From NCBI GenBank assembly GCA_003569165.1, contig BGOI01000009.1, positions 1 to 64,000 on the forward strand: DNA of 64,000 bases. The letters run 5' to 3'. Both the position numbers and the translations under genes were made by a program. Below, one piece after another: positions 1-64,000 of this stretch. Origin of the DNA: Opitutia bacterium. Its GTDB lineage: Bacteria; Verrucomicrobiota; Verrucomicrobiia; Opitutales; UBA953. The notes beneath the pieces are model-generated. The model was not told the DNA's origin. It saw only the letters and a program-made list of their open reading frames with translations, and searched no databases. Numbering within the stretch: the first letter of the stretch is position 1; the number at the start of each line of letters is the position of its first letter.

Positions 1-1015
1 CCAGTGAGGCCTCGCGGCCTTCGGCGTAACCGCCTGGATTCGTGTGCGAGCCCGCGCTCATCGCCGTCACGCCCACGCGGCAGCGTGATCGCGGAACTTG
101 CGGCTCTCGCGGGTGCTCAGCGTCAGCTCGACTTCGGAGCTCAGCAGGCGGAAGGCGCAGATCGCTTGAACTAGGTCGCGGTCGGTCATCTCGACCTTCG
201 GCTGCAATTCGCCTTCGGGCGGAAGGATGCGCGGAACGAGACGCTGAAGCGGCTCTGCCAGTGTTTGCGCTCGAGCCAGCGGAGGTGGAGGGCGGTGAAG
301 AACATTCCGCGCGCCAGTCCTCGAGGCCGAAGAGCGCGCCGAGGCCGATCTTATGGACGCCGGCGGCGCCCACGCGATCAGGGGCGTCGAGGCGGTAGAG
401 GAAGTCCGACTTACGACCCTTCGGGTGATGGACGTTATACGTCTCGCGGTGATACGTCTCTTGATAGACTAGCACCGCGTTGAGGCGGGGGCCGTGGCGG
501 CGGAGCTCGACGTATTCCGCGGTTTCCATCGGCTGCACTTCCATCGAGAGCGACGAGAAGTGCGGGCGGAGCAGGTCGAGGGCCTGGACGAAGTAGGGTA
601 CCTCCACCTTATTGGATTCCCCCGTCAGGATGAGCAGGTGGTCGAAGCCCAGTTTTTTGAGAGCGCCCGCTTCGCGGAGGATCTCGCCCGGGTTGAGCGT
701 CCGGCGCGGGACTTTATTACCGGCCGAGAAGCCACAGTAGGTGCAGATGTTCTGGCACTCGTTGGAAAGGTAGGCTGGGGCGAAGAGCTGCATCGTGCGG
801 CCGAAGCGGCGGAGCGTGCGCTCATGGCTCAGGCGGGCCATCCGTTCCAGGTGCGGCGCGGCGGCCGGCGAGATCAGTGCCTTGAAGTCTTCCAGGTCGG
901 CCGAGTCGGCTTCGGCGCGGCTGAGCGCGCGGAGTACATCGGCGTCGGTCTTAGCTGCGACGGACCCGAGGACCTCGTCCCAGGGATGGGTGGCATGGAC
1001 TTCGGCGAAGGACAT
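1..1015 (-). CDS. thiH: 2-iminoacetate synthase ThiH (partial, frameshifted)
   Basis: Radical-SAM enzyme that cleaves tyrosine to 2-iminoacetate for the thiazole half of thiamine. The minus-strand frame starting at the ATG at 1015 shows the SAM-cluster motif ECQNICTYCGFS (Cys 87, 91, 94), then family blocks such as LILTGE, VYQETY and the IGLGAL/GLEDW stretch. The family is usually about 370 residues, so some 30 C-terminal residues lie beyond the left edge. Three apparent one-base deletions break the frame near 303, 233 and 76; restoring them recovers the expected C-terminal blocks LSTRES and AMSAGS. It follows gcvT and gcvH on the same strand. Family assignment is firm; whether the lesions are real is doubtful, because similar ones hit essential genes nearby. 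Confidence 0.85.
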   Translation of the reverse strand, partial: MSFAEVHATHPWDEVLGSVAAKTDADVLRALSRAEADSADLEDFKALISPAAAPHLERMARLSHERTLRRFGRTMQLFAPAYLSNECQNICTYCGFSAGNKVPRRTLNPGEILREAGALKKLGFDHLLILTGESNKVEVPYFVQALDLLRPHFSSLSMEVQPMETAEYVELRRHGPRLNAVLVYQETYHRETYNVHHPKGRKSDFLYRLDAPDRVGAAGVHKIGLGALFGLEDWRAECSSPPSTSAGSSANTGRAASASRSAHPSARRRIAAEGRDDRPRPSSSDLRLPPAELRSRADAEHPREPQVPRSRCRVGVTAMSAGSHTNPGGYAEGREASL

Positions 1016-1066
1016 CGGCCCGTCACTGTGGGCCAAAAGCTGCGCAGAGCAAGGGCGGGCGCGCGC

Positions 1067-1449
1067 TCAGAGCGTCGCGGCGTAGCCAGCGGCGTCGAGG
1101 AGGCTGGCGAGTTCGGCTGGATTCTTCACCTTCACCTTAATCATCCAGGCGCCGCCGTAGGGTTCGCGGTTCACCAGGTCAGGGGAATTGTTCAAGCCCG
1201 AGTTAGCCTCGACGATTTCGCAGGAGATGGGGCTATAGAGGTCGGAGGCGGCCTTGACGGATTCCACCGTGCCGAAGACGTCGCCATGGTTGAAGGACGC
1301 GCCGACCTTCGGGAGGTCGACAAACGTCACGTCACCGAGCGCGGGCCCTGCGCGTGATCGGTGATGCCGATGACCGCGGTGCCGTCGGCGGCGACCTTGA
1401 TCCCACTCGTGATCTTGGTGTAATGGAGGTCGGCAGGGACGTTGCTCAT
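1067..1449 (-). CDS. gcvH: Glycine cleavage system H protein (apparent frameshift)
   Basis: Lipoyl carrier that shuttles the aminomethyl group between the P, T and L proteins of glycine cleavage. The joined product is 127 residues, the normal size. The lipoylation motif ESVKAASD puts the lipoyl lysine at residue 66. The N-terminus from the ATG at 1449 ([13 protein letters not shown]) is in a different frame from the rest; one missing base near 1345, in a GC run, reconciles them. It lies 38 bp downstream of gcvT and 52 bp upstream of thiH, so the three probably form one transcript. gcvP and lpd are not in the window. Confidence 0.85.
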
Positions 1450-1487
1450 GGCTTCTGGGTAAAGTGGGCGGAGATTATTTCAACCCT

Positions 1488-2580
1488 TCACTTCACGAAA
1501 GGCTCGGTCGCGAGGCGCAACGGGATGCGGTTACCGCGGATATCGACCGTCAGCGTGGCGGAGGCCGCGTGGCCCAGCGGCGACGAGGGCCGTGCCGATG
1601 GGCTTACCGAGGACCGGGGACTGCGTGCCGGAGAGCACCTCGCCGACGGGCGTCTCGCCGGAATACACGACCGCGCCTTGGCGGGCGATGCGGCGGTCGT
1701 CGAGGGAGAAGAGCACCACCGAGGAGACGGGGCCGCCTTGGGCCTGGCGGTGGAGCGCCTCGCGGCCGATGAACTCCGGCTTCGCGAACTTCACCGTCCA
1801 GCCGAGCCCGGCCTGGAGGGGCGAGATCTTCTCGGAGATCTCATGTCCGTAGAGCGGGTAGTTCGCCTCGAGGCGGAGCGAGTCGCGGGCGCCGAGGCCG
1901 GCGGGGACGAGTCCGTGGGGCTTGCCGGCGGCGAGGAGCGCGCGGGCGACCTTTTCGGCGGAGGCGGCGGGCAGGTAGATCTCGAAACCGGGCGAACCCG
2001 TGTAGCCCGTGCGGGAGATCAGGCAGCCCGCGGCGCCGGCGACTTCGCCGAACGCGAAGCCGAAGCGCCTGATCGCGGCCAGCGGCGTCGCGGTGACCGA
2101 CGCGAGGATGGCTTCGGCGCGGGGGCCTTGGAGCGCGAGCTGGGCCCAGGCGGCGCACTCGTCGAGCACTTCGACTTGGTGGGTGCCGATGTGGGCGCGC
2201 ATCCAGGCGATGTCTTTCGGCGCATTCGACGCGTTGAGGCAGATCAGGAATTCTTCTTCGGCGAGGCGGTAGACGATCAGGTCGTCGACGCAGCCGCCGT
2301 CGGGCTGGCACATCACCGTGTAGCGCGCCATGCCCACCTTGATCGTGGACATCTCGTTGGTCATGATCCCGTCGAGGAACTTCGCGGCGTCGCGACCGCG
2401 GACGCGGGCTTCGCCCATGTGGGAGACGTCGAAGAGCCCGGCTGTATTGCGGACGGCCATGTGTTCCTCGATGATGCCTGTGTATTGTACTGGCATCTCC
2501 CAGCCGGCGAAGGGGACGATGCGACCGCCGAGTTCGACGTGCAGGGCGAAGAGAGGCGTGCGGGAGAGCGTGTCCGACAT
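1488..2580 (-). CDS. gcvT: Aminomethyltransferase GcvT (apparent C-terminal frameshift)
   Basis: Tetrahydrofolate-dependent T protein of the glycine cleavage system, releasing ammonia and 5,10-methylene-THF from the H-protein adduct. The start MSDTLSRTPLFALHVELGG at 2580 matches the family start; an open extension upstream runs back into a terminator and is not used. Visible blocks include VPFAGWEMPVQY, FDVSHMGE and ISRTGYTG. One extra base near 1573 (a GGG/CCC run) throws off the last 30 or so residues. Removing it gives the expected end with IRGNRIP and a TGA at 1488, for 363 residues. Followed by gcvH. No glycine riboswitch fits in the 92 bp upstream. Confidence 0.88.
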
Positions 2581-2620
2581 AGGCCCGTTAAGGTGCGGCC
2601 CCCCGGCTTTTTCTTCCAAC

Positions 2621-2650
2621 AAAAAAGCCCGGGCCGAGCGGCCGGGCTTT
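2621..2650 (-). terminator. Rho-independent terminator of the PEGA lipoprotein gene
   Basis: On the minus strand a stem AAAGCCCGG/CCGGGCTTT with a short GC loop is followed directly by a run of T. It sits between the lipoprotein stop at 2673 and gcvT, so it separates the two units. Confidence 0.75.
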
Positions 2651-2672
2651 GCGAGGCGGACCTAAGTCCGGC

Positions 2673-4256
2673 TCAGAGGCCGAGTTCCTTGCGGAGCTCG
2701 GAGAGGGTCGCCTTGTATTCTTCTTCCGTGATCGCCTTCGCGCGACGCTTGGTTTCGAGCAGGGCGTAGCGGGCGTTGAATTCGGAATACTTCAGGGCGT
2801 CGGCCTGGGCCTTGGCGGCGGCGGCGACCTTATTGGCTTCGGTGACCTTGGCGTCCGCGGCCTTATTGGCTTCGGTCATCTTGGCGGCGGCATCGGCCAG
2901 CTTGGCTTCGGCGGCGAGGCGCTCGTCGGCGACGGCCTTCTCGGCGTTCTTGACGGCTTCGGTGACCTTGGCGTCCGCGGCCTTATTGGCTTCGGTCATC
3001 TTGGCGGCGGCATCGGCCAGCTTGGCTTCGGCGGCGAGGCGCTCGTCGGCGACGGCCTTCTCGGCGTTCTTGACGGCTTCGGCGACCTTGGCGTCCGCGG
3101 CCTTATTGGCTTCGGTCATCTTGGCGGCGGCATCGGCCAGCTTGGCTTCGGCGGCGAGGCGCTCGTCGGCGACGGCCTTCTCGGCGTTCTTGACGGCTTC
3201 GGCGACCTTGGCGTCGGTGGCGACCTTGTTGGCTTCGGCGGCCTTGGCGTCGTCAGCCTTCGCCTTGGCGAGGGCTTCATTAGCCACGGCGACAGCGGCC
3301 TTCTGCTCTTCGAGCGCCTTCTGCAGGTCGGCGAGGCCCTTAGCGGCTTCGGCCTTGGCGGCGGCGGTGGAGGCGTTGGCAGCGCGGGCGAGTTCATCGG
3401 CGCGGGCGTTGAGGGCCTTGATCGCGGCGGTGGAGTTGGCCTGCGATGTATTGAGGGCCTTGATTTCGGCGGCGTAGGAGCTTTCGAGCTGGGCGACGCG
3501 TCCTTCGGAGGACTTCGTAGCGACTTGAGCCATGGCGACGTTGGCCTTCGCGGTGGCGACCTTGGAGTCGACGCCGGCGAGGGCGGCGCGGCGGGCTTCA
3601 ACGGTCTTCAGATTTTTCTCGGCCAGGGCGCGAGCCGCGGCGGCTTCGGCGGTGGCCTGCTTGAGGGCGAGTTCGGCTTCGGCCAGCTTGGCTTCGGCGG
3701 CGCCATCGTTACCCTTGGAGGCTTTGGCGTTCGCGATGGTCTTGGCGATGTCGGCGAGGCGAGCCTTGGTGGCGGCTTCGCGGATGGCGAGGGAGGCTTG
3801 GATCTTGGTGGCGGCCTCCTTCGTGGCGGCGATGTCGGCCTTCAGGCCTTCCTTCGCGGCGGCGTCTTCTCCAAGGGCCTTTTTCGAAAGCTTCTTGAAC
3901 TCCGGGTTATCGGAAACGGGCACGCCAGCTTCGCCGGCGGCGGGAGTCTTGGTGAGGTTGACATTCACCGAAGCGGGGAAGCCAAACTCGATACCCTCGC
4001 TCGTCGTGATGAGGCGGGGTTTCAGTTCGGAGACCTCGGTGAGGAAGCCGCCCTTGCCGACCTGCAGTTCGTAATTCTTGGTGCGGTCGACCTTGATGGT
4101 GGCAGGCGTGCGACCAACAGGTTCGCCATTCAGGCGGATGGCGGCGGCGGTCGGGTTCGACGACACGACGATGGAATCGACATTGGCCGGATCGATCGAG
4201 GTGTTGCAGCCGGTGATGGCGGCGCACAGGACGAGAAGGGAGACGGAGATACGCAT
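2673..4256 (-). CDS. PEGA-domain lipoprotein with long alanine-rich coiled coil
   Basis: A 527-residue predicted lipoprotein of unknown specific role. The start at 4256 gives a lipoprotein signal peptide with lipobox ITGC (Cys17); the longer open frame upstream lacks a signal. Residues about 28-80 form a PEGA domain (SSNPTAAAIRLNGEPVGRTP), which in other proteins faces the cell envelope. Residues about 135-490 are an Ala/Lys/Glu-rich heptad-type coiled coil. Within it, residues about 347-474 are three nearly identical 40-residue units. The last 35 residues (EEEYKATLSELRKEL) resemble a SHOCT-type C-terminus. An envelope tether or spacer is plausible, but this is inference. Confidence 0.8.
   Translation of the reverse strand: MRISVSLLVLCAAITGCNTSIDPANVDSIVVSSNPTAAAIRLNGEPVGRTPATIKVDRTKNYELQVGKGGFLTEVSELKPRLITTSEGIEFGFPASVNVNLTKTPAAGEAGVPVSDNPEFKKLSKKALGEDAAAKEGLKADIAATKEAATKIQASLAIREAATKARLADIAKTIANAKASKGNDGAAEAKLAEAELALKQATAEAAAARALAEKNLKTVEARRAALAGVDSKVATAKANVAMAQVATKSSEGRVAQLESSYAAEIKALNTSQANSTAAIKALNARADELARAANASTAAAKAEAAKGLADLQKALEEQKAAVAVANEALAKAKADDAKAAEANKVATDAKVAEAVKNAEKAVADERLAAEAKLADAAAKMTEANKAADAKVAEAVKNAEKAVADERLAAEAKLADAAAKMTEANKAADAKVTEAVKNAEKAVADERLAAEAKLADAAAKMTEANKAADAKVTEANKVAAAAKAQADALKYSEFNARYALLETKRRAKAITEEEYKATLSELRKELGL
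2835..3215. repeat. 120-bp in-frame tandem repeat, about 3.2 copies
   Basis: Three 120-bp units are almost identical: 2881-2940, 3001-3060 and 3121-3180 match exactly, and the second halves differ by one base before the last copy diverges near 3215. The unit length keeps frame (40 codons) inside the coiled coil of the lipoprotein. Such identity suggests recent expansion, so copy number may vary between strains. Confidence 0.95.
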
Positions 4257-4380
4257 AGGTACGAGGCTTGGGGGTGGTAGAATTGCGTGCAAATTGAACT
4301 CAGTTTCAACCCCTAATCGCCTTATTTCCCTAAGGGTTGACACCGGCGGACTGTGAACAACCCTGTGAATAGGGAAGTTG

Positions 4381-4456
4381 GCCAGCATAGCTCAGTTGGT
4401 AGAGCAGCCGCCTTGTAAGCGGCAGGTCGTCGGTTCAAGTCCGACTGCTGGCTCCA
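4381..4456 (+). tRNA. tRNA-Thr (anticodon TGT)
   Basis: Complete cloverleaf of 76 nt with encoded CCA (4454-4456). The acceptor stem is GCCAGCA/TGCTGGC, the D stem GCTC/GAGC, the anticodon stem GCCGC/GCGGC with loop CTTGTAA (anticodon TGT at 4414-4416), and the T arm GTCGG/CCGAC with TTCAAGT. A possible -35 box TTGACA lies at 4337-4342, but no convincing -10 box is at the right distance. It converges with folP. Confidence 0.95.
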
Positions 4457-4493
4457 TTCCCCGCTTTTTCTGGGCTTAAATCGTCCCGAGGTC

Positions 4494-5360
4494 TTAACCT
4501 CGGTCTTCCGGCTCCCAGCTGGGGCCACGGCGCAGAGCGTCAGCCATCCGGACGATAGGGCGGAGTGCAGCCACGTCATGGACCCTGATCATCGAAGCGC
4601 CTTGGGCGATACCCCAGGCCGCCGTGACGTCATTACCTGGGCCGCGGCGAAGCGGGTCGGCTTCGCCGAGCACGAGACCGAGCGTCGATTTCCGGCTCGT
4701 GCCGAGGAGCACCGGAAACCCGAGCGCGGTGATTTTCGCGAGGTCGCGCACGAGCATGAGATTCTGGGCGGGCGTCTTGCCGAAGCCGAAGCCTGGGTCC
4801 GTCCATAGCTGTTCGGGTCGCATGCCGGAAGCTTGCACGCAGCGCAGGGAGACGCGGAGATCCCTCAGCACTTCCGTCCAGAAATCTTCGTAATCCGCCT
4901 GCGGGCGGCGATGCATCAGAATGAGCGGGCAGCGGAGGGCGGCGCAGGCTGACCCCATGGGCGACTCGTCTGGGCGGGCTTCAAAGCGTCCTCCTTCGAC
5001 ATCGTTCACCAGGTCGGCACCGGCTTCAACGCACGCGCGGGCGACCGTTGCCTTATAAGTGTCGACGGACAGGACCGCCTGCGGGAAGCGCCGGCGGAGC
5101 GCCTGCACGACAGGGAGGAGGCGCGCGAGTTCGGTCGCGGCGTCGACGGGCGTCGCCCCGGGGCGGGTCGATTCCGCGCCAAGGTCGAGGACGTCCGCAC
5201 CTTCGGCGAGCAGCTTCTCCGCGCGGGCGAGAGCGGTGGCTTCATTGTGAACTTGGCCACCGTCCGAGAATGAATCGGGGGCCAGGTTCATGATGCCCAT
5301 GATCAGGGTGCGCTTCCGCCAGTCGGGCAGAGGGGTGCCATGTGGGCTGGTCCAAGACAT
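4494..5360 (-). CDS. folP: Dihydropteroate synthase
   Basis: Joins p-aminobenzoate to the pterin pyrophosphate in folate synthesis. Family motifs in order: GIMNLAPDSFSDGG (pterin site, about residue 22), LDLGAESTRPGA, VSVDTYKA, LVNDVEGG, DPGFGFGKT and LGTSRKS. The product from MSWTSPHG at 5360 is 288 residues, normal for the family. A start 14 codons further upstream is possible but adds an unconserved tail. The gene is convergent with tRNA-Thr and divergent from the oxidase operon; the shared 5361-5535 gap is AT-richer than its surroundings. Confidence 0.93.
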   Translation of the reverse strand: MSWTSPHGTPLPDWRKRTLIMGIMNLAPDSFSDGGQVHNEATALARAEKLLAEGADVLDLGAESTRPGATPVDAATELARLLPVVQALRRRFPQAVLSVDTYKATVARACVEAGADLVNDVEGGRFEARPDESPMGSACAALRCPLILMHRRPQADYEDFWTEVLRDLRVSLRCVQASGMRPEQLWTDPGFGFGKTPAQNLMLVRDLAKITALGFPVLLGTSRKSTLGLVLGEADPLRRGPGNDVTAAWGIAQGASMIRVHDVAALRPIVRMADALRRGPSWEPEDRG

Positions 5361-5463
5361 AGATGGGGGGTTAAAGACCCTGACCGACGGTGCAACCCCC
5401 AAGGCGTTCGAGGGGTAGAAGGGAAGCGGCCGCAGACTTATTAGACAGGTTGATGGGGGCTAA

Positions 5464-5491
5464 TTGATATTAAGTACTTGTTGGATAGTTA
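5464..5491 (+). promoter_or_regulatory. Candidate promoter of the caa3 oxidase operon
   Basis: TTGATA (5464-5469) and TAGTTA (5486-5491) are separated by 16 bp in an AT-rich patch upstream of ctaC, the only such patch in this gap. The match to a sigma-70 promoter is moderate. Confidence 0.35.
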
Positions 5492-5535
5492 CTTAGAGAA
5501 AATTTTAATCGAGAACCCTCATTCAAGGCGATTTC

Positions 5536-6897
5536 ATGACCGTTTTACCCTGCCGGGGCTTGCAAATGGCATCCTTTTTACGAAGTTTTCGACGTCCGAA
5601 CACATCCTTTATGTTTTCTCGCTTCTTTAGTCGGGTAGGTCTGCTGGCCGCCCCCTTCCTGGCCATCATCATGGTCGGCTGCTCCAAGGCCGAGATGACT
5701 GTCCGTCAGTCGACCCTGGACCCCAAGGGACCGGTCGCCCAAGTCCAGTTTGATGTCTTCATGGCCACCGTCTGGCTGGTCGTCGTCCTCTTTGCCCTTG
5801 TCGGCGGTCTGCTCGTTTACGCCGTCATCAAATTCCGCGCACGTCCGGGCGACGAAAATAAGCCCGCCATCGTCGAAAACGGCCACGGCAATCCGCTGAT
5901 CGAGATCGGACTCATCACCGCTTCCATCGGTTCACTCGTCATCATCGCTATCCCGACGCTCAGCGCGATCTGGTACACCGATGACGTTCCGGCCGAATCC
6001 GTGCCGACGTCGAAGCTTTCCGTTTGGTATCCGCGCGTCGAAGGCACGCGGGAGAATTACGCCAAGTCCGTCGAGGAGGAGGTGCTCGTGGTCGATGTCA
6101 TCGGCAAGCAGTGGTGGTTCCGTTTCGAATACCCGCAACTCGGCCTCACGAACGATGCTAAGCATTCCATCCCGAACGAGCTCGTGATCCCTAAGGGCGT
6201 CGCCGTCCGCATCAATCTCCGCTCCGAGGACGTCATCCACTCCTTCTGGGTCCCTAAGCTCGCCGGCAAGGTCGACCTCATGCCCGGCCGCAAGAACCAC
6301 ATGTGGCTGCAGGCGAGCGAGACTGGTCATTACTACGGTCAGTGTGCCGAGTTCTGCGGCGACTCTCATGCTTACATGCTTTTCCGCGTTGAAGTCCTCG
6401 AGCCAGCCGATTTCGCCAAGTGGGTCCAGAAGCAGAAAGCGCCCGCTGAGCCCGTCGCCGCCGGCACCAAAGCTGACAAGGGCAAGGCCCTCTTCGCCGC
6501 TAAGAGCTGCGTGATGTGTCACAACGTCGGTGGCCACTTTGGCGCTGGCGCCTTCGGTCCGGACCTCACTCACCTCGCCTCGCGCAAGTCGCTCGCTGGC
6601 GCCTGGCTCGATAACCGTGACCCTAAGGCCCAGCTCGCCCTCGAGCAGAAGACGGGCAACACCGAGTCCTCGGTCGAAGTCGACCGTGCGACCCTCAAGG
6701 CCAACCTCATCAAGTGGATCGGTTCTTCCGGTGTCGCGCACGGCGCCGACGGCAAGACTCCCACCAAGGACGTCAAGCCCGGCAACCGCATGCATTATTA
6801 CAAGATGTTCAACGTGGCTGGCCTCCGTGAGACCAACCAGAAATTTACCGCCGAGGAACTCGATGACCTCGCCGAATACCTCCTCACCCTGAAGTAA
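5536..6897 (+). CDS. ctaC: Cytochrome c oxidase subunit II fused to cytochrome c (caa3 type)
   Basis: Takes electrons from cytochrome c and passes them through CuA to subunit I. The 453-residue product has an N-terminal signal region with a lipobox-like MVGC, two membrane helices (about 76-98 and 118-142), a cupredoxin domain with the CuA motif QCAEFCGDSHAYM (about 270-282), and a fused cytochrome c domain with CVMCH (about 325-329). The candidate axial Met (PGNRM) lies about 90 residues after the heme motif, so the heme domain carries a long insert. The start is uncertain: ATGs at 5536, 5569 and 5611 are in frame, and the last gives the cleanest lipoprotein signal. First gene of ctaCDEF. Confidence 0.93.
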   Translation: MTVLPCRGLQMASFLRSFRRPNTSFMFSRFFSRVGLLAAPFLAIIMVGCSKAEMTVRQSTLDPKGPVAQVQFDVFMATVWLVVVLFALVGGLLVYAVIKFRARPGDENKPAIVENGHGNPLIEIGLITASIGSLVIIAIPTLSAIWYTDDVPAESVPTSKLSVWYPRVEGTRENYAKSVEEEVLVVDVIGKQWWFRFEYPQLGLTNDAKHSIPNELVIPKGVAVRINLRSEDVIHSFWVPKLAGKVDLMPGRKNHMWLQASETGHYYGQCAEFCGDSHAYMLFRVEVLEPADFAKWVQKQKAPAEPVAAGTKADKGKALFAAKSCVMCHNVGGHFGAGAFGPDLTHLASRKSLAGAWLDNRDPKAQLALEQKTGNTESSVEVDRATLKANLIKWIGSSGVAHGADGKTPTKDVKPGNRMHYYKMFNVAGLRETNQKFTAEELDDLAEYLLTLK

Positions 6898-6919
6898 ACC
6901 TTCCTCAATTTTCACCCTC

Positions 6920-8947
6920 ATGTCCCACGATTCCCATCACGCCCCAGTCGCCTGCAAGACTGAGCTGGCACCCGAGCGCAGCGACCTCGGCCTGATCCGT
7001 CCCGACCGTACGACCGGCTTGATCGACTGGCTGACGACCGTCGACCACAAGAAGATCGGTATCCTGTACGGTGCGTTCGCCATGTTCTACTTCCTCGTGG
7101 GTGGCGTCGAAGCCCTCGCGATCCGCACTCAGCTGGCCCGCCCGGACAACGACTTCGTCACGGCGCGTATGTATAACCAGCTGTTCACCATGCACGGCAC
7201 GACGATGATCTTCCTCGGCGTCATGCCCTTGTCGGCCGCGTTCTTTAACTTCCTCGTGCCCCTGCAAATCGGTGCCCGCGACGTCGCCTTCCCCCGCCTC
7301 AACGCGTTCTCGCTCTGGACCTTCGTCTTCGGCGCCTTCGTGCTGAACGCCTCGTGGTTCTTCGAGTTCGCGCACCTCGCGGGTTGGTTTAATTCCTTCG
7401 AATGGCACAAGGCGCTCGTCTACACCGACTTCGCTCCCGCCAATGGTTGGTTCAGCTACGCGCCGCTCTCCGGTACCTTTGGCCAGAACGGCCAGGCGCT
7501 GCGTTTCACCGGCGTCGGCACTGATTTCTGGATTATCGGCATTCAGGTGCTCGGCATCGCTTCGCTCGCGGCCTCCTTCAACTTCATCTGTACCATCATC
7601 AACATGCGCGCCAAGGGCATGACCATGATGCGCCTGCCGGTGTTCACCTGGATGACGCTCGTCACCGCGGTGCTCATCATCCTCGCCTTCCCGGCCATCA
7701 CCGTCGCCCTGATCGAGCTGATGTTCGACCGCACCTTCGGCGCCAATTTCTTCAACCCGTCCGCCGGCGGCCAGCCCGTCCTGTGGCAGCACCTCTTCTG
7801 GATCTTCGGCCACCCGGAGGTGTACATCCTCGTGCTCCCCGCGATGGGTATCGTCTCGGAAGTTCTCCCGACCTTCTCCGGCAAATCGCTCTTCGGTTAC
7901 CCGATCATCGTCTTCTCCGGTGCCGTCATCGGCTTCCTCGGCTTCGCCGTCTGGAGCCACCACATGTTCACCACCGGACTTGGCCCTGTGCCGACCGCCG
8001 CGTTCTCGCTCCTCACGATGGCCATCGCCGTCCCGACGGGCGTTAAGATCTTCAACTGGCTCGGCACGATCTGGGGCGGACGGATCCGCTTCACCCCGCC
8101 CATGGTCCTCGCCCTCGGCTTCATCTGGATGTTCATGTGCGGCGGTTTCTCCGGCGTCATGCACTCCGCGGCCCCCGCTGACTCCCAGCAGCAGGACAGC
8201 TACTTCGTCATCGCGCACTTCCACTACGTGCTCCTCGGCGGCGTGCTCCTCGGCCTGATGGCGGGCCTCTACTTCTGGTTCCCGAAGATCTTCGGCCGCA
8301 TGCCGAACGCCCCGATCGCGTACATCGCCTCGGGCTTGGTCATCCTCGGCTTCAACGTCGCCTTCGGTCCGATGCACTACCTCGGCCTGGCCGGTCAGCC
8401 GCGCCGCACGCACACCTACCACGCGGGCAACGGCTGGGAGCAGTGGAACTATGTCGCCACCATCGGCGCTTACATTCTCGGCATCGGCGTCGCCCTGGCC
8501 TTCGTCAACCTCGTGTGGACGGCTTTCCGCGGCAAGAAGTGCTCCAACGATCCTTGGGATGGCCGCACGCTCGAGTGGTCGCTGCCTTCCCCGGTACCGG
8601 AATACAACTTCGCCCAGGCTCCGATTGTCGCCACGCGCGACGCCTTCTTCGAAGACAAGCATGGCAGCAAGCGCATCGGCTCCGAGCCTGACGGCGGCGA
8701 AGCCGGCGTCCACATGCCCAGCCAGTCCTGGATGCCGCTCGTGGCTTCTGCGGGCTTCCTCTTCATCGGCTTCGGTATGCCGATGATGGCGATGCACGTC
8801 CCCCATGCCGGCTGGCTGGTCATTGGAGGCCTCGGGGTCCTCTTCCTCGGTATCTGGCTCTGGGCCCTCGAAGGTCCGGGTGGCTACATGCTCAAGACCC
8901 CCGCCGCCTCCGGTACGCCGGTTCCGACCGAGACCGCCGCCCACTGA
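6920..8947 (+). CDS. ctaD: Cytochrome c oxidase subunit I
   Basis: Catalytic heme-copper subunit (675 residues) that reduces oxygen and pumps protons. Metal ligands are in the expected order: TMHGT (His about 92, heme a), GHPEVY (about 297, CuB His and the nearby Glu/Tyr), the SHHMF pair (about 346-347) and HFHYVLLGG (two His, about 433-435). At least twelve hydrophobic helices are visible, plus a C-terminal extension with two extra helices typical of caa3 subunit I. It starts 22 bp after ctaC. A 679-codon open frame on the opposite strand is a by-product of codon bias. Confidence 0.97.
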   Translation: MSHDSHHAPVACKTELAPERSDLGLIRPDRTTGLIDWLTTVDHKKIGILYGAFAMFYFLVGGVEALAIRTQLARPDNDFVTARMYNQLFTMHGTTMIFLGVMPLSAAFFNFLVPLQIGARDVAFPRLNAFSLWTFVFGAFVLNASWFFEFAHLAGWFNSFEWHKALVYTDFAPANGWFSYAPLSGTFGQNGQALRFTGVGTDFWIIGIQVLGIASLAASFNFICTIINMRAKGMTMMRLPVFTWMTLVTAVLIILAFPAITVALIELMFDRTFGANFFNPSAGGQPVLWQHLFWIFGHPEVYILVLPAMGIVSEVLPTFSGKSLFGYPIIVFSGAVIGFLGFAVWSHHMFTTGLGPVPTAAFSLLTMAIAVPTGVKIFNWLGTIWGGRIRFTPPMVLALGFIWMFMCGGFSGVMHSAAPADSQQQDSYFVIAHFHYVLLGGVLLGLMAGLYFWFPKIFGRMPNAPIAYIASGLVILGFNVAFGPMHYLGLAGQPRRTHTYHAGNGWEQWNYVATIGAYILGIGVALAFVNLVWTAFRGKKCSNDPWDGRTLEWSLPSPVPEYNFAQAPIVATRDAFFEDKHGSKRIGSEPDGGEAGVHMPSQSWMPLVASAGFLFIGFGMPMMAMHVPHAGWLVIGGLGVLFLGIWLWALEGPGGYMLKTPAASGTPVPTETAAH

Positions 8948-8982
8948 GCGCCTTCCTCTCCTTAATATAAATTCTGACCTCC

Positions 8983-9651
8983 ATGTCTGACACCGCCGCC
9001 GCGCACGAAGCGCCTACGTCCACCGGGATTGACCACAAGAAGCTCATCATGTGGCTCTTCTTGGCTTCGGACTGCATGTTCTTCGGGACGCTCATCTCGA
9101 CGCACCTGCTCTACCGTAAGCTCTTCCCCGCCGGCTTCACCGACGCCGAAGGCCACCAGCGCTTCATCCAGAACCTGTTCAACATCGAGCTGACGTCCTT
9201 CTCGACGTTCATCCTGCTGATGTCCTCGTTCCTGATGGCGCTCGCGGTCTCCGCGATGCACAAGGGCCAAATCAAGTCCTTCCGCCGCAATGTTCTGGGT
9301 GTGATCTTCTTCGGGCTGATTTTCTTGGGCTGCCAGGTCTACGAGTTCACCCACTTCTACCACGAAGGCCTGACCATCCAGAATAGCGTCCTCGGGTCGA
9401 CGTTCTACGTCCTGACCGGCACGCACGGTACGCACGTCGCCATCGGCGTACTTTGGCTCATCATGATGTATTTCTACAGCTTCACGGGTAAGCTCGGCGG
9501 CCATATGGGCGCCCTCGACGTCGAAATCGCGGGTCTCTACTGGCACTTCGTCGACATCGTTTGGATCATCATCTTCACGGCGGTCTACCTCGTCGAGTAC
9601 CTCGGGCCGAACGGCATCTGGGGCACGGGTCTCCCGGCTGTCGCCAAGTAA
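8983..9651 (+). CDS. ctaE: Cytochrome c oxidase subunit III
   Basis: Membrane subunit III of the heme-copper oxidase (222 residues, the short caa3 form). Five to six hydrophobic helices are visible, with family segments GTHGTHVAIGVLW and YWHFVDIVWIIIFTAVYL near the end. The N-terminus repeats the DHKKL motif seen in ctaD. It lies 35 bp after ctaD and 15 bp before ctaF, in one operon. Confidence 0.95.
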   Translation: MSDTAAAHEAPTSTGIDHKKLIMWLFLASDCMFFGTLISTHLLYRKLFPAGFTDAEGHQRFIQNLFNIELTSFSTFILLMSSFLMALAVSAMHKGQIKSFRRNVLGVIFFGLIFLGCQVYEFTHFYHEGLTIQNSVLGSTFYVLTGTHGTHVAIGVLWLIMMYFYSFTGKLGGHMGALDVEIAGLYWHFVDIVWIIIFTAVYLVEYLGPNGIWGTGLPAVAK

Positions 9652-9666
9652 CTCATCTTCCCGACC

Positions 9667-10008
9667 ATGTCCTCTTCTCACGAAGCCGCTCTCAGCCCTG
9701 ACTTCCTCGCCGAGGAGGTCCGTCGCTATCACCACTTCATCGTGTTGGCCCTCTGGCTGGCCGTCGTCACCGGCGCCGAGATCGTGCTGATCTTCCTGCC
9801 GATCCCCGTCGCCGCCATCCTCACGATCCTGACCCTCATGTCCGCGGGGAAGTTCTTCGCGGTCATCCTGTGGTTCATGCACCTGATCTACGACAAGCGC
9901 CTGCTCTTCTGGTGCTTCTTCGCTGGCCTGGCACTCGCGTTCGCGACCTATGCCGCGTTGCTCATGCTGTTCTCCGTCGACCGCATCGACACTCGCTGGT
10001 TCAGCTGA
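9667..10008 (+). CDS. ctaF: Cytochrome c oxidase subunit IV family protein
   Basis: A small 113-residue protein with three membrane helices (about 23-45, 49-72 and 78-102) including the family-typical KFFAVILWFMHL segment. Subunit IV stabilises the caa3 complex. It follows ctaE by 15 bp and ends just before a strong terminator, closing the core oxidase transcript. Confidence 0.88.
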   Translation: MSSSHEAALSPDFLAEEVRRYHHFIVLALWLAVVTGAEIVLIFLPIPVAAILTILTLMSAGKFFAVILWFMHLIYDKRLLFWCFFAGLALAFATYAALLMLFSVDRIDTRWFS

Positions 10009-10030
10009 GCCCAGCGCTGATCGCCTGACG

Positions 10031-10057
10031 AAGGCCTCCGCTTAAGCGGAGGCCTTT
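10031..10057 (+). terminator. Rho-independent terminator after ctaF
   Basis: AAGGCCTCCGC pairs with GCGGAGGCCTT around a TTAA loop and is followed by five T. It separates the structural subunits from ctaG, suggesting attenuated or separate expression of ctaG. Confidence 0.9.
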
Positions 10058-10097
10058 TTCGTGCCCACGCTTGCGGGTCAGCCGACCTCGGCTTCAT

Positions 10098-10889
10098 ATG
10101 CAAGGGATGAGTATCCCCCTCCACTGGCACACGGAGCCGCTGCTTCTGCTCCTGGTCGTGGGTGCGTGCTGGGCTCACGCGCTGATGTGCGGTCCGTTCC
10201 GGGCGCGTTTCCTCCCCGGTCGGACGGAGTATCCCGTCTGGTATGCAGTCCGCTTTCATCTCGGGGTGCTGGTTGCCTACATTGCCGTCGGTTCGCCCCT
10301 GGACCAACTGGGCGAAAGCTTCCTGTTCTGGGCGCACATGCTGCAGCACATGCTGCTGATTTATATCTCCGCGCCCCTCATCGTCACCGGCCTGCCCCCG
10401 GAATTCATCGATGGTTTCCTGCTCGGAGGTCGGCCGCGCCTGGCCCGTGCTCTGCGCGTGCTCACGCACCCGATCACCGGCGGATTGATCTTCACGATGT
10501 GCTTCTCGATGTGGCACTTCCCGGAGCTCTATGAGGCCGCGCTGCGCAGTCGCCCGCTCCACGTGCTCGAGCATTGGTCGATGTTCCTCCCCGCTATCCT
10601 GATGGTCTGGCCGCTGTTCTCCCTGTCGGCCCTGCTGCCGCGCATCGGCTACGGCCAAGCGATGTTCTACTGCTTCGCCTTGATGATCGCCGACCTACCC
10701 ATCTGGGCGGTACTCATCTTCGGCGACCACCCCATCTACGAGACCTACCGGCTCGCCCCGCGCATCAGCGAGCTTTCCGCCTCGGCTGACATGATCCTAG
10801 GAGCCGTCGTCATGAAGGGATTCAACGAGGTCTTTGCCCTCGGCTGCATGGCGTACGCCTTCTACGCGTGGTACCAGCGCGACCGCTGA
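10098..10889 (+). CDS. ctaG: Cytochrome c oxidase assembly factor CtaG (caa3 type)
   Basis: A polytopic membrane protein of about 263 residues with some seven hydrophobic helices. Family features include HWHTEP near the start, MLQHMLLIYISAPLIVTGLP, MWHFPELYEAAL and LEHWSMF. Members are needed for caa3 oxidase assembly, probably copper insertion at CuB. ATGs at 10098 and 10107 are equally likely starts; an earlier in-frame ATG at 10071 lies too close to the terminator. Downstream of the oxidase genes and convergent with the LptF/G-like gene. Confidence 0.9.
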   Translation: MQGMSIPLHWHTEPLLLLLVVGACWAHALMCGPFRARFLPGRTEYPVWYAVRFHLGVLVAYIAVGSPLDQLGESFLFWAHMLQHMLLIYISAPLIVTGLPPEFIDGFLLGGRPRLARALRVLTHPITGGLIFTMCFSMWHFPELYEAALRSRPLHVLEHWSMFLPAILMVWPLFSLSALLPRIGYGQAMFYCFALMIADLPIWAVLIFGDHPIYETYRLAPRISELSASADMILGAVVMKGFNEVFALGCMAYAFYAWYQRDR

Positions 10890-10895
10890 TCGTCC

Positions 10896-12041
10896 TTAGT
10901 GGCGGGAGGCGCGACGCAGGAGAGTCCAAGCCAGGCCGACGACCACGACGTTCGGCAACCAGATCAGTAGGTCGGGCCTTAGGTCCGGGTCCTTCACGTA
11001 GGCGGCCATTGAGGTCAGCAGATAATAGGTGAGGGCGACGCCGAGGGCGATGGCCGCGTTGACGAACGTCTCGGAGCGGCCCACGCGCACGGCCAGCGGC
11101 ACCGCCAAGAAGGCGAGCGAGAAGACCGAGAAGGCGCTGGCGAGGTGCGACATCAGCTGCGTCTCGGCCAGCATCTGACCCTGCTCCTTCTCCTTGCGCG
11201 TGGCGTTCGGCGCCACTTGCCAGCCTTTATCCATGGCGTCGAGGAGCTCCGAGGTAGTGAGCCAGCGGAGCTTGCGCTGGAAGTTTTCGCCGTCCTTGAA
11301 GACGCCCGACGCCGCGAACTCGAGGGAGGTCGTCCGGGCTTGGATGAACGAGGACGGGCTGGCGAAGGTCTCGTCACCAGGCTGGCGCTTCTCCAGGCGG
11401 GCATCGGTCAACTCTACCCGAAGGATGCCTTCACCCTTGCTGTTGAGGCTAGGAGCGAGGCGTGCTTCGCGGGCATGAACGGTCTGCGTGAGGCGGCCGC
11501 GCTCATCGACGCTCCAGAGCCAGAAGTCACGGAGAACCTCGCCATCGCGTTCGGCGGCGCGGATCACCATGCCGGGAAACTGCCGGTTGAGTTTACCCGG
11601 CACGATGACCGAAGCGGGGTTGTCCTTCGCAGACCCCAGCAGCAGGCGGCGATATTCAGTGTTAGCGGAAGGGGCGACCTCGAGGTTGAGCCACGCGGAG
11701 AGCAGCGCGAGGCCGGCGGCGAGGAGGAGGGCCGGGCGGGCAATGCGTCCGAGGCTGCGCCCACTAGCCTTCATGGCCGTGAGTTCCTGCTGGGAGCTCA
11801 TGCGCCCGAACGCGATGAGTACGCCGGTGAGAAGCCCGAGCGGTAGCGCATAGGGGAGCACGCCGGGAATGAGCAAGCCGACGAGTTCAAGTCCTTCCCA
11901 GCCACTGACGCGCCCGCTGGCAATCGCGCTCGAGACCTGCGAAAGGATATTGCCTGCGACCAACACGAACACGAACGCGCCCGTGGCGGCCCCGCCGGTG
12001 ACGGCGGTTTCGGTCAGGACGTGGCGGTCGAGGAGGCGCAC
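10896..12041 (-). CDS. LptF/LptG-family (YjgP/YjgQ) permease
   Basis: A 381-residue membrane protein with N- and C-terminal helix pairs around a large periplasmic domain, the layout of the LptF/LptG subunits that extract lipopolysaccharide from the inner membrane. Visible family features: GTG start giving MRLLDRHVL, LIPGVLPYALPLGLLTGVLIAFGRMSSQQELTAMKASG, and PLAVRVGR near the C-terminus. A GTG ten codons further upstream is possible, but the chosen start matches the family. It is the last gene of the moxR/bat transcription unit, 45 bp after batE. Which of LptF or LptG it is cannot be decided here. Confidence 0.85.
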   Translation of the reverse strand: MRLLDRHVLTETAVTGGAATGAFVFVLVAGNILSQVSSAIASGRVSGWEGLELVGLLIPGVLPYALPLGLLTGVLIAFGRMSSQQELTAMKASGRSLGRIARPALLLAAGLALLSAWLNLEVAPSANTEYRRLLLGSAKDNPASVIVPGKLNRQFPGMVIRAAERDGEVLRDFWLWSVDERGRLTQTVHAREARLAPSLNSKGEGILRVELTDARLEKRQPGDETFASPSSFIQARTTSLEFAASGVFKDGENFQRKLRWLTTSELLDAMDKGWQVAPNATRKEKEQGQMLAETQLMSHLASAFSVFSLAFLAVPLAVRVGRSETFVNAAIALGVALTYYLLTSMAAYVKDPDLRPDLLIWLPNVVVVGLAWTLLRRASRH

Positions 12042-12086
12042 GTCAGCATCCAAGCCGAGCCGGCCCCGCACTCCAAGGCGAAAGGC

Positions 12087-12848
12087 TCAGGGCGCCGCCT
12101 TCTGGTCCAAGTCGGCCGGGAGTCCTGCGCCGCGGACGGTCTCGATCTCGCCGGCGCGCAGCCAGCCGGTCTTGCCGTCGGCGGTAGTCACGCGGACATG
12201 TCCGTTGAAGGGGCGGCCGGTCCGGACGACGTCGCCTTCGGCGACGCTGTTCAGGGGTTCGCCGAACTGGGTCGGCGTGAGTCGCAGCGAGATCTCGGTC
12301 TTGCGGACGACTGCCCGGGCGGAAAGTACGCGGCAGCCCCATAGCCCGGGGATGCAGAGGACGAGCAGGGTTAGCGAGATCACGCGGGCGCGGTGATTGG
12401 CTTCGCTCGCGGTACGGCGGCGGAGGCGCGGGACGACGATGCACAAGAAGGCGACCCAGAAGGAGAGGGTGGCGAGGATGAGCCACACGTCGGCGGTCAG
12501 GAACGCCGCATAGTTCTCGGTCCAGGTGAACGCGGGGCGTTCGGTGCCCCCGGCGTTGAGCGCATGGCGGATGCCTGCGAGCGCGACGGGGTCAAAGGGA
12601 TCCAGCAGCAACGCGCGTTCCCAGCAGACCATCGCGCGTCCCTTACGTCCCAGTCGCCACTCGGCGTTGCCGAGTGCGGAGAGTCGACCGGCGGTGACGC
12701 CTTCCTTGAGGGCTTCCTCCGACCATTTTTCCACGGCGGCCGCGTAATCCCCTTTGGCATAGGCGGTCTCCGCGGCGGAGATCGCGCGGTCCTCGGCGGC
12801 CGCGAGTGATGACACCCAGCAGAGGAGCAGGCTGGCGAGGATTCTCAT
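12087..12848 (-). CDS. batE: BatE-like TPR and SH3-like domain protein
   Basis: A 253-residue protein with a signal peptide, tetratricopeptide-type helices (AAETAYAKGDYAAAVEKW, then about residues 45-95), two membrane helices (about 120-140 and 155-175) and a C-terminal SH3-like domain (AEGDVVRTGR to GKTGWLRAGEIE). This matches the architecture of BatE, the last protein of the Bacteroides aerotolerance-type operon. Its start overlaps the batD stop by 4 bp (ATGA), so the two are translationally coupled. Confidence 0.8.
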   Translation of the reverse strand: MRILASLLLCWVSSLAAAEDRAISAAETAYAKGDYAAAVEKWSEEALKEGVTAGRLSALGNAEWRLGRKGRAMVCWERALLLDPFDPVALAGIRHALNAGGTERPAFTWTENYAAFLTADVWLILATLSFWVAFLCIVVPRLRRRTASEANHRARVISLTLLVLCIPGLWGCRVLSARAVVRKTEISLRLTPTQFGEPLNSVAEGDVVRTGRPFNGHVRVTTADGKTGWLRAGEIETVRGAGLPADLDQKAAP

Positions 12849-14518
12849 AGCAGGGCGAGCAGTCGGCGGACGAGCGCCAGGGCGGCGTCGGCGTCGGCGG
12901 TGGTGTCCGGAGCACCCGCGGCGAAGCGTTCGCCGTAGGCCCGAATGAAGAGGCTATCGAGCAAGGCACGGTCAGCGCCTGGAAGCGCTCGTTCAACATC
13001 GCTCTGGGTCATCGCGGCTTCTTCGGCGCCCAGCAGCGCCGCGCTGCCGACCTGCAGGGCGCGGGCGACGGACAGGGCGAAGCCGTGGTGGTCGCCTTGG
13101 CGGCGAGCGGTAGCGGCGGCGGCGAGCGAAGTGCGTAGGATCGAGCGGGCGCGCCGGCGGATGCGGATTTCCGGGTGGGCCGCCAGGTATCCGAGAGTGA
13201 ACACCCCAGCGGTCAGCACGAGGAGGAGCGTGACCAGGAAGACATTGCCCGACCAGAAGGCCGGCGAAGCCGCGAGCGCCGTGGAAGACGCGCCGACAAA
13301 GAGCGCGGAGGTACGGCGCGGTTCTGGCGGGGCTAAGCCCGTCACGGTTTTTTGTTTCAGACCGGCCGGTGCTGCGGGGTCGGCGGTGATGAGGTCGACT
13401 TTGGCCGGGGCGTTCCCGGTGACGGTGACTTCGATGGGCTTGAACTCGATCCGAGCGAATTGCTTCGTCAGCGGGTCGAAGGTCGAGAAACGAATCGCCG
13501 GCGTGAGTAGCTTGCCCGGCAGGCGCGGGACGAGCGTGTAGGCGAAGAAGCGCTGAGCTTCGGAGCTACGGCGGCGTTCCTGCGCCGGCAGGATATCCCA
13601 TTGCTCATTACTAGGAAGCTCGGGCGTGATCAGGCGGTCGAGGTTGCCCGTGCCGGTGAGGATGGCGCGTAGGCGGATCGGTTCGCCGACTTCGGGCTTA
13701 TCTTTGGAAACCTGCACGGCCTCCGCGGCGAAGGTGCCGATGGCGCCGGACCAGTCGGCGGGGCGGCCGCGCTCGGGCACGTGTGCGACGGTGAGTTTCC
13801 GGCGGAAGGCGAAGGGGCGGTCGCGGCCGCTATTGCTGAAGGGGTTCACCGTGGCGCTTTGGATCAGCATCGTGCCGTTGAGCGCGAGTTCACTCACGCC
13901 TTCGCGGATAGGGGTGAGTTCGAAAGTCGTCTGCATGCCCTGTCCGAGCTCCTCGGGCAGCGGCTGGCGGTCGCCGGTCACGGCAAGGCTGAAACTTTCG
14001 GCCATGGATTCGAGGCCGAAGCTGGCCACGACCGCTTCTTCTTCGCCGCCCCGCATCAGGATTGAGCCGCGGATCAGTTCACCGACGTAGAAGGTGCGGT
14101 CGGGGATGACGAGTTCGGCGCGCGCTTGGGCGGTCCGACGGTAGGCTACGCTATTGCTGACGGTCAGCTTGATCGGCTCCACGGCGATGACCTTGCGCGC
14201 GAAGCGTAGGTTGAAAGCCGGGATGATGTATTCGCCTTCTTGGTCGGGAGCGACGCCGGAGTAGTTGATGGTGGCTTCGTTGGAATCCGAACGGACAATT
14301 TGGCCGGAGAGTCGCAGGGCCATGCCGCGCGGGGGCCGGATTTCCTTCCCCGCCTGCTGCGCGCCGCCGAGGATGACGTCCGACTCGATGATGATTTGGA
14401 GGCGGAAGGGCTGGCCCGGCGCCGTGACGCGCGGGGTGATCTCCCAGCTGACGCGATCCACCGCCCCGGCGGTGAGGCCGAGGAAGAGGGCGAAGCAGAG
14501 GGAGAAGAGGCGACGCAT
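12845..14518 (-). CDS. batD: BatD-like (oxygen tolerance) membrane-anchored protein
   Basis: A 557-residue protein with a signal peptide (about 1-19), repeated beta-rich domains (WEITPRVTAPGQPFRLQI, then IAVEPIKLTVSN and similar) and one C-terminal membrane helix (about 415-440) followed by a cytoplasmic helical tail. This is the BatD/BamD-type architecture. It sits between batC and batE, with start and stop nearly touching (1-bp gap to batC, 4-bp overlap with batE). The exact role is not established; the Bat proteins are thought to form an envelope complex. Confidence 0.85.
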   Translation of the reverse strand: MRRLFSLCFALFLGLTAGAVDRVSWEITPRVTAPGQPFRLQIIIESDVILGGAQQAGKEIRPPRGMALRLSGQIVRSDSNEATINYSGVAPDQEGEYIIPAFNLRFARKVIAVEPIKLTVSNSVAYRRTAQARAELVIPDRTFYVGELIRGSILMRGGEEEAVVASFGLESMAESFSLAVTGDRQPLPEELGQGMQTTFELTPIREGVSELALNGTMLIQSATVNPFSNSGRDRPFAFRRKLTVAHVPERGRPADWSGAIGTFAAEAVQVSKDKPEVGEPIRLRAILTGTGNLDRLITPELPSNEQWDILPAQERRRSSEAQRFFAYTLVPRLPGKLLTPAIRFSTFDPLTKQFARIEFKPIEVTVTGNAPAKVDLITADPAAPAGLKQKTVTGLAPPEPRRTSALFVGASSTALAASPAFWSGNVFLVTLLLVLTAGVFTLGYLAAHPEIRIRRRARSILRTSLAAAATARRQGDHHGFALSVARALQVGSAALLGAEEAAMTQSDVERALPGADRALLDSLFIRAYGERFAAGAPDTTADADAALALVRRLLALL

Positions 14519-14519
14519 C

Positions 14520-15491
14520 TCAGTAATCCTTACCCTTCTTGTCGGTGGGTTTGCCGCCGTTACCGCCCTTGCCGTCTTGGCCGCCAGCGGGCATCTTGCG
14601 TCCGAATTCGTTCTTCAGGCCTTCCAGGGAGCCGCGGGCTTCCTGTTCGGTCATCTTTTTTTCCTCGCCGGGCTTACCCTCCTTGGGGTCGCCCTTGCCT
14701 GACTTCGGCTTCTGCCGCTCAGGAGGGAGGAAATTCTCATCGTCCTCTTCGTCGCCTTCAGCGTTCTGCGGCAACTTGTCGTCCGGGATACGTTTCACGA
14801 GTTCCTGGATCACGGTGCGGAGTTCTTCGAGTTTCTTGCGTTGAGCCTCAATGGCTTCCTCGAGCGCGTTGGTCTCACGTCGCAGGGCGCGGAGTAGCTC
14901 CTCGATGGCGTCAGCGTTCGCCTTGGCCTGCGCGTCGGCTGCATCCAGCTCATGGGCGCCACGGAAATCGCTGACCGAGCGAGTCCAGGTGGCGACGACG
15001 CCGTTGCGCTTGGTGACCATGGCTTCCTCCTTTGGGATGAGCTTCTTGATCGTCCGGAAGGTGCTGATACCGCCGCCGAGCGCGGACGTGGCCGGGACGT
15101 AGTCGGGCTCGCGGCCCTCGGCCTTGGCCTTATCGAGTAACTCAATCTGGTCCTTCATGTCCGAGATATCTGCATCGGCGGCCTCCAGGTAGGAGCGCGC
15201 AATGGAAAGTTCGGTCACGTCGCCAGCGGTCTTGCCGTCGAGCACCGTCTTGCCCTTGCCAAAGCGGACGTGGCCGAGGTTATGCAAGGCGGGCGGGCGC
15301 AAGGGGTCGATGTCACGTCCGAGCGAGGCACGGAGCGCTTCTTCGGCGCCGGCGAGGTCGCCCTCAGCGAGGCGTTGCGTGCCGCGGTTGTGGAGCTCGC
15401 GCGCGTCGAGCTTGGCGAGCTCATCGACGGGAGCCTTGTCGGCCGCGAGGCCGGCCGACATCAGGATGAACAGCGGGAGCAGGTTTCTCAT
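14520..15491 (-). CDS. batC: BatC-like TPR protein
   Basis: A 323-residue protein with a signal peptide (MRNLLPLFILMSAGLAAD), a TPR-like segment (ELHNRGTQRLAEGDLAGAEEAL), a long coiled-coil region around residues 190-240, and a very charged low-complexity C-terminus rich in Lys, Gly, Glu and Pro. It overlaps the batB stop by 4 bp (ATGA at 15488-15491), which fixes the start. Position and domain order fit BatC. Confidence 0.82.
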   Translation of the reverse strand: MRNLLPLFILMSAGLAADKAPVDELAKLDARELHNRGTQRLAEGDLAGAEEALRASLGRDIDPLRPPALHNLGHVRFGKGKTVLDGKTAGDVTELSIARSYLEAADADISDMKDQIELLDKAKAEGREPDYVPATSALGGGISTFRTIKKLIPKEEAMVTKRNGVVATWTRSVSDFRGAHELDAADAQAKANADAIEELLRALRRETNALEEAIEAQRKKLEELRTVIQELVKRIPDDKLPQNAEGDEEDDENFLPPERQKPKSGKGDPKEGKPGEEKKMTEQEARGSLEGLKNEFGRKMPAGGQDGKGGNGGKPTDKKGKDY

Positions 15492-16500
15492 GGCGAGGTG
15501 GTCTTGCGGCGGGTGGAGATGAGCGATTCGAGGACGAGCAGGAGGAGGGCGGCGCCAATGAACCATTCTTCGCGCGGAATGCCGCGACGCCCAGTGCCCT
15601 GTTCGTCGGTGCCGGCTTGGATGGCGAGTCGGAGCGCTTCCATGCCTTCGCCAGCCTGGCCGAGCCGGACAAAGCGACCACCGGCAGCGTCCGCAATCCC
15701 GCCGAGGGTCTTCTCGTCGAGTCGGCTCAAGACTTCCGCGCCGTCCTTATCCTTCAGCGTCTCGATCGAACCTGCAGAGCTGATGACGCGGATCGGCCCG
15801 CCAGAAGGCGTGCCGACGCCCACAGTGTGGACTACGAGGCCCTTGCGCTTGAGCTGCTTGGCCATCTCGATGCCGCCGGCCTCGAGGTCTTCGCCGTCGG
15901 TGAGGATGATGAGGAGCTTACGATTGCGGTTGGAGTAGAAGGCCAGCTCGGCTTCCTCGATCGCGCGGCCGATATCGGTGCCCGCGACTTGGATGCTGCC
16001 GGTGTCAGTCTCCTCGAGGGTGCGGAAGAACGCGTCATAGTCGCGCGTCAGCGGGCATTGCAGGAAGGCCTGGCCGGAGAAGGCGACGAGCCCGACGTTA
16101 CCAGTGCCCTTGCGGCGGATAAAGTTAGCGATGGCGACCTTGGCCCGGGCGAGGCGCGTCGGGCTCATGTCGGCGACGAGCATTGACTTGGAGACGTCGA
16201 GCGCGAAGACCACGTCCTCGGTGGCGCCTTTTTGTTGCGATACTTCCACGCCCAGCGCGGTCCCGCGAAACAGGCGATGAGCAACGCGCAGGCGACCGAA
16301 AGGGCGACGTCCTTCGTGCGGCGACGCACGGAAGAATAACCGGCGGTGAGTCGTTCGAGCAGGCGCGCCGCGGCGAAGCCAGCGAGCCCGCGGCGGCGCC
16401 TGCGCTCCGCCCAGCACAGGGCGACGAAGAGGAGGAGGCCGCTGACGACGGCAATGGTCAGCACCCACGGCTGCTCGAAATGGAAGTCGGCGGTTTCCAT
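15488..16500 (-). CDS. batB: BatB, VWA-domain membrane protein (apparent frameshift)
   Basis: A 337-residue membrane protein when joined: an N-terminal helix (VLTIAVVSGLLLFVALCW), a second helix (LSVACALLIACFAGPRW), a von Willebrand A domain with the metal-binding motif DVSKS and later TDGED, and a C-terminal helix. One missing base near 16252 separates the first 85 residues from the VWA domain; restoring it gives continuous family sequence. It starts 3 bp after the batA stop and overlaps batC. Confidence 0.85.
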
Positions 16501-16503
16501 GGC

Positions 16504-17542
16504 TTAGGGGGAGCGGGGGTGCAGGAGGCCCCAGCCGAGTTCAAGGAGGAGGAGCACCCCGGCGAGGGCGGCCCAGATGAGGCGGTAGTTTTTCGTAGAC
16601 GACGGACTCGCGGATACGCACCTCAGTGCGTTCGAGGCGGTCAATCTCCTCGTAGACGCGGCTTAGCTGATTTTGGTCGAGCGCGCGGTAGAAGCGCCCG
16701 TTAGCGACCTTGGCCATCTTGCCGAGCATCTCGTAGTTGGCCGGGTTGATGGTCTGCATCGGAATCGTCTTACCCAGGACGTCACGATAGAGCTTGCCGT
16801 GCGGTGTCGAAGCGCGGTAGGACGGTGGGCTCATCCTTGCCGAGGCCGATGCAGTACATGCGGATCCCGAGCGCGGCGGCGAGTTCGGCGGCCGGCACAG
16901 GGAGGATGGCCTTGCTCATGTTGTCGTCGCCGTCGGTGAGCAGGATAATAACCTTAGAGCCCTTGCCCTTCGTGTTCTTCATGCGGTCCACGGCCATCGC
17001 CACGGCCTCGCCGATGGCGGTACCAGTCTCCTGGACGATGCCGATGTGCATGCGGTCGATGCCTTTCTCGACCCAGATCTTATTAATCGTGAGCGGGCTC
17101 AGCAGGTACGGCTTGCCGGAGAAGACCACGGCGCCGATGCGGTCATCGGGGCGCTTTGAAAGGAAGTCGTAGATGACGCTCTGACTGGCCTGCCAGCGCG
17201 TGACTTCAGCGCGCGGCGTGCTCATGTCCAAGGCCATCATCGACCACGAAAGGTCGACGACCATCATGATGTCGAGGCCTTCGGTCTCGCGTTCGATTTC
17301 CTTGTTCGCCGTCCGCGGCCCGCGAGGGCGATGACGAGGAGGGCGGCGGTGAGGAGGCGGAGGAAGGCGCGCAGTCGGCCGCTTTGTTCGCGCACGGGCC
17401 GACCGAGGCCATCGAGCAGCGAGGTGTCCGGATAGGTCAGCGCTGCGGCCTTGCCGACGCGTCCGCGTAGCCACGAATAAAGCGGCAGCAGCGCGAGCAG
17501 AAGGAGTGCCCACGGATATTGAAATTCAAAACCGAGTTCCAT
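16504..17542 (-). CDS. batA: BatA, VWA-domain membrane protein (three apparent frameshifts)
   Basis: Joined length 345 residues: MELGFEFQYPWALLLLALLPLYSWLRG start, a second helix ending ALLVIALAGP, then a VWA domain with the MIDAS motif DLSWS and LLTDGDD, and a C-terminal helix. Apparent lesions are one missing base near 17320, one extra base near 16804 and one extra A in an A-run near 16590. The start overlaps the preceding gene's stop by one base (TGATG), and a GGAGG ribosome-binding site lies about 10 bp upstream. Partner of batB in the MoxR-linked complex. Confidence 0.85.
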
Positions 17543-18140
17543 CAGGCGTTGATCCCTCCTAGGCAATGGTGGTGGGCCCGGTAGCGGCGGCGGAACGTCG
17601 AGCGCGGCTGGGCGTGGCTTGGGCGGGACGAGTGGTGCGGTGACGGGACGGGCGAACGTGCGCTGCGCATCCTCGATGCGCTTGGCGGCCTCCCGAATGC
17701 CGGCGATGAGGAGGGACACTTCGAGCGACGCGCCGGCGAACTTCGCGGCGTCAGCGCTCCGGAGCGCGGCGAGCAGTGGCTGGCGGGCCGGCAGGAAGAC
17801 CGGTAGGCCAGCTAGAACTAAGACCAGCTCTTCGGTTGAAAAGCGAGACGGCGGCGCGTGCGTCGGTCGCTGCTAGGTAGACCCGGAGGGCGCGCGTGGC
17901 TTTGGCAATGGCGGCGGGGGCGGGCTCGGCTTCGGCGAGGCGTAGCGCCACGTCGAGTTGGGCGAGTGGAGCCAGCGACGGCGGACCCTTGCGGAGGAAT
18001 TGGCGAAGAGCGACGACGCCGAGAGCAATCAGGCCGAGCGCGATCAAGCCGAGGGCCCAATAGGATTCCCAGGCAGCCGGCGGAATCGTCGGCTTGGGTC
18101 CCTGCAGGACGAACGGGGCTTCTTCGAGGGCGAGGAACAT
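17542..18140 (-). CDS. DUF4381-like membrane protein (apparent frameshifts)
   Basis: About 198 residues when joined. A short N-terminus is followed by one membrane helix (about 27-47) and a helical cytoplasmic part (LDVALRLAEAEPAPAAIAKATRALRVYLAAT). Size, single helix and place between DUF58 and batA fit DUF4381 proteins of bat operons. One extra base near 17843 is clear. The C-terminus is less certain: a second extra base near 17570 would give a stop overlapping the batA ATG by one base, exactly as this gene's own start overlaps the DUF58 stop. Without it, the frame stays open into batA. Confidence 0.65.
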
Positions 18141-19048
18141 CAGCGGCGGCGCCGGCGGCGTTCGAAGAAACGGGAAAGGGTGGGGGCGACGGAATCCTCG
18201 GCGTCGAGTCGAGCTACATCCATCCCGGCGCGGGCTAGGCCGGCGGCGGTCTCGGCGAGGCGGGCTTCGGCGTTGGCGGCGAAGGTCCGGCGGATGCGCT
18301 CCGACCCGGTGTCGACTTCGCGAATCTCGCCGGTCTCGGCGTCTTGTAGGGCGACCACCCCGACGTCGGGCAGCACGCGTTCGCGCGCATCGACCAGTTG
18401 GACGCACGCGGTGTCATGGCGCGCGTTGAGTTCGCCCAGCGCGGCGGCCATGGCGTCGGCGCCTTCGGGACCGGCGAGGAAATCGGAGACTACGAAGACC
18501 ATCGAGCGGCGTTTGAGCGCGCGGCCTAAGCGGCGCATCGGCGACGCGAAGGAAGTGCGGCGCGAGACGGCCTGGAATTCGAGCACGTCGCGGATGAGGC
18601 GGAGGACGTGGCGGCGGCCCTTCTTCGGACTCACCCAGAGTTCCTCCCGGTCGGTGAAGAGCAGTAGGCCGACCTTGTCGCCCGCCTTGAGCGCGGAGAC
18701 GGCGAGGCAGGCGGCGACATCGGCCGCACGTTCGCGGATGGTCGCTTCGCCGGAACCGAAAGAGGACGAGCCCGAAATATCGACCGCGATCACCATGGTG
18801 AGTTCGCGCTCCTCACGGTAAAGCCGGATGAACGGCTTCCCGGTGCGCGCGGTCACGTTCCAATCCATCGAGCGCACGTCGTCGCCCGGGACGTACTCGC
18901 GCAGTTCTTCAAAATCCGTACCGCGGCCCTTGAAGCGCGAGAGGTAGGCGCCGACCATCGCGTCGTTGACCGCACGCGTGGCGACGATCTCGACGCGCTG
19001 GGCGCGGCGGAGAGTCTCCTGCGGGTGGGTCGGGACGGGCTGGGCCAC
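18140..19048 (-). CDS. DUF58 protein (VWA-like) of the MoxR/Bat operon
   Basis: A 302-residue soluble protein with the DUF58 signature (RGTDFEELREYVPGDDVR, then DWNVTARTG) and a MIDAS-type DISGS motif, the usual partner of MoxR ATPases. It starts with GTG at 19048, 15 bp after moxR, and ends with a TGA sharing one base with the next ATG. The C-terminal run of arginines is unusually basic. Confidence 0.9.
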   Translation of the reverse strand: MAQPVPTHPQETLRRAQRVEIVATRAVNDAMVGAYLSRFKGRGTDFEELREYVPGDDVRSMDWNVTARTGKPFIRLYREERELTMVIAVDISGSSSFGSGEATIRERAADVAACLAVSALKAGDKVGLLLFTDREELWVSPKKGRRHVLRLIRDVLEFQAVSRRTSFASPMRRLGRALKRRSMVFVVSDFLAGPEGADAMAAALGELNARHDTACVQLVDARERVLPDVGVVALQDAETGEIREVDTGSERIRRTFAANAEARLAETAAGLARAGMDVARLDAEDSVAPTLSRFFERRRRRR

Positions 19049-19063
19049 GGTCGCCGGGATTGC

Positions 19064-20032
19064 TTAGGGGACGCTGACGGCGTCGAGCACGCGGCGCACA
19101 ATGGCGTCGGCATCGACCCCTTCGGCATCGGCTTCGTAGGTGAGGATGAGGCGGTGGCGGAGGACGTCGGGTGCGATGTCCTTCACGTCTTGCGGGGTCA
19201 CATGGTCGCGACCCTGCAGGAAGGCCCAGGCCTTGGCGGCGAGGGTGAGGTTGATGGTTGCGCGCGGCGAGGCGCCGAACTGGAGGTACTTCGCGAGGTC
19301 TGGGCCGCCGGGATGCTGGCCGCGGGTGGCGAGCACGAGCGAGACGATGTAGTCGCGGATCGGGTCGGCGACATGGATGGCGTCGACGGCTTGGCGGGCC
19401 TCAAGAATTTCTTCCTTCGTGATGACGGCTTCGACGTCGAGTTTCGGCGAAGTCTTGGCCATCGCGTCGAGGATCTTGCGTTCTTCTTCGCGCGTCGGGT
19501 AGCCGATGTTCAGCTTCAACATGAAGCGGTCGACTTGGGCTTCGGGGAGCGGGTAGGTGCCTTCCTGGTCGATCGGGTTCTGCGTCGCAAGGACGAGGAA
19601 CGGCGTGGGCAGTTTGTGCGTCTCGCCGCCGAGGGTGACTTGGCGTTCCTGCATCGCTTCAAGGAGCGCGGACTGCACTTTGGCCGGCGCGCGGTTGATT
19701 TCGTCGGCGAGGACGAAGTTGGCGAAGATGGGCCCGCGCTTGGCGTTATACTCGCCCGTCTTCGGGTCGTAGATGAGCGTGCCGACGATGTCGGCCGGCA
19801 GCAGGTCGGGCGTGAACTGGATGCGCGAGAAGTCGGCGTGGACGGTTTGCGCAAGGGTGCGCACCGAGAGCGTCTTCGCGAGGCCCGGGACGCCTTCGAG
19901 GAGGACGTGGCCGTTAGCGAGGAGGCCGATCAGGAGGCGGTCGACGAGGTATTGCTGGCCGACGACGACACGGGCGACCTGTTCGCGAAGGCGCGGCACC
20001 CAAGTGCCGGCGGCGTTGATGTTAGTGGACAT
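19064..20032 (-). CDS. moxR: MoxR-family AAA+ ATPase
   Basis: A 322-residue AAA+ ATPase that acts as a chaperone on the VWA proteins encoded downstream. Walker A GVPGLAKT (about 47-54), Walker B LADEINRAP, sensor 1 ATQNP and the arginine-containing lid are visible. It is the first gene of a nine-gene minus-strand unit running through batE to the LptF/G-like permease. The 89-bp gap to pyrG is short, so co-transcription with pyrG cannot be excluded. Confidence 0.95.
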   Translation of the reverse strand: MSTNINAAGTWVPRLREQVARVVVGQQYLVDRLLIGLLANGHVLLEGVPGLAKTLSVRTLAQTVHADFSRIQFTPDLLPADIVGTLIYDPKTGEYNAKRGPIFANFVLADEINRAPAKVQSALLEAMQERQVTLGGETHKLPTPFLVLATQNPIDQEGTYPLPEAQVDRFMLKLNIGYPTREEERKILDAMAKTSPKLDVEAVITKEEILEARQAVDAIHVADPIRDYIVSLVLATRGQHPGGPDLAKYLQFGASPRATINLTLAAKAWAFLQGRDHVTPQDVKDIAPDVLRHRLILTYEADAEGVDADAIVRRVLDAVSVP

Positions 20033-20121
20033 GGGGGTAGGGAAGGGGCGCGCGGGGTGGCGCGTTCGGCGGATCTCCGCCCACTGGTCAGTTTCCGGCG
20101 GGGGCCGGATTCATCTCTGAA

Positions 20122-22026
<1,905 letters not shown>

Positions 22027-22698
22027 ATGTCCGCAAACTCCTGTTGCTCCAGTTGCCGTCCCTCTTCCATCGGGAAGAAGGTCGTCATGGCCCTCACCGG
22101 CCTCGTCCTCGCCGGCTTTGTGCTCGGCCACATGACGGGCAACCTACTGATGTTCAAGGGCCCGGAGGCCATCAATGCCTACGCCGCCTGGTTGCATGCG
22201 AATAAGGGGCTCCTTTGGGGTGCCCGAATCGTCCTGATTATCAGCACTTTCGCCCATATCTGGGTCGGCATTCAGCTGGCTCTCGAAAACCGCGCCGCCC
22301 GCGACGGCGGTCCGGCGGCCGACGCCACGCGCCGCGCGACGATCGCCAGCCGCACGATGCCCTACTCGGGCGTGATCATCTTGGGCTTCGCCATCTTCCA
22401 CCTGCTGCACTTCACCTTCAAGGCCGTGGCCTTGGGCGACGTCTCCTTCGGCGACGACGTCTATAAGATGATAATCGTGGGCTTCTCGTGCAAGCCGGTC
22501 GCCTATTTCTACATCATCAGCATGTTGCTGCTCTGCCTGCACCTCAGTCACGGCGTGAGCAGCGTTTTCCAGACCCTCGGCCTGCGCAATGAGCGCTGGC
22601 GCTCCCGCCTCGACGTCTTGGCCCTGGCCTATGCCTGGATCATCGCCCTCGGCTTCATCTCCATCCCTCTCGCCGTGCTCACCGGCTGCCTGAAGTAA
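22027..22698 (+). CDS. sdhC: Succinate dehydrogenase cytochrome b558 subunit
   Basis: A 223-residue membrane anchor with five helices, the b558 type found with two-subunit catalytic cores in Bacteroidota and epsilonproteobacteria. Family features: IGKKVVMALTG, GHMTGNLL, a conserved His in FAHIWVG and LHLSHGVSS. It carries the quinone site and hemes. The ATG at 22027 is chosen; one 10 codons upstream (21997) is also possible. First gene of sdhCAB, 6 bp before sdhA. No separate sdhD is needed in this class. Confidence 0.92.
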   Translation: MSANSCCSSCRPSSIGKKVVMALTGLVLAGFVLGHMTGNLLMFKGPEAINAYAAWLHANKGLLWGARIVLIISTFAHIWVGIQLALENRAARDGGPAADATRRATIASRTMPYSGVIILGFAIFHLLHFTFKAVALGDVSFGDDVYKMIIVGFSCKPVAYFYIISMLLLCLHLSHGVSSVFQTLGLRNERWRSRLDVLALAYAWIIALGFISIPLAVLTGCLK

Positions 22699-22704
22699 GC
22701 TCCC

Positions 22705-24654
<1,950 letters not shown>

Positions 24655-24659
24655 TCACC

Positions 24660-25469
24660 ATGGTCCAGGACAACGGAAAAGAACCAACCCTCGCGCTCAA
24701 GCTGCGCGTCTGGCGTCAGCGCCGCGGCCAGCCCGGCGCCTTTGAGGAGCATTCCCTCGCCGCCGTGCCGACCTCGGCCTCCTTCCTCGAGATGATGGAC
24801 ATGCTCAACGAGCAGCTCATCAAAGCGGGCAAGGATACCTTTGCCTTCGACCATGACTGCCGCGAAGGGATCTGCGGCATGTGCTCGATGACGATTAACG
24901 GCATGCCTCACGGCCCGATTCCCGGCGTGACGACCTGCCAGTTGCACATGCGCAACTTCCGCGATGGCGAGACGATCACCGTCGAGCCGTGGCGCGCCCG
25001 CGCCTTCCCGGTGCTCAAGGACCTCGCTGTCGATCGCTCTGGCTTCGATAAGGTGATTCAGTCCGGCGGCTTCATCACCGTCCGCACCGGTTCCGCCCCG
25101 GAGGCCAATAATATCCCCGTACCCAAGCCCATCGCGGATGAGGCCATGGACGCCGCGGAATGCATCGGTTGCGGCGCCTGCGTCGCCTCCTGCAAGAACG
25201 GCTCCGCGATGCTCTTCGTCGGCGCCAAGATCAACCACCTCAACATCCTGCCGCAAGGCCAGGCCGAACGCGATCGCCGCACGCTCTCGATGGTAAAGAC
25301 CATGGACGAAGCCGGTTTTGGTAACTGTACCAACTACGGTGAGTGCCAGGCGCATTGCCCGAAGAGCATCACGCTCGACGTCATCGCTAAGCTCAACCGC
25401 GACTATCTCCGCGCCCGCGTGAAGGAGTTCTTCTCCTCCACCGGTAAGCCTTCCAAGGGCGGAGACTGA
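24660..25469 (+). CDS. sdhB: Succinate dehydrogenase iron-sulfur subunit
   Basis: A 269-residue electron-transfer subunit. Cysteine clusters in order: CREGICGMC for the 2Fe-2[12 protein letters not shown] for the 4Fe-4S, and [14 protein letters not shown] for the 3Fe-4S centre. The ATG at 24660 is used; an open extension upstream lies inside sdhA. The stop is followed at once by a GCGCG hairpin and then a terminator. Confidence 0.96.
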
Positions 25470-25488
25470 GCGCGAGCGGAGCTCGCGA
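25470..25488 (+). other. Post-stop GCGCG hairpin after sdhB
   Basis: CGCGAGC pairs with GCTCGCG around a GGA loop, starting one base after the stop codon. One of five such hairpins in the window. Confidence 0.75.
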
Positions 25489-25530
25489 GGGGCACGTGGG
25501 CAAGGGGACACGGTGACACGGGGAAAGTAA
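25489..25530 (+). repeat. Degenerate heptamer module between sdhB and its terminator
   Basis: Units such as GGGCAAG, GGGACAC and GGTGACA follow each other with a 7-bp period. Nearly the same block follows ahcY (37434-37471), and a reverse-oriented relative lies at 38095-38141. Confidence 0.7.
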
Positions 25531-25532
25531 GA

Positions 25533-25555
25533 GGGCGCCGTCAGGCGCCCTTCTT
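25533..25555 (+). terminator. Rho-independent terminator of sdhCAB
   Basis: GGGCGCC and GGCGCCC pair around GTCA, followed by a T-rich tail. The same spacing and tail (TTGTTGGGG) recur after other terminators in the window. Confidence 0.8.
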
Positions 25556-25561
25556 GTTGGG

Positions 25562-25592
25562 GTAGGATGCGATGACATCGCCTCCGCCTGTC
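25562..25592 (+). repeat. GCGATGACATCGC palindrome module
   Basis: A GTAGG leader, then a palindrome around GATGAC, then CCGCCTGTC. Further copies lie at 34381-34412, 43798-43829, 46951-46987 and 47381-47411, four of the five with a paired-hairpin repeat 20-60 bp downstream. Confidence 0.8.
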
Positions 25593-25611
25593 TCACGACA
25601 TGGCTGCATCG

Positions 25612-25667
25612 GGTAGGGCCGACCATCCTTGGTCGGCCGCGGCCGGCCAAGGATGGTCGGCCCTACC
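25612..25667 (+). repeat. Paired-hairpin repeat, copy 1
   Basis: In this copy both halves derive from the same arm, so the whole element is one palindrome with 27-bp arms and a single mismatch. The general form is GGTAGGGCC, hairpin GGCCGACCA/TGGTCGGCC, a GC spacer, a second hairpin, then GGCCCTACC. Confidence 0.95.
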
Positions 25668-25713
25668 AAGCCGTCACTCCCCCGATACTCCATGCTCCAT
25701 ACTTAACTACGCG

Positions 25714-26460
25714 CTACTCCGCCTCGACGACGCTTTGTTCGCCGACGCAGGTAAGCAGCACACGGTTGTTGCCGTTGGCGGCCTGGAGGGCGCGTACGAA
25801 TTCACCAACACCGGCGCCATCCTTTAAGGTGACCTCGTAGCGCAGCTCGGTCATCAGGCCAGCCTGCACCGTCTCGACGGACTTGAGCGACTGCTGCGCG
25901 AGGTGCAGCGCGAACAGCCCGGCGAAGGCCTGGTCGTAGTCGACATCGGTGCCCACGCGAATCCGCAGGAGGTGCGAGCCTTTGAACGAGGAGAAGAGAT
26001 TTGCTCGCGAAAGGGCGAAGATGATCGCGCACACGAGCGGGACGGTGACGGCGGCGAGCTCATACTGGCGGGCCCCGACGGCGAGACCGGTGCCCATGGC
26101 GAGGAAGATGAAACCGATATCGCGCGACTGGCCGACGTTGCGGCGGAAGCGGATGATCGAGAACGCGGCAAACATGCCGAACGCCGCCGCTAGGTTACCC
26201 ACGACGACGAGGATCACGAGCGTGACGACCGTGCCGAGAATGAGCAGGGTGTGGACGTAGTCCTGCGAGTAGCGCGTACCTCGGTAGGTCTGCTTATACG
26301 TCCACGCAACGAGGAGGTTGAGCGCAAAGCTGAACAGGATCGCGAAGAGAATCTCTTTCACGCCCGGCTTGTCGGCGTGGTCGGTGACCAAGCGAGTCAT
26401 CGCATCGGCGTCGGCCGGCACGGAGTTGGCGGCGAAGAAAAAAGAGGGCAGGAGGTTCAT
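25714..26460 (-). CDS. DUF4956 family membrane protein
   Basis: A 248-residue protein with about four membrane helices (around residues 38-55, 72-105, 118-133 and 138-155) and a cytoplasmic C-terminal domain with a ferredoxin-like alternation (LLRIRVGTDVDYDQAF, LMTELRYEVTL). The block SIIRFRRNVGQSRDIGFIFLAMGTGLA is typical of DUF4956. Function is not established; it commonly neighbours VTC and CotH genes. The start at 26460 overlaps the VTC stop by 4 bp (ATGA). Confidence 0.85.
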   Translation of the reverse strand: MNLLPSFFFAANSVPADADAMTRLVTDHADKPGVKEILFAILFSFALNLLVAWTYKQTYRGTRYSQDYVHTLLILGTVVTLVILVVVGNLAAAFGMFAAFSIIRFRRNVGQSRDIGFIFLAMGTGLAVGARQYELAAVTVPLVCAIIFALSRANLFSSFKGSHLLRIRVGTDVDYDQAFAGLFALHLAQQSLKSVETVQAGLMTELRYEVTLKDGAGVGEFVRALQAANGNNRVLLTCVGEQSVVEAE

Positions 26461-27197
26461 GAGGTGGAAAGGGCGGGGGTGGCGCCATACAGGCGAACAC
26501 TTTCGGAATATTTGCTGAAGGGGCGAGGAAAGATTCCAAGCGCGGAGAGGGTGCTCGCGAAATCGAACGGGGCCGCGGTCGCGCCTTTGACTTCCATCAG
26601 GCACTGGCCTGCGGCGAGGACGGGCAGTGCACAGCCGTCGTCTTCGGTCCGCGGCGTGAGGCCTTCGAAGCGGCAGCGGATGCCTTGGTCAAAGGTGAGC
26701 CGGAGTTGCTCATGGCCGGCTTCGTCCACGAGCCGATACGCTTGGCGGTCATACCGGATGACGCAGGCCGGCCGGAAGCCTTCGTCGGCGATGAGCCGCT
26801 GGGCCTCGGCGAGAATGCGGGCATCTTCCGGCGCGAGTTCCTTCGCGGCCTCGCCGTTCGCAAAAGCGATGGCTTGTTCGAGTGGCAGCTGCACGCGCCG
26901 CTTGGCGCCTGCGCCGCCGTCGCGATGCTTGATCTCGATGAACGTAGCCGCCGGGATCGCGCCATCTTTTGTTCCGTAGAGGCGGAGGCGTAGCTTGCGG
27001 CGGGAGGGCACGCCTCGCCACGCTTCCCAATAGCATTTCCGGTCGGCGGAGTCGCAGTAGAGGCTTACGACCGGATAGTGTCCGGTCGGTCCGCCCAAGG
27101 TGTCGGGTAGGACGCGTCCCGGGAAGCTGCCGAGCAAGGCGTCCCGCTCCGCGTGCGAAAGGATGTATTTCAGTTCGAAGCGTGCCGCGATCTCCAT
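26457..27197 (-). CDS. VTC-domain protein (polyphosphate polymerase type)
   Basis: A 246-residue soluble protein of the CYTH-like VTC superfamily, whose yeast member makes polyphosphate. Features: RFELKYILS near the N-terminus, SLYCDSADRKCYWEAWRG, RLRLYG, the EIKHRDG block with conserved acidic and basic tunnel residues, VIRYDRQAY and MEVKG near the end. Polyphosphate synthesis by bacterial members of this group is inferred here, not shown. It lies 2 bp downstream of the CotH gene and overlaps the DUF4956 gene. Confidence 0.85.
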   Translation of the reverse strand: MEIAARFELKYILSHAERDALLGSFPGRVLPDTLGGPTGHYPVVSLYCDSADRKCYWEAWRGVPSRRKLRLRLYGTKDGAIPAATFIEIKHRDGGAGAKRRVQLPLEQAIAFANGEAAKELAPEDARILAEAQRLIADEGFRPACVIRYDRQAYRLVDEAGHEQLRLTFDQGIRCRFEGLTPRTEDDGCALPVLAAGQCLMEVKGATAAPFDFASTLSALGIFPRPFSKYSESVRLYGATPALSTS

Positions 27198-27199
27198 GG

Positions 27200-28798
27200 T
27201 TAGGGGATGCGCGTGAGCGTCAGTGAATTGCGATCAAACCACGCTTCGCCGGATTGGGCGCGTAGCTCGAGGACGAGTACCGGGTCGGTTTCGGCGACGG
27301 AGAATTCGACGGAGATCGTGCGCCAGCTACTGGTACCCGTGAGCGCAGGCACGCCGTTGAGGCCAGAGATGCGGAGGCGAAGGCCTTTATCTTGCTCATC
27401 CTTGCCCGCGATGATGCCGGCGGTCTTGACCATACCAGTCAGGCGATAGCGGCCGGGGCCAGTCGCGAGCGGTAGTCGGAAGTCGCCGCCTTTCTTCAGG
27501 CCGGCCTTCACGTAGAAGCAATTGCGCCCCTCGAAGTCGCGTTCGTCCGCTTCCTTCTCATCGGCGTTGCGCTCCCAAGCGTATTTTCCGAGCGTCGCCT
27601 TGCCGCCGATAGAGCGGAGCTGCGCGGCGTCCTCGAGTTGGATGCGGATGGCCTGGATGCGGTTTTTCACCCTACTGGCGGCCTCTTTGCCTCGCTCGTC
27701 GAAGCGCTTCGCTTCTTGGGCGTCGATCGGGGTGAGCTTCGCCTTGGAGTTGGCGGCCAGTTCCAAGATCCGCTTCGGCCAGTCGTACGCTTGGAAGTTC
27801 TTCTCGTAGACGGCGAAGAACTGCGTCCGGTAACGTTCACGCATCGTACGGTCCCAGAGTAAGGCGTTAGGCACGAGCGCCCCGGGCTGACGAAAGACAT
27901 ACCAGCGGTCATCGCCGAAGACCTGGTCCATGCCGTGAAGCATGAAGTGGAACTTGCCGGACGAGGGATCCTCGTAGAACCGATAGTTATTACGGTTGAA
28001 GGAATAGCCGTCCCAGTGGCAGAGGATCTGCTCGAGGGCGAGGTGTCGGAAGTAGGCGTCGACATCCAGGATACGCTCCATGCGGGCCAGGCGTAATGCC
28101 GGGCTTGCCTCCTTCGTGGCGCCGATCAGCTCCGTCAGGCGGACCTTGTCGTCCGGGTCACCTTGATCGACCTCGATCGGGCCATCGATTTCGTTGCAGA
28201 AGGCGCCGTCGTAAAGGTGGCCCTTGGTGTCCTTGAAGAAATAGGAGAGAAACTCGGTGTTGAAGCCTTCCTTGAGCACGTAGGTGCCGAGGCGCTTGCC
28301 GTTGAGGACGACAAAGGCGTGCGTGCAGCGCGATGCCGGGACGCCAGCGCGGCGGGCCATCTCGCCCGCGGCCATCTCGAGCAGCATCGTGCCGTCCTGC
28401 GCGCAGTTGTTCAGCTGGAACTTGGTCAGGCCGCGATACTCCTGGCCCTTCTTCGTCTTCGCGGTGCGGAGCGAGAAGCCGGGGCGGTCTTCGGTGATCT
28501 GGCGGAAGCTGCCGGCGGAGCCCTTGAGCTTGATTGAGCACTTCTCGAGTTTAACGCCACCGGGCTCGTTGATCGTCAGGGTGACGTAGTCCCGCGGATT
28601 CTTCGCGAGCTTATCGATATTCTCCTGGGAGATGGTCAGCTCCAGTTTCGGGATGAAGCCGGCGAAGAGGGCGTCCGGCGAGGTGTTGACGGCTGTCGGC
28701 TTGGGTACAATCAGCGGCGGCAGCGTCTGGGCGGAAAGAATCATCGCTCCGCCGACGAGAAGCGCAGCATGACGGAAGAATGGGCGGAGGCTTTCCAA
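27200..28798 (-). CDS. CotH-like kinase family protein, secreted
   Basis: A 532-residue protein with a signal peptide (MESLRPFFRHAALLVGGAM; TTG start), then a CotH domain: KLELTISQENIDKL, KLKGSAG, RPGFSLRTAK, YRGLTKFQLNNCAQD, and the active-site region HWDGYSFNRNNYRFYED followed by HGMDQVFGDD. A C-terminal beta-sandwich follows (about 400-532; FRLPLATGPGRYRLTG). CotH proteins are atypical protein kinases first known from Bacillus spore coats; the target here is unknown. First gene of the CotH-VTC-DUF4956 unit. Confidence 0.87.
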   Translation of the reverse strand: MESLRPFFRHAALLVGGAMILSAQTLPPLIVPKPTAVNTSPDALFAGFIPKLELTISQENIDKLAKNPRDYVTLTINEPGGVKLEKCSIKLKGSAGSFRQITEDRPGFSLRTAKTKKGQEYRGLTKFQLNNCAQDGTMLLEMAAGEMARRAGVPASRCTHAFVVLNGKRLGTYVLKEGFNTEFLSYFFKDTKGHLYDGAFCNEIDGPIEVDQGDPDDKVRLTELIGATKEASPALRLARMERILDVDAYFRHLALEQILCHWDGYSFNRNNYRFYEDPSSGKFHFMLHGMDQVFGDDRWYVFRQPGALVPNALLWDRTMRERYRTQFFAVYEKNFQAYDWPKRILELAANSKAKLTPIDAQEAKRFDERGKEAASRVKNRIQAIRIQLEDAAQLRSIGGKATLGKYAWERNADEKEADERDFEGRNCFYVKAGLKKGGDFRLPLATGPGRYRLTGMVKTAGIIAGKDEQDKGLRLRISGLNGVPALTGTSSWRTISVEFSVAETDPVLVLELRAQSGEAWFDRNSLTLTRIP

Positions 28799-29315
28799 GG
28801 TCGGTGGGGTGGCGAAAAGATGTCAGTGCCGAAGGCGAGAGGCAATAAGGATGAGGGTAGGGTAAATATGAGAGTATCGAGTATGGAGTATCGAGTATCG
28901 GGGCAGCACCGCGTGCTGCCCTAAGTGCAAAAGTGCAAATCGGCCTACGGCCTGTGCAAAGGGCGGGAGGTGGCGGTTAGCGGTTGGCGGTTGGGAACAC
29001 ATCAGAGGCAAAGTCGCCGATACAGGTGGCGGGACGGGTAGGGCCGACCATCCTTGGTCGGCCGTGCGGTCGAGCAGGGATGCTCGACCCTACCTTAATG
29101 CACAGACGCAAAGGGAAACCGGAGACCGGAGGATCGGCTGGGGAGATTCATTTTCAGGTTACGGGTGACGGCCCACTGGGCCTCGGCCATTCGGGTGTCG
29201 GCGTTTCGGCCATCGGCTATCGGCTTCAGGTTCATGCGGCCGCCTCCTGAAATTCAAGTTACTGTTTCGCAGCCTACCAGCCTGCCAGCAGATCCCCACC
29301 GCGCATCGCGTGGCC
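28799..29315. repeat. Intergenic repeat mosaic between CotH and GH20 genes
   Basis: No gene seen in 517 bp. In order: four GAGTATN heptamers (28872-28899), a GGCAGCAC/GTGCTGCC palindrome (28902-28920), three GGCGGTT-type heptamers (28972-28992), a paired-hairpin repeat (29037-29094), GAAACCG/GAGACCG heptamers (29115-29131), a TCGG-based array (about 29158-29233) and a CCACGCG palindrome touching the GH20 stop. Confidence 0.85.
29037..29094 (+). repeat. Paired-hairpin repeat, copy 2 (covariant stem)
   Basis: Hairpin 1 is standard. Hairpin 2 is GGTCGAGCA/TGCTCGACC instead of GGCCAAGCA/TGCTTGGCC: two positions changed on each side so that pairing is kept. The spacer is GTGC-like instead of GC. 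Confidence 0.95.
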
Positions 29316-31058
29316 CTACCCAAATAACCCTGCCACGCTCTCGCTCAATCCGCCGGGTCGCGACCGCCGCAGCCAGACGGCTTCATATTCCTTCTTAAGG
29401 CGTGCCTGTTCTTCGGCTGCGACGGCTTGGCCGGCGGCGCGTCGCAGGCCAGCGCCGGCGAGACGGGCGCCGAGCGACAGCTCTTCGCGGATGGTCACAT
29501 CCGCAATCTTGGCGATCAGCACCTCGGCTTCGGTGAGGTGCGCTTGCGAGGCGGCAATCTCCGCCGCTGAGACGCCGTCCGTAAACTTCGCGAGGGCGTC
29601 GGGTTTGGCGGTGAGAAAATCCCAGGTGAGGCTCTTGTTGCGGTTCGCCTTGGCGATTTGGCCATCCAGCGTACCCAGCTGCGTCAGCGCCGCGGCGATG
29701 ACCTGCCCCTCGGCTAGGGAGAGGTTGCCGAGGATGGCGCAGCCGGCGGCGAAGTCGGTCTTGGCGTTGGCCGCGAAGCCCCAGGCCTGCGCGAGTCCAG
29801 CCGCCATGGGCAGCCAGGCGGTCGGCCACGGCTGATGATGGCCGTTGTCGCCCCACGTGGTGAGCAGGATGCCGCGCGCTTCGTGACGTACGGCGGCGCC
29901 GACGGCTTCGGCTTGATTGATCAGCGCGTTGTCGAGGCGGCCCGTGAAGCTCTGCCACGCGCTCGTGCCCGGCGCGACGAGATAGGCGCGGTCGAGTTCG
30001 CGGAGACGCCCACACTGTTCCTTGAAGGGATGGCCGGCGTCATAACCCCAGACGACGGGTACGGTGTCGACGGGCGCATCCTGCGCGAGCGCGAGGTCTT
30101 CCAGGAGGATGTCGCCCCAGAATTGCACGGTGCGGCCGCGGTCGCGACCGAGGGCGCATAGCTTCTTGAGATGATCGAGGTAGACGCGGTGTTTGCCGCG
30201 GTCGGCGACGGCCTGCTTGCTGAAGCCTTGGCCGAGCTCCCACGGTTCGTCGCCGCCGATGTTCACTTGGCGGCTCCGGAAATTCGGCAGATAGTCGTCG
30301 AGCAGCGCTCCCGCGAAATCAATCGACGCTTGGTCGGGCCGCAGCGTGCCAGGGAATTCCTTGAATTGTCCGGTGAGCGGGTGAATCCATCCTTCAGGGC
30401 ATTCAGCCATCGCGCGGTAACGCGGATGACGGAGCCAGCGCTCCATGTGGCCGAAGGTGTTGAGGTTCGGGACGAGCTCGATACCGACCGCTGCGCACGC
30501 GTCGTCGAGTTCACGGGTCTCAGAGGGCGTCAGCGGCGAGGCGTCTTTCCAGGCATCCTCGTGTCCGCGGAAGGCGAAGGTGTGTTCGACGTAAAGCTGC
30601 AGCTGGTTGACGCGTAGGCGGCCAAGCGCGCGCACGAGGTCGAGTAGCTCGGCTTGCGTGGGCACGCGCGTGCGGGAGCAGTCGAGCATGAAGCCGCGGA
30701 CGGGTAGGTCCGGCGAATCAATGATCACGAGGTGCGGTAGCTCGTCGGGGTATTGCGCAGCGATTTGGCGGAGGGTCTGGGTGCCGTAGAGCACGCCATG
30801 CGCTTCACCCGCGTTGAGGCGAATTCCACTGGAGAGAATCTCGAGGTGATAGCCCTCGGCGCCGCACTCGGGCTGGTGGACGATCCGGCAGGCGCCGTCG
30901 GCCGCCCCAGCGAGGGCCGCCCGGGCTTCTTCCACGGTCGAAGGGAGGCTCTCTATAAAGGAGGCGGTCGGGTGGGGGAGGGGGGGCACCTTGAGCCAGC
31001 CCCCGCGCAGGGTCAGTTCCCTCGGGCGGGGGAAGAGCGTGAGCACCGGAAGGGCCAT
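29316..31058 (-). CDS. Glycoside hydrolase family 20 beta-N-acetylhexosaminidase
   Basis: A 580-residue enzyme that removes terminal N-acetylhexosamine from glycans by substrate-assisted catalysis. The N-terminal GH20b-like domain (about 1-110) is followed by the catalytic barrel: VRGFMLDCSRTRVP, LYVEHTFAF, ELVPNLNTFGHMERWLRHP, the Asp-Glu pair in GGDEPWE (about 271-272), QFWGDIL and LLTTWGDNG. No signal peptide is seen, so it may be cytoplasmic. The stop TAG lies inside a GGTAGGG repeat edge. Divergent from the HEAT/cytochrome c gene. Confidence 0.9.
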   Translation of the reverse strand: MALPVLTLFPRPRELTLRGGWLKVPPLPHPTASFIESLPSTVEEARAALAGAADGACRIVHQPECGAEGYHLEILSSGIRLNAGEAHGVLYGTQTLRQIAAQYPDELPHLVIIDSPDLPVRGFMLDCSRTRVPTQAELLDLVRALGRLRVNQLQLYVEHTFAFRGHEDAWKDASPLTPSETRELDDACAAVGIELVPNLNTFGHMERWLRHPRYRAMAECPEGWIHPLTGQFKEFPGTLRPDQASIDFAGALLDDYLPNFRSRQVNIGGDEPWELGQGFSKQAVADRGKHRVYLDHLKKLCALGRDRGRTVQFWGDILLEDLALAQDAPVDTVPVVWGYDAGHPFKEQCGRLRELDRAYLVAPGTSAWQSFTGRLDNALINQAEAVGAAVRHEARGILLTTWGDNGHHQPWPTAWLPMAAGLAQAWGFAANAKTDFAAGCAILGNLSLAEGQVIAAALTQLGTLDGQIAKANRNKSLTWDFLTAKPDALAKFTDGVSAAEIAASQAHLTEAEVLIAKIADVTIREELSLGARLAGAGLRRAAGQAVAAEEQARLKKEYEAVWLRRSRPGGLSESVAGLFG

Positions 31059-31145
31059 GGCAGGAGGGTTAGCCCCCGCGGGCCGACGGGCAAGACGCTA
31101 AGATGGACTTCCCGCTTGGAACAAAGCCCGCCTCGCCTACATCTT

Positions 31146-34100
31146 ATGCCCTTACCCCGCATCCCCATGCCTCGCTCATCCCTTGTGCTCTTCCTCTTCG
31201 CCGCCGCCGCTCAGGCCGTGCCGGAAGGTTTCGTTATCCGCGAGTTCCTCGGCAACGCCCAGGACCCCGAAATCTATCCGACTGCCGTGTCGGCCGCCGC
31301 CAACGGCGACGTCTACGTGTCCTCGGACAAGAACGGCTCCCTCGGCCATACCCCGGGCATGGGTCGTATCCTGATCGCCCGCGACACCAAGGGTGCCGGC
31401 GTCGCCGACCAAGTGATTGAATACACCAAGGTGGAGAGCCCGCGCGGTGGCCACTTCATCGGCGGCATCCTCTATCTCGTCCACCCGCCCTTCCTCTCCA
31501 AGTTCCAGGACAAGAACGGCGACGGCAAGGCCGACTATAACACCGAGCGTACGCTCCTCGTCGACGGACTCGGTGGCGGCATCGAGCACCCGCGCGGCGC
31601 CGACCATACCACCAACGGCGCCCGCATGGGCATCGACGGCTGGCTCTACATCGCCGTCGGCGACTTCGGCGCGGGTATCATTCGCGATAACGATGGCGCC
31701 ATCGGCCTCGGCGACAAGAAGCGCGTGACGCTCTACGGCGGCGGCGTCATGCGTGTGCGCCCGGACGGCACCGAGCTCGAGAACTACACCGTGATGACCC
31801 GCAACATCTGCGACGTCGCCATCTCCCCGACCCTCGACCTCTTCTCGCGCGATAACACCAACGACGGCAAGGGCTGGAACACCCGCTTCCACCACTTCAC
31901 CTCGCTGGCCGACGCCGGTTACCCGCGCCTGTATAAGAACTTCGCCGACGAAATCGCCCATCCCCTCGCCGATTACGGCGGTGGTTCCGGCACCGGCGGC
32001 CTCTATCTGAGCGAGCCTGGCTTCCCTGGCGACTTCGGTGAATCCCTCTTCACTTGCGACTGGACGACCAACGCGGTGTATCGCCATCCGATCAAGCGCT
32101 TCGAAGCCACTTTCGTCGCCCAGTTTGAGACCTTCGAGAAGGTCTCCAAGGCCACCGACTTCGATGTCGACGGCAATTCCCGCCTCTTCCTCACCGACTG
32201 GCGTGGCGGTGGTTTCAGCTACCTCGGTAACAATAAGCCGAAGACCAAGAAGGTCATGAAGGACGGCAAAGAAGTCGAAGAACCCATCTACTATCCGAAC
32301 GGCGCGGTCCAGATCATCACCGCCAAGGACGTGAAGCCCAACGTCTACATCGATGTCACGAAGCTTTCCGACGCCGACCTGGTGAAGCAGCTCTCCTCGA
32401 AGTCCGCCGTCCAGCGCCTCGAGACGCAGCGCCAGATCATCGACCGCAACAAAGCCGAGCTCGCCGAGCCCGTGCTCGCGATCGCGCAGTCTGGCTCGGA
32501 GCATCTCTACGCCCGCGTCGCCGCAATCTTCACCTACAAGCAGCTCCTCGGCACCAAGGCCAACGCCGCGCTCGTCGCGCTCGCCAAGGATGCCGGCGTC
32601 CGCGAGTTTGCCTTGCGCGCGCTTGCCGACCGAACCACGCAGCTTGAAGGCGTCCCCGTCCAGCTCTTCGTCGACGCGCTGAACGACGCCGACCCACGCG
32701 TCCGCCTTCAGGCCGTCATCGGTCTCCAGCGCCTCGGCGCGAAGGACGCCGCTCCGGCCATGCTCGCCGCCGCCGCCAAGTGGCCGGCCGACGAGTCCAA
32801 GCTCGGCGAAGGCGAACACTACCGCCTTCCGCACACCGTCATCGCCGCACTCCAGCGTCTCGGCAACGCCAAGGCCTGCCTCGCCGCGCTCGCCGATCCG
32901 GCCCAGCGCAACATCGCCTTCCGCGCCATCCAGGGCATCCACTCCGACGAAGCTGTCGATGGCCTCCTTGCGCTCAGCCTGAGCGGCGATGATGCCGTGC
33001 GCTTCGGAGCCGTCTCCGCGCTCGCCCGTCTCTACCATGTCGAGAAGCCTTGGAATTATAAGGATTGGTGGAGCACTCGCCCCGACGATCGCGGCCCTTA
33101 CTTCGGACCCGACGCCTGGGCCGCCACGGCACGTATTCACAAGGGCATTGAGGCCGCCTACGCCAAGCTGCCGGGTAACCTGCGTATGGCTTCGCTCGAG
33201 ATCCTCGCCAAGAACCGCATCGCGATCACCGACCTGAAGCTCGAAGGCCTTGACCCGCTCCGTCTCGCCATGGCCACGCAGACCCTGCGTCCGGCCGACC
33301 AAGCCCTGCTCGTTGCCGCCGCGCTCCAGGCCAGCCGCAAATGGGAAGAGCGCCTCGATTGCTACCGGGCCTTACTCAAGGTTGAAGGCGATGCGGGCCT
33401 CGAGCCCCGCGTGAAGATCCTCGCCGGCTGGTCCCAGGACAAGCAGGCGCCCGCCTCCGCGACGCAGGCCATCAGTGATTTCATCTACGAAGCCGAACGT
33501 GGCAACCAGGTGAACAAGCTCCGCACGATGGCCAACAAGGCCGATGACGCCTCCTCGACGATCATTTGGAAGGCCTTGCTCAACGTGCTCAGCAGCCCGC
33601 TCACCAAGGACCAACAGAAGAAGGCCGTCCGCGGTCACGTCGACAAGAACCCGCGCGACATCGGTTTCTTCCACGCCATCACCGACCTCGGCCTGACGGG
33701 TTTCGATAAGCAGCTGCAGGAAGGCATGAAGGGCGATAACGTCATCCAGATTAAGGCCGCTCAGGAAGCGCTCGCCGCCGGTAAACTCGCCGCTGCCAGC
33801 AAGGGTAAGAAGATCGCCCAGCTCGACGCCAAGGTCGTCGCGAACGCCGCCCTCAAGGGCCGCGGCAACGTGAAGAATGGCCAGCGTCTGTTCACGCAGC
33901 AGGGTTGCGTCGCCTGTCACGCCATCGACCTCGCCGCCGAACAGAAGGGCCCCTACCTCGGCGCCTCCGGCGCGAAGTTCCCGCGCGAGTACCTGATCGA
34001 TTCCATCCTCGATCCGAATAAGGTCGTCGCCCAAGGCTTCCAGACCGTCGTGTTCACGATGAAGAATGGCCCTGACCAGATGGGCTTCGTCACCGCTGAA

Positions 34101-34286
34101 GCCGATGGCGTGATTACGCTCCGCAACATCGCCGGCCAGGTCTTCAAGCTCAAGCGCGACGACGTGAAGTCCGAGAAGCATCTCCCGCAGTCCATGATGC
34201 CCGCCGGCCTCGCCGCTGGCCTCACCGTCGAGGAGTTCACCGCCTTGATCGAGTATATGGTCACGCTAAAGTCGATTGGGGGGTGA
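31146..34286 (+). CDS. PVC-type dehydrogenase/HEAT/cytochrome c secreted protein
   Basis: A 1,046-residue periplasmic protein. It has a signal peptide (MPRSSLVLFLFAAAAQA; ATG at 31167 is the alternative start), an N-terminal beta-propeller-like region (about 20-390) resembling membrane-bound dehydrogenases of Planctomycetes and Verrucomicrobia, HEAT-like helical repeats (about 420-880), and a C-terminal cytochrome c domain with CVACH at 921-925 and a late MMPAG Met ligand. Such proteins are thought to oxidise sugars or other organics and pass electrons to a c-type chain; the substrate is unknown. The stop is followed directly by a GCGCG hairpin. Confidence 0.88.
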   Translation: MPLPRIPMPRSSLVLFLFAAAAQAVPEGFVIREFLGNAQDPEIYPTAVSAAANGDVYVSSDKNGSLGHTPGMGRILIARDTKGAGVADQVIEYTKVESPRGGHFIGGILYLVHPPFLSKFQDKNGDGKADYNTERTLLVDGLGGGIEHPRGADHTTNGARMGIDGWLYIAVGDFGAGIIRDNDGAIGLGDKKRVTLYGGGVMRVRPDGTELENYTVMTRNICDVAISPTLDLFSRDNTNDGKGWNTRFHHFTSLADAGYPRLYKNFADEIAHPLADYGGGSGTGGLYLSEPGFPGDFGESLFTCDWTTNAVYRHPIKRFEATFVAQFETFEKVSKATDFDVDGNSRLFLTDWRGGGFSYLGNNKPKTKKVMKDGKEVEEPIYYPNGAVQIITAKDVKPNVYIDVTKLSDADLVKQLSSKSAVQRLETQRQIIDRNKAELAEPVLAIAQSGSEHLYARVAAIFTYKQLLGTKANAALVALAKDAGVREFALRALADRTTQLEGVPVQLFVDALNDADPRVRLQAVIGLQRLGAKDAAPAMLAAAAKWPADESKLGEGEHYRLPHTVIAALQRLGNAKACLAALADPAQRNIAFRAIQGIHSDEAVDGLLALSLSGDDAVRFGAVSALARLYHVEKPWNYKDWWSTRPDDRGPYFGPDAWAATARIHKGIEAAYAKLPGNLRMASLEILAKNRIAITDLKLEGLDPLRLAMATQTLRPADQALLVAAALQASRKWEERLDCYRALLKVEGDAGLEPRVKILAGWSQDKQAPASATQAISDFIYEAERGNQVNKLRTMANKADDASSTIIWKALLNVLSSPLTKDQQKKAVRGHVDKNPRDIGFFHAITDLGLTGFDKQLQEGMKGDNVIQIKAAQEALAAGKLAAASKGKKIAQLDAKVVANAALKGRGNVKNGQRLFTQQGCVACHAIDLAAEQKGPYLGASGAKFPREYLIDSILDPNKVVAQGFQTVVFTMKNGPDQMGFVTAEADGVITLRNIAGQVFKLKRDDVKSEKHLPQSMMPAGLAAGLTVEEFTALIEYMVTLKSIGG

Positions 34287-34307
34287 GCGCGGGCGGAGCC
34301 CGCGCTC
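34285..34307 (+). other. Post-stop GCGCG hairpin after the HEAT/cytochrome c gene
   Basis: GAGCGCGGGC pairs with GCCCGCGCTC around GGA; the stem includes the last two bases of the TGA stop. Confidence 0.75.
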
Positions 34308-34347
34308 AGAGTATGGAGTAGGGAGTATTGAGTATCGGGGAAGGTAG

Positions 34348-34374
34348 GGACGGCTCTCCGAGCCGTCCTTTTTG
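34348..34374 (+). terminator. Rho-independent terminator after the HEAT/cytochrome c gene
   Basis: GGACGGCTC and GAGCCGTCC pair around TCC and are followed by TTTTTGTTT. It lies beyond the heptamer array. Confidence 0.85.
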
Positions 34375-34416
34375 TTTGGGGGTAGGGATGCGATGACATC
34401 GCATCCGCCTGTATCG

Positions 34417-34472
34417 GGTAGGGCCGACCATCCTTGGTCGGCCGCGGCCAAGCAGGGATGCTTGGCCCTACC
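34417..34472 (+). repeat. Paired-hairpin repeat, copy 3
   Basis: Standard 56-bp form: loops TCCT and GGGA. Confidence 0.95.
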
Positions 34473-34765
34473 AAGATTCATGAACTCAAAGGGGAACCTG
34501 ATACCCGACGGCCGAGACCTGGGACCTGAAAATGTATCCCCCACCGCATCCCTCCCGGTCTCCGGTTTCCCCTTGAGCCGTTGGGTCTCTGGTCCTCCGG
34601 GCCTCCGAGCCTCTGGGCCTCTCGCGTGCTCCCTAACCGCTAACCGCCAACCGCTTCCACCCGTAGCGGCCGGCTTTTCGCCGGCCGCTATGACATATCC
34701 TCCTATTCGGATACTTGGATACTAACTTGCCATCTCCCCGCTTACCCTTTTGTTTCCCTGACCTT

Positions 34766-35947
34766 ATGGCATCTCACGCCTCCTACATCTTCTCGTCCGA
34801 ATCCGTCGGCGAGGGGCACCCCGATAAGGTTGCCGACAGTATCTCGGACTCCGTCCTCGATGCGTGCTTCGCGCAGGACCGTTTCTCCCGCGTCGCTTGC
34901 GAGACCCTGGTCAAGAGCGACCACGTCGTCATCGCCGGCGAACTCACCACGAAGGCGAAGGTTAATTTCGAGGAAGTCGTGCGCGCCGCCATCCGTGAGA
35001 TCGGCTACGTGAACGACGACGACGTCTTCCATGCCGACAAGGTCTTCATCACCAACCTGCTCACGAAGCAGTCTCCCGACATCGCCCAGGGCGTCGACGA
35101 GCGTAAGGCCGAAGGCAAGAAGCACGCCCAGATGGGTGCCGGCGACCAAGGCATCATGTTCGGTTACGCCACCGATGAGACCCCTGAGCTCATGCCGGCT
35201 CCGGTGATGTTCGCCCACCGCCTCAACCGCGAGCTGGCCCGCCTCCGCAAATCGGGCGCCAAGGGCACCGAGTGGATTCGCCCTGACTGCAAGTCGCAGG
35301 TCGCCGTGCGCTACGAAGACGGCCGCCCGGTCGCCATCGAGAACGTGGTCATCTCGACCCAGCACACCGCCGACGTCTCGCACCGCCAGATCGAAAAATT
35401 CTGCATCGAGCAGGTCATCCGTAAGAGCCTCCCGAAATCCCTCGTTAGCAAGAAGACCGAATACCTGATCAACCCGACCGGACGCTTCGTCGTCGGCGGA
35501 CCCCAGGGCGATTGCGGCCTCACGGGCCGTAAGATCATCGTCGACTCGTACGGAGGCATGGGCCGCCACGGCGGCGGTGCTTTCTCCGGGAAGGATCCGA
35601 CCAAGGTCGACCGTTCCGCAGCCTACATGGCCCGTTGGGTCGCCAAGCATATCGTCGCGTCCGGCGCCGCCGAACGCTGCGAACTCCAGTTCGCTTACGC
35701 CATTGGCCACCCGGAGCCGACCAGCCTCCACCTCGACACCTTCGGCACGGGCGAGCTTCCGGACGAACAGATCCTCGCCGCAGTGAAGAAGGTCTTCCTC
35801 TTCAATCCCGCCGAGATCATCCGCCAGCTCGATCTCCGTCGCCCGATCTACCGCGCGTCCACCCACTACGGTCACTTCGGCAAGAAGGGCCTGCCTTGGG
35901 AAGTCACGTCGAAGCTCGCCGCCTTCCATAAAGCTCTCAGCAAGTAA
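34766..35947 (+). CDS. metK: S-adenosylmethionine synthetase
   Basis: Makes SAM from methionine and ATP. The 393-residue product starts at the ATG giving [21 protein letters not shown]. Motifs: GHPDK (ATP), [13 protein letters not shown], and the [19 protein letters not shown] loop region. It lies 26 bp upstream of ahcY, so the two probably form an operon linking SAM supply to removal of S-adenosylhomocysteine. The leader is C/T-rich and lacks a clear Shine-Dalgarno motif. Confidence 0.97.
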
Positions 35948-35973
35948 TCACCACGCCCCCTATACTCACACAC

Positions 35974-37410
35974 ATGGCCACCGCCCTCACATCCTCGTCC
36001 AAGAAATTCACCGACTTCAAAGTCGCCGACCTCAGCCTCGCCGAATGGGGCCGCAAGGAACTCCAAGTTGCCGAGCACGAGATGCCGGGCCTGATGGCCC
36101 TGCGCAAGAAGTACGGCAAGAAGAAGCCTCTTAAGGGCGTCCGCATTTCTGGTTCGTTGCATATGACCATCCAGACGGCCGTCCTTATTGAGACGCTTGC
36201 CGAGCTCGGCGCCGATGTGCGCTGGGCCTCCTGCAATATCTTCTCCACCCAGGACCATGCCGCCGCGGCGATCGCCAAGGCTGGCCTTCCGGTCTTCGCC
36301 TGGAAGGGCGAGACCCTCGTCGAATACTGGGAGTGCACGATGAAGGCGCTCACCTGGCCCAACGGCGACGGCCCTGAGCTGATCGTCGACGACGGCGGTG
36401 ACGCCACGCTCCTCATCCACAAGGGTTACGAGCTCGAGAACGGTTCCAAGTGGGCCTGGTCTCCTTCGGAATCCGAAGAAGAGCAGATCATCAAGAACCT
36501 GCTCAAGAAGGTCGCCAAGGAAAAGCCCGGCCATTGGCATAAGGTCGTGAAGAGCTGGAAGGGCGTCTCGGAAGAGACCACCACCGGCGTCAAGCGTCTC
36601 TACCGCATGCTCGAAGAAGGCTCCCTCCTCATCCCGACCGTCAACGTCAACGACACCGCCACGAAGTCGAAGTTCGACAATCTCTACGGCTGCCGCGAAT
36701 CCCTCGTCGACGGCATCAAGCGCGCCACCGACGTCATGATCGCCGGCAAGGTCGCCCTCGTCATCGGTTATGGCGACGTCGGCAAGGGCTCGGCCCAGTC
36801 TCTCCGCGGCCTCGGCGCCACGGTCCAGATCGCCGAGATCGATCCGATCTGCGCCCTCCAGGCCGCCATGGAAGGCTTCCGTGTCGTCACCGTCGAGGAC
36901 ACCCTCGGCACCACCGACATCTACGTCACCGCCACGGGCAATAAGGACATCATCACCCTCGAGCACCTGACCAAGATGAAGGACCAGGCCATCGTCTGTA
37001 ACATCGGCCACTTCGACAACGAGATCCAGGTTGTCCGCCTCAACGCGCACAAGGGTGCGAAGAAGGACACGATCAAGCCGCAGGTTGACCGCTACACCTT
37101 CAAGGACGGCCGCCAGCTCTACATGCTCGCCGAAGGCCGCCTCGTGAACCTCGGTTGCGCCACCGGCCACCCGAGCTACGTGATGTCGACCTCCTTCGCG
37201 AATCAGGTCCTCGCTCAGTTGCACCTCTGGGAGACCCGCGCGACCGCCAAGCCTGGCGTCGTCGTCCTCCCGAAGCACCTCGACGAAGAAGTCGCCCGTC
37301 TCCACCTCGGTAAGCTTGGCGCCAAGCTGACGATCCTCTCCAAGGAGCAGGCTTCGTATATCGGCGTCAACCAGTGCGGTCCGTTCAAGCCCGATAGCTA
37401 TCGTTACTAA
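35974..37410 (+). CDS. ahcY: Adenosylhomocysteinase
   Basis: Hydrolyses S-adenosylhomocysteine to adenosine and homocysteine, relieving inhibition of methyltransferases. The 478-residue protein shows [29 protein letters not shown], the NAD-binding [12 protein letters not shown] (about 262-273) and the C-terminal FKPDSYRY. The length fits the class with the roughly 40-residue insert in the catalytic domain. It follows metK and ends at a post-stop GCGCG hairpin. Confidence 0.97.
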
Positions 37411-37430
37411 GCGCGACGCTGCGCGTCGCG
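37411..37430 (+). other. Post-stop GCGCG hairpin after ahcY
   Basis: CGCGACGC and GCGTCGCG pair around TGC, starting one base after the stop. Confidence 0.75.
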
Positions 37431-37475
37431 AGGGTCACGTGGGCAAGGGGACACGGTGACAAGGGGAAGTGAAGA

Positions 37476-37498
37476 GGGCGCCTACGGGCGCCCTTTTT
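37476..37498 (+). terminator. Rho-independent terminator of metK-ahcY
   Basis: GGGCGCC and GGCGCCC pair around a TACG-type loop, followed by five T. Confidence 0.88.
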
Positions 37499-37548
37499 GT
37501 TTTCGTAGCTAGGTAGGGTCGGGACCGCGTCACGACATAGCTGTCTCG

Positions 37549-37604
37549 GGTAGGGCCGACCATCCCTGGTCGGCCGCGGCCAAGCAGGGATGCTTGGCCC
37601 TACC
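37549..37604 (+). repeat. Paired-hairpin repeat, copy 4
   Basis: Loops TCCC and GGGA, which are perfectly complementary to each other in this copy. Confidence 0.95.
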
Positions 37605-37721
37605 TCGAACCATGAACGCAAAGGGAAACCGGAGACCGGATGATTGGCTTGGGGCCTCGGGTAGGGCGGCGATTGCCATCGCCGCCGCCGATGGGAAGCC
37701 ACCGGATTCTAACTGTTAAAT

Positions 37722-37795
37722 TGGCAGGGAAGGATGGAGTCGAACCATCGCCAGCGGATTTGGAGACCGCTGTGCTACCGTAACACTTCTTCCCC
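37722..37795 (-). tRNA. tRNA-Trp-like gene (anticodon CCA)
   Basis: A 74-nt cloverleaf on the minus strand with encoded CCA. The acceptor is GGGGAAG/CTTCCCT (G1-U72 wobble), the D stem GTGT/GCAC, the anticodon loop CTCCAAA (anticodon CCA) and the T arm GATGG/CCATC with TTCGACT. Odd points: A instead of U at position 8, a T-T mismatch closing the anticodon loop, and a short D loop. It sits alone between repeat modules, not beside a secE/nusG cluster. It could be the functional tRNA-Trp or a diverged second copy. Confidence 0.72.
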
Positions 37796-37844
37796 GTGAG
37801 CCCCCATTTAGGAGAATCACGTCCCTAAAAGCAATCAGAACTGG

Positions 37845-37868
37845 GGGCTTCCGGGCCCCCTTTTTGTT
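37845..37868 (+). terminator. Orphan plus-strand terminator
   Basis: GGGGGC and GCCCCC pair around TTCCGG and are followed by five T and GTTGGGGG. No plus-strand gene precedes it; only about 50 bp separate it from the minus-strand tRNA. A short transcript ending here is possible, or it is a stray module. Confidence 0.65.
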
Positions 37869-37907
37869 GGGGGTGGCGGTGCATCGCGTGCTGCCCTCGA
37901 TGGATTG

Positions 37908-37963
37908 GGTAGGGCCGACCATCCGTGGTCGGCCGCGGCCAAGCAAGGATGCTTGGCCCTACC
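37908..37963 (+). repeat. Paired-hairpin repeat, copy 5
   Basis: Loops TCCG and AGGA differ from the standard; both stems are intact. Confidence 0.95.
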
Positions 37964-38152
37964 ATGATACAGGAACTCAAAGGGAGACCGGAAACCGGAA
38001 GTAATGCTTCGGACATTAAAACCCCCAGCCAATTATCCGGTCTACCTTTGGCTTTTGTCTCTTCCTAACCGCCAACCGCTAACCGCCATCACCTCCCGTA
38101 TCCCTCCCCATGTCCCCTTGCCCCCGTGCCCACTTGCCCCCTAATTAATTCC

Positions 38153-38926
38153 ATGCGCTCGCTTCTCGCCCTCCTCTTCGCCGCTTCGCTCTTTGCCGCC
38201 GAACGTCCAGCGGTCGATCACGCCACCTACACCGCTGCGCTCAAGGATTTCCGTAAGGGCACGTCGAAGTCCATCGATACGCTAAAGAAGGCCGATGCGC
38301 CCGCTGCTGCGCGCCTCGCCGCCGTCGATGATGTGCGCGAACGCCTCGTCGATGAACCGACCTCCCCGCTGGTCGGCGAAGTCGCCGGCCTGCTTGGCTC
38401 GACCGACGTCGAAACCGCTAAGCTCTTGCTCGCCGCGCTCGCTGAAGCGAAGGCCGCTGGTGCCACCGCCCAAGTCGCCGCGCTCGCTTCGAAGGCGGAT
38501 TCGCCCCTGCGTATTCCGGCCGCGCTCGCGCTCGCCGAGGTCGGCGGCGCCAAGGCCGTGCCAGTGCTCGCTTCGCTCGCTAAGGACGAAGCCCTCGCCG
38601 AGAATATCCAGGACGCGCTGGTCAAGGTCGCCGGCCCCGGCGTGACGGACGCGTTCATCGCCGGTATCAGCGACACCAAGGCCGACGTCGCCGCGCGTAA
38701 TGCTCTCATCAAGGCCGCCGTCGGCCGTAATCTCCGCTCCATTGCCGGCGCCCTTTGCGTTGCGATCAAGGAAGAGTCTATGCGCCTCGAATGTCAGAAG
38801 GCTTTACTTAAGCTCGCGCAGCCGTCCGACCTCGCCGCCCTGCGCGAAGCCGCTCAGGCCGTGACGAACGAGACGACCAAAGGCGCCCTCGGCCGCCTGA
38901 TCAAGAAGCTGGAAGCGGTGAAGTAA
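38153..38926 (+). CDS. Secreted HEAT-like repeat protein
   Basis: A 257-residue protein with a signal peptide (MRSLLALLFAASLFAAERP) and helical repeats of HEAT/armadillo character throughout (for example IPAALALAEVGGAKAVPVLASLAKD). No catalytic motif is visible. It resembles the HEAT part of the large cytochrome c protein upstream and of other Verrucomicrobia periplasmic proteins, where such repeats bind partners. A CCCC-rich leader precedes the ATG, with no Shine-Dalgarno motif. It ends 11 bp before the hydrolase gene, so co-transcription is likely. Confidence 0.75.
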   Translation: MRSLLALLFAASLFAAERPAVDHATYTAALKDFRKGTSKSIDTLKKADAPAAARLAAVDDVRERLVDEPTSPLVGEVAGLLGSTDVETAKLLLAALAEAKAAGATAQVAALASKADSPLRIPAALALAEVGGAKAVPVLASLAKDEALAENIQDALVKVAGPGVTDAFIAGISDTKADVAARNALIKAAVGRNLRSIAGALCVAIKEESMRLECQKALLKLAQPSDLAALREAAQAVTNETTKGALGRLIKKLEAVK

Positions 38927-38937
38927 GCGTTCGCTCC

Positions 38938-39528
38938 ATGTCCGCCGAAGCTGGCATCAAGGTGGTGCTTGTCCATGGTTTCCTGGACAGCGGCTGGGTT
39001 TTCCGACGTATGAAGCTAAGGCTTGAGCGACAGGGCGTCGTCTGCCTGGTCCCGCGACTCTGTCCGAACGATGGGCGGGGCGGGCTAGAGGCTCTGGCCT
39101 CGGATCTCAAGCGGGACATTGACGGCGCTTTCGGTCCTTCAGCGAAGATTCGAATCGTTGCCTTCAGCATGGGCGGTCTGGTATCCCGGCACTATCTCCA
39201 GCTCCTTGGTGGCGCTGGGCGCTGCGAGAAGCTCTTCACGATCTCCTCGCCGCATCATGGCACCGCCACGGCGCGGTTTTATCCTAGCAAGGGAGCGCGT
39301 GACATGCGTCCCGGCAGCAACTTTCTCCGACGACTGCAGGCGACCGAAGGAACGCTCCGCGGAGTCCAGCTCGTCTCTTATCGGACGCCGCTGGATCTCA
39401 TGATCCTGCCGGCGACGAGTTCCGAGTGGGCGCCCGCGTTGAATCTCGATTTTCCGGTCTTGCTTCACCCCTTGATGCTTTCCGACGAGGACGTCCTTAG
39501 CGATGTCGAGCGACGCGTGGTGAGGTAG
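38938..39528 (+). CDS. Alpha/beta hydrolase (lipase-like)
   Basis: A 196-residue cytoplasmic-looking hydrolase. The oxyanion motif LVHGFLDSG is at 11-19, the nucleophile elbow is AFSMGGL (Ser77), and TISSPHHGT follows, as in class-2 lipase-like proteins. Substrate unknown. The last codons run up to a paired-hairpin repeat, whose GGTAGGG edge supplies the TAG stop (39526-39528). The natural C-terminus may therefore have been altered by insertion of the repeat. Confidence 0.78.
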   Translation: MSAEAGIKVVLVHGFLDSGWVFRRMKLRLERQGVVCLVPRLCPNDGRGGLEALASDLKRDIDGAFGPSAKIRIVAFSMGGLVSRHYLQLLGGAGRCEKLFTISSPHHGTATARFYPSKGARDMRPGSNFLRRLQATEGTLRGVQLVSYRTPLDLMILPATSSEWAPALNLDFPVLLHPLMLSDEDVLSDVERRVVR

Positions 39529-39579
39529 GGCCAAGCATCCCTGCTTGGCCGCGGCCGACCAAGGATGGTCGGCCCTACC
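39524..39579 (-). repeat. Paired-hairpin repeat, copy 6 (inverted)
   Basis: Opposite orientation to most copies; overlaps the last bases and stop codon of the hydrolase gene. Confidence 0.95.
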
Positions 39580-39613
39580 CGATTGATGCGTTCGCCGCAG
39601 GGCGAACCATGCT

Positions 39614-39642
39614 AGGGGCACGATTCATCGTGCACCCCTTTT
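39614..39642. terminator. Terminator-like hairpin between convergent genes
   Basis: GGGGCACGA pairs with TCGTGC(A)CCCC, one bulged A, followed by four T. The opposite strand shows A-rich flanks and could also terminate. Confidence 0.55.
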
Positions 39643-39703
39643 GCGGAGGGCGCGGCGAAGCCACGCCCCTACCTTGATCCGCAGGCCCACTTGCCAAAGT
39701 GAT

Positions 39704-39767
39704 TTCAGTATGGGGTCAGACCGCTTCTGACGGCTATCGATCAGAAGCGGTCTGACCCCATACTGAA
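39704..39767. repeat. Perfect 27-bp inverted repeat (64-bp palindrome)
   Basis: Arms 39704-39730 and 39741-39767 are exact reverse complements around the 10-bp centre CGGCTATCGA. The core GGGGTCAGACC occurs within each arm. It lies 6 bp downstream of the ThuA stop, between convergent genes, and is unrelated to the other modules. It may act as a bidirectional terminator or be a miniature mobile element. Confidence 0.95.
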
Positions 39768-39773
39768 GATACC

Positions 39774-40541
39774 CTACTTCCGCAGCGCCCAGATTAGCCC
39801 GCCGTTAAGGTGCTGGACGAATTCGGGTTCGGAGAAGGATTCCTTGGTGTGGCCACCGGCGGTGTAGAACATGCGGCCTTTGACGACGTCCTTGCACCAA
39901 GCAATCGGGTGGTAGTCGCCGTTCTTCCCGCCCTCATAGGTCTTTTCGTCGAGGAGGATGAGGACTACATTGTCGGGCTGCAGGTTCCGGAAGCTATACC
40001 ACTCGTCCTTGCGCTTCCATTCGTCCGGGAGGTGTTTGGTGGAGGGGTGATCCTTAATGACCGGCCGCAAGGTGGCGGGCTGGATCTTCGGATGGCCAGC
40101 GAAATAGCCGCCGATCATCTTACCGTACCAAGGCCACTTATATTCGGTGTCGGAAGCGGCATGGACACCGACGAATGCGCCACCGTTTTCGAGCCAAGCC
40201 TGGAAAGCGGCGCGACGCGGTTCAGCGGCCTTCGCCGCGGCGTCCTTGGCTTCCTTTGAGGCGTCCTTAGCGACGACGTCGCTCATGATGTCGCCCGTGG
40301 TGCTCATGAAGGCGACGGCGCGATACTTCGCGAGATTCTCGGCGGTGAAGACCGCGGCGTCCTCGGTGATATCGACCTCGAGGCCGGCAGCCTTAAACTG
40401 TTTCGCGAGCAGCTCGTTGCCGAGCGGGATGGAATCCTTGTGCCGGAAGCCGGCGGTCTTCGAGAAGACCAAGGCGCGGTTCGGTTCGGCAGCGAGGGCG
40501 ACCACCGAAGCAAGGAGGAGAGCGAGGAGGGAGCGGATCAT
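39774..40541 (-). CDS. ThuA-like domain secreted protein
   Basis: A 255-residue protein with a signal peptide (MIRSLLALLLASVVALAAE) and a ThuA (glutamine-amidotransferase-like) domain: ALVFSKTAGFRH, AVAFMSTTGD, WLENGGAFVGVHAASDT, and the C-terminal GRMFYTAGGHT. ThuA-like proteins are common in PVC bacteria near sugar dehydrogenases and are thought to act in carbohydrate catabolism. The adjacent divergent gene is a Gfo/Idh/MocA oxidoreductase, which fits. Confidence 0.85.
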   Translation of the reverse strand: MIRSLLALLLASVVALAAEPNRALVFSKTAGFRHKDSIPLGNELLAKQFKAAGLEVDITEDAAVFTAENLAKYRAVAFMSTTGDIMSDVVAKDASKEAKDAAAKAAEPRRAAFQAWLENGGAFVGVHAASDTEYKWPWYGKMIGGYFAGHPKIQPATLRPVIKDHPSTKHLPDEWKRKDEWYSFRNLQPDNVVLILLDEKTYEGGKNGDYHPIAWCKDVVKGRMFYTAGGHTKESFSEPEFVQHLNGGLIWALRK

Positions 40542-41006
40542 GTGTGAATCAGGGGTAGGGGTAGGGGTAGGGATAGGGGTTGGGGCAGGAGAGGGCAAGG
40601 GAGAGAAGCGGGGGAACTGTTGGCATGGTGAACCGCTGCGAGCCAGAGGCATTCCGTTGGTAGGGCCAAGCATCCCTGCTTGGCCGCGGCCGACCAAGGA
40701 TGGTCGGCCCTACCTGAGACAAAGCCATTCCAGGTGACAGGTGACGGGCATGGGAGCCGGGAGTTCGGGCATCGGCCGTTCGTGAGTCAGCCGCCGGGAT
40801 CCCGAAGCCGACAGCTGATGGCTGGAATGCCGACACCCGAATGGCCGATGCCCTGGTGGCCGTCACCCGTCACCCGAAACTTGTCTCCCACTTTTGCACT
40901 TAGGACAGCACGTGGTGCTGTCCCTACCAATCCCTCCTTTCCTCGGAACGTTTCCCCCCTTACACCTGTCCTACCCCTGCCCCCCCCTATCCCTACCCCT
41001 CCTCAG
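40542..41006. repeat. Divergent ThuA-Gfo/Idh intergenic mosaic
   Basis: No gene seen. G-rich AGGGGT hexamers (40549-40590) form the ThuA leader; a mirror-image C-rich run (about 40965-41003) forms the Gfo/Idh leader. Between them: a CGCAGCGGTTCACC-type module in reverse (40618-40652), an inverted paired-hairpin repeat (40659-40714), a long TCGG/CCGA heptamer array (about 40731-40881) and a GGACAGCAC/GTGCTGTCC palindrome (about 40907-40926). Confidence 0.8.
40659..40714 (-). repeat. Paired-hairpin repeat, copy 7 (inverted)
   Basis: Same inverted orientation as copy 6; standard loops. Confidence 0.95.
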
Positions 41007-42296
41007 ATGTCGCAGCTCAATCGTCGTTCGTTCCTGAAGAACACCGTCCTCGCTGGCGCTGTCCTCGGCTTCCCTTCCATCATCCCGGCCTCCGCGCTCG
41101 GTAAGGATGGCACGGTCGCCCCAAGCAATCGCCTCCAGCTCGTCGGCATCGGCCTGAAGTCTCAGGGCGGCGGCGATATGCGCCAGCTGATGTCCAAGAA
41201 GGGCGTCCAGGTCATCGCCGTCTGTGACGTCGATCGCCGTGTGCTGAAGTCCTCTGCCGAAGGCGTGGTGAAGAAGGGCATGGCCGCCCCGAACCAGTAT
41301 GTCGATTTCCGCGAGATGCTCGCGAAGGAGAAACCGGATGCCGCCGTCCACGGCTTGCCTGACCATTGGCACGGCGTCATCAGCTGCGCGCTCCTCCGCG
41401 CCGGCATCGACGTCTACGGTGAGAAGCCGCTCGCGAAGACCTGGGCCGAGGGTAAGGCGATCACCGACGCGGTGAAGGAGAACGGCCGCGTCTGGCAGAC
41501 GGGCATGTGGCAGCGCTCCACCCCTAATTTCCGCCGCGGCGTCGAACTCGTCCGTAACGGCATGCTCGGCAAGATCCTCAAGGTCGAAGTCGGTACCGGC
41601 CCGAACAAGCACGCCATGCCGCCCGCTCCGCAGCCGGGCGAGAAAGCTCCGGCTGAAGTCGACTACGATATGTGGGTCGGCCCGTCCGCCGATTTCGCCT
41701 ACGATCCGCGCGTCTTCCATTTCCACTGGCGCTGGCACATGAATTTCGGCGGCGGTCAGCTCCTTGACTGGGTCTGCCACCATCCCGATATCGCTGCCTG
41801 GGCGATGGGTAAGGATTCCGAGTTTCCGGTGTCCGTCGTCGGGTCGGGCAAACTCCGCGAAGGGCCGTGGGATTCCCATGCCGAATATGATTACACCGTG
41901 GGCTATGCCGACGGCTTCAAGATGTCGGTCAGCAGCTCTTTCATGGGCATGCGCTTCATCGGCGAGAAGGGCGAACTCTACGTCAATCGCGGTAAGCAGG
42001 AATGCTCCATCCCCGGCCTCTGGGAAAAGGACCTCGGTCCCGACGCGTGGCGCTGCCCCGGCACGACCGACCACTTCCAGGATTTCGTCGACTGCGTGCA
42101 GTCCCGCCGTCGTCCGCTCTCGCACGCCATGGCCGCGCACTATACTACGACCATCGGCCACCTCGGCAACGCCGCGGTCTTCACCGGCCGTAAGCTCAAG
42201 TTCGACGGCGCCGCAGGTAAGTTCATCGACGACGCTGGCGCGACCGCGATGCTCTCGCGCGAACTCCGCAAGCCCTGGTCGCTGGAGAAGATCTGA
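41007..42296 (+). CDS. Tat-exported Gfo/Idh/MocA family oxidoreductase
   Basis: A 429-residue NAD(P)-dependent sugar dehydrogenase family protein with a twin-arginine signal (NRRSFLK, then a hydrophobic stretch to about 33). The N-terminal Rossmann part contains VIAVCDVDRR, HWHGVISCALLRAGIDVYGEKPLAKTW (the EKP catalytic Lys) and later HMNFGGGQLLDWVCHHPDIAAW with substrate-binding His. Such secreted members are characteristic of PVC bacteria. The stop is followed at once by a GCGCG hairpin. Confidence 0.9.
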   Translation: MSQLNRRSFLKNTVLAGAVLGFPSIIPASALGKDGTVAPSNRLQLVGIGLKSQGGGDMRQLMSKKGVQVIAVCDVDRRVLKSSAEGVVKKGMAAPNQYVDFREMLAKEKPDAAVHGLPDHWHGVISCALLRAGIDVYGEKPLAKTWAEGKAITDAVKENGRVWQTGMWQRSTPNFRRGVELVRNGMLGKILKVEVGTGPNKHAMPPAPQPGEKAPAEVDYDMWVGPSADFAYDPRVFHFHWRWHMNFGGGQLLDWVCHHPDIAAWAMGKDSEFPVSVVGSGKLREGPWDSHAEYDYTVGYADGFKMSVSSSFMGMRFIGEKGELYVNRGKQECSIPGLWEKDLGPDAWRCPGTTDHFQDFVDCVQSRRRPLSHAMAAHYTTTIGHLGNAAVFTGRKLKFDGAAGKFIDDAGATAMLSRELRKPWSLEKI

Positions 42297-42319
42297 GCGC
42301 GATCGCTAGGCGATCGCGT
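42297..42319 (+). other. Post-stop GCGCG hairpin after the Gfo/Idh/MocA gene
   Basis: CGCGATCGC and GCGATCGCG pair around TAG (9 bp), one base after the TGA. Confidence 0.75.
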
Positions 42320-42397
42320 GGGGGTCTGCTGGCAGGGTGAACTGCTGCGAAGCATGTTTAGGTAGGGGCAGCACTGCGTGCTGACCTAGTTGTCTCG

Positions 42398-42453
42398 GGT
42401 AGGGCCGACCACCCTTGGTCGGCCGCGGCCAAGCAGGGATGCTTGGCCCTACC
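42398..42453 (+). repeat. Paired-hairpin repeat, copy 8
   Basis: Loop 1 is CCCT, loop 2 GGGA. Confidence 0.95.
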
Positions 42454-42509
42454 ACGATGCATGAACTCAAGGGGAGACCGGGAACCGGAAAATTGGCTGG
42501 GGTGCCTCG

Positions 42510-42565
42510 GGTAGGGCTGACCATCCTTGGTCGGCCGCGGCCAAGCAGGGATGCTTGGCCCTACC
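42510..42565 (+). repeat. Paired-hairpin repeat, copy 9
   Basis: One C-to-T change in the first stem gives a G-T wobble; otherwise standard. Lies 57 bp after copy 8 in the same orientation. Confidence 0.95.
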
Positions 42566-42670
42566 ACGATATGCCTCTGCTTCGCAGCAGTTCCCCCATG
42601 CCAGCCTGTCCCCCTCTGCCTCTTTCGCCTATACTCCATACTCGATACTCCATACTCTCACCTCCCTCCG

Positions 42671-43741
42671 ATGCCCCTCCGCCGCGTAGCGCAGATTGCC
42701 GTCGTCCTTGGCCTCCTGGCCGCGGGCGTTTGGGTCGTGCGTGGTAAGAAGTGGGAAGCGTTCCGCAAGCCGACCGAGGTGGCGGCGAAGCCTGCGCCGG
42801 CGATCAAGCCACGTTCCGCGGCCGACATCATCCCGCAGCTGAAAGGTCCGCCCAAGCGCACCGGCGTCACGATCAAGGAGCTGCTCGAGGGCAAGGTGCC
42901 GAAGCTCAACCAGCTGGAGGTCGAGGCGTTCCTGAAGAATCAGGGACGTTCGACCATGAACCTACTGGCCGCTTCCCGTCTGCTCAACGACCTCGGCTTT
43001 GTCCGCGAAGCCGCGAAGGCCGACCCAAAGGATCCGGCCATCCAGCTCGAGCTCGCGCTCCGCGGTGAGACGCCGGAGGAGAAGTCTGCCGCGATCGCCG
43101 CCTTCCGCGCCGCGGCGCCGGGTAATTCCCTCGGCGACTATCTCGCCGCCCATCAGGCCTTCGCCGCGGGCGATGCGGGCGCGGCGGGCCTGGCGCTGGC
43201 GCAGTCGTTGGATAACCCGCTCTACGCCGATTACACGCAGCAGATCGTGGCCGGCTCCGAGCAGGCGTTCCTGGACGCCGGCTACGAGCCGGCCGCCGCA
43301 GCCTCCGCAGCGATGTTTTCCTTTACGTACGATCACCTCCAATCGGCCCGGGATGTCTCGGATAATCTCAAGCAGCTGCAGGACGAGTTTATCCGCACGG
43401 CCGATTTCGATGCCGCCGAGCCGACGGTGATCATCGGCGTCACGCTCGGTCAGCGCCTCCAGGAGCAAGGTCCCTACCTCATCGATCTGCTCACCGGTAT
43501 CGTCATTGAGAAGAAGTTCCTGCAGCAGCTAGATCCGCTGACCCAAGCAGGCCCCGGCGGACAGACCGCCGGTGAAAGGCTGGATACGCTGGATGCCCGG
43601 CTGCTCGAGATCCGCACCCTGGCCCCGGCTTTCGGCGAGAAGTTAGCCGCCGCCGACGCCGCGACACAGTCGCAGTACGTCGCCAAGCTGAAGTCCGAAG
43701 GCGAGCTCGCCGCCATGAGGTGGTTGGTGGGGCAGAAGTAG
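42671..43741 (+). CDS. Membrane-anchored helical protein of unknown function
   Basis: A 356-residue protein that I do not recognise. It has an N-terminal membrane anchor (about 6-22), a Pro/Lys-rich linker, then mostly alpha-helical sequence rich in Ala and Leu with TPR-like pairs (SLGDYLAAHQAFAAGDAGAAGLALAQS) and no catalytic motif. It probably faces the periplasm. The G of its TAG stop is also the first base of a GAGTATN heptamer array. Confidence 0.6.
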   Translation: MPLRRVAQIAVVLGLLAAGVWVVRGKKWEAFRKPTEVAAKPAPAIKPRSAADIIPQLKGPPKRTGVTIKELLEGKVPKLNQLEVEAFLKNQGRSTMNLLAASRLLNDLGFVREAAKADPKDPAIQLELALRGETPEEKSAAIAAFRAAAPGNSLGDYLAAHQAFAAGDAGAAGLALAQSLDNPLYADYTQQIVAGSEQAFLDAGYEPAAAASAAMFSFTYDHLQSARDVSDNLKQLQDEFIRTADFDAAEPTVIIGVTLGQRLQEQGPYLIDLLTGIVIEKKFLQQLDPLTQAGPGGQTAGERLDTLDARLLEIRTLAPAFGEKLAAADAATQSQYVAKLKSEGELAAMRWLVGQK

Positions 43742-43972
43742 AGTATTGAGTATGGAGTATCGAGTATCGGGGAGGTGGAACCGCTTCAGGTGGCGGGGTA
43801 GGGATGCGATGACATCGCATCCGTCTGTCGTGGGTAGGGCCGACCATCCTTGGTCGGCCGCGGCCAAGCAGGGATGCTTGGCCCTACCAAGACGCAGATG
43901 AACTAGGACAGCACGTGGTGCTGTCCCTACCTTTAAAGGCTTCGCAGCCGTTCACCATGCCAGCATGTCCCC
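43742..43972. repeat. Intergenic repeat mosaic between convergent genes
   Basis: Four GAGTATN heptamers (43741-43768), GATGACATC palindrome module (43798-43829), paired-hairpin copy 10, GGACAGCAC/GTGCTGTCC palindrome (43910-43928) and a TTCGCAGCCGTTCACC module (43941-43966), then the queA post-stop hairpin. Confidence 0.85.
43833..43888 (+). repeat. Paired-hairpin repeat, copy 10
   Basis: Standard form. Confidence 0.95.
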
Positions 43973-43995
43973 GCGCGGACGTTCGTCGTCCGCGC
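43973..43995 (-). other. Post-stop GCGCG hairpin after queA
   Basis: GCGCGGACG and CGTCCGCGC pair around a 5-nt loop; on the minus strand it begins at the base right after the TAA. Confidence 0.75.
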
Positions 43996-45063
43996 TTACA
44001 GGATGATCATCGCATCCCCATAACTAAAAAACCGATATTCTTCGCGGATCGCTTCGGCGTAGATTTCTTTCAGCCAGGTGAGGCCGGACGGGTCGCCAGG
44101 CGTTAAGAACGCGGCCACGAGGCAGAGCAGGGTGGAGCGGGGCAGATGGAAATTCGTGAGCAGGTGCTCGCAGCAGCCGACGGTGTCGCCGGGGCGGATG
44201 AACAGCGAGGCGTCGGAAACGAAATCGCCTTCGTGTGCGAAGCCCTGCGTCTTGCGGAAGGCGTCTTCGCTGGCGCGGACCGACGTCGTGCCGACCGCGA
44301 GCCGGGGGCGACGGGTGCGCAACGCCTGCATCGTCGCGCCCGGGATGCGATACGCCTCCGAGTGCATCACGTGCTCGTTGAGGTTCGGGACGGAGACCGG
44401 CTGGAAGGTGCCCGGGCCGACGTCGAGCACGAGGTCGAAGGCGTCGTGGCCTCGCGCCTTGAGCGCCGCGAGGAGTTCGGGCGTGAAGTGCAGGCCCGCG
44501 GTCGGCGCGGCGGCGGCGCGGGCCGACGACGGATCGGCGTAGACGGTCTGATAGCGCGCGGCGTCATCGGCCGGAGGGAGCCCACGGTCCTTGCGCGCTT
44601 CGACGATGTAAGGCGGCAGCGGCAGTTCGCCGACGCGGTCTGCGAGCTGATTGACGGTCTCACCGGTGGGCAACGTGAAGCGCACGCGGTATTCGCCATT
44701 CTTCGTCTCGACCGCCACGGCGTGGCGGCCGTCGATGGAAAATCCCGACGCATCCGAGGCGCGCTTACCCGGGCGTAGCATGCACCACCATTCAAGCGGA
44801 TCGGAAGTCGGACGCAGCAGCAGGCACTCGACCTTGCCGCCGGTGGGGCGCACGCCGAAGACACGGGCCTTGAGTACCGTGACGTTGTTGCGGATGAGCA
44901 CCGTGCCGGCCGGGAGCAGGTCGGGCAGTTCGGAGAACAGGCGATGCTCGATCGTGCGCGTGGCGCGGCGCACCACGAGCAGGCGCGAGCCGTCGCGACG
45001 CGGCGCGGGCTCCGCGGCGATGCGTTCGGGCGGGAGGTCGAAATCCAGCTCCCGGACGTCCAT
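43996..45063 (-). CDS. queA: S-adenosylmethionine:tRNA ribosyltransferase-isomerase
   Basis: Transfers and rearranges the ribosyl group of SAM onto 7-aminomethyl-7-deazaguanine in tRNA, making epoxyqueuosine. 355 residues with the family blocks [60 protein letters not shown]-like [19 protein letters not shown] and [12 protein letters not shown]. It lies 3 bp after the HD exonuclease gene, so the two form an operon. No tgt is in the window. Confidence 0.96.
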
Positions 45064-45066
45064 GGC

Positions 45067-46059
45067 TTACGCTCCGGTCTTCGGAGGGGTGATGAGCAAC
45101 TGGCCGTCAATGGCGCGCAATGGCATGAACTCGGCGCCGGGCGGGGCCTTGCGGAGTTCTTCTTCCACTGCGGAGAGCTTCGCGTCCAGGTCGTCGATGC
45201 GGGCGACGAAGACGGCTTCCGGCGTCGAGGGCGTGGCGCAGGCGCCGTATTCGCGCATCGTGTGGTGGCTGAGCAGGATGTGCTCGAGGCGTTCCATCAG
45301 CGAGGCTTCGAGGCCGACCTTCGTGCCGTGCGTGCGCACGATGAAGGCGCCGAGGACCAGGTGGCCGTGCAGGTTGCCCGCGCGCGTGAAGCCGGCCTTG
45401 GCCATGCCGGGTTCGAGGCGGGAGTATTCCTGGACCTTGCCCATGTCGTGCAGGACGATACCGGCGACTGAGAGGGAGTGGTCGACCTTCGGGTAGAGGG
45501 GCAGCAGGGCTTCGGCGCACTTCGCCATGCGGAGCGTGTGCTCGAGCAGGCCGTGGCGGTAGGCGTGGTGCATGCCGAGCGCGGCGACGGCCTCATAGAA
45601 GCGTTCGCCGTGTTCCTCGAGCGCGGACTCGACCGTCGCGCGCAGGCCGGCGTGCGGGATACGGGAGACGATACCGAGCAGCTCGGACTTCATCTTCACC
45701 GGGTCGTGCTGCGAGACCGGCGTGAGCTTGCCCATGATCGCCGGGTCGGCGCGTTCGGCGTCGGTGATCGGCGTGAGGGAGTCGACCTTGAGGTCGGGAC
45801 GTCCGTTGAAGTCGCTGACCGTTCCGCCCACGCGGACGATGGCTCCGGCCTTGAGGCTCGTGAGGACGGGCTTCACCGGCGAGTCGCCGAAGACGCGGAT
45901 CTTGATGTCGTCGGTCGCGTCGGCGATGACCGCTTCAAAATAGGTGGACCCGGTCTTCGCGGTCTTGGTGGCGATTTCTCCCAGGGCGCAGATGGCCTGG
46001 AAGCGAGAGCCGACCGGGGAGGTCTTGCTTTCACGAAGGGTCAGGAGGGACTCGGACAT
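45067..46059 (-). CDS. YhaM-like 3'-5' exoribonuclease (OB fold + HD domain)
   Basis: A 330-residue protein with an N-terminal OB-fold (about 20-100; FQAICALGEIATKTAKTGSTYFEAV and VRVGGTVSDFNGRPDLKVD) and a C-terminal HD phosphohydrolase domain (YRHGLLEHT, LHDMGK at His204-Asp205, ILSHH). This is the layout of the YhaM/CBF1 exoribonucleases. First gene of the pair with queA. Nucleic-acid substrate inferred from the family. Confidence 0.87.
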   Translation of the reverse strand: MSESLLTLRESKTSPVGSRFQAICALGEIATKTAKTGSTYFEAVIADATDDIKIRVFGDSPVKPVLTSLKAGAIVRVGGTVSDFNGRPDLKVDSLTPITDAERADPAIMGKLTPVSQHDPVKMKSELLGIVSRIPHAGLRATVESALEEHGERFYEAVAALGMHHAYRHGLLEHTLRMAKCAEALLPLYPKVDHSLSVAGIVLHDMGKVQEYSRLEPGMAKAGFTRAGNLHGHLVLGAFIVRTHGTKVGLEASLMERLEHILLSHHTMREYGACATPSTPEAVFVARIDDLDAKLSAVEEELRKAPPGAEFMPLRAIDGQLLITPPKTGA

Positions 46060-46515
46060 GGGCGGGACAGTGGCAGTGGGGGACTTATTTTCGAGTATGG
46101 AGTTTGGAGTATCGAGTATAGGGTAGGGGCAGCACCGCGTGCTGCCCTAGTGTGCAAAGGTGCAAAAACGGGATGACTGAATCGATGGCTGCGTTGAGGA
46201 CTGAATTGAGGGCTGAATGGATGAGGCAGGGCACGTTTCCAGGTCCCAGGTCTCGACCGTCGGGTGGCAGGTTCAGGTGTCCGGGTTCAGGTGCAGGTCC
46301 CGGGTCAGACGCCTGTAACCGCGATATGCCTCTGCTTCGCAGCATGCCAGCGTGCCAGCATGTCCCCTCGCGGCCTCTGGCCGCGCCTGCTTCGCAGCGG
46401 TTCACCATGCCAGCAGACCCCCTGCCTCGAACCCCATACTCAATACTCGATACTCCATACTCTGAGGTGCTTGCCCCATGCCCACTTGTCCCCTACTCTT
46501 CGTGGCTTCGCCACG
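46060..46515. repeat. Intergenic repeat mosaic upstream of arsC
   Basis: No gene seen in 456 bp. Four GAGTATN heptamers (46093-46120), GGCAGCAC/GTGCTGCC palindrome (46127-46145), a GACTGAAT-based run (46173-46225), a CAGGTNN heptamer array (46240-46308), two CTTCGCAGC modules (46328-46345 and 46388-46412), four reverse GAGTATN heptamers (46436-46463), and a CGTGGC/GCCACG hairpin (46501-46515) touching the arsC ATG. Confidence 0.8.
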
Positions 46516-46959
46516 ATGAGTCCCAAACCCGCCATCCTTGTCCTTTGCACCGGTAATTCGTGCCGCAGCCATATGGCGGAGGGCTTTCTGCGCGCCACGG
46601 TCGGCGAGGCGGCCGACGTCTTCAGCGCGGGCTCCAAGCCCGCAGGCTATGTGCACCCCCTTTCGATCAAGGTCATGGCCGAGGCCGGCGTGGACCTCTC
46701 CGGGCACACCTCCAAGCACATGAACGAGCTCCTGCCGCGCCGGATCGACGTCGTCATCACCGTGTGCGGCAACGCCGACCAGGTCTGCCCCATGTACCCC
46801 GGCCAGGTGGCCCGCTTCCACTGGGGCTTCGATGACCCCGCCCATGCCCAGGGCACCGAGGAGCAGATTCTCAACGAATTCCGCCGGGTCCGGGACGAGA
46901 TCAAAGCTAAGTTTACGGAGTATGGGAGCAGGGTAAGGGAGACGGGAAGGGTAGGGTAG
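46516..46959 (+). CDS. arsC: Arsenate reductase, thioredoxin-coupled LMW-PTP type
   Basis: A 147-residue protein with the P-loop CTGNSCR (Cys11-X5-Arg17) and two further cysteines (Cys84 and Cys91, in VCGNADQVCP) that complete the redox relay of ArsC as in Staphylococcus/Bacillus. It reduces arsenate to arsenite. No arsenite pump or ArsR is adjacent. A hairpin overlaps the start region. The stop TAG is inside a GGGTAGGG repeat edge, and the last dozen residues may be repeat-derived. Confidence 0.88.
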   Translation: MSPKPAILVLCTGNSCRSHMAEGFLRATVGEAADVFSAGSKPAGYVHPLSIKVMAEAGVDLSGHTSKHMNELLPRRIDVVITVCGNADQVCPMYPGQVARFHWGFDDPAHAQGTEEQILNEFRRVRDEIKAKFTEYGSRVRETGRVG

Positions 46960-46990
46960 GGATGCGATGACATCGCATCCGCCTGTATTG

Positions 46991-47030
46991 GGTAGGGCCG
47001 TGCGGCCAAGCAGGGATGCTTGGCCCTACC
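46991..47030 (+). repeat. Paired-hairpin repeat, copy 11 (first hairpin deleted)
   Basis: Only 40 bp: GGTAGGGCC, a short GTGC spacer, then the complete second hairpin and GGCCCTACC. The first hairpin is missing precisely. Confidence 0.9.
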
Positions 47031-47451
47031 TAGAACCCATCTCAAAGGGAGACCGGAAACCGGATGATTGGCTGGGGAGATTCATTATTAGGTGACGGGT
47101 GACGGCCACCGGGGCATCGGCCATTCGGGGGTCGGCTTTTCAGCCATCGGCCATCGGCTTCAGGATCCCGGGGCCCTCCGGTCTTAACCTGGCCAACTGG
47201 CCAACTATTCAAGGTATCAACTAATGCCGCATCTTTCAGGTCCCGGGTCTCGGCCATCGGGTACCAGGTTCGGGTCTTCAGGTTCAGGTGCAGGTGCGGG
47301 GTAGTGAATCCCTAAACCAATAACCAAGAGCAACTTAACCAATAACGCCCCCTTGCCTATTTTAAAGCAAATGCCTCGAGGTAGGGAGGCGATGACATCG
47401 CCTCCGCCTGTGTTCCCAACCGCCATCCGCTAACCGCTTCCACCTGTCATG

Positions 47452-47509
47452 GGTAGGGCCGACCACCCCTGGTCGGCCGCGCGGCCAAGCAAGGATGCTT
47501 GGCCCTACC
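47452..47509 (+). repeat. Paired-hairpin repeat, copy 12
   Basis: 58 bp, with loop 1 CCCC, loop 2 AGGA and a spacer two bases longer than standard. Last copy before the giant gene. Confidence 0.95.
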
Positions 47510-47605
47510 CATACCCACGATCCAGCCCTCCGGCCCGCCCTGCCCCGCCGCCTCCATTTAGACCAACTTCACTAAACGACCTAAAATGGTAGTTATTCAA
47601 AAGGA

Positions 47606-47673
47606 GGTTGCCTAGGCGGTGTCATTTAGGTTAAATTTCTTTTACCCCTCCCTCCTCTCACCTTTAGGCAACC
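47606..47673 (+). promoter_or_regulatory. Candidate promoter and inverted repeat of the giant gene
   Basis: TTGCCT (47608-47613) and TTAAAT (47631-47636) are 17 bp apart, a fair sigma-70 match. The -35 overlaps GGTTGCCTA (47606-47614), whose exact reverse complement TAGGCAACC lies at 47665-47673. The pair could form a leader hairpin or mark protein binding sites. Confidence 0.35.
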
Positions 47674-47714
47674 CCGCCCGAAGGCTCCACTTTGTTAATA
47701 AAATAGCACAGTAG

Positions 47715-50700
47715 ATGTCCGAACCCCGTCGCCAGCGCCCTCGCGGAGCCTTGTCGCGAGCCTCCCTGATGGTGGCCGCGGCGCTCTTGGGCGTCGGCGT
47801 GTCCCGGGCTCCCCAGGCGAAGGCGGCGAATTTATTTTGGGATACCAATAGTTCCGCGGCAGGTCTCGGTGGTTCTGGCGCATGGGATGTCGGCGTCGCC
47901 AATTGGTTCGATGCCGGAAGCAACATCAATGCGATCGGCAACAGGGTCACTTCGCCGGCGAGGCTAGGTTCCGCCGACATCGCTTATTTCGTCGGTACAG
48001 CGGGCACGGCGACGCTCGGGTCGACGGTAAACATCGGGGGCCTTAATTTCGGGACGACCGGCTTCACGATCACCGCGCCTTCGCCGGGAGCCAGCTCGCT
48101 GAATTTCGCGGCCACGGAAAGCTCGGTCACGCTCAACAGTCTTAACAACGCCAACGCTACCAGCACTGTCGCCGCGACGATTTCCGGCGCCGTCGGCGGC
48201 AGCGGTAATCTGACCGTCGGGGGCGGGCTAGCCGCCGGTCTGGTCGGCAATACCCTGACTTTCAACGGCGTTTCCTCCGGAGGTTGGACCGGAAGCACCA
48301 CCGTCGGCGTCGCCCAGACGATCGCCCTTGCGGGCAACAGCCAGGCCTTGCTGAGCACTTCGGGGATCACCCTCAATGGCGGAAGTTTCACGGTCACGAA
48401 CACCAGTTCTGCCGAAGCGGCCCTCAACCGTGTCTCCAACAGTGCTACCATCACCTCGAACGGCGGAAGCATCGTCTTCACCAACACGGCGAGCGCCACG
48501 ATCAACTACACCGAGACCCTTGGTAACATCTCGCTGGCCAGCGGCCTGCTGACGGTCACCCAGACTAACGCCAATACTTCGCCGAGCACCCAGACGCTCG
48601 CTTTAGGGACCGTCACGAGATCCGGGGCCACCTCGAGCGCCCAGATCAACTTCACAGGTGCCAGCCTCGGTGCCAACGTACAGAACGTCATCAGCGTTTC
48701 CGGCCAGGGCGCCACCGCGGCTAGCATCGCCCCTTGGATGACGATCAATGGGGCTGATTTCGCAGGCTATAGCGTCGCCAACGGGGTGATTGCCGCCACG
48801 ACCACTGCCCTGACCGCCAGCGTCGTCGGAGCCGCCGCTACGGATTACGCGGCGGCGACCGTGACCCTTGGCACAACGGGTTCGCTCAGGACCCTGAAGT
48901 TTTCCGGCGGAACTGCCGTCACCGTCACCGGTACCGGTGTCACCAAGATCGGCGGCGTCGTTTCGGCCGGGGCTACGCACGTTCTGACCGGGGGCACTTC
49001 TTACCAGTCGTTGGTCGCCAACGATCCCCTGTATTTCTTCGTCAACGCGAATCAGCTGACGGTCAGCGCCGCGCTCTCTTCGAACGGCACGACGCCCAAC
49101 GCCATCGTCTTGGGCGGAGCCGGTACACTGAGCCTGACAGGGACCAACACCTTCACCGGCAACATCGTCCTTAATTCCGGTGTCCTCAGTTACGGCGCCG
49201 GCACGGTGGCCAATCTTGGCAACGCGGCCAACTCGATCGTCTTCAACGGGTCGGCGGCACTGAACAGCACTGCCGCTGGTACCGTCGCGCGCGCCATCAC
49301 GCTGAACAACGGGTCCATCGCGACCTTCAACAACGGTGCCAACGCCGTCACCTATTCCGGCAACATCACCGGCACGGGCGGCGTCTTGGTCAGCAGCTCC
49401 GCTGGCACGGCCACCTTCAGCGGCACCAATACTTTCACCGGACCGGTGCAGGTCTCAGCCGGGATCCTGGCCACCACGACGGCGAGCGCCCTAGGCAACG
49501 TCCTCAACCCGGTTAATTTCGCGAACACGGCCGGCGTCACGCTCCAGCTTGGCGCGAACACCGAAGTGGGTTCGATCTCCGGCGCGGGCGGCACGGGCGG
49601 AACGATCACCCTTGGCGCCAATACGCTGACCTTCGGTGGCAACAACCAGAACACCACCTACGCCGGCACGATCACCGGGACGGGTGGCATCACCAAGACC
49701 GGCGCCGGTACCACCACGCTTTCGGGCGCCAGCAGCTTCACCGGTGCGGTCGCGCTTAATGCCGGCCTCGTCAATCTCTCCTCGCTGGCGGCTGGCGGGA
49801 GCAACAGCCCGCTCGGGACCAGTGCGACGATCGCCTTCGCCGGAGGCGGCATCCAATTCGGCGCCGCCTTCGACCCTTCGGTCCGCACGCTCACCTTCAA
49901 TGCCGGCGGTGCGGTCTTCGACACCAATGGTTTCAACGTAAGTTTTGCCAACGCCGTCGGTAATGCCGGCGCGGGCGCCCTCATCAAGGCCGGTGACGGT
50001 ACCCTTCTGCTGAACGCCGTTAATACTTATACGGGAGGGACGCAGATTAACCGAGGGACGATTTCCTTGCCGTTGGGAACTAGCTCCAATGTCTTGGGAT
50101 CTGGTGCGGTCACGATCAATGCCGGCGGCGTCCTGAGGATCGCCCGACCCGCTCAATTCCCTGCCGCCGGCGTCTCCCTCGTCGGCTCCGCTTCGGGTCT
50201 AGGCGCCTTTTCCTTCGGGTATCTCGGTTCGGTGCCAGCGCTTACTTTCAACGCCGCCGGACGTCCTTACAGTGGTGTCGTCGGGATTGAGACCATTGGA
50301 TATAATCTCGGCCTTGATTTTAGTTCGCTTGGGAGCGGTACGGCCTTCCTCGGCAGCGTCGTCGGCGCCAACGCCGCGACCGGTATCGCCCAGTCAGCCT
50401 CCGCGAATTTCACTGGCACGCTGGCCGGGGGGGCCTTCATCGCCGATAGTTCGGGTTTCGCCACCGCCCCCAACGCCGGACTCTGGTACCGTCTGGGCGG
50501 CGGCGGCGGCGTGTTGAATCTCAACGTTTCCGGTCAGCTGACCGGCGCGGAGGGTAACGTGACTTTCGGCGCCGCTGGTGCCACGGTCGGAACGGACGGA
50601 ACTGGCGGCACCGTCGTGCTGAACCAAGCCAATACCCATGGCGGATTCAGCGTCCTCAATTTCGGTCAGACGGTCCAGGTGGGACACACCGGCGCCTTCG

Positions 50701-53700
50701 GGACGAGCACGCTGGTCTTCAACAGGGGCGCCTTGTCCACGGGTGCTTTCCAGCGTGTGACGGGATTCCGTGACGGAGTCACGATCGCCAATGACGTCAA
50801 GATGGCGGGCGACGTCTTCCTGTTGAATACCTTCAACGGAGCCACTTCGGGAGCCGACCTCATCCTTTCCGGTAACATCGGGCTTTCTAATTCGGCGACG
50901 ACAGCGAATGTCGCCCGCGTCTTCACGGTGCCGACTTCCGCCTACCGCCAATTGGGCGGCGGCTTGGTCACCTTGGCCGGCGTCATCTCGGACGGTGACA
51001 GCACCGGGAATGGAATCATCAAGGCGGGCGCGGGCCCCCTCAGGCTTTCCGGCGCCAATACCTATACCGGGCCGACGCGGATCAACGGCGGCTCGCTCGT
51101 CATCAGCGCGGAGAATCAGATCCCTTCGGGCTCCACGCTCAACATCAACACGGGCGTCCTCAGCGTCTGGGAGAGCAGTTTCACGTTGAACCGCGCGGTC
51201 AACTTCCTCACGACGGGCGCCAGCCTCATCGACGTCACCGACTCCCGCACGTTGACCCAGGGTGCCACCGGCTGGGCAGGTGCGGGTACCTTGATCAAGG
51301 TCGGCGCGGGCACGCTGACCTTCGGCGCGGCCAACACGATGGCCGGCCTGACCTTGCAGCACGGTGTCGTCAGCGCCAGCGCTGACGACCAGCTCGGCGC
51401 GGGCACCAATGGCATCACTTTCAATAACGCCGCCGACGCGCTCGCCTATGGTACCGGCGGCATCCCGGTCCTCCGGATCACCAGTTCTTTCAGCACGCCT
51501 CGGGTGCTCACGGCCACGTCCGCGGGCGCTTTGGAGGTGGCTTCAGGCGTCACCCTGACGATGACCGGGGCGGCCGCGACCGGAACTCTGAATAAGGTCG
51601 GGGCAGGCACTGTCCTGCTCACCGTCACGAACGGCTCAGCTACGGCTTGGAACGTCAACGCAGGCGTGCTAGCGGTCACTGACTCTGCCGGCGCGGCTCC
51701 TCTGGGTACTAATAGCACCACGACGCTCAACGGCGGCACCATCCGTATCACCAACGCAGGTGGGTTAGATTACGCGACGGGCAACACGGGTGCGCTAAAT
51801 ATCAACGGAGGAGGCATACTTGCACTCAACAACACGACGGCTTTCAGCGCCCAGTTAACGTTCGGAAGCATAGCACGAACCGGTCAAGGCACCATGGTGA
51901 TAGCGCCGACGGCCAGCCTCGGGGGAACCACTGGCTCACGAGCAAGACTGATCGCTACGACCAACCCGACCAATTTCGCTGGGATTGTCTCGCCCACTAT
52001 CGTCCGTCTCGCCGATGCGGCGCCCAATCAGGATGCGGATTTTGTCACGTATAACGCCACCAACGGCTTTGTCACGGGGACACCCACGACTTCCGCGGCC
52101 ACTCTCGCGGGTTCGCAGCCTGGTTCGGTGGGAGCCATCGTTGCCGCGCAGTCGCTTTCAGGAGTTAACTCCATCTACGCCTTCAAGACCACTGCGAACG
52201 TAAGCGGCGGTACGCTGCAGGTAGTTGCCAACAACACCACTACCCAGCTCGGCGGCATCTTGATCAACGGCGCCGGCGGCGCCGCCCCGGTCATCAGCTC
52301 GAATCTCTTCTTCGGGTTGGTGAATAATAACGTATCGCAGCTCAACGGCATCAACTTCGGCGAAGGCGTGGTCTATGCGAGCACCGGTTTCACCGGCGGC
52401 ACCTTGCCGACCTTGTCTGGTTCGGTCACGGCGAATAATTTCACCAAGTTCGGCCCGGGCACCCTTCTGTTCAGCGGCACTAACCGTATCAGCGGTTCGT
52501 TGGCGGTGCAGTCCGGAGCGGTCCAGTTCAGCGGCGCCGCCGCCCAGCCGGCGTCGATCAACCTCACCCTTAACGATGCCGGCAGCCTTGACCTCAACGG
52601 CGGCGCCGTGGAGGCAGCCGCGCTGGCGGGTTCGGCCGGCGTGGTCACGAACACCTCGACGACGGCCGGCACGCTCCTGCTGCTCGGCACGAACGCCACC
52701 ACCTTCACGGGCACGATCCAGGATGGCGCCGGCTCCGTCAGGGTGATCAAGGGAGGCTCGGCCACGCTCACGCTCGGAGGTCCGCACGCTTCCGCGGCAA
52801 GCAATCCGATTCCTAACCTCAACACCTTCACCGGAGGATTCGTGCTGCGCTCCGGTCAGGTCACCCTCAACACGCCGACCGCGCTGGGCTTCGCTTCTGC
52901 CGCTTCCACGAACTTAGAACTGCAGGGCGGCACCCTCCTCTTGCAGACGGGAGGCAGCGGTCCCGGCTTGGCCACGATCATCGGCAATCCTTCGACTAGC
53001 GGCCTCAATGTCGTCGTCAGCGGAACGGGGACGGCGATCACCACCGATAACAACGGCGGTTTGGGCGGCTCGGGCATCTTTGACCAGGTCTTCCAATTCA
53101 ACGCCCTCACGTTAGGCAACAGCACCTTCACTTCCAATCCGTCGACCGACCAGCAAAGCCTGCGATTCGCAGGAGACGTCTCGGGCGGCAATGCCTCCAT
53201 CATCAGCGTCTCGACCGGCACAGCCAACACGGGTCGCTCGGTCGTGGAACTTTCCGGAATCATTCAGGATACCGGCGCCGTCCCGTTCGCGCTCACCAAG
53301 GCGGGTGCCGGCGCCGTCCGTATCACCGGTGGGTCGAGCACTTTCACAGGCGGGACCAATGTCTTGGCCGGCGTCCTCCAAGTCGCCGCCACCTCCGGCA
53401 ATCCTCTCGGCACGGGCGCCGTCATCGTCTACCCCGGTGCGACCTTGCGGCTAGCCGGTGCCGGCAGCACCGTCGGCGCGGCTTCCCTCGAAATCCTCAG
53501 CAGCTCCGCCAGCCTCGGCCAGCTGGTGCTCGACGGTAATTTCAGTCCGGACAACGCGACGGGCGCCTTCACGGCGACGTCCATGGATTCCTTCCTGCCG
53601 GGCGTCGTGCAGATCGGCATGCCGAACTTCGCGGGCACGATCAACCTGGCTGCGATCGGCGACGGGCGCCAGTTCCTCGGCGCCTACGGCACCGTCAATC

Positions 53701-56700
53701 TGGGTAACTCCGGGTCCCAGTTCGTCGGGGCCTTGAATCCAGGCGCGGACAGCCGCTACCGCGTCGGCGCCAACACCGGGGCGGGCGTCCTGCTCACCTT
53801 CGCCGGTGCCGACAACGTCTTCTCCGGCGCGAACTCGGTGGAGGTCGGTGTTCCTGTCACGACTTTCTCGTATGGGCTCGTCAATCCCGCCAATGGCACC
53901 GGAACCGTCGTCCTCCAGAACTCGAATAGTTTCACCGGCGGAACGATCGTCAACCGAGGCAGTTCGCTCTTCATCGAAGCCGGCGGCGCCGAGGCAGGGT
54001 CCACTCCTTTGGGGTCGGGTGTCGTCGAGGTGCGGAATGGCGCGGTCCTCCAGTATCGCGGACCGATGGGGTCGGCCTTCAATGCTCAGAGCAGCGCTAA
54101 TGCGAACGCCATCAGCCTACGACTGAATGGCACCGTCCGTCTGGATGACACTCAGGGGCTTTTCGCCGGGGCCGGCGGCCAAGGTCGTTGGGCCGATGCC
54201 ACGGGCATCACTCTGGACGGCGGTACGTTCGGTTACAGCGGTCTGGCCGCCTTCAACAGTTACGAGAAGATCGGTACGGTCTCTTTGGGCCTCGGTGCCG
54301 GTACCATCAATGTCAACCGCGGAGCTGGCGGAACGGCTATCCTTGAGGTCGACAGCATTTCTCGCGGCTCGTCGCAGGGAACTCTGTTGGTCACCACCGC
54401 CGCCGCCGGCACCTTGACCGCGGCCACGGCTTTCGACCGTCTTCGCGTCACCAACGCGATCACTAATGCCGGCGTGACGACCGATGGCGCGGGGGCGGTC
54501 AGCGGTATCGCGCCGGTCTGGATGGTAGACGCGACGAACAACACTTTCCTCAGCTACCAGGGCGCGACCCTGGGACTCCAGTCCCTCCTCGCTTCAGCAC
54601 CAGGTGCCGGCCAGGTCGCTTACAGCAGCACCGGGACGGGCGTCGCCACCGGTCTGGCCGGCGGCACGGCGACCGTCGACGTGACCGCTTCGGGGGCGCT
54701 TGCCGACAACCCTAACATCTACGCATTGCGTCTCGGCAACGTCGCCCTGACCACTGCCACTGCCGCGGCCGTCACGGGTAATTCCGCCGCGGGTTCCAAT
54801 GTGATCACCAACGTGACCACGACGAACCTCCGGGTCGGCCAGCCGGTCAGCGGCACGGGTATTCCGGCGGGCGCGGTGATCACGGCGGTCGGCGCCGATT
54901 CCATCACGCTTTCGAATCAGGTCGCCCAGACGACCGTCGGACTTTCCGTCACGCCCAGCTTCGCGGTCACCTTGGCAAGCGGTGGCCTCATCTTGACTTC
55001 TACGGCAGATCAAAGCCACACCGCGCCTATCGCCGTGCCCGGCGAACTCATCGTCTTCCGCCCAAATACCGGCGCCATCTCTCAGCTCAACGGACCCATC
55101 ATCGCCACAGGTATCACGAAATTTGGCCTGGGCGATATGCGGTTGGGCGGAGACAACCGTGGCACCCTTACGGGAGATGTACGGGTGAGCGGTGACAATT
55201 GGTTCCGCATCGAAAACCAATATGCCCTCGGAGGCAGCACGACGAACCCTTATGCCGCCTCCAACAGGCTGATTTCCAACGGTGGACGTTTCCACAGCGG
55301 GAACGGCCTTGCCTTGCTGCAGACGGAATTCGTCCTCAATCAGGATACGCGAGTCGGTTGGAATAATGCCATCCTTGGATCGATGACGGTCAACGCCTAC
55401 TCCGGGAACTCCTTCGGCTTACCGGTCGTCCTGAACAGTGAAAGCAACAACACGATGAATGTTGCCGGCCTGACCACTCTGAACGGGCCGCTTTCTGTTC
55501 AGGTATCAGCCACCACGCACAGCGTATTTTTACATGGCGGGCTGGGCGGAACGGGCTCCTTGCAGAAATGGGGTGTCGGAAATCTCAACATCGGAGGATC
55601 GTCCACTTATTCCAGCCCGTCACGGTCAACCAAGGCAGCCTGGTCTCCCTCAATGGAGCCGCCCAGAAGCCTTTCGGGGACGGTGCCATCACCGTCAACC
55701 CCGGCGCCCTGATCGGCGTATCGAACCCCGCCAACGTCGGCACGGGTGGCCTGACCATCAAGAGCGACCTGACAGGCTTGGGTGTGCTCAACCTGCAGTA
55801 TGTGGGGGCGCTTCCGGCCGCGACCTTCTCCAGCGCCGCCGCTGGCTACGACGGCGTGGTCGCCCTCGATGTCGTCGGCTTCAATGTGCCGCTTGATCAG
55901 GCGACGATCGCCGGCGGCCGAACCTTCCTCGGCGGGGGACTTTCCGCGCAGAATGCGATTTATAATGCGGCGAGCCTGGGCGCCGGCGCCAACAGCACCT
56001 ATCGACTCGGCGGTGGCGCGGGTATCCTCTGGCTGAACACTCCTGTCCTGACCGGAGCCAATGCGGTGCAGTTCGGCGCCATCAGCAACGTGGTCCAGGC
56101 TCAGTCGATCAGTCCGGCCTTAGGCGGCGGCACGATCTTCCTCAATACGGCCAACGATTACTCCGGCGGCACCACCTTTAACGTCGGGCAGAACATCGAA
56201 ATCGGTAATGCCGGCGCCTTGGGCTCCGGGACCCTGATCTTCAACGGGGGTGCGCTCAATCCCAACGGAAACATAGGTCTAAACCGCCTTTCGCGCCCCC
56301 TCACGGTCACCAACGCCCTCCGCTTCCTCGGCGACGCCACGATCAACGCGAACGGCGCCGACTTCATCCTGAGCGGCAACGTGGCGCTCACGTCGGACGC
56401 CTACGGCACAGGGCAGGGCGCCGCCCGCACGATCACGGCTGCCAGCACGACCGCCCGTGCGGTGCTCTCCGGCGTCATTTCGGACAGCGGTGGCGGCACG
56501 GCTTCATTCGGCCACCTGATCAAGGCCGGCGCAGGCGTCTTGGAACTGCGCGGTGCCAATACTTATACCGGCTTCACGCAGGTCAACGCCGGCACCTTGG
56601 TGGTCGGCGCAGCCGACGCCCTCCCGTCGGCCTCCCATGTGATGCTCAACGGCGGCACGCTCGCCTTCTGGGACAGCAATTACACCTTCGGCTCCGACCT

Positions 56701-59700
56701 CACCAGTCTCGCCGCCTCCAACTTCGCGGTCGGCGCCGGCCTGACCGTCACGCAGTCGGGCGCCAGCAACATGGCCGGCGTCTCGCTCACGAAGACCGGC
56801 GAGGGCGCGCTCGTCCTGGCCGGCAACAACAGCTTCGGCGGCCTCAACGTCGCTTCCGGCAGGGTGGAGGTCTCCGCCGACGCCCATCTCGGCGACACAA
56901 CAGCGGACCGGTCACCTTCCAGGCGGGCACCCAGACGGCCAATTCCGGACCGGTGCTCCGGATCACGGAAAGCTTCGCGTCGGCGAGAAGCTTCACCACA
57001 GGCAATTCCAATTTCGGCGGACTCACGATCGACGCTGGCAAGACCTTGGTGCTCACCTCGGCCCAGACTTCCGGCACCGGCACGGCGGCGATCAGCAAAT
57101 CCGGCAACGGGACGTTGTTCCTGACGGCCGTCCCGACGTTCCTGAACCTTAACATCAACCAGGGCGTCGTCGCGACGAACAATACTTACAATAACACAGC
57201 CTCGAGTTTCACGACGCTCAACGGAGGAACGTTGCAATTCGTGACGGGAAGCACGACTGCGGCTACTTTCTCCGGTACCAACCATAGTTTCGCGATCGGC
57301 GGCGGCGGCCGACTTTCGTTGGCGCCTTTCGCGGCAGGCCAGGCGACGGTGAACCCTCAGCACGATCGCGCGCACCGCCAGCACCCAAGGTACCCTCCTC
57401 ATCGATATCGCCAGCGGCTTCGCGCTGGGCTCCAACGCCGCCAGCGGCGTCCGCGTCATTCCGACCAACCTCTTGGGGGTCACACGCGCGTCCGCCGTCA
57501 TCAACGGCGTCTTCTCGCCCGTCATTCTGGGCCAAGGCTCCAACGGCACGCCCTTCCTCCTCGCCAACTCCCCCGCGGACGGACTGACTCCCTATGCCTC
57601 AGGCTCCTATGTGACGTCCATCGGTTCGGTCACGGAGACCAGCGTGGCCGGTTTCACCGCGGCGCAGAACGTTTCCACGAGCCGCAAGACCTACGTCATC
57701 CGTACCAACGCGGACCTGACCTCCTCGGCCAACGCGGTGCTTAGGATCACCAGCGTCGGCGTTACTGCTGGCGCCGGCCAGGGCGGCCTCGTCACCTACG
57801 GCTCCCCGACCATCAGCGCGTCGATCGTCTTCGATCCTTCGGCCGCTTCCGGTGGTTCCGCGACTTCCGGCGAAGGCGTCATCTACGTCGGCGGCACCAC
57901 CACGCTGACCGGCAATGTCACCGCCAACGGCCTCACCAAGTTCGGTTCCGGCACGCTGGTCTTGAACGGCAACGTTCAAGTTCTCGGCTCCTCCTCCGCC
58001 AACGGTTTCGCGGTCCAGGACGGCACCCTGCGCGTCGGCTCCTCCTCCGCCCTTCTCGCCGGCGTCACGGCCCTGAACGTCAACCTCGGGGCGACGGTCG
58101 ACCTGAACGGCAATACACTCCGCGTCGGCTCGCTCAACGCCGCGGCGAACAACTCGGGCGGCCTCATCACCAACGCGGCGGCCACGGCCGCGAACCTCAC
58201 GGTCAGCAGCAGCGCCTTCAGCTCCGTCTGGGCCGGCCAGATCCAAGATACCTCCGGTGCCGGCGCGGTCTCCCTGAGCAAGATGGGGTCGGGTACGCTC
58301 ACGCTGGCGACGAACCGCGTCGACTCGCCTTTTGCCAACGACAACTCCTTCACCGGCGGCACCAATCTCTTCGGCGGACGCCTGACGGTGCAGAATGTCT
58401 TCGGCCTCGGCGGAGCCGCCGGTACGGCGCCCGGGGCGCTCAACCTCTATTCAACCGGCACCGCGGGTTCCACCATCGTGGATCTCACGGCTGATGCCAC
58501 TGCCGGCGTCGTCAACGGCGTCATCAAGTATGGTAACCAGTCCGGCAACGGGCTCAGCGTCAACGTGCGCGGTCTGGCCGCCATCAACGTCGACCGAGTC
58601 GGCGGTTCCGCCGTCGGCAACCTGATCCAGATCGGCGACCTCACTTTCGGCAACCAGATCCTCACCGTAACGGGCGCTAACAGCTACGGCCTGCGCGTCG
58701 CCGGAACGACGAGCATCGCCGGAGGGTTCGCGACCATCAGCCCGACCGGCAACGGGCCTTCCGGCCGCATCGAGCTGGCGGGCCTCATCTCCGGCTCGGG
58801 CGCCCTCAACAAGACCAGCGGCGCCGTCAACGATCTCCGTACGCTGATCATCTCCGGCACGGGCAACACCTGGTCCGGCGGCCTCAACGTCATCGGAGGC
58901 TCCGTGCAGGTTACCGCCACGACCGGCACGCCGCTGGGAACCGGGCCGGTGCGCATCTTCCCGGGCGCGACCCTCCGCATCGCGGGCGACGGCAGCATCA
59001 ACGCACCCGCCGGACTGCGGACCTATTCCTATAACAATAGCCTCGGCACGGTGACCCTGGACGAGGACTTCGCTCCGACCGTCCTCGGCTCAGCTAACTT
59101 TACCTCGACCTACGGCACGGCGTTGCTGCTGGGCCGACCGATGTGGACCACGCCGCTGGATCTCTCGTCCATCGGCGACGGCAAGGCCTTCCTGGCGGTG
59201 GGTATCGGCACGGACTCCCATTATTTGGCCTCATCCCTGACCGCCGGAGCCGGCGGCATTTACCGCCTAGCCGGCGGTCCGGGGGGAACGCTCAACTTCA
59301 GCGGACGGGACAACGTGCTCACGGGCGCCAACCTGGTGATGGTCGGATCCACCCTGAGCAATATCCTCAATCTCGGCAACTCGACCGCCAACGCCGTGAC
59401 CAACCTCGGGGGTACGGTCCGTATCCGTAACAGCAATGACTTCAGTGGCGGCACCTTGGTCAATCGCGGCATGTCGCTGGAAATCGAGACCGGCGCCGCG
59501 CCCGGAGGCAGCACTCCGCTCGGTTCCGGTCCGGTCGAGGTCTACGGTTCCGTGCAGCTCATGTCCGACCCGCAAGGTTATAACGGACAGGCCTCTTTCC
59601 TCAACGCGGCCACCGGAGCGAACGCCAACGCCTTCGTGCTCCGCCCCGGCGGCACGATCATCGTCAATGACCAGCTCGGCCAAGTCGCGGGCGGGGAAGG

Positions 59701-62700
59701 GCGCTGGGACGACCAAGGCGCTCTCGACCTCAACGGCGGTACGTTCCGTTTCAACGGTGTCACCGGCAACCAGTCGGCCGAGACCATCGGCAACGTGACC
59801 GCGCGCAAAGGGTCCGTGCTGCAGGTGGTCCGCACCGGCTCGGGCAGCGCCACCTTGAACCTCGGCGCCCTTGCCCGCGCCGACCGCGGCGTGCTGACGA
59901 TCCTCACCAGCGGCGCCGGCACGCTCGGTATCCCCGGCACGACGACCACCAATTTCTTCGACCGGGTGACGACCACTTCGTCCATGACCTTGGCCGGAAG
60001 CACCTTGAACGGCGCCGGCGTGGTCAACGGCGGCCTGGCTCCGGCCTGGATCGTCGACGCCAGCTCGCATAGCTTCGTCGGTTACAATCCCGGGAATGGC
60101 GCTTTCGGGACGGACACCGGATTCCAGACGCTTTTCAGCTCGGGCGCGCCGACCGCAGGCACGATCGAATACAGCCGCCGGGTGACCGTGGGTACGGCGG
60201 GAAGCTTCACCGCGGACGGCCTGAGCACGGAATTCGCCGGAGGTTCCGCCGTCGTCGACGTCGTCAACGGCGCGGGCGCCCAGACTCTCACCGGCAATCC
60301 CAGCGTCTACGCCCTGCGCACGGCCCACAGCATCAACGCCGGCACGGCGGCCAGAACCCTCACGATCGCCGGCGGCGGCCTCATCTTCGCCACGAGCAGC
60401 ACCGGCATCATGAGCGACGGCACCTTGACCGGGCCGCAGGCCTCGGTTCCGGCGATGACGGTGGATTTCGGATCCGAAGCCTTCGTGTATTCGGCCAGCG
60501 GCCAGACCGGAACGATCAACGCGCGGCTGGCCGCCTCGGCGGGTCTGACCAAGTTCGGCCTCGGCGACCTGCTCATCCGCTCCGGTGGCAACACCGGGCT
60601 GACGGGCCCCGTCTACGTCCACCAAGGCACGCTGACGATCCGTACGGGCATCGCCGCCGGCACGGATGCGCAAGTGCTCAACGGTCAGGACGTGTATCTG
60701 ACCGGCAACAACGCCACCCTCGTCCTTGACGGTGGCGTCTCGAACAACGCCGGTACCTACGCGGCCCTCGCCGTCGACAGCCGCGCATCGACGAGTTCGG
60801 GCAGTAACATCATCGTGCAGGGCGACGCGACCCTGCAGACCTTCAACGTCGGTGCCGGCGCCACGCAGATCCGCCAGTCGGTCGGTAATCTCACCTTCCA
60901 GAATTCCGGTCCTGCGCTCGGCGCCGACGGCACGATCACCCTCCGCCTGGGCCATGGGGTCGATGTGCTAGGCACCACCACCCTCATCCCCGGAGCGGTG
61001 TTCTTGGTCGGTGATACCGGTTCCCGCACGCAGGCCGGCCCGACCCTCTTCGGTCCGGTCACCGGATCCGGTATGCTCGAGAAGTACGGCAATAACGGGA
61101 CTTTCATGGTGCTGGCCAGCGGCTCCAGCGATTATTCAGGCGGAACGTTGGTTCATGGAACCACCCAAGGCAACACTCCCAACATGCTCGCCTCCAGCGC
61201 GCGCTCGGGAACGCCTTTCGGTGCCGGAGCCGTCACCGTCCGGCCGGGCGGAGGATTGCGTATCCAGGAGAATTCCAACATCGCCGCCAATGCCGTCACG
61301 CTCAACAGCGACGGGATCGCCCTTGCCGGCATCTCCTTGGGCTACAGCCGCGGAGCCCTCCCGACGTTCATCACTTCCGGTACGCCTTCGGCCGGCCAGG
61401 TCCTGATATCCACCTCCCACCCCCTGGGTCTGGAGGCTTTCATCGGCCTCGAAGCTTCTTCTTTCTATACGGCCATCGACCAAAGCGCCATCGGCGCCGG
61501 ACGCACTTTCCTCGGCAATACCACGCCCGGCGTTCCTTACGTCAACACGCCGTACTCGTTCGCCCACTCCTACCTCAATCAGGCTCTTCTCCCGGGCGCC
61601 GACAACACTTACCGTTTCGGCGGTGGCAGCGGCGATTTGCTTAACCTAGGCGGGGCCATCTTCGAGAACGTCCTGACGGGCAACGCCTCGGTCGAAGTCG
61701 GTTGGGGCATCGGCGGTCTCGGTGCCAACGGTGGCGCGACGGTCGGTCTCAACGGAACGGTCGGAGCCATGACGCGTCAGAACCTTTCGGGCCAGGTCAG
61801 GCTTAATCAAGGCGGTGCTTTCCAGCTGGGCAACAGCGGTGCGCTCGGGTCGGGCACCCTCGTGATGAACGGCGGAACGATCGCGTCCTACGCCAGCTAC
61901 CTCGTCACCAACCCCATCAGTCTCACCTCGGATTGGAATTCCACCTTCGGCGGCGGCCAGACCGTCTTCGCCGGCAACGTGGACATGTCGCCGGATGGCG
62001 TGGGCTCGACGCGCACCTTCAATACCGGCAGCGGCGGCGGCACCAGCCGTGTGGTCTTCGGAGGCGTTATTTCCGGCGCCGAAGGCAGCAACTTCGTCAA
62101 GTCCGGCAGCGGTGAAATCGTGCTCCTCGGCCTGAACACTTACCGAGGCACGACCTCCCAGACCGCCGGCAACGTCTGGTTCAGCCGTGACGTCCTGCCG
62201 GGCGTGGCGGGATCTTTCGGCATCAGCGACACCCCGATCCAGATCGGCGCCAACGGTTTTCTGCCCACCGGTCAGCTGACCATCGGCCGCGACCTCATCT
62301 TCACAGGCGACGCCTCTTTCCAGACACAGTCTTCCTGGAGGGTCTCGGTCACCGGCAACGTCCACGTCGCGTCCGGCACGCTCACCGTATCCGGTCTTCG
62401 CGGGGCCAGCGTCGGCCTCGGCGGCGTCATGGACCTGCAAGGCGCCGTGACCGGGGCCGGCGCCCTCAGCCTAGGCAAGGCCGATACGACCGCCGACCGC
62501 ACGGGCAACGTCCGGCTTTCTTCGCCCAACGCCAACGGCATCAGCGCCAATACCTATTCCGGAGGCACCACGCTATCTTACGGCCGAGTCCAGATCAACT
62601 CCGACGCTTACTTCACCGGCTCGGCCAGTAGTCCGACGATCATCAGCAGCCCCTTCGGGACGGGTTCGCTGACTTTCAGGAATATCAACGGCGGCGGCAT

Positions 62701-64000
62701 CAACATGCTGACCTTGGAGGCTTTCGGGGCTGACCGCACCGTGGTCAACCCGATGTCGGGCACGGCCTACACGATCGCGAATAGCAGCGCGTTCCTGTTC
62801 GCCGGTCGTTACAGCCTGAACTTGGCGAACAGCACCCAGTCCAACCAGCTCAGCACCGACGGGACGCTTCGCACCCGCACCATTCAGGCGAACAATACGA
62901 CGGGTATCACCACCATCGCCTGGGGCATCACCCAAGGCGGCACCAACGGATACAACATCGTCAAGACCGGTAGCGGCGTGCTCTCCCTGACCGGTACGAA
63001 CACCAGCGCCAATATTTCCGGCGGCGCGACGCCCAACGGAGACTACGGCACCTCGTTCTTCATCGACCAAGGGATCCTGCGCGTCGCTGCGGACACCTCC
63101 CTGGGCGCTACTGCGGTGACCAGCCTCACCGGTACCGCCCATAACTTCGGCACGAGCGGAACGACCTCTTATCCGGCCGACGTTCGCATCCGCTCGGCCA
63201 CCGCAAACTTCATCCCCACCCTTCAGATCGCCGCCGCAAGCTCGATCATCAGCGACCGATCCATCATCCTGACTGCGAACACGGGAGGCGGCGCGAACAT
63301 CGACACGATGTCTGGCGCTTCGCTGACCCTGCGCACCCAGACCCAGGGCGGCTTCACGCTGATCAAGACCGGCGCCGGTACGCTGAACTTGAATCCCGGT
63401 TCAGCCCCGTTCGGCGTGACCAGCTCACCCCATGGTGCGACCGCTAATGTCCACAATGTCCTCACAATCGGTGGTCTGGCGCAGAACAACTTCACGCTCA
63501 ACGGAGTGATCAACGGACGTGGCGTCGGAGGCGGCATCCTCGCGACCCAGAACGTCTCGGGCAATCCGTTGGTCGCGAACCAGGGCACGGTCAACGTCCA
63601 TGGCGGCACGCTGCTTCTCAACGGCGCCTCCGCGCAGACCCTCAACCTGGGCTCGACCAGCACTTTCAATTACGGCGGCGGCGCTTACGTCCAGATCAAT
63701 CCCGCCACCTCGCCCGTGGCGTTGACCGGCGTCACCACGATCGCGGCGACCGCGCTCGTCACGGTGACCAGCACGGCGAATCTCGTCGTCGGCATGCCGA
63801 TCGTCGGGGCCGGCTTCCCGGCCGGGGTCACCGTCGCTTCCATCAACTCGGGCAGCACTTTCACGCTGAACACCGGAACCGGCGTGACCGCGGTCTCCGC
63901 CTCCACGGCTTCAGGCGGCCTCGGCACGGGTGTCAGCACTTTGCAGGCCCAGACCTTCAACCGCTTGGCCAACAGCAACGGCACCATGGTGGTGACCTCG
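47715..64000 (+). CDS. Giant autotransporter-associated beta-strand repeat protein (incomplete, apparent frameshifts)
   Basis: More than 5,400 residues, running off the right edge. The N-terminus has a basic region and hydrophobic signal segment (SLMVAAALLGVGV) before ANLFWDTN, the usual start of Verrucomicrobia surface proteins of this kind. The rest is beta-helical and rich in Gly, Ala, Thr, Ser and Asn, with about 25 PATR-like motifs (for example near 49120, 49990, 51020, 53300, 56515, 58270, 62100 and 63360; pattern GxGTLxLxGxNTYTGGT, then NxGxL). Two larger block types alternate along it. Apparent lesions: one missing base near 55605, one missing near 56897 and one extra C near 57355; the frame after that is open to 64000. 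The export anchor (beta-barrel or PEP-CTERM) is outside the window. Confidence 0.85.

Follow-up and report, generated by a model that had tools for sequence, protein, structure and literature searches.

What kind of element is the short paired-hairpin repeat that occurs in twelve copies between positions 25612 and 47509 of the 64-kb window (the whole stretch of DNA analysed here, from an Opitutae lineage)? The first-pass annotation had wavered between a selected structure and a non-autonomous mobile element of REP/BIME style. Judging from sequence, the repeats are very probably REP doublets (REPINs, head-head GTAG dimers), non-autonomous elements that depend on a dedicated RAYT acting in trans for their movement. 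The GTAG head, the covariation of the stems, a RAYT gene with cognate flanks and differences in presence between species all support the mobile-element reading.

The repeats in the window

All twelve copies reported earlier were located (Table 1). In the window, a full copy is composed of two 27-nt units in inverted orientation, separated by a joint of 2 or 4 nt, and each unit consists of GGTAG and a 9-bp hairpin with a YCCN loop, GTAG standing, as in other REPs, at the base of a palindrome rich in GC. The anatomy proposed in the first-pass annotation needs some correction. Two hairpins are present in 11 of the 12 copies, but copy 11, 40 nt long, retains only the second one; the GC joint is found in nine full copies, while in copies 2 and 12 the joint measures 4 nt; and the supposed GGCC edges form the base of the 9-bp stems, with GGTAG/CTACC as the real edge. 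On the other hand, copy 2 has indeed changed its second stem on both sides with pairing retained. Copies 6 and 7 carry the element in the opposite orientation, and only in copy 1 are the two halves near-identical, the second of them forming 8 of 9 pairs.

In regard to placement, the repeats had been described as strictly intergenic, which is true for 11 of the 12 copies when compared with a gene set made by hand (noncoding share of the 25612-47509 stretch, 20%), but copy 6 covers the last 5 nt of the ORF it overlaps, and its GGTAG provides the TAG stop of that ORF. Two ORFs in this set were given later starts, both TTG (40931 instead of 40680, and 42668 instead of 42527), because homology in relatives begins at those points; with their first possible starts, these ORFs would run into copies 7 and 9.

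The window contains 35 hairpins of 9 bp (8 or 9 pairs) preceded by GGTAG, with 34 occurrences inside the 25612-47509 stretch, 23 of which belong to the twelve copies. First-order Markov sequences contained 0.58 such hairpins on average and 2 at most in 50 sequences, compared to 35 in the real one. With the head permuted, 3.9 hairpins were found on average, and the highest count, 24 for GTAGG, probably represents the same hairpins shifted by one base.

Table 1. REP doublets of the window family and REPs of other groups, with positions counted from the first nucleotide of the window.
Feature	Position	Strand	Description
REP doublet 1	25612..25667	+	both halves of GACCA type, joint GC; near-homodimer, computed fold is one long hairpin
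REP doublet 2	29037..29094	+	GACCA half and GGTCGAGCA half (compensated stem variant), joint GTGC
REP doublet 3	34417..34472	+	GACCA and AAGCA halves, joint GC
REP doublet 4	37549..37604	+	downstream of ahcY and of a separate terminator-like hairpin with T run
REP doublet 5	37908..37963	+	
REP doublet 6	39524..39579	-	overlaps ORF 38938-39528
REP doublet 7	40659..40714	-	
REP doublet 8	42398..42453	+	
REP doublet 9	42510..42565	+	GGCTGACCA half, T-G pair
REP doublet 10	43833..43888	+	
Copy 11, decayed doublet	46991..47030	+	first hairpin deleted; 40 nt
REP doublet 12	47452..47509	+	joint GCGC
REP, other group (GGACGGCTCTCCGAGCCGTCC)	34343..34368	+	RAYTs flanked by the same group in G066 and G046
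REP, other group (GGATGCGATGACATCGCATCC)	34381..34406	+	RAYTs with such flanks in G033 and G052
Further REPs of the GGATGCGATGACATCGCATCC group	43797, 46955, and 47380 as GGAGGCGATGACATCGCCTCC		
REP, other group (GGCGGCGATTGCCATCGCCGCC)	37660..37686	+	
REP, other group (GGGCAGCACCGCGTGCTGCCC)	46122..46147	+	RAYT with such flanks in the same genome, C3:71711
REP, other group (GGACAGCACCACGTGCTGTCC)	43906..43931	-	another copy ends at 40928; RAYT flanked by REPs of this group in the same genome, C3:76270

Distribution and covariation of the family

The genome of origin (2.03 Mb) holds 119 units of the window family, with none matching a reversed-pattern control, and this high copy number is accompanied, as usual for REPs, by mostly extragenic placement, the latter judged on the twelve window copies. 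Within the genus the family is present in 29 of 55 genomes, and it was found only there, as none of 24 genomes from four other genera contained it. Among 344 units in distinct contexts, 263 form head-head doublets, the inverted arrangement common to REPs and REPINs, while 53 are single and 28 belong to other clusters; a direct tandem array was also seen. The commonest loops are TCCT (148 of 344 units) and TCCC (146 of 344). A single identical 27-mer occupies 76 of 302 contexts, orthologous copies included, which hints at recent copying. No fixed cleavage site was detected in the flanks, whose conservation is gone within about 8 nt; as CT exceeds 29% at none of their positions, no boundary is claimed for the element.

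In the seven stretches of contig C1, all 11 asymmetric doublets point the same way, and in the window the ratio is 8 to 2, with one unclassed. Across 21 stretches chosen for holding doublets there was no overall strand bias (20 to 22). GC skew was rejected as the cause of orientation, with the C7 half on the + strand in 11 of 25 cases under negative skew and in 9 of 17 under positive skew.

The covariation noticed in the window persists in the larger set of units. Pair cells are paired in 92% of cases, compared to 84% in shuffles, and the covariation score is 0.296 versus 0.162 (sd 0.012), neither value being reached in any of 500 shuffles, which ignore relatedness. Stems slid from their position are only 9-46% paired. 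The number of pairs with both sides changed, five, is not unusual, being reached in 118 of the 500 shuffles.

A cognate RAYT

The RAYT/Y1 transposase gene expected for such an element was found on contig C1 of the same genome, as an intact 144-aa ORF (C1:465324-465755, minus strand) adjoining xseA, with window-family units clustered on both of its sides, the arrangement that marks a cognate RAYT. The protein carries MPDHLH and YVRNNPVRAG, corresponding to HUH and to a catalytic-type Tyr with the NP motif, and scores 82.2 bits with NCBIfam NF047646 (REP-associated tyrosine transposase; cut-off 80). Its orthologue in G060 (contig C70; 83% identical, 85.8 bits) is likewise located beside xseA and flanked by the same REPs. 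With Pfam Y1_Tnp, a general transposase model that is not RAYT-specific, the two cognate RAYTs score 18.6 and 20.2, below the gathering cut-off of 23, and another RAYT of the genome of origin, on C32, passes at 26.8. Pfam Y1_Tnp by itself missed the cognate RAYT, which was recovered with a 16-RAYT alignment (15 sequences from the genus and one from a sister genus, both cognate RAYTs left out). This profile retrieves both of them (1.4e-56 and 6.2e-54), and its best solved structure is E. coli TnpAREP 4ER8 (E = 2e-18). The assignment rests on NF047646 and the genus profile.

Such correspondence was also seen at other RAYT loci. GGTAG hairpins lie within 250 nt on either side of the gene in 44 of the 51 loci kept, and REP type tracks RAYT clade in these loci. 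Based on loop pattern, 14 REP groups were distinguished, each flanking at least one RAYT gene (that of group F11 comes from the sister genus), and all share the GGTAG head, a stem of 9 bp and a short loop.

Different halves and folding

Among close same-family doublets of the genus, 253 of 257 have different halves. In the window family, two hairpins are more stable than one long hairpin in 123 of 133 and 129 of 136 doublets because the halves differ, and control doublets with the same half used twice never favour two hairpins (0 of 272). The preference is shared by four other groups (174 of 181 doublets in F1, which is the window family, F2, F3, F6 and F7 together). However, a general fold lock could not be established, since the preference fails in F4 (1 of 8), F5 (1 of 26), F12 (0 of 3) and F13 (0 of 1), and F8 is split (5 of 9). 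When halves were re-paired at random, long-hairpin mismatches amounted to 3.17 observed versus 3.02 random (maximum 3.12 of 2000), and for 48 distinct doublets to 3.50 versus 3.27, with 0.1% of re-pairings as high; both effects are small and ignore descent.

We put forward, as a tentative and rather doubtful proposal, that in no fewer than nine RAYT-flanking groups of the genus a close REP doublet must be a heterodimer, its halves being kept at different, internally compensated stems, and that in F1, F2, F3, F6 and F7 the difference between halves locks the two-hairpin form usable by the RAYT. If true, the lock would account in such groups for the preference for heterodimers left open by Di Nocera et al., and stem covariation would partly reflect selection against complementarity of the two halves. 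Halves are too similar for a lock in F4, F5 and, in part, F8, where some other cause, for instance left and right ends that are distinct, would have to apply.

Proposed mechanism and alternative explanations

We infer cutting, copying, loop recognition, current activity and any reason for the asymmetry within a scheme in which the RAYT would act in trans on doublets as a Y1/HUH single-strand transposase. In single-stranded DNA, each 27-nt unit would fold on its own strand into GGTAG and a 9-bp hairpin. The C1 RAYT would recognise the GTAG head and the loop with the apical part (CA-YCCN-TG), cut nearby, and move or copy the doublet to other intergenic sites. Stems could drift provided that both sides change together, which would generate covariation, while the halves of the window family would remain different enough for each hairpin to form alone.

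It is very improbable that the repeats are instead a selected structured RNA or a regulatory element, such as a terminator, an mRNA stabiliser or a kissing-loop switch, serving the host genes. Stable paired hairpins with covariation would suit this role, as would the near-complete avoidance of the hand-made gene set, with a single 5-nt overlap at a gene end, but only two tRNAs in the window match Rfam at gathering score, and species can differ in whether they hold a copy even where the genes around it are near-identical. Furthermore, the gene gaps holding the twelve copies, read by hand, are four convergent, four codirectional and four divergent, copy 4 is preceded by a distinct terminator-like hairpin, and single units and the direct tandem array occur besides doublets. 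The kissing loops proposed earlier were rejected: loop complementarity, like the long palindrome, results from the second unit being an inverted duplicate of the first and is no greater than inversion gives, and as the commonest halves carry TCCT and TCCC, most doublets have imperfectly matching loops. The related idea of a switch between hairpins and palindrome is conceivable, copy 1 favouring the long form, but the family mostly favours two hairpins. A MITE-like derivative of another DNA transposon would likewise be short, palindromic, non-coding and dispersed, but it is almost certainly not what we observe, given the GTAG head and the units on both sides of the RAYT gene.

A somewhat unlikely alternative is that the REP family is immobile in most of these genomes, and that inherited patterns and differential loss explain presence and absence. 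The cognate RAYT was found in 2 of 55 genomes of the genus (the genome of origin and G060), and not in the REP-rich G026 (63 units), G041 (52), G076 (42) and G069 (33), although most REP-rich genomes without it are incomplete MAGs. G026 has an xseA that is 99% identical with no RAYT beside it, RAYT loss in REP-rich genomes is possible, and copy 11 is decayed. Opposed to this are the intact RAYT of the genome of origin and the widespread identical 27-mer with its hint of recent copying. The differences in presence, which support the main reading, are that the doublet at 34417 is found in G026 and missing in G065, its two flanks being 97 and 95% identical in each of these genomes, and that the doublet at 37549 is missing in G065, G056 and G026 contig C49. 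No clean empty site was found among doublet-less sites, which are occupied by other REPs or poorly alignable sequence.

Comparison with known systems

The repeats had been regarded as not known, yet elements of this kind are described (Nunvar et al. 2010, PMC2817692; Bertels and Rainey 2011, PMC3116915; Di Nocera et al. 2013, PMC3733652), and it is the window family itself of which the open-access literature searched makes no mention. REP doublets moved by a RAYT would add a REPIN family in a lineage thinly covered by the papers found. As in the REP-RAYT pairs of Stenotrophomonas and other gammaproteobacteria (PMC2817692), the RAYT gene is flanked by inverted REPs, each RAYT is paired with a particular REP, the phylogenies of the two are congruent, and stems keep pairing. 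RAYT homologues fulfilling the definition used in that paper were reported there only from gammaproteobacteria, whereas the present case is an Opitutae lineage, whose 14 REP groups make the genus a natural experiment for comparing which bases a RAYT reads. GTAG with a perfect hairpin, and loop bases important for recognition, are also described for TnpAREP group 3 (PMC8266576) and TnpAY1 classes (PMC6006769).

The REPINs of Pseudomonas fluorescens SBW25 (PMC3116915) are likewise two inverted hairpin REPs linked to a RAYT, with the doublet proposed as the mobile unit and singlets seen as remnants. Their REPs are most often 71 or 110 bp apart, in contrast to 2-4 nt here. According to the legend of Figure S11 of that paper, a clover fold is likely recognised by RAYTs and a long hairpin is unlikely to be; unlike in SBW25, the halves of the window family differ, so the two-hairpin fold usually wins. 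GTAG-17 of Opitutus terrae (PMC3733652), another organism of the same phylum, Verrucomicrobia, is similar in its described architecture, with GTAG REPs that form head-head dimers with a 1-2 bp spacer. Heterodimers are preferred in most families of that study, and the differing halves found in 253 of 257 doublets represent a regularity that bears on this observation, which the literature calls unexplained.

Anatomy of the repeats

The twelve 56-58-bp repeats of the first-pass annotation were all located where it had placed them. A full copy consists of one unit (GGTAG, a 9-bp stem and a 4-nt loop), a joint of 2 or 4 nt, and another unit of this kind in reverse complement. The two hairpins described for each copy were found in 11 of the 12, while copy 11 has lost one. 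There are 35 GGTAG hairpins in the window, against a mean of 0.58 in first-order Markov controls; 34 lie between 25612 and 47509, 23 of them inside the twelve copies and the remaining 11 being REPs of other groups. Two of these other groups also flank RAYTs (REP-associated tyrosine transposases) elsewhere in the same genome. One copy provides the stop codon of an ORF. Families without the GTAG head also occur between genes, so that repeats of several kinds are mixed in the intergenic DNA of the window.

Coordinates of features related to the repeats
Feature	Position	Strand	Remarks
Cognate RAYT ORF	C1:465324-465755 plus stop (profile match C1:465321-465755)	minus	intact, 144 aa, MPDHLH and YVRNNPVRAG
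RAYTs flanked by other REP groups of the window	C3:71711, C3:76270		own genome
ORF ending in copy 6	window 38938-39528		TAG stop from GGTAG of copy 6 (39524-39528)
GAGTATCGAGTATGGAGTAT family	window 28871, 34308, 43740, 46092		intergenic, no GTAG head
GCTTCGCAGC...CCATGCCAGCATGTCCCC family	window 43939, 46334, 46389		intergenic, no GTAG head
CTAACCGCCAACCGC family	window 34632, 38064, 47415		intergenic, no GTAG head

The covariation first seen among these copies holds in a larger set of 50 distinct 27-mers, chosen by head and loop alone, in which the head and the two loop-adjacent pairs are invariant by selection. At the seven unselected stem positions 90% of cells are paired versus 80% after shuffling that takes no account of relatedness (maximum 83% in 1000 shuffles), with pairing inflated at some stem ends because many loci were retrieved with a pattern fixing those ends. 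In a pair-count test that ignores kinship, 92% of cells are paired versus 84% in shuffles, and none of 500 shuffles reached the observed value; the same was true of cells changed on both sides (39 versus 13) and of the covariation score, uncorrected for relatedness (0.296 versus 0.162, sd 0.012). Further pair types numbered 13 versus 10.5 (15/500 shuffles reach this), and pairs with changes on both sides, at 5 versus 3.8 (118/500), were not unusual. Slid versions of the stem pairing are only 9-46% paired.

Distribution and cognate transposase

In the genome of the window (2.03-Mb assembly, 37 contigs, 86.6% complete), the unit pattern with up to two mismatches gave 60 + 59 matches, and the reversed-pattern control none. 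When 79 genomes of the family were searched with a stricter pattern, the 29 that matched all belonged to the genus of the window (29/55), and the 24 genomes of four other genera had no match. Among the matches listed in public genome contigs (at least 80 rows and 100 stretches), 76 of 80 rows come under MAG titles naming Opitutae, Opitutia, Opitutus or Verrucomicrobia; the other four, one titled Polynucleobacter, two Akkermansia and one Ca. Aquidulcis, are presumed to be mislabelled or mixed bins.

The RAYT/Y1 transposase gene that the first-pass annotation proposed looking for was found on contig C1, between clusters of exactly the window-type units, which on one side form a direct array with a period of about 40 nt. 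A Pfam Y1_Tnp search of the genome returned a single RAYT, flanked by a different REP type, and the C1 gene scores below its cut-off. With a profile built from 16 RAYTs the genome yielded four, the C1 gene being the fourth; in NCBIfam this gene is called a REP-associated tyrosine transposase, at 82.2 bits against a cut-off of 80. Its orthologue in a related genome, G060, is 83% identical and lies in the equivalent place adjoining xseA, with the same REPs. The xseA gene was found in 41 of 55 genus genomes, and two of the 30 loci examined carry the cognate RAYT, some of the others having less than 1500 nt and two less than 100 nt of downstream sequence. In the relative G026 no RAYT lies beside xseA (99% identical) despite 63 REP units in the genome, so the repeats can occur in a genome whose RAYT has been lost or is missing from the assembly.

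The RAYT set comprised 51 loci: 50 of the genus plus L069 of a sister genus. Duplicates were dropped, as were the four incomplete loci L117, L139, L141 and L142. GGTAG hairpins occur within 250 nt on both sides of 44 loci, on one side of five and on neither side of two; L137 and L138 form a two-member clade without such hairpins. In the maximum-likelihood tree, loci of equal REP type cluster together, most such groups with bootstrap values of 99-100, and a few loci also adjoin a REP of another group. By eye, loops in the smaller clade (17 rows) mostly carry YCC or CCC, and those in the larger clade mostly TGC, CGC, CAC, TAC or TTGCC, so loop class seems, on this visual judgement, to follow deep RAYT phylogeny. 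Five further open frames of the genus (L070, L072, L075, L078 and L086; 221-333 aa) have the Y1-type motif NHFH and no paired GGTAG REPs nearby, L072 having other-group REPs some distance off.

Comparison of relatives gave a variable picture of individual sites. G026 has the doublets at 25612 and 34417 and lacks that at 29037. At 34417, G065 carries other REPs between flanks 97 and 95% identical, and window-type units occur in 3 of 13 rows. The doublet at 37549 is missing in G065, G056 and one G026 contig, and present in G051 and the other G026 contig; L280 and L281 (G026 contigs C76 and C49) both reach across the end of ahcY, one carrying the doublet and the other lacking it, and perhaps represent two strains. 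Over ten gaps, window-type units appear in 15 of 51 rows by a loose unit-type test, some genomes being counted twice under two collections and one row (L205 at 37549, gap 0) being an artefact. As sites without the doublet hold other REPs or poorly alignable sequence, a precise empty site is not claimed.

Unlike halves of the doublets

In F1, the REP group of the window, 128 of 133 head-to-head doublets in distinct contexts join one half carrying C at stem position 7 to another carrying G. Of the rest, two are C:C and three are of other kinds, while G:G does not occur. In each of the four commonest combinations the halves are unlike at position 7 and in one or more further pairs; position 7 is the sole difference in four doublets, and one has identical halves. 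With DNA parameters, two hairpins are a better fold than one long hairpin for 123 of 133 doublets, the median difference being 6 kcal/mol, and for 50 of the 56 distinct ones; this holds for 0 of 266 computed doublets with the same half twice. The G7 half is on the plus strand in 11 of 11 doublets of seven C1 stretches, and the window runs 8 to 2 the opposite way; GC skew does not account for this preference.

Across all groups, defined by our own loop patterns, 5' arms are unlike in 227 of 230 same-group doublets with spacers up to 70 nt, and halves in 253 of 257 close doublets once own-genome stretches are added; these counts are not independent events, since contexts include orthologous copies. 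As counter-cases, two F4 doublets with 71-150-nt spacers have identical arms. Close doublets are few in near-single-stem groups: none in F14 (57 units) or F15 (17), one, identical, in F13 (80), and three, one identical, in F12 (56). Among 233 doublets with equal-length halves (27 unequal ones excluded, 18 of them from F9/10, which merges several stems), two hairpins win in F1 (129/136), F6 (19/19), F2 (12/12), F3 (10/10) and F7 (4/4), but are split in F8 (5/9) and lose in F5 (1/26), F4 (1/8), F12 (0/3) and F13 (0/1); the counts are 1/1 in F9/10, 3/4 in unclassed units and 0/466 in same-half controls. Halves are therefore nearly always unlike, yet the long hairpin is prevented only in some groups. 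Shared descent of a group's doublet explains the rule inside that group, but not its recurrence across groups. That close doublets of the genus are obligate heterodimers, whose unlike halves lock a RAYT-usable two-hairpin form in F1, F2, F3, F6 and F7, is a speculative and rather improbable reading, made somewhat less likely by the comparison over all groups. The unlike halves are, in any case, a regularity open to testing.

Comparison with known systems

According to the relevant passages of Di Nocera et al. (2013, PMC3733652), the GTAG-1 dimers of P. entomophila and P. putida are for the most part homodimers, which means that the rule does not hold for bacteria at large. The same passages report GTAG REPs with 1-2 bp spacers in Opitutus terrae, and say of the preference for heterodimers that it "has no obvious explanation", suggesting protection from enzymatic degradation. 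The legend of Figure S11 in Bertels and Rainey (2011, PMC3116915) proposes that RAYTs likely recognise a clover fold and are unlikely to recognise a long hairpin; we infer a tie between this recognition and that preference. By the accounts in these two papers, in Nunvar (2010, PMC2817692) and in the studies of TnpAREP (2021, PMC8266576) and TnpAY1 (2018, PMC6006769), the repeats belong to an already described kind of element, REP doublets, of which this family appears to be a new member.
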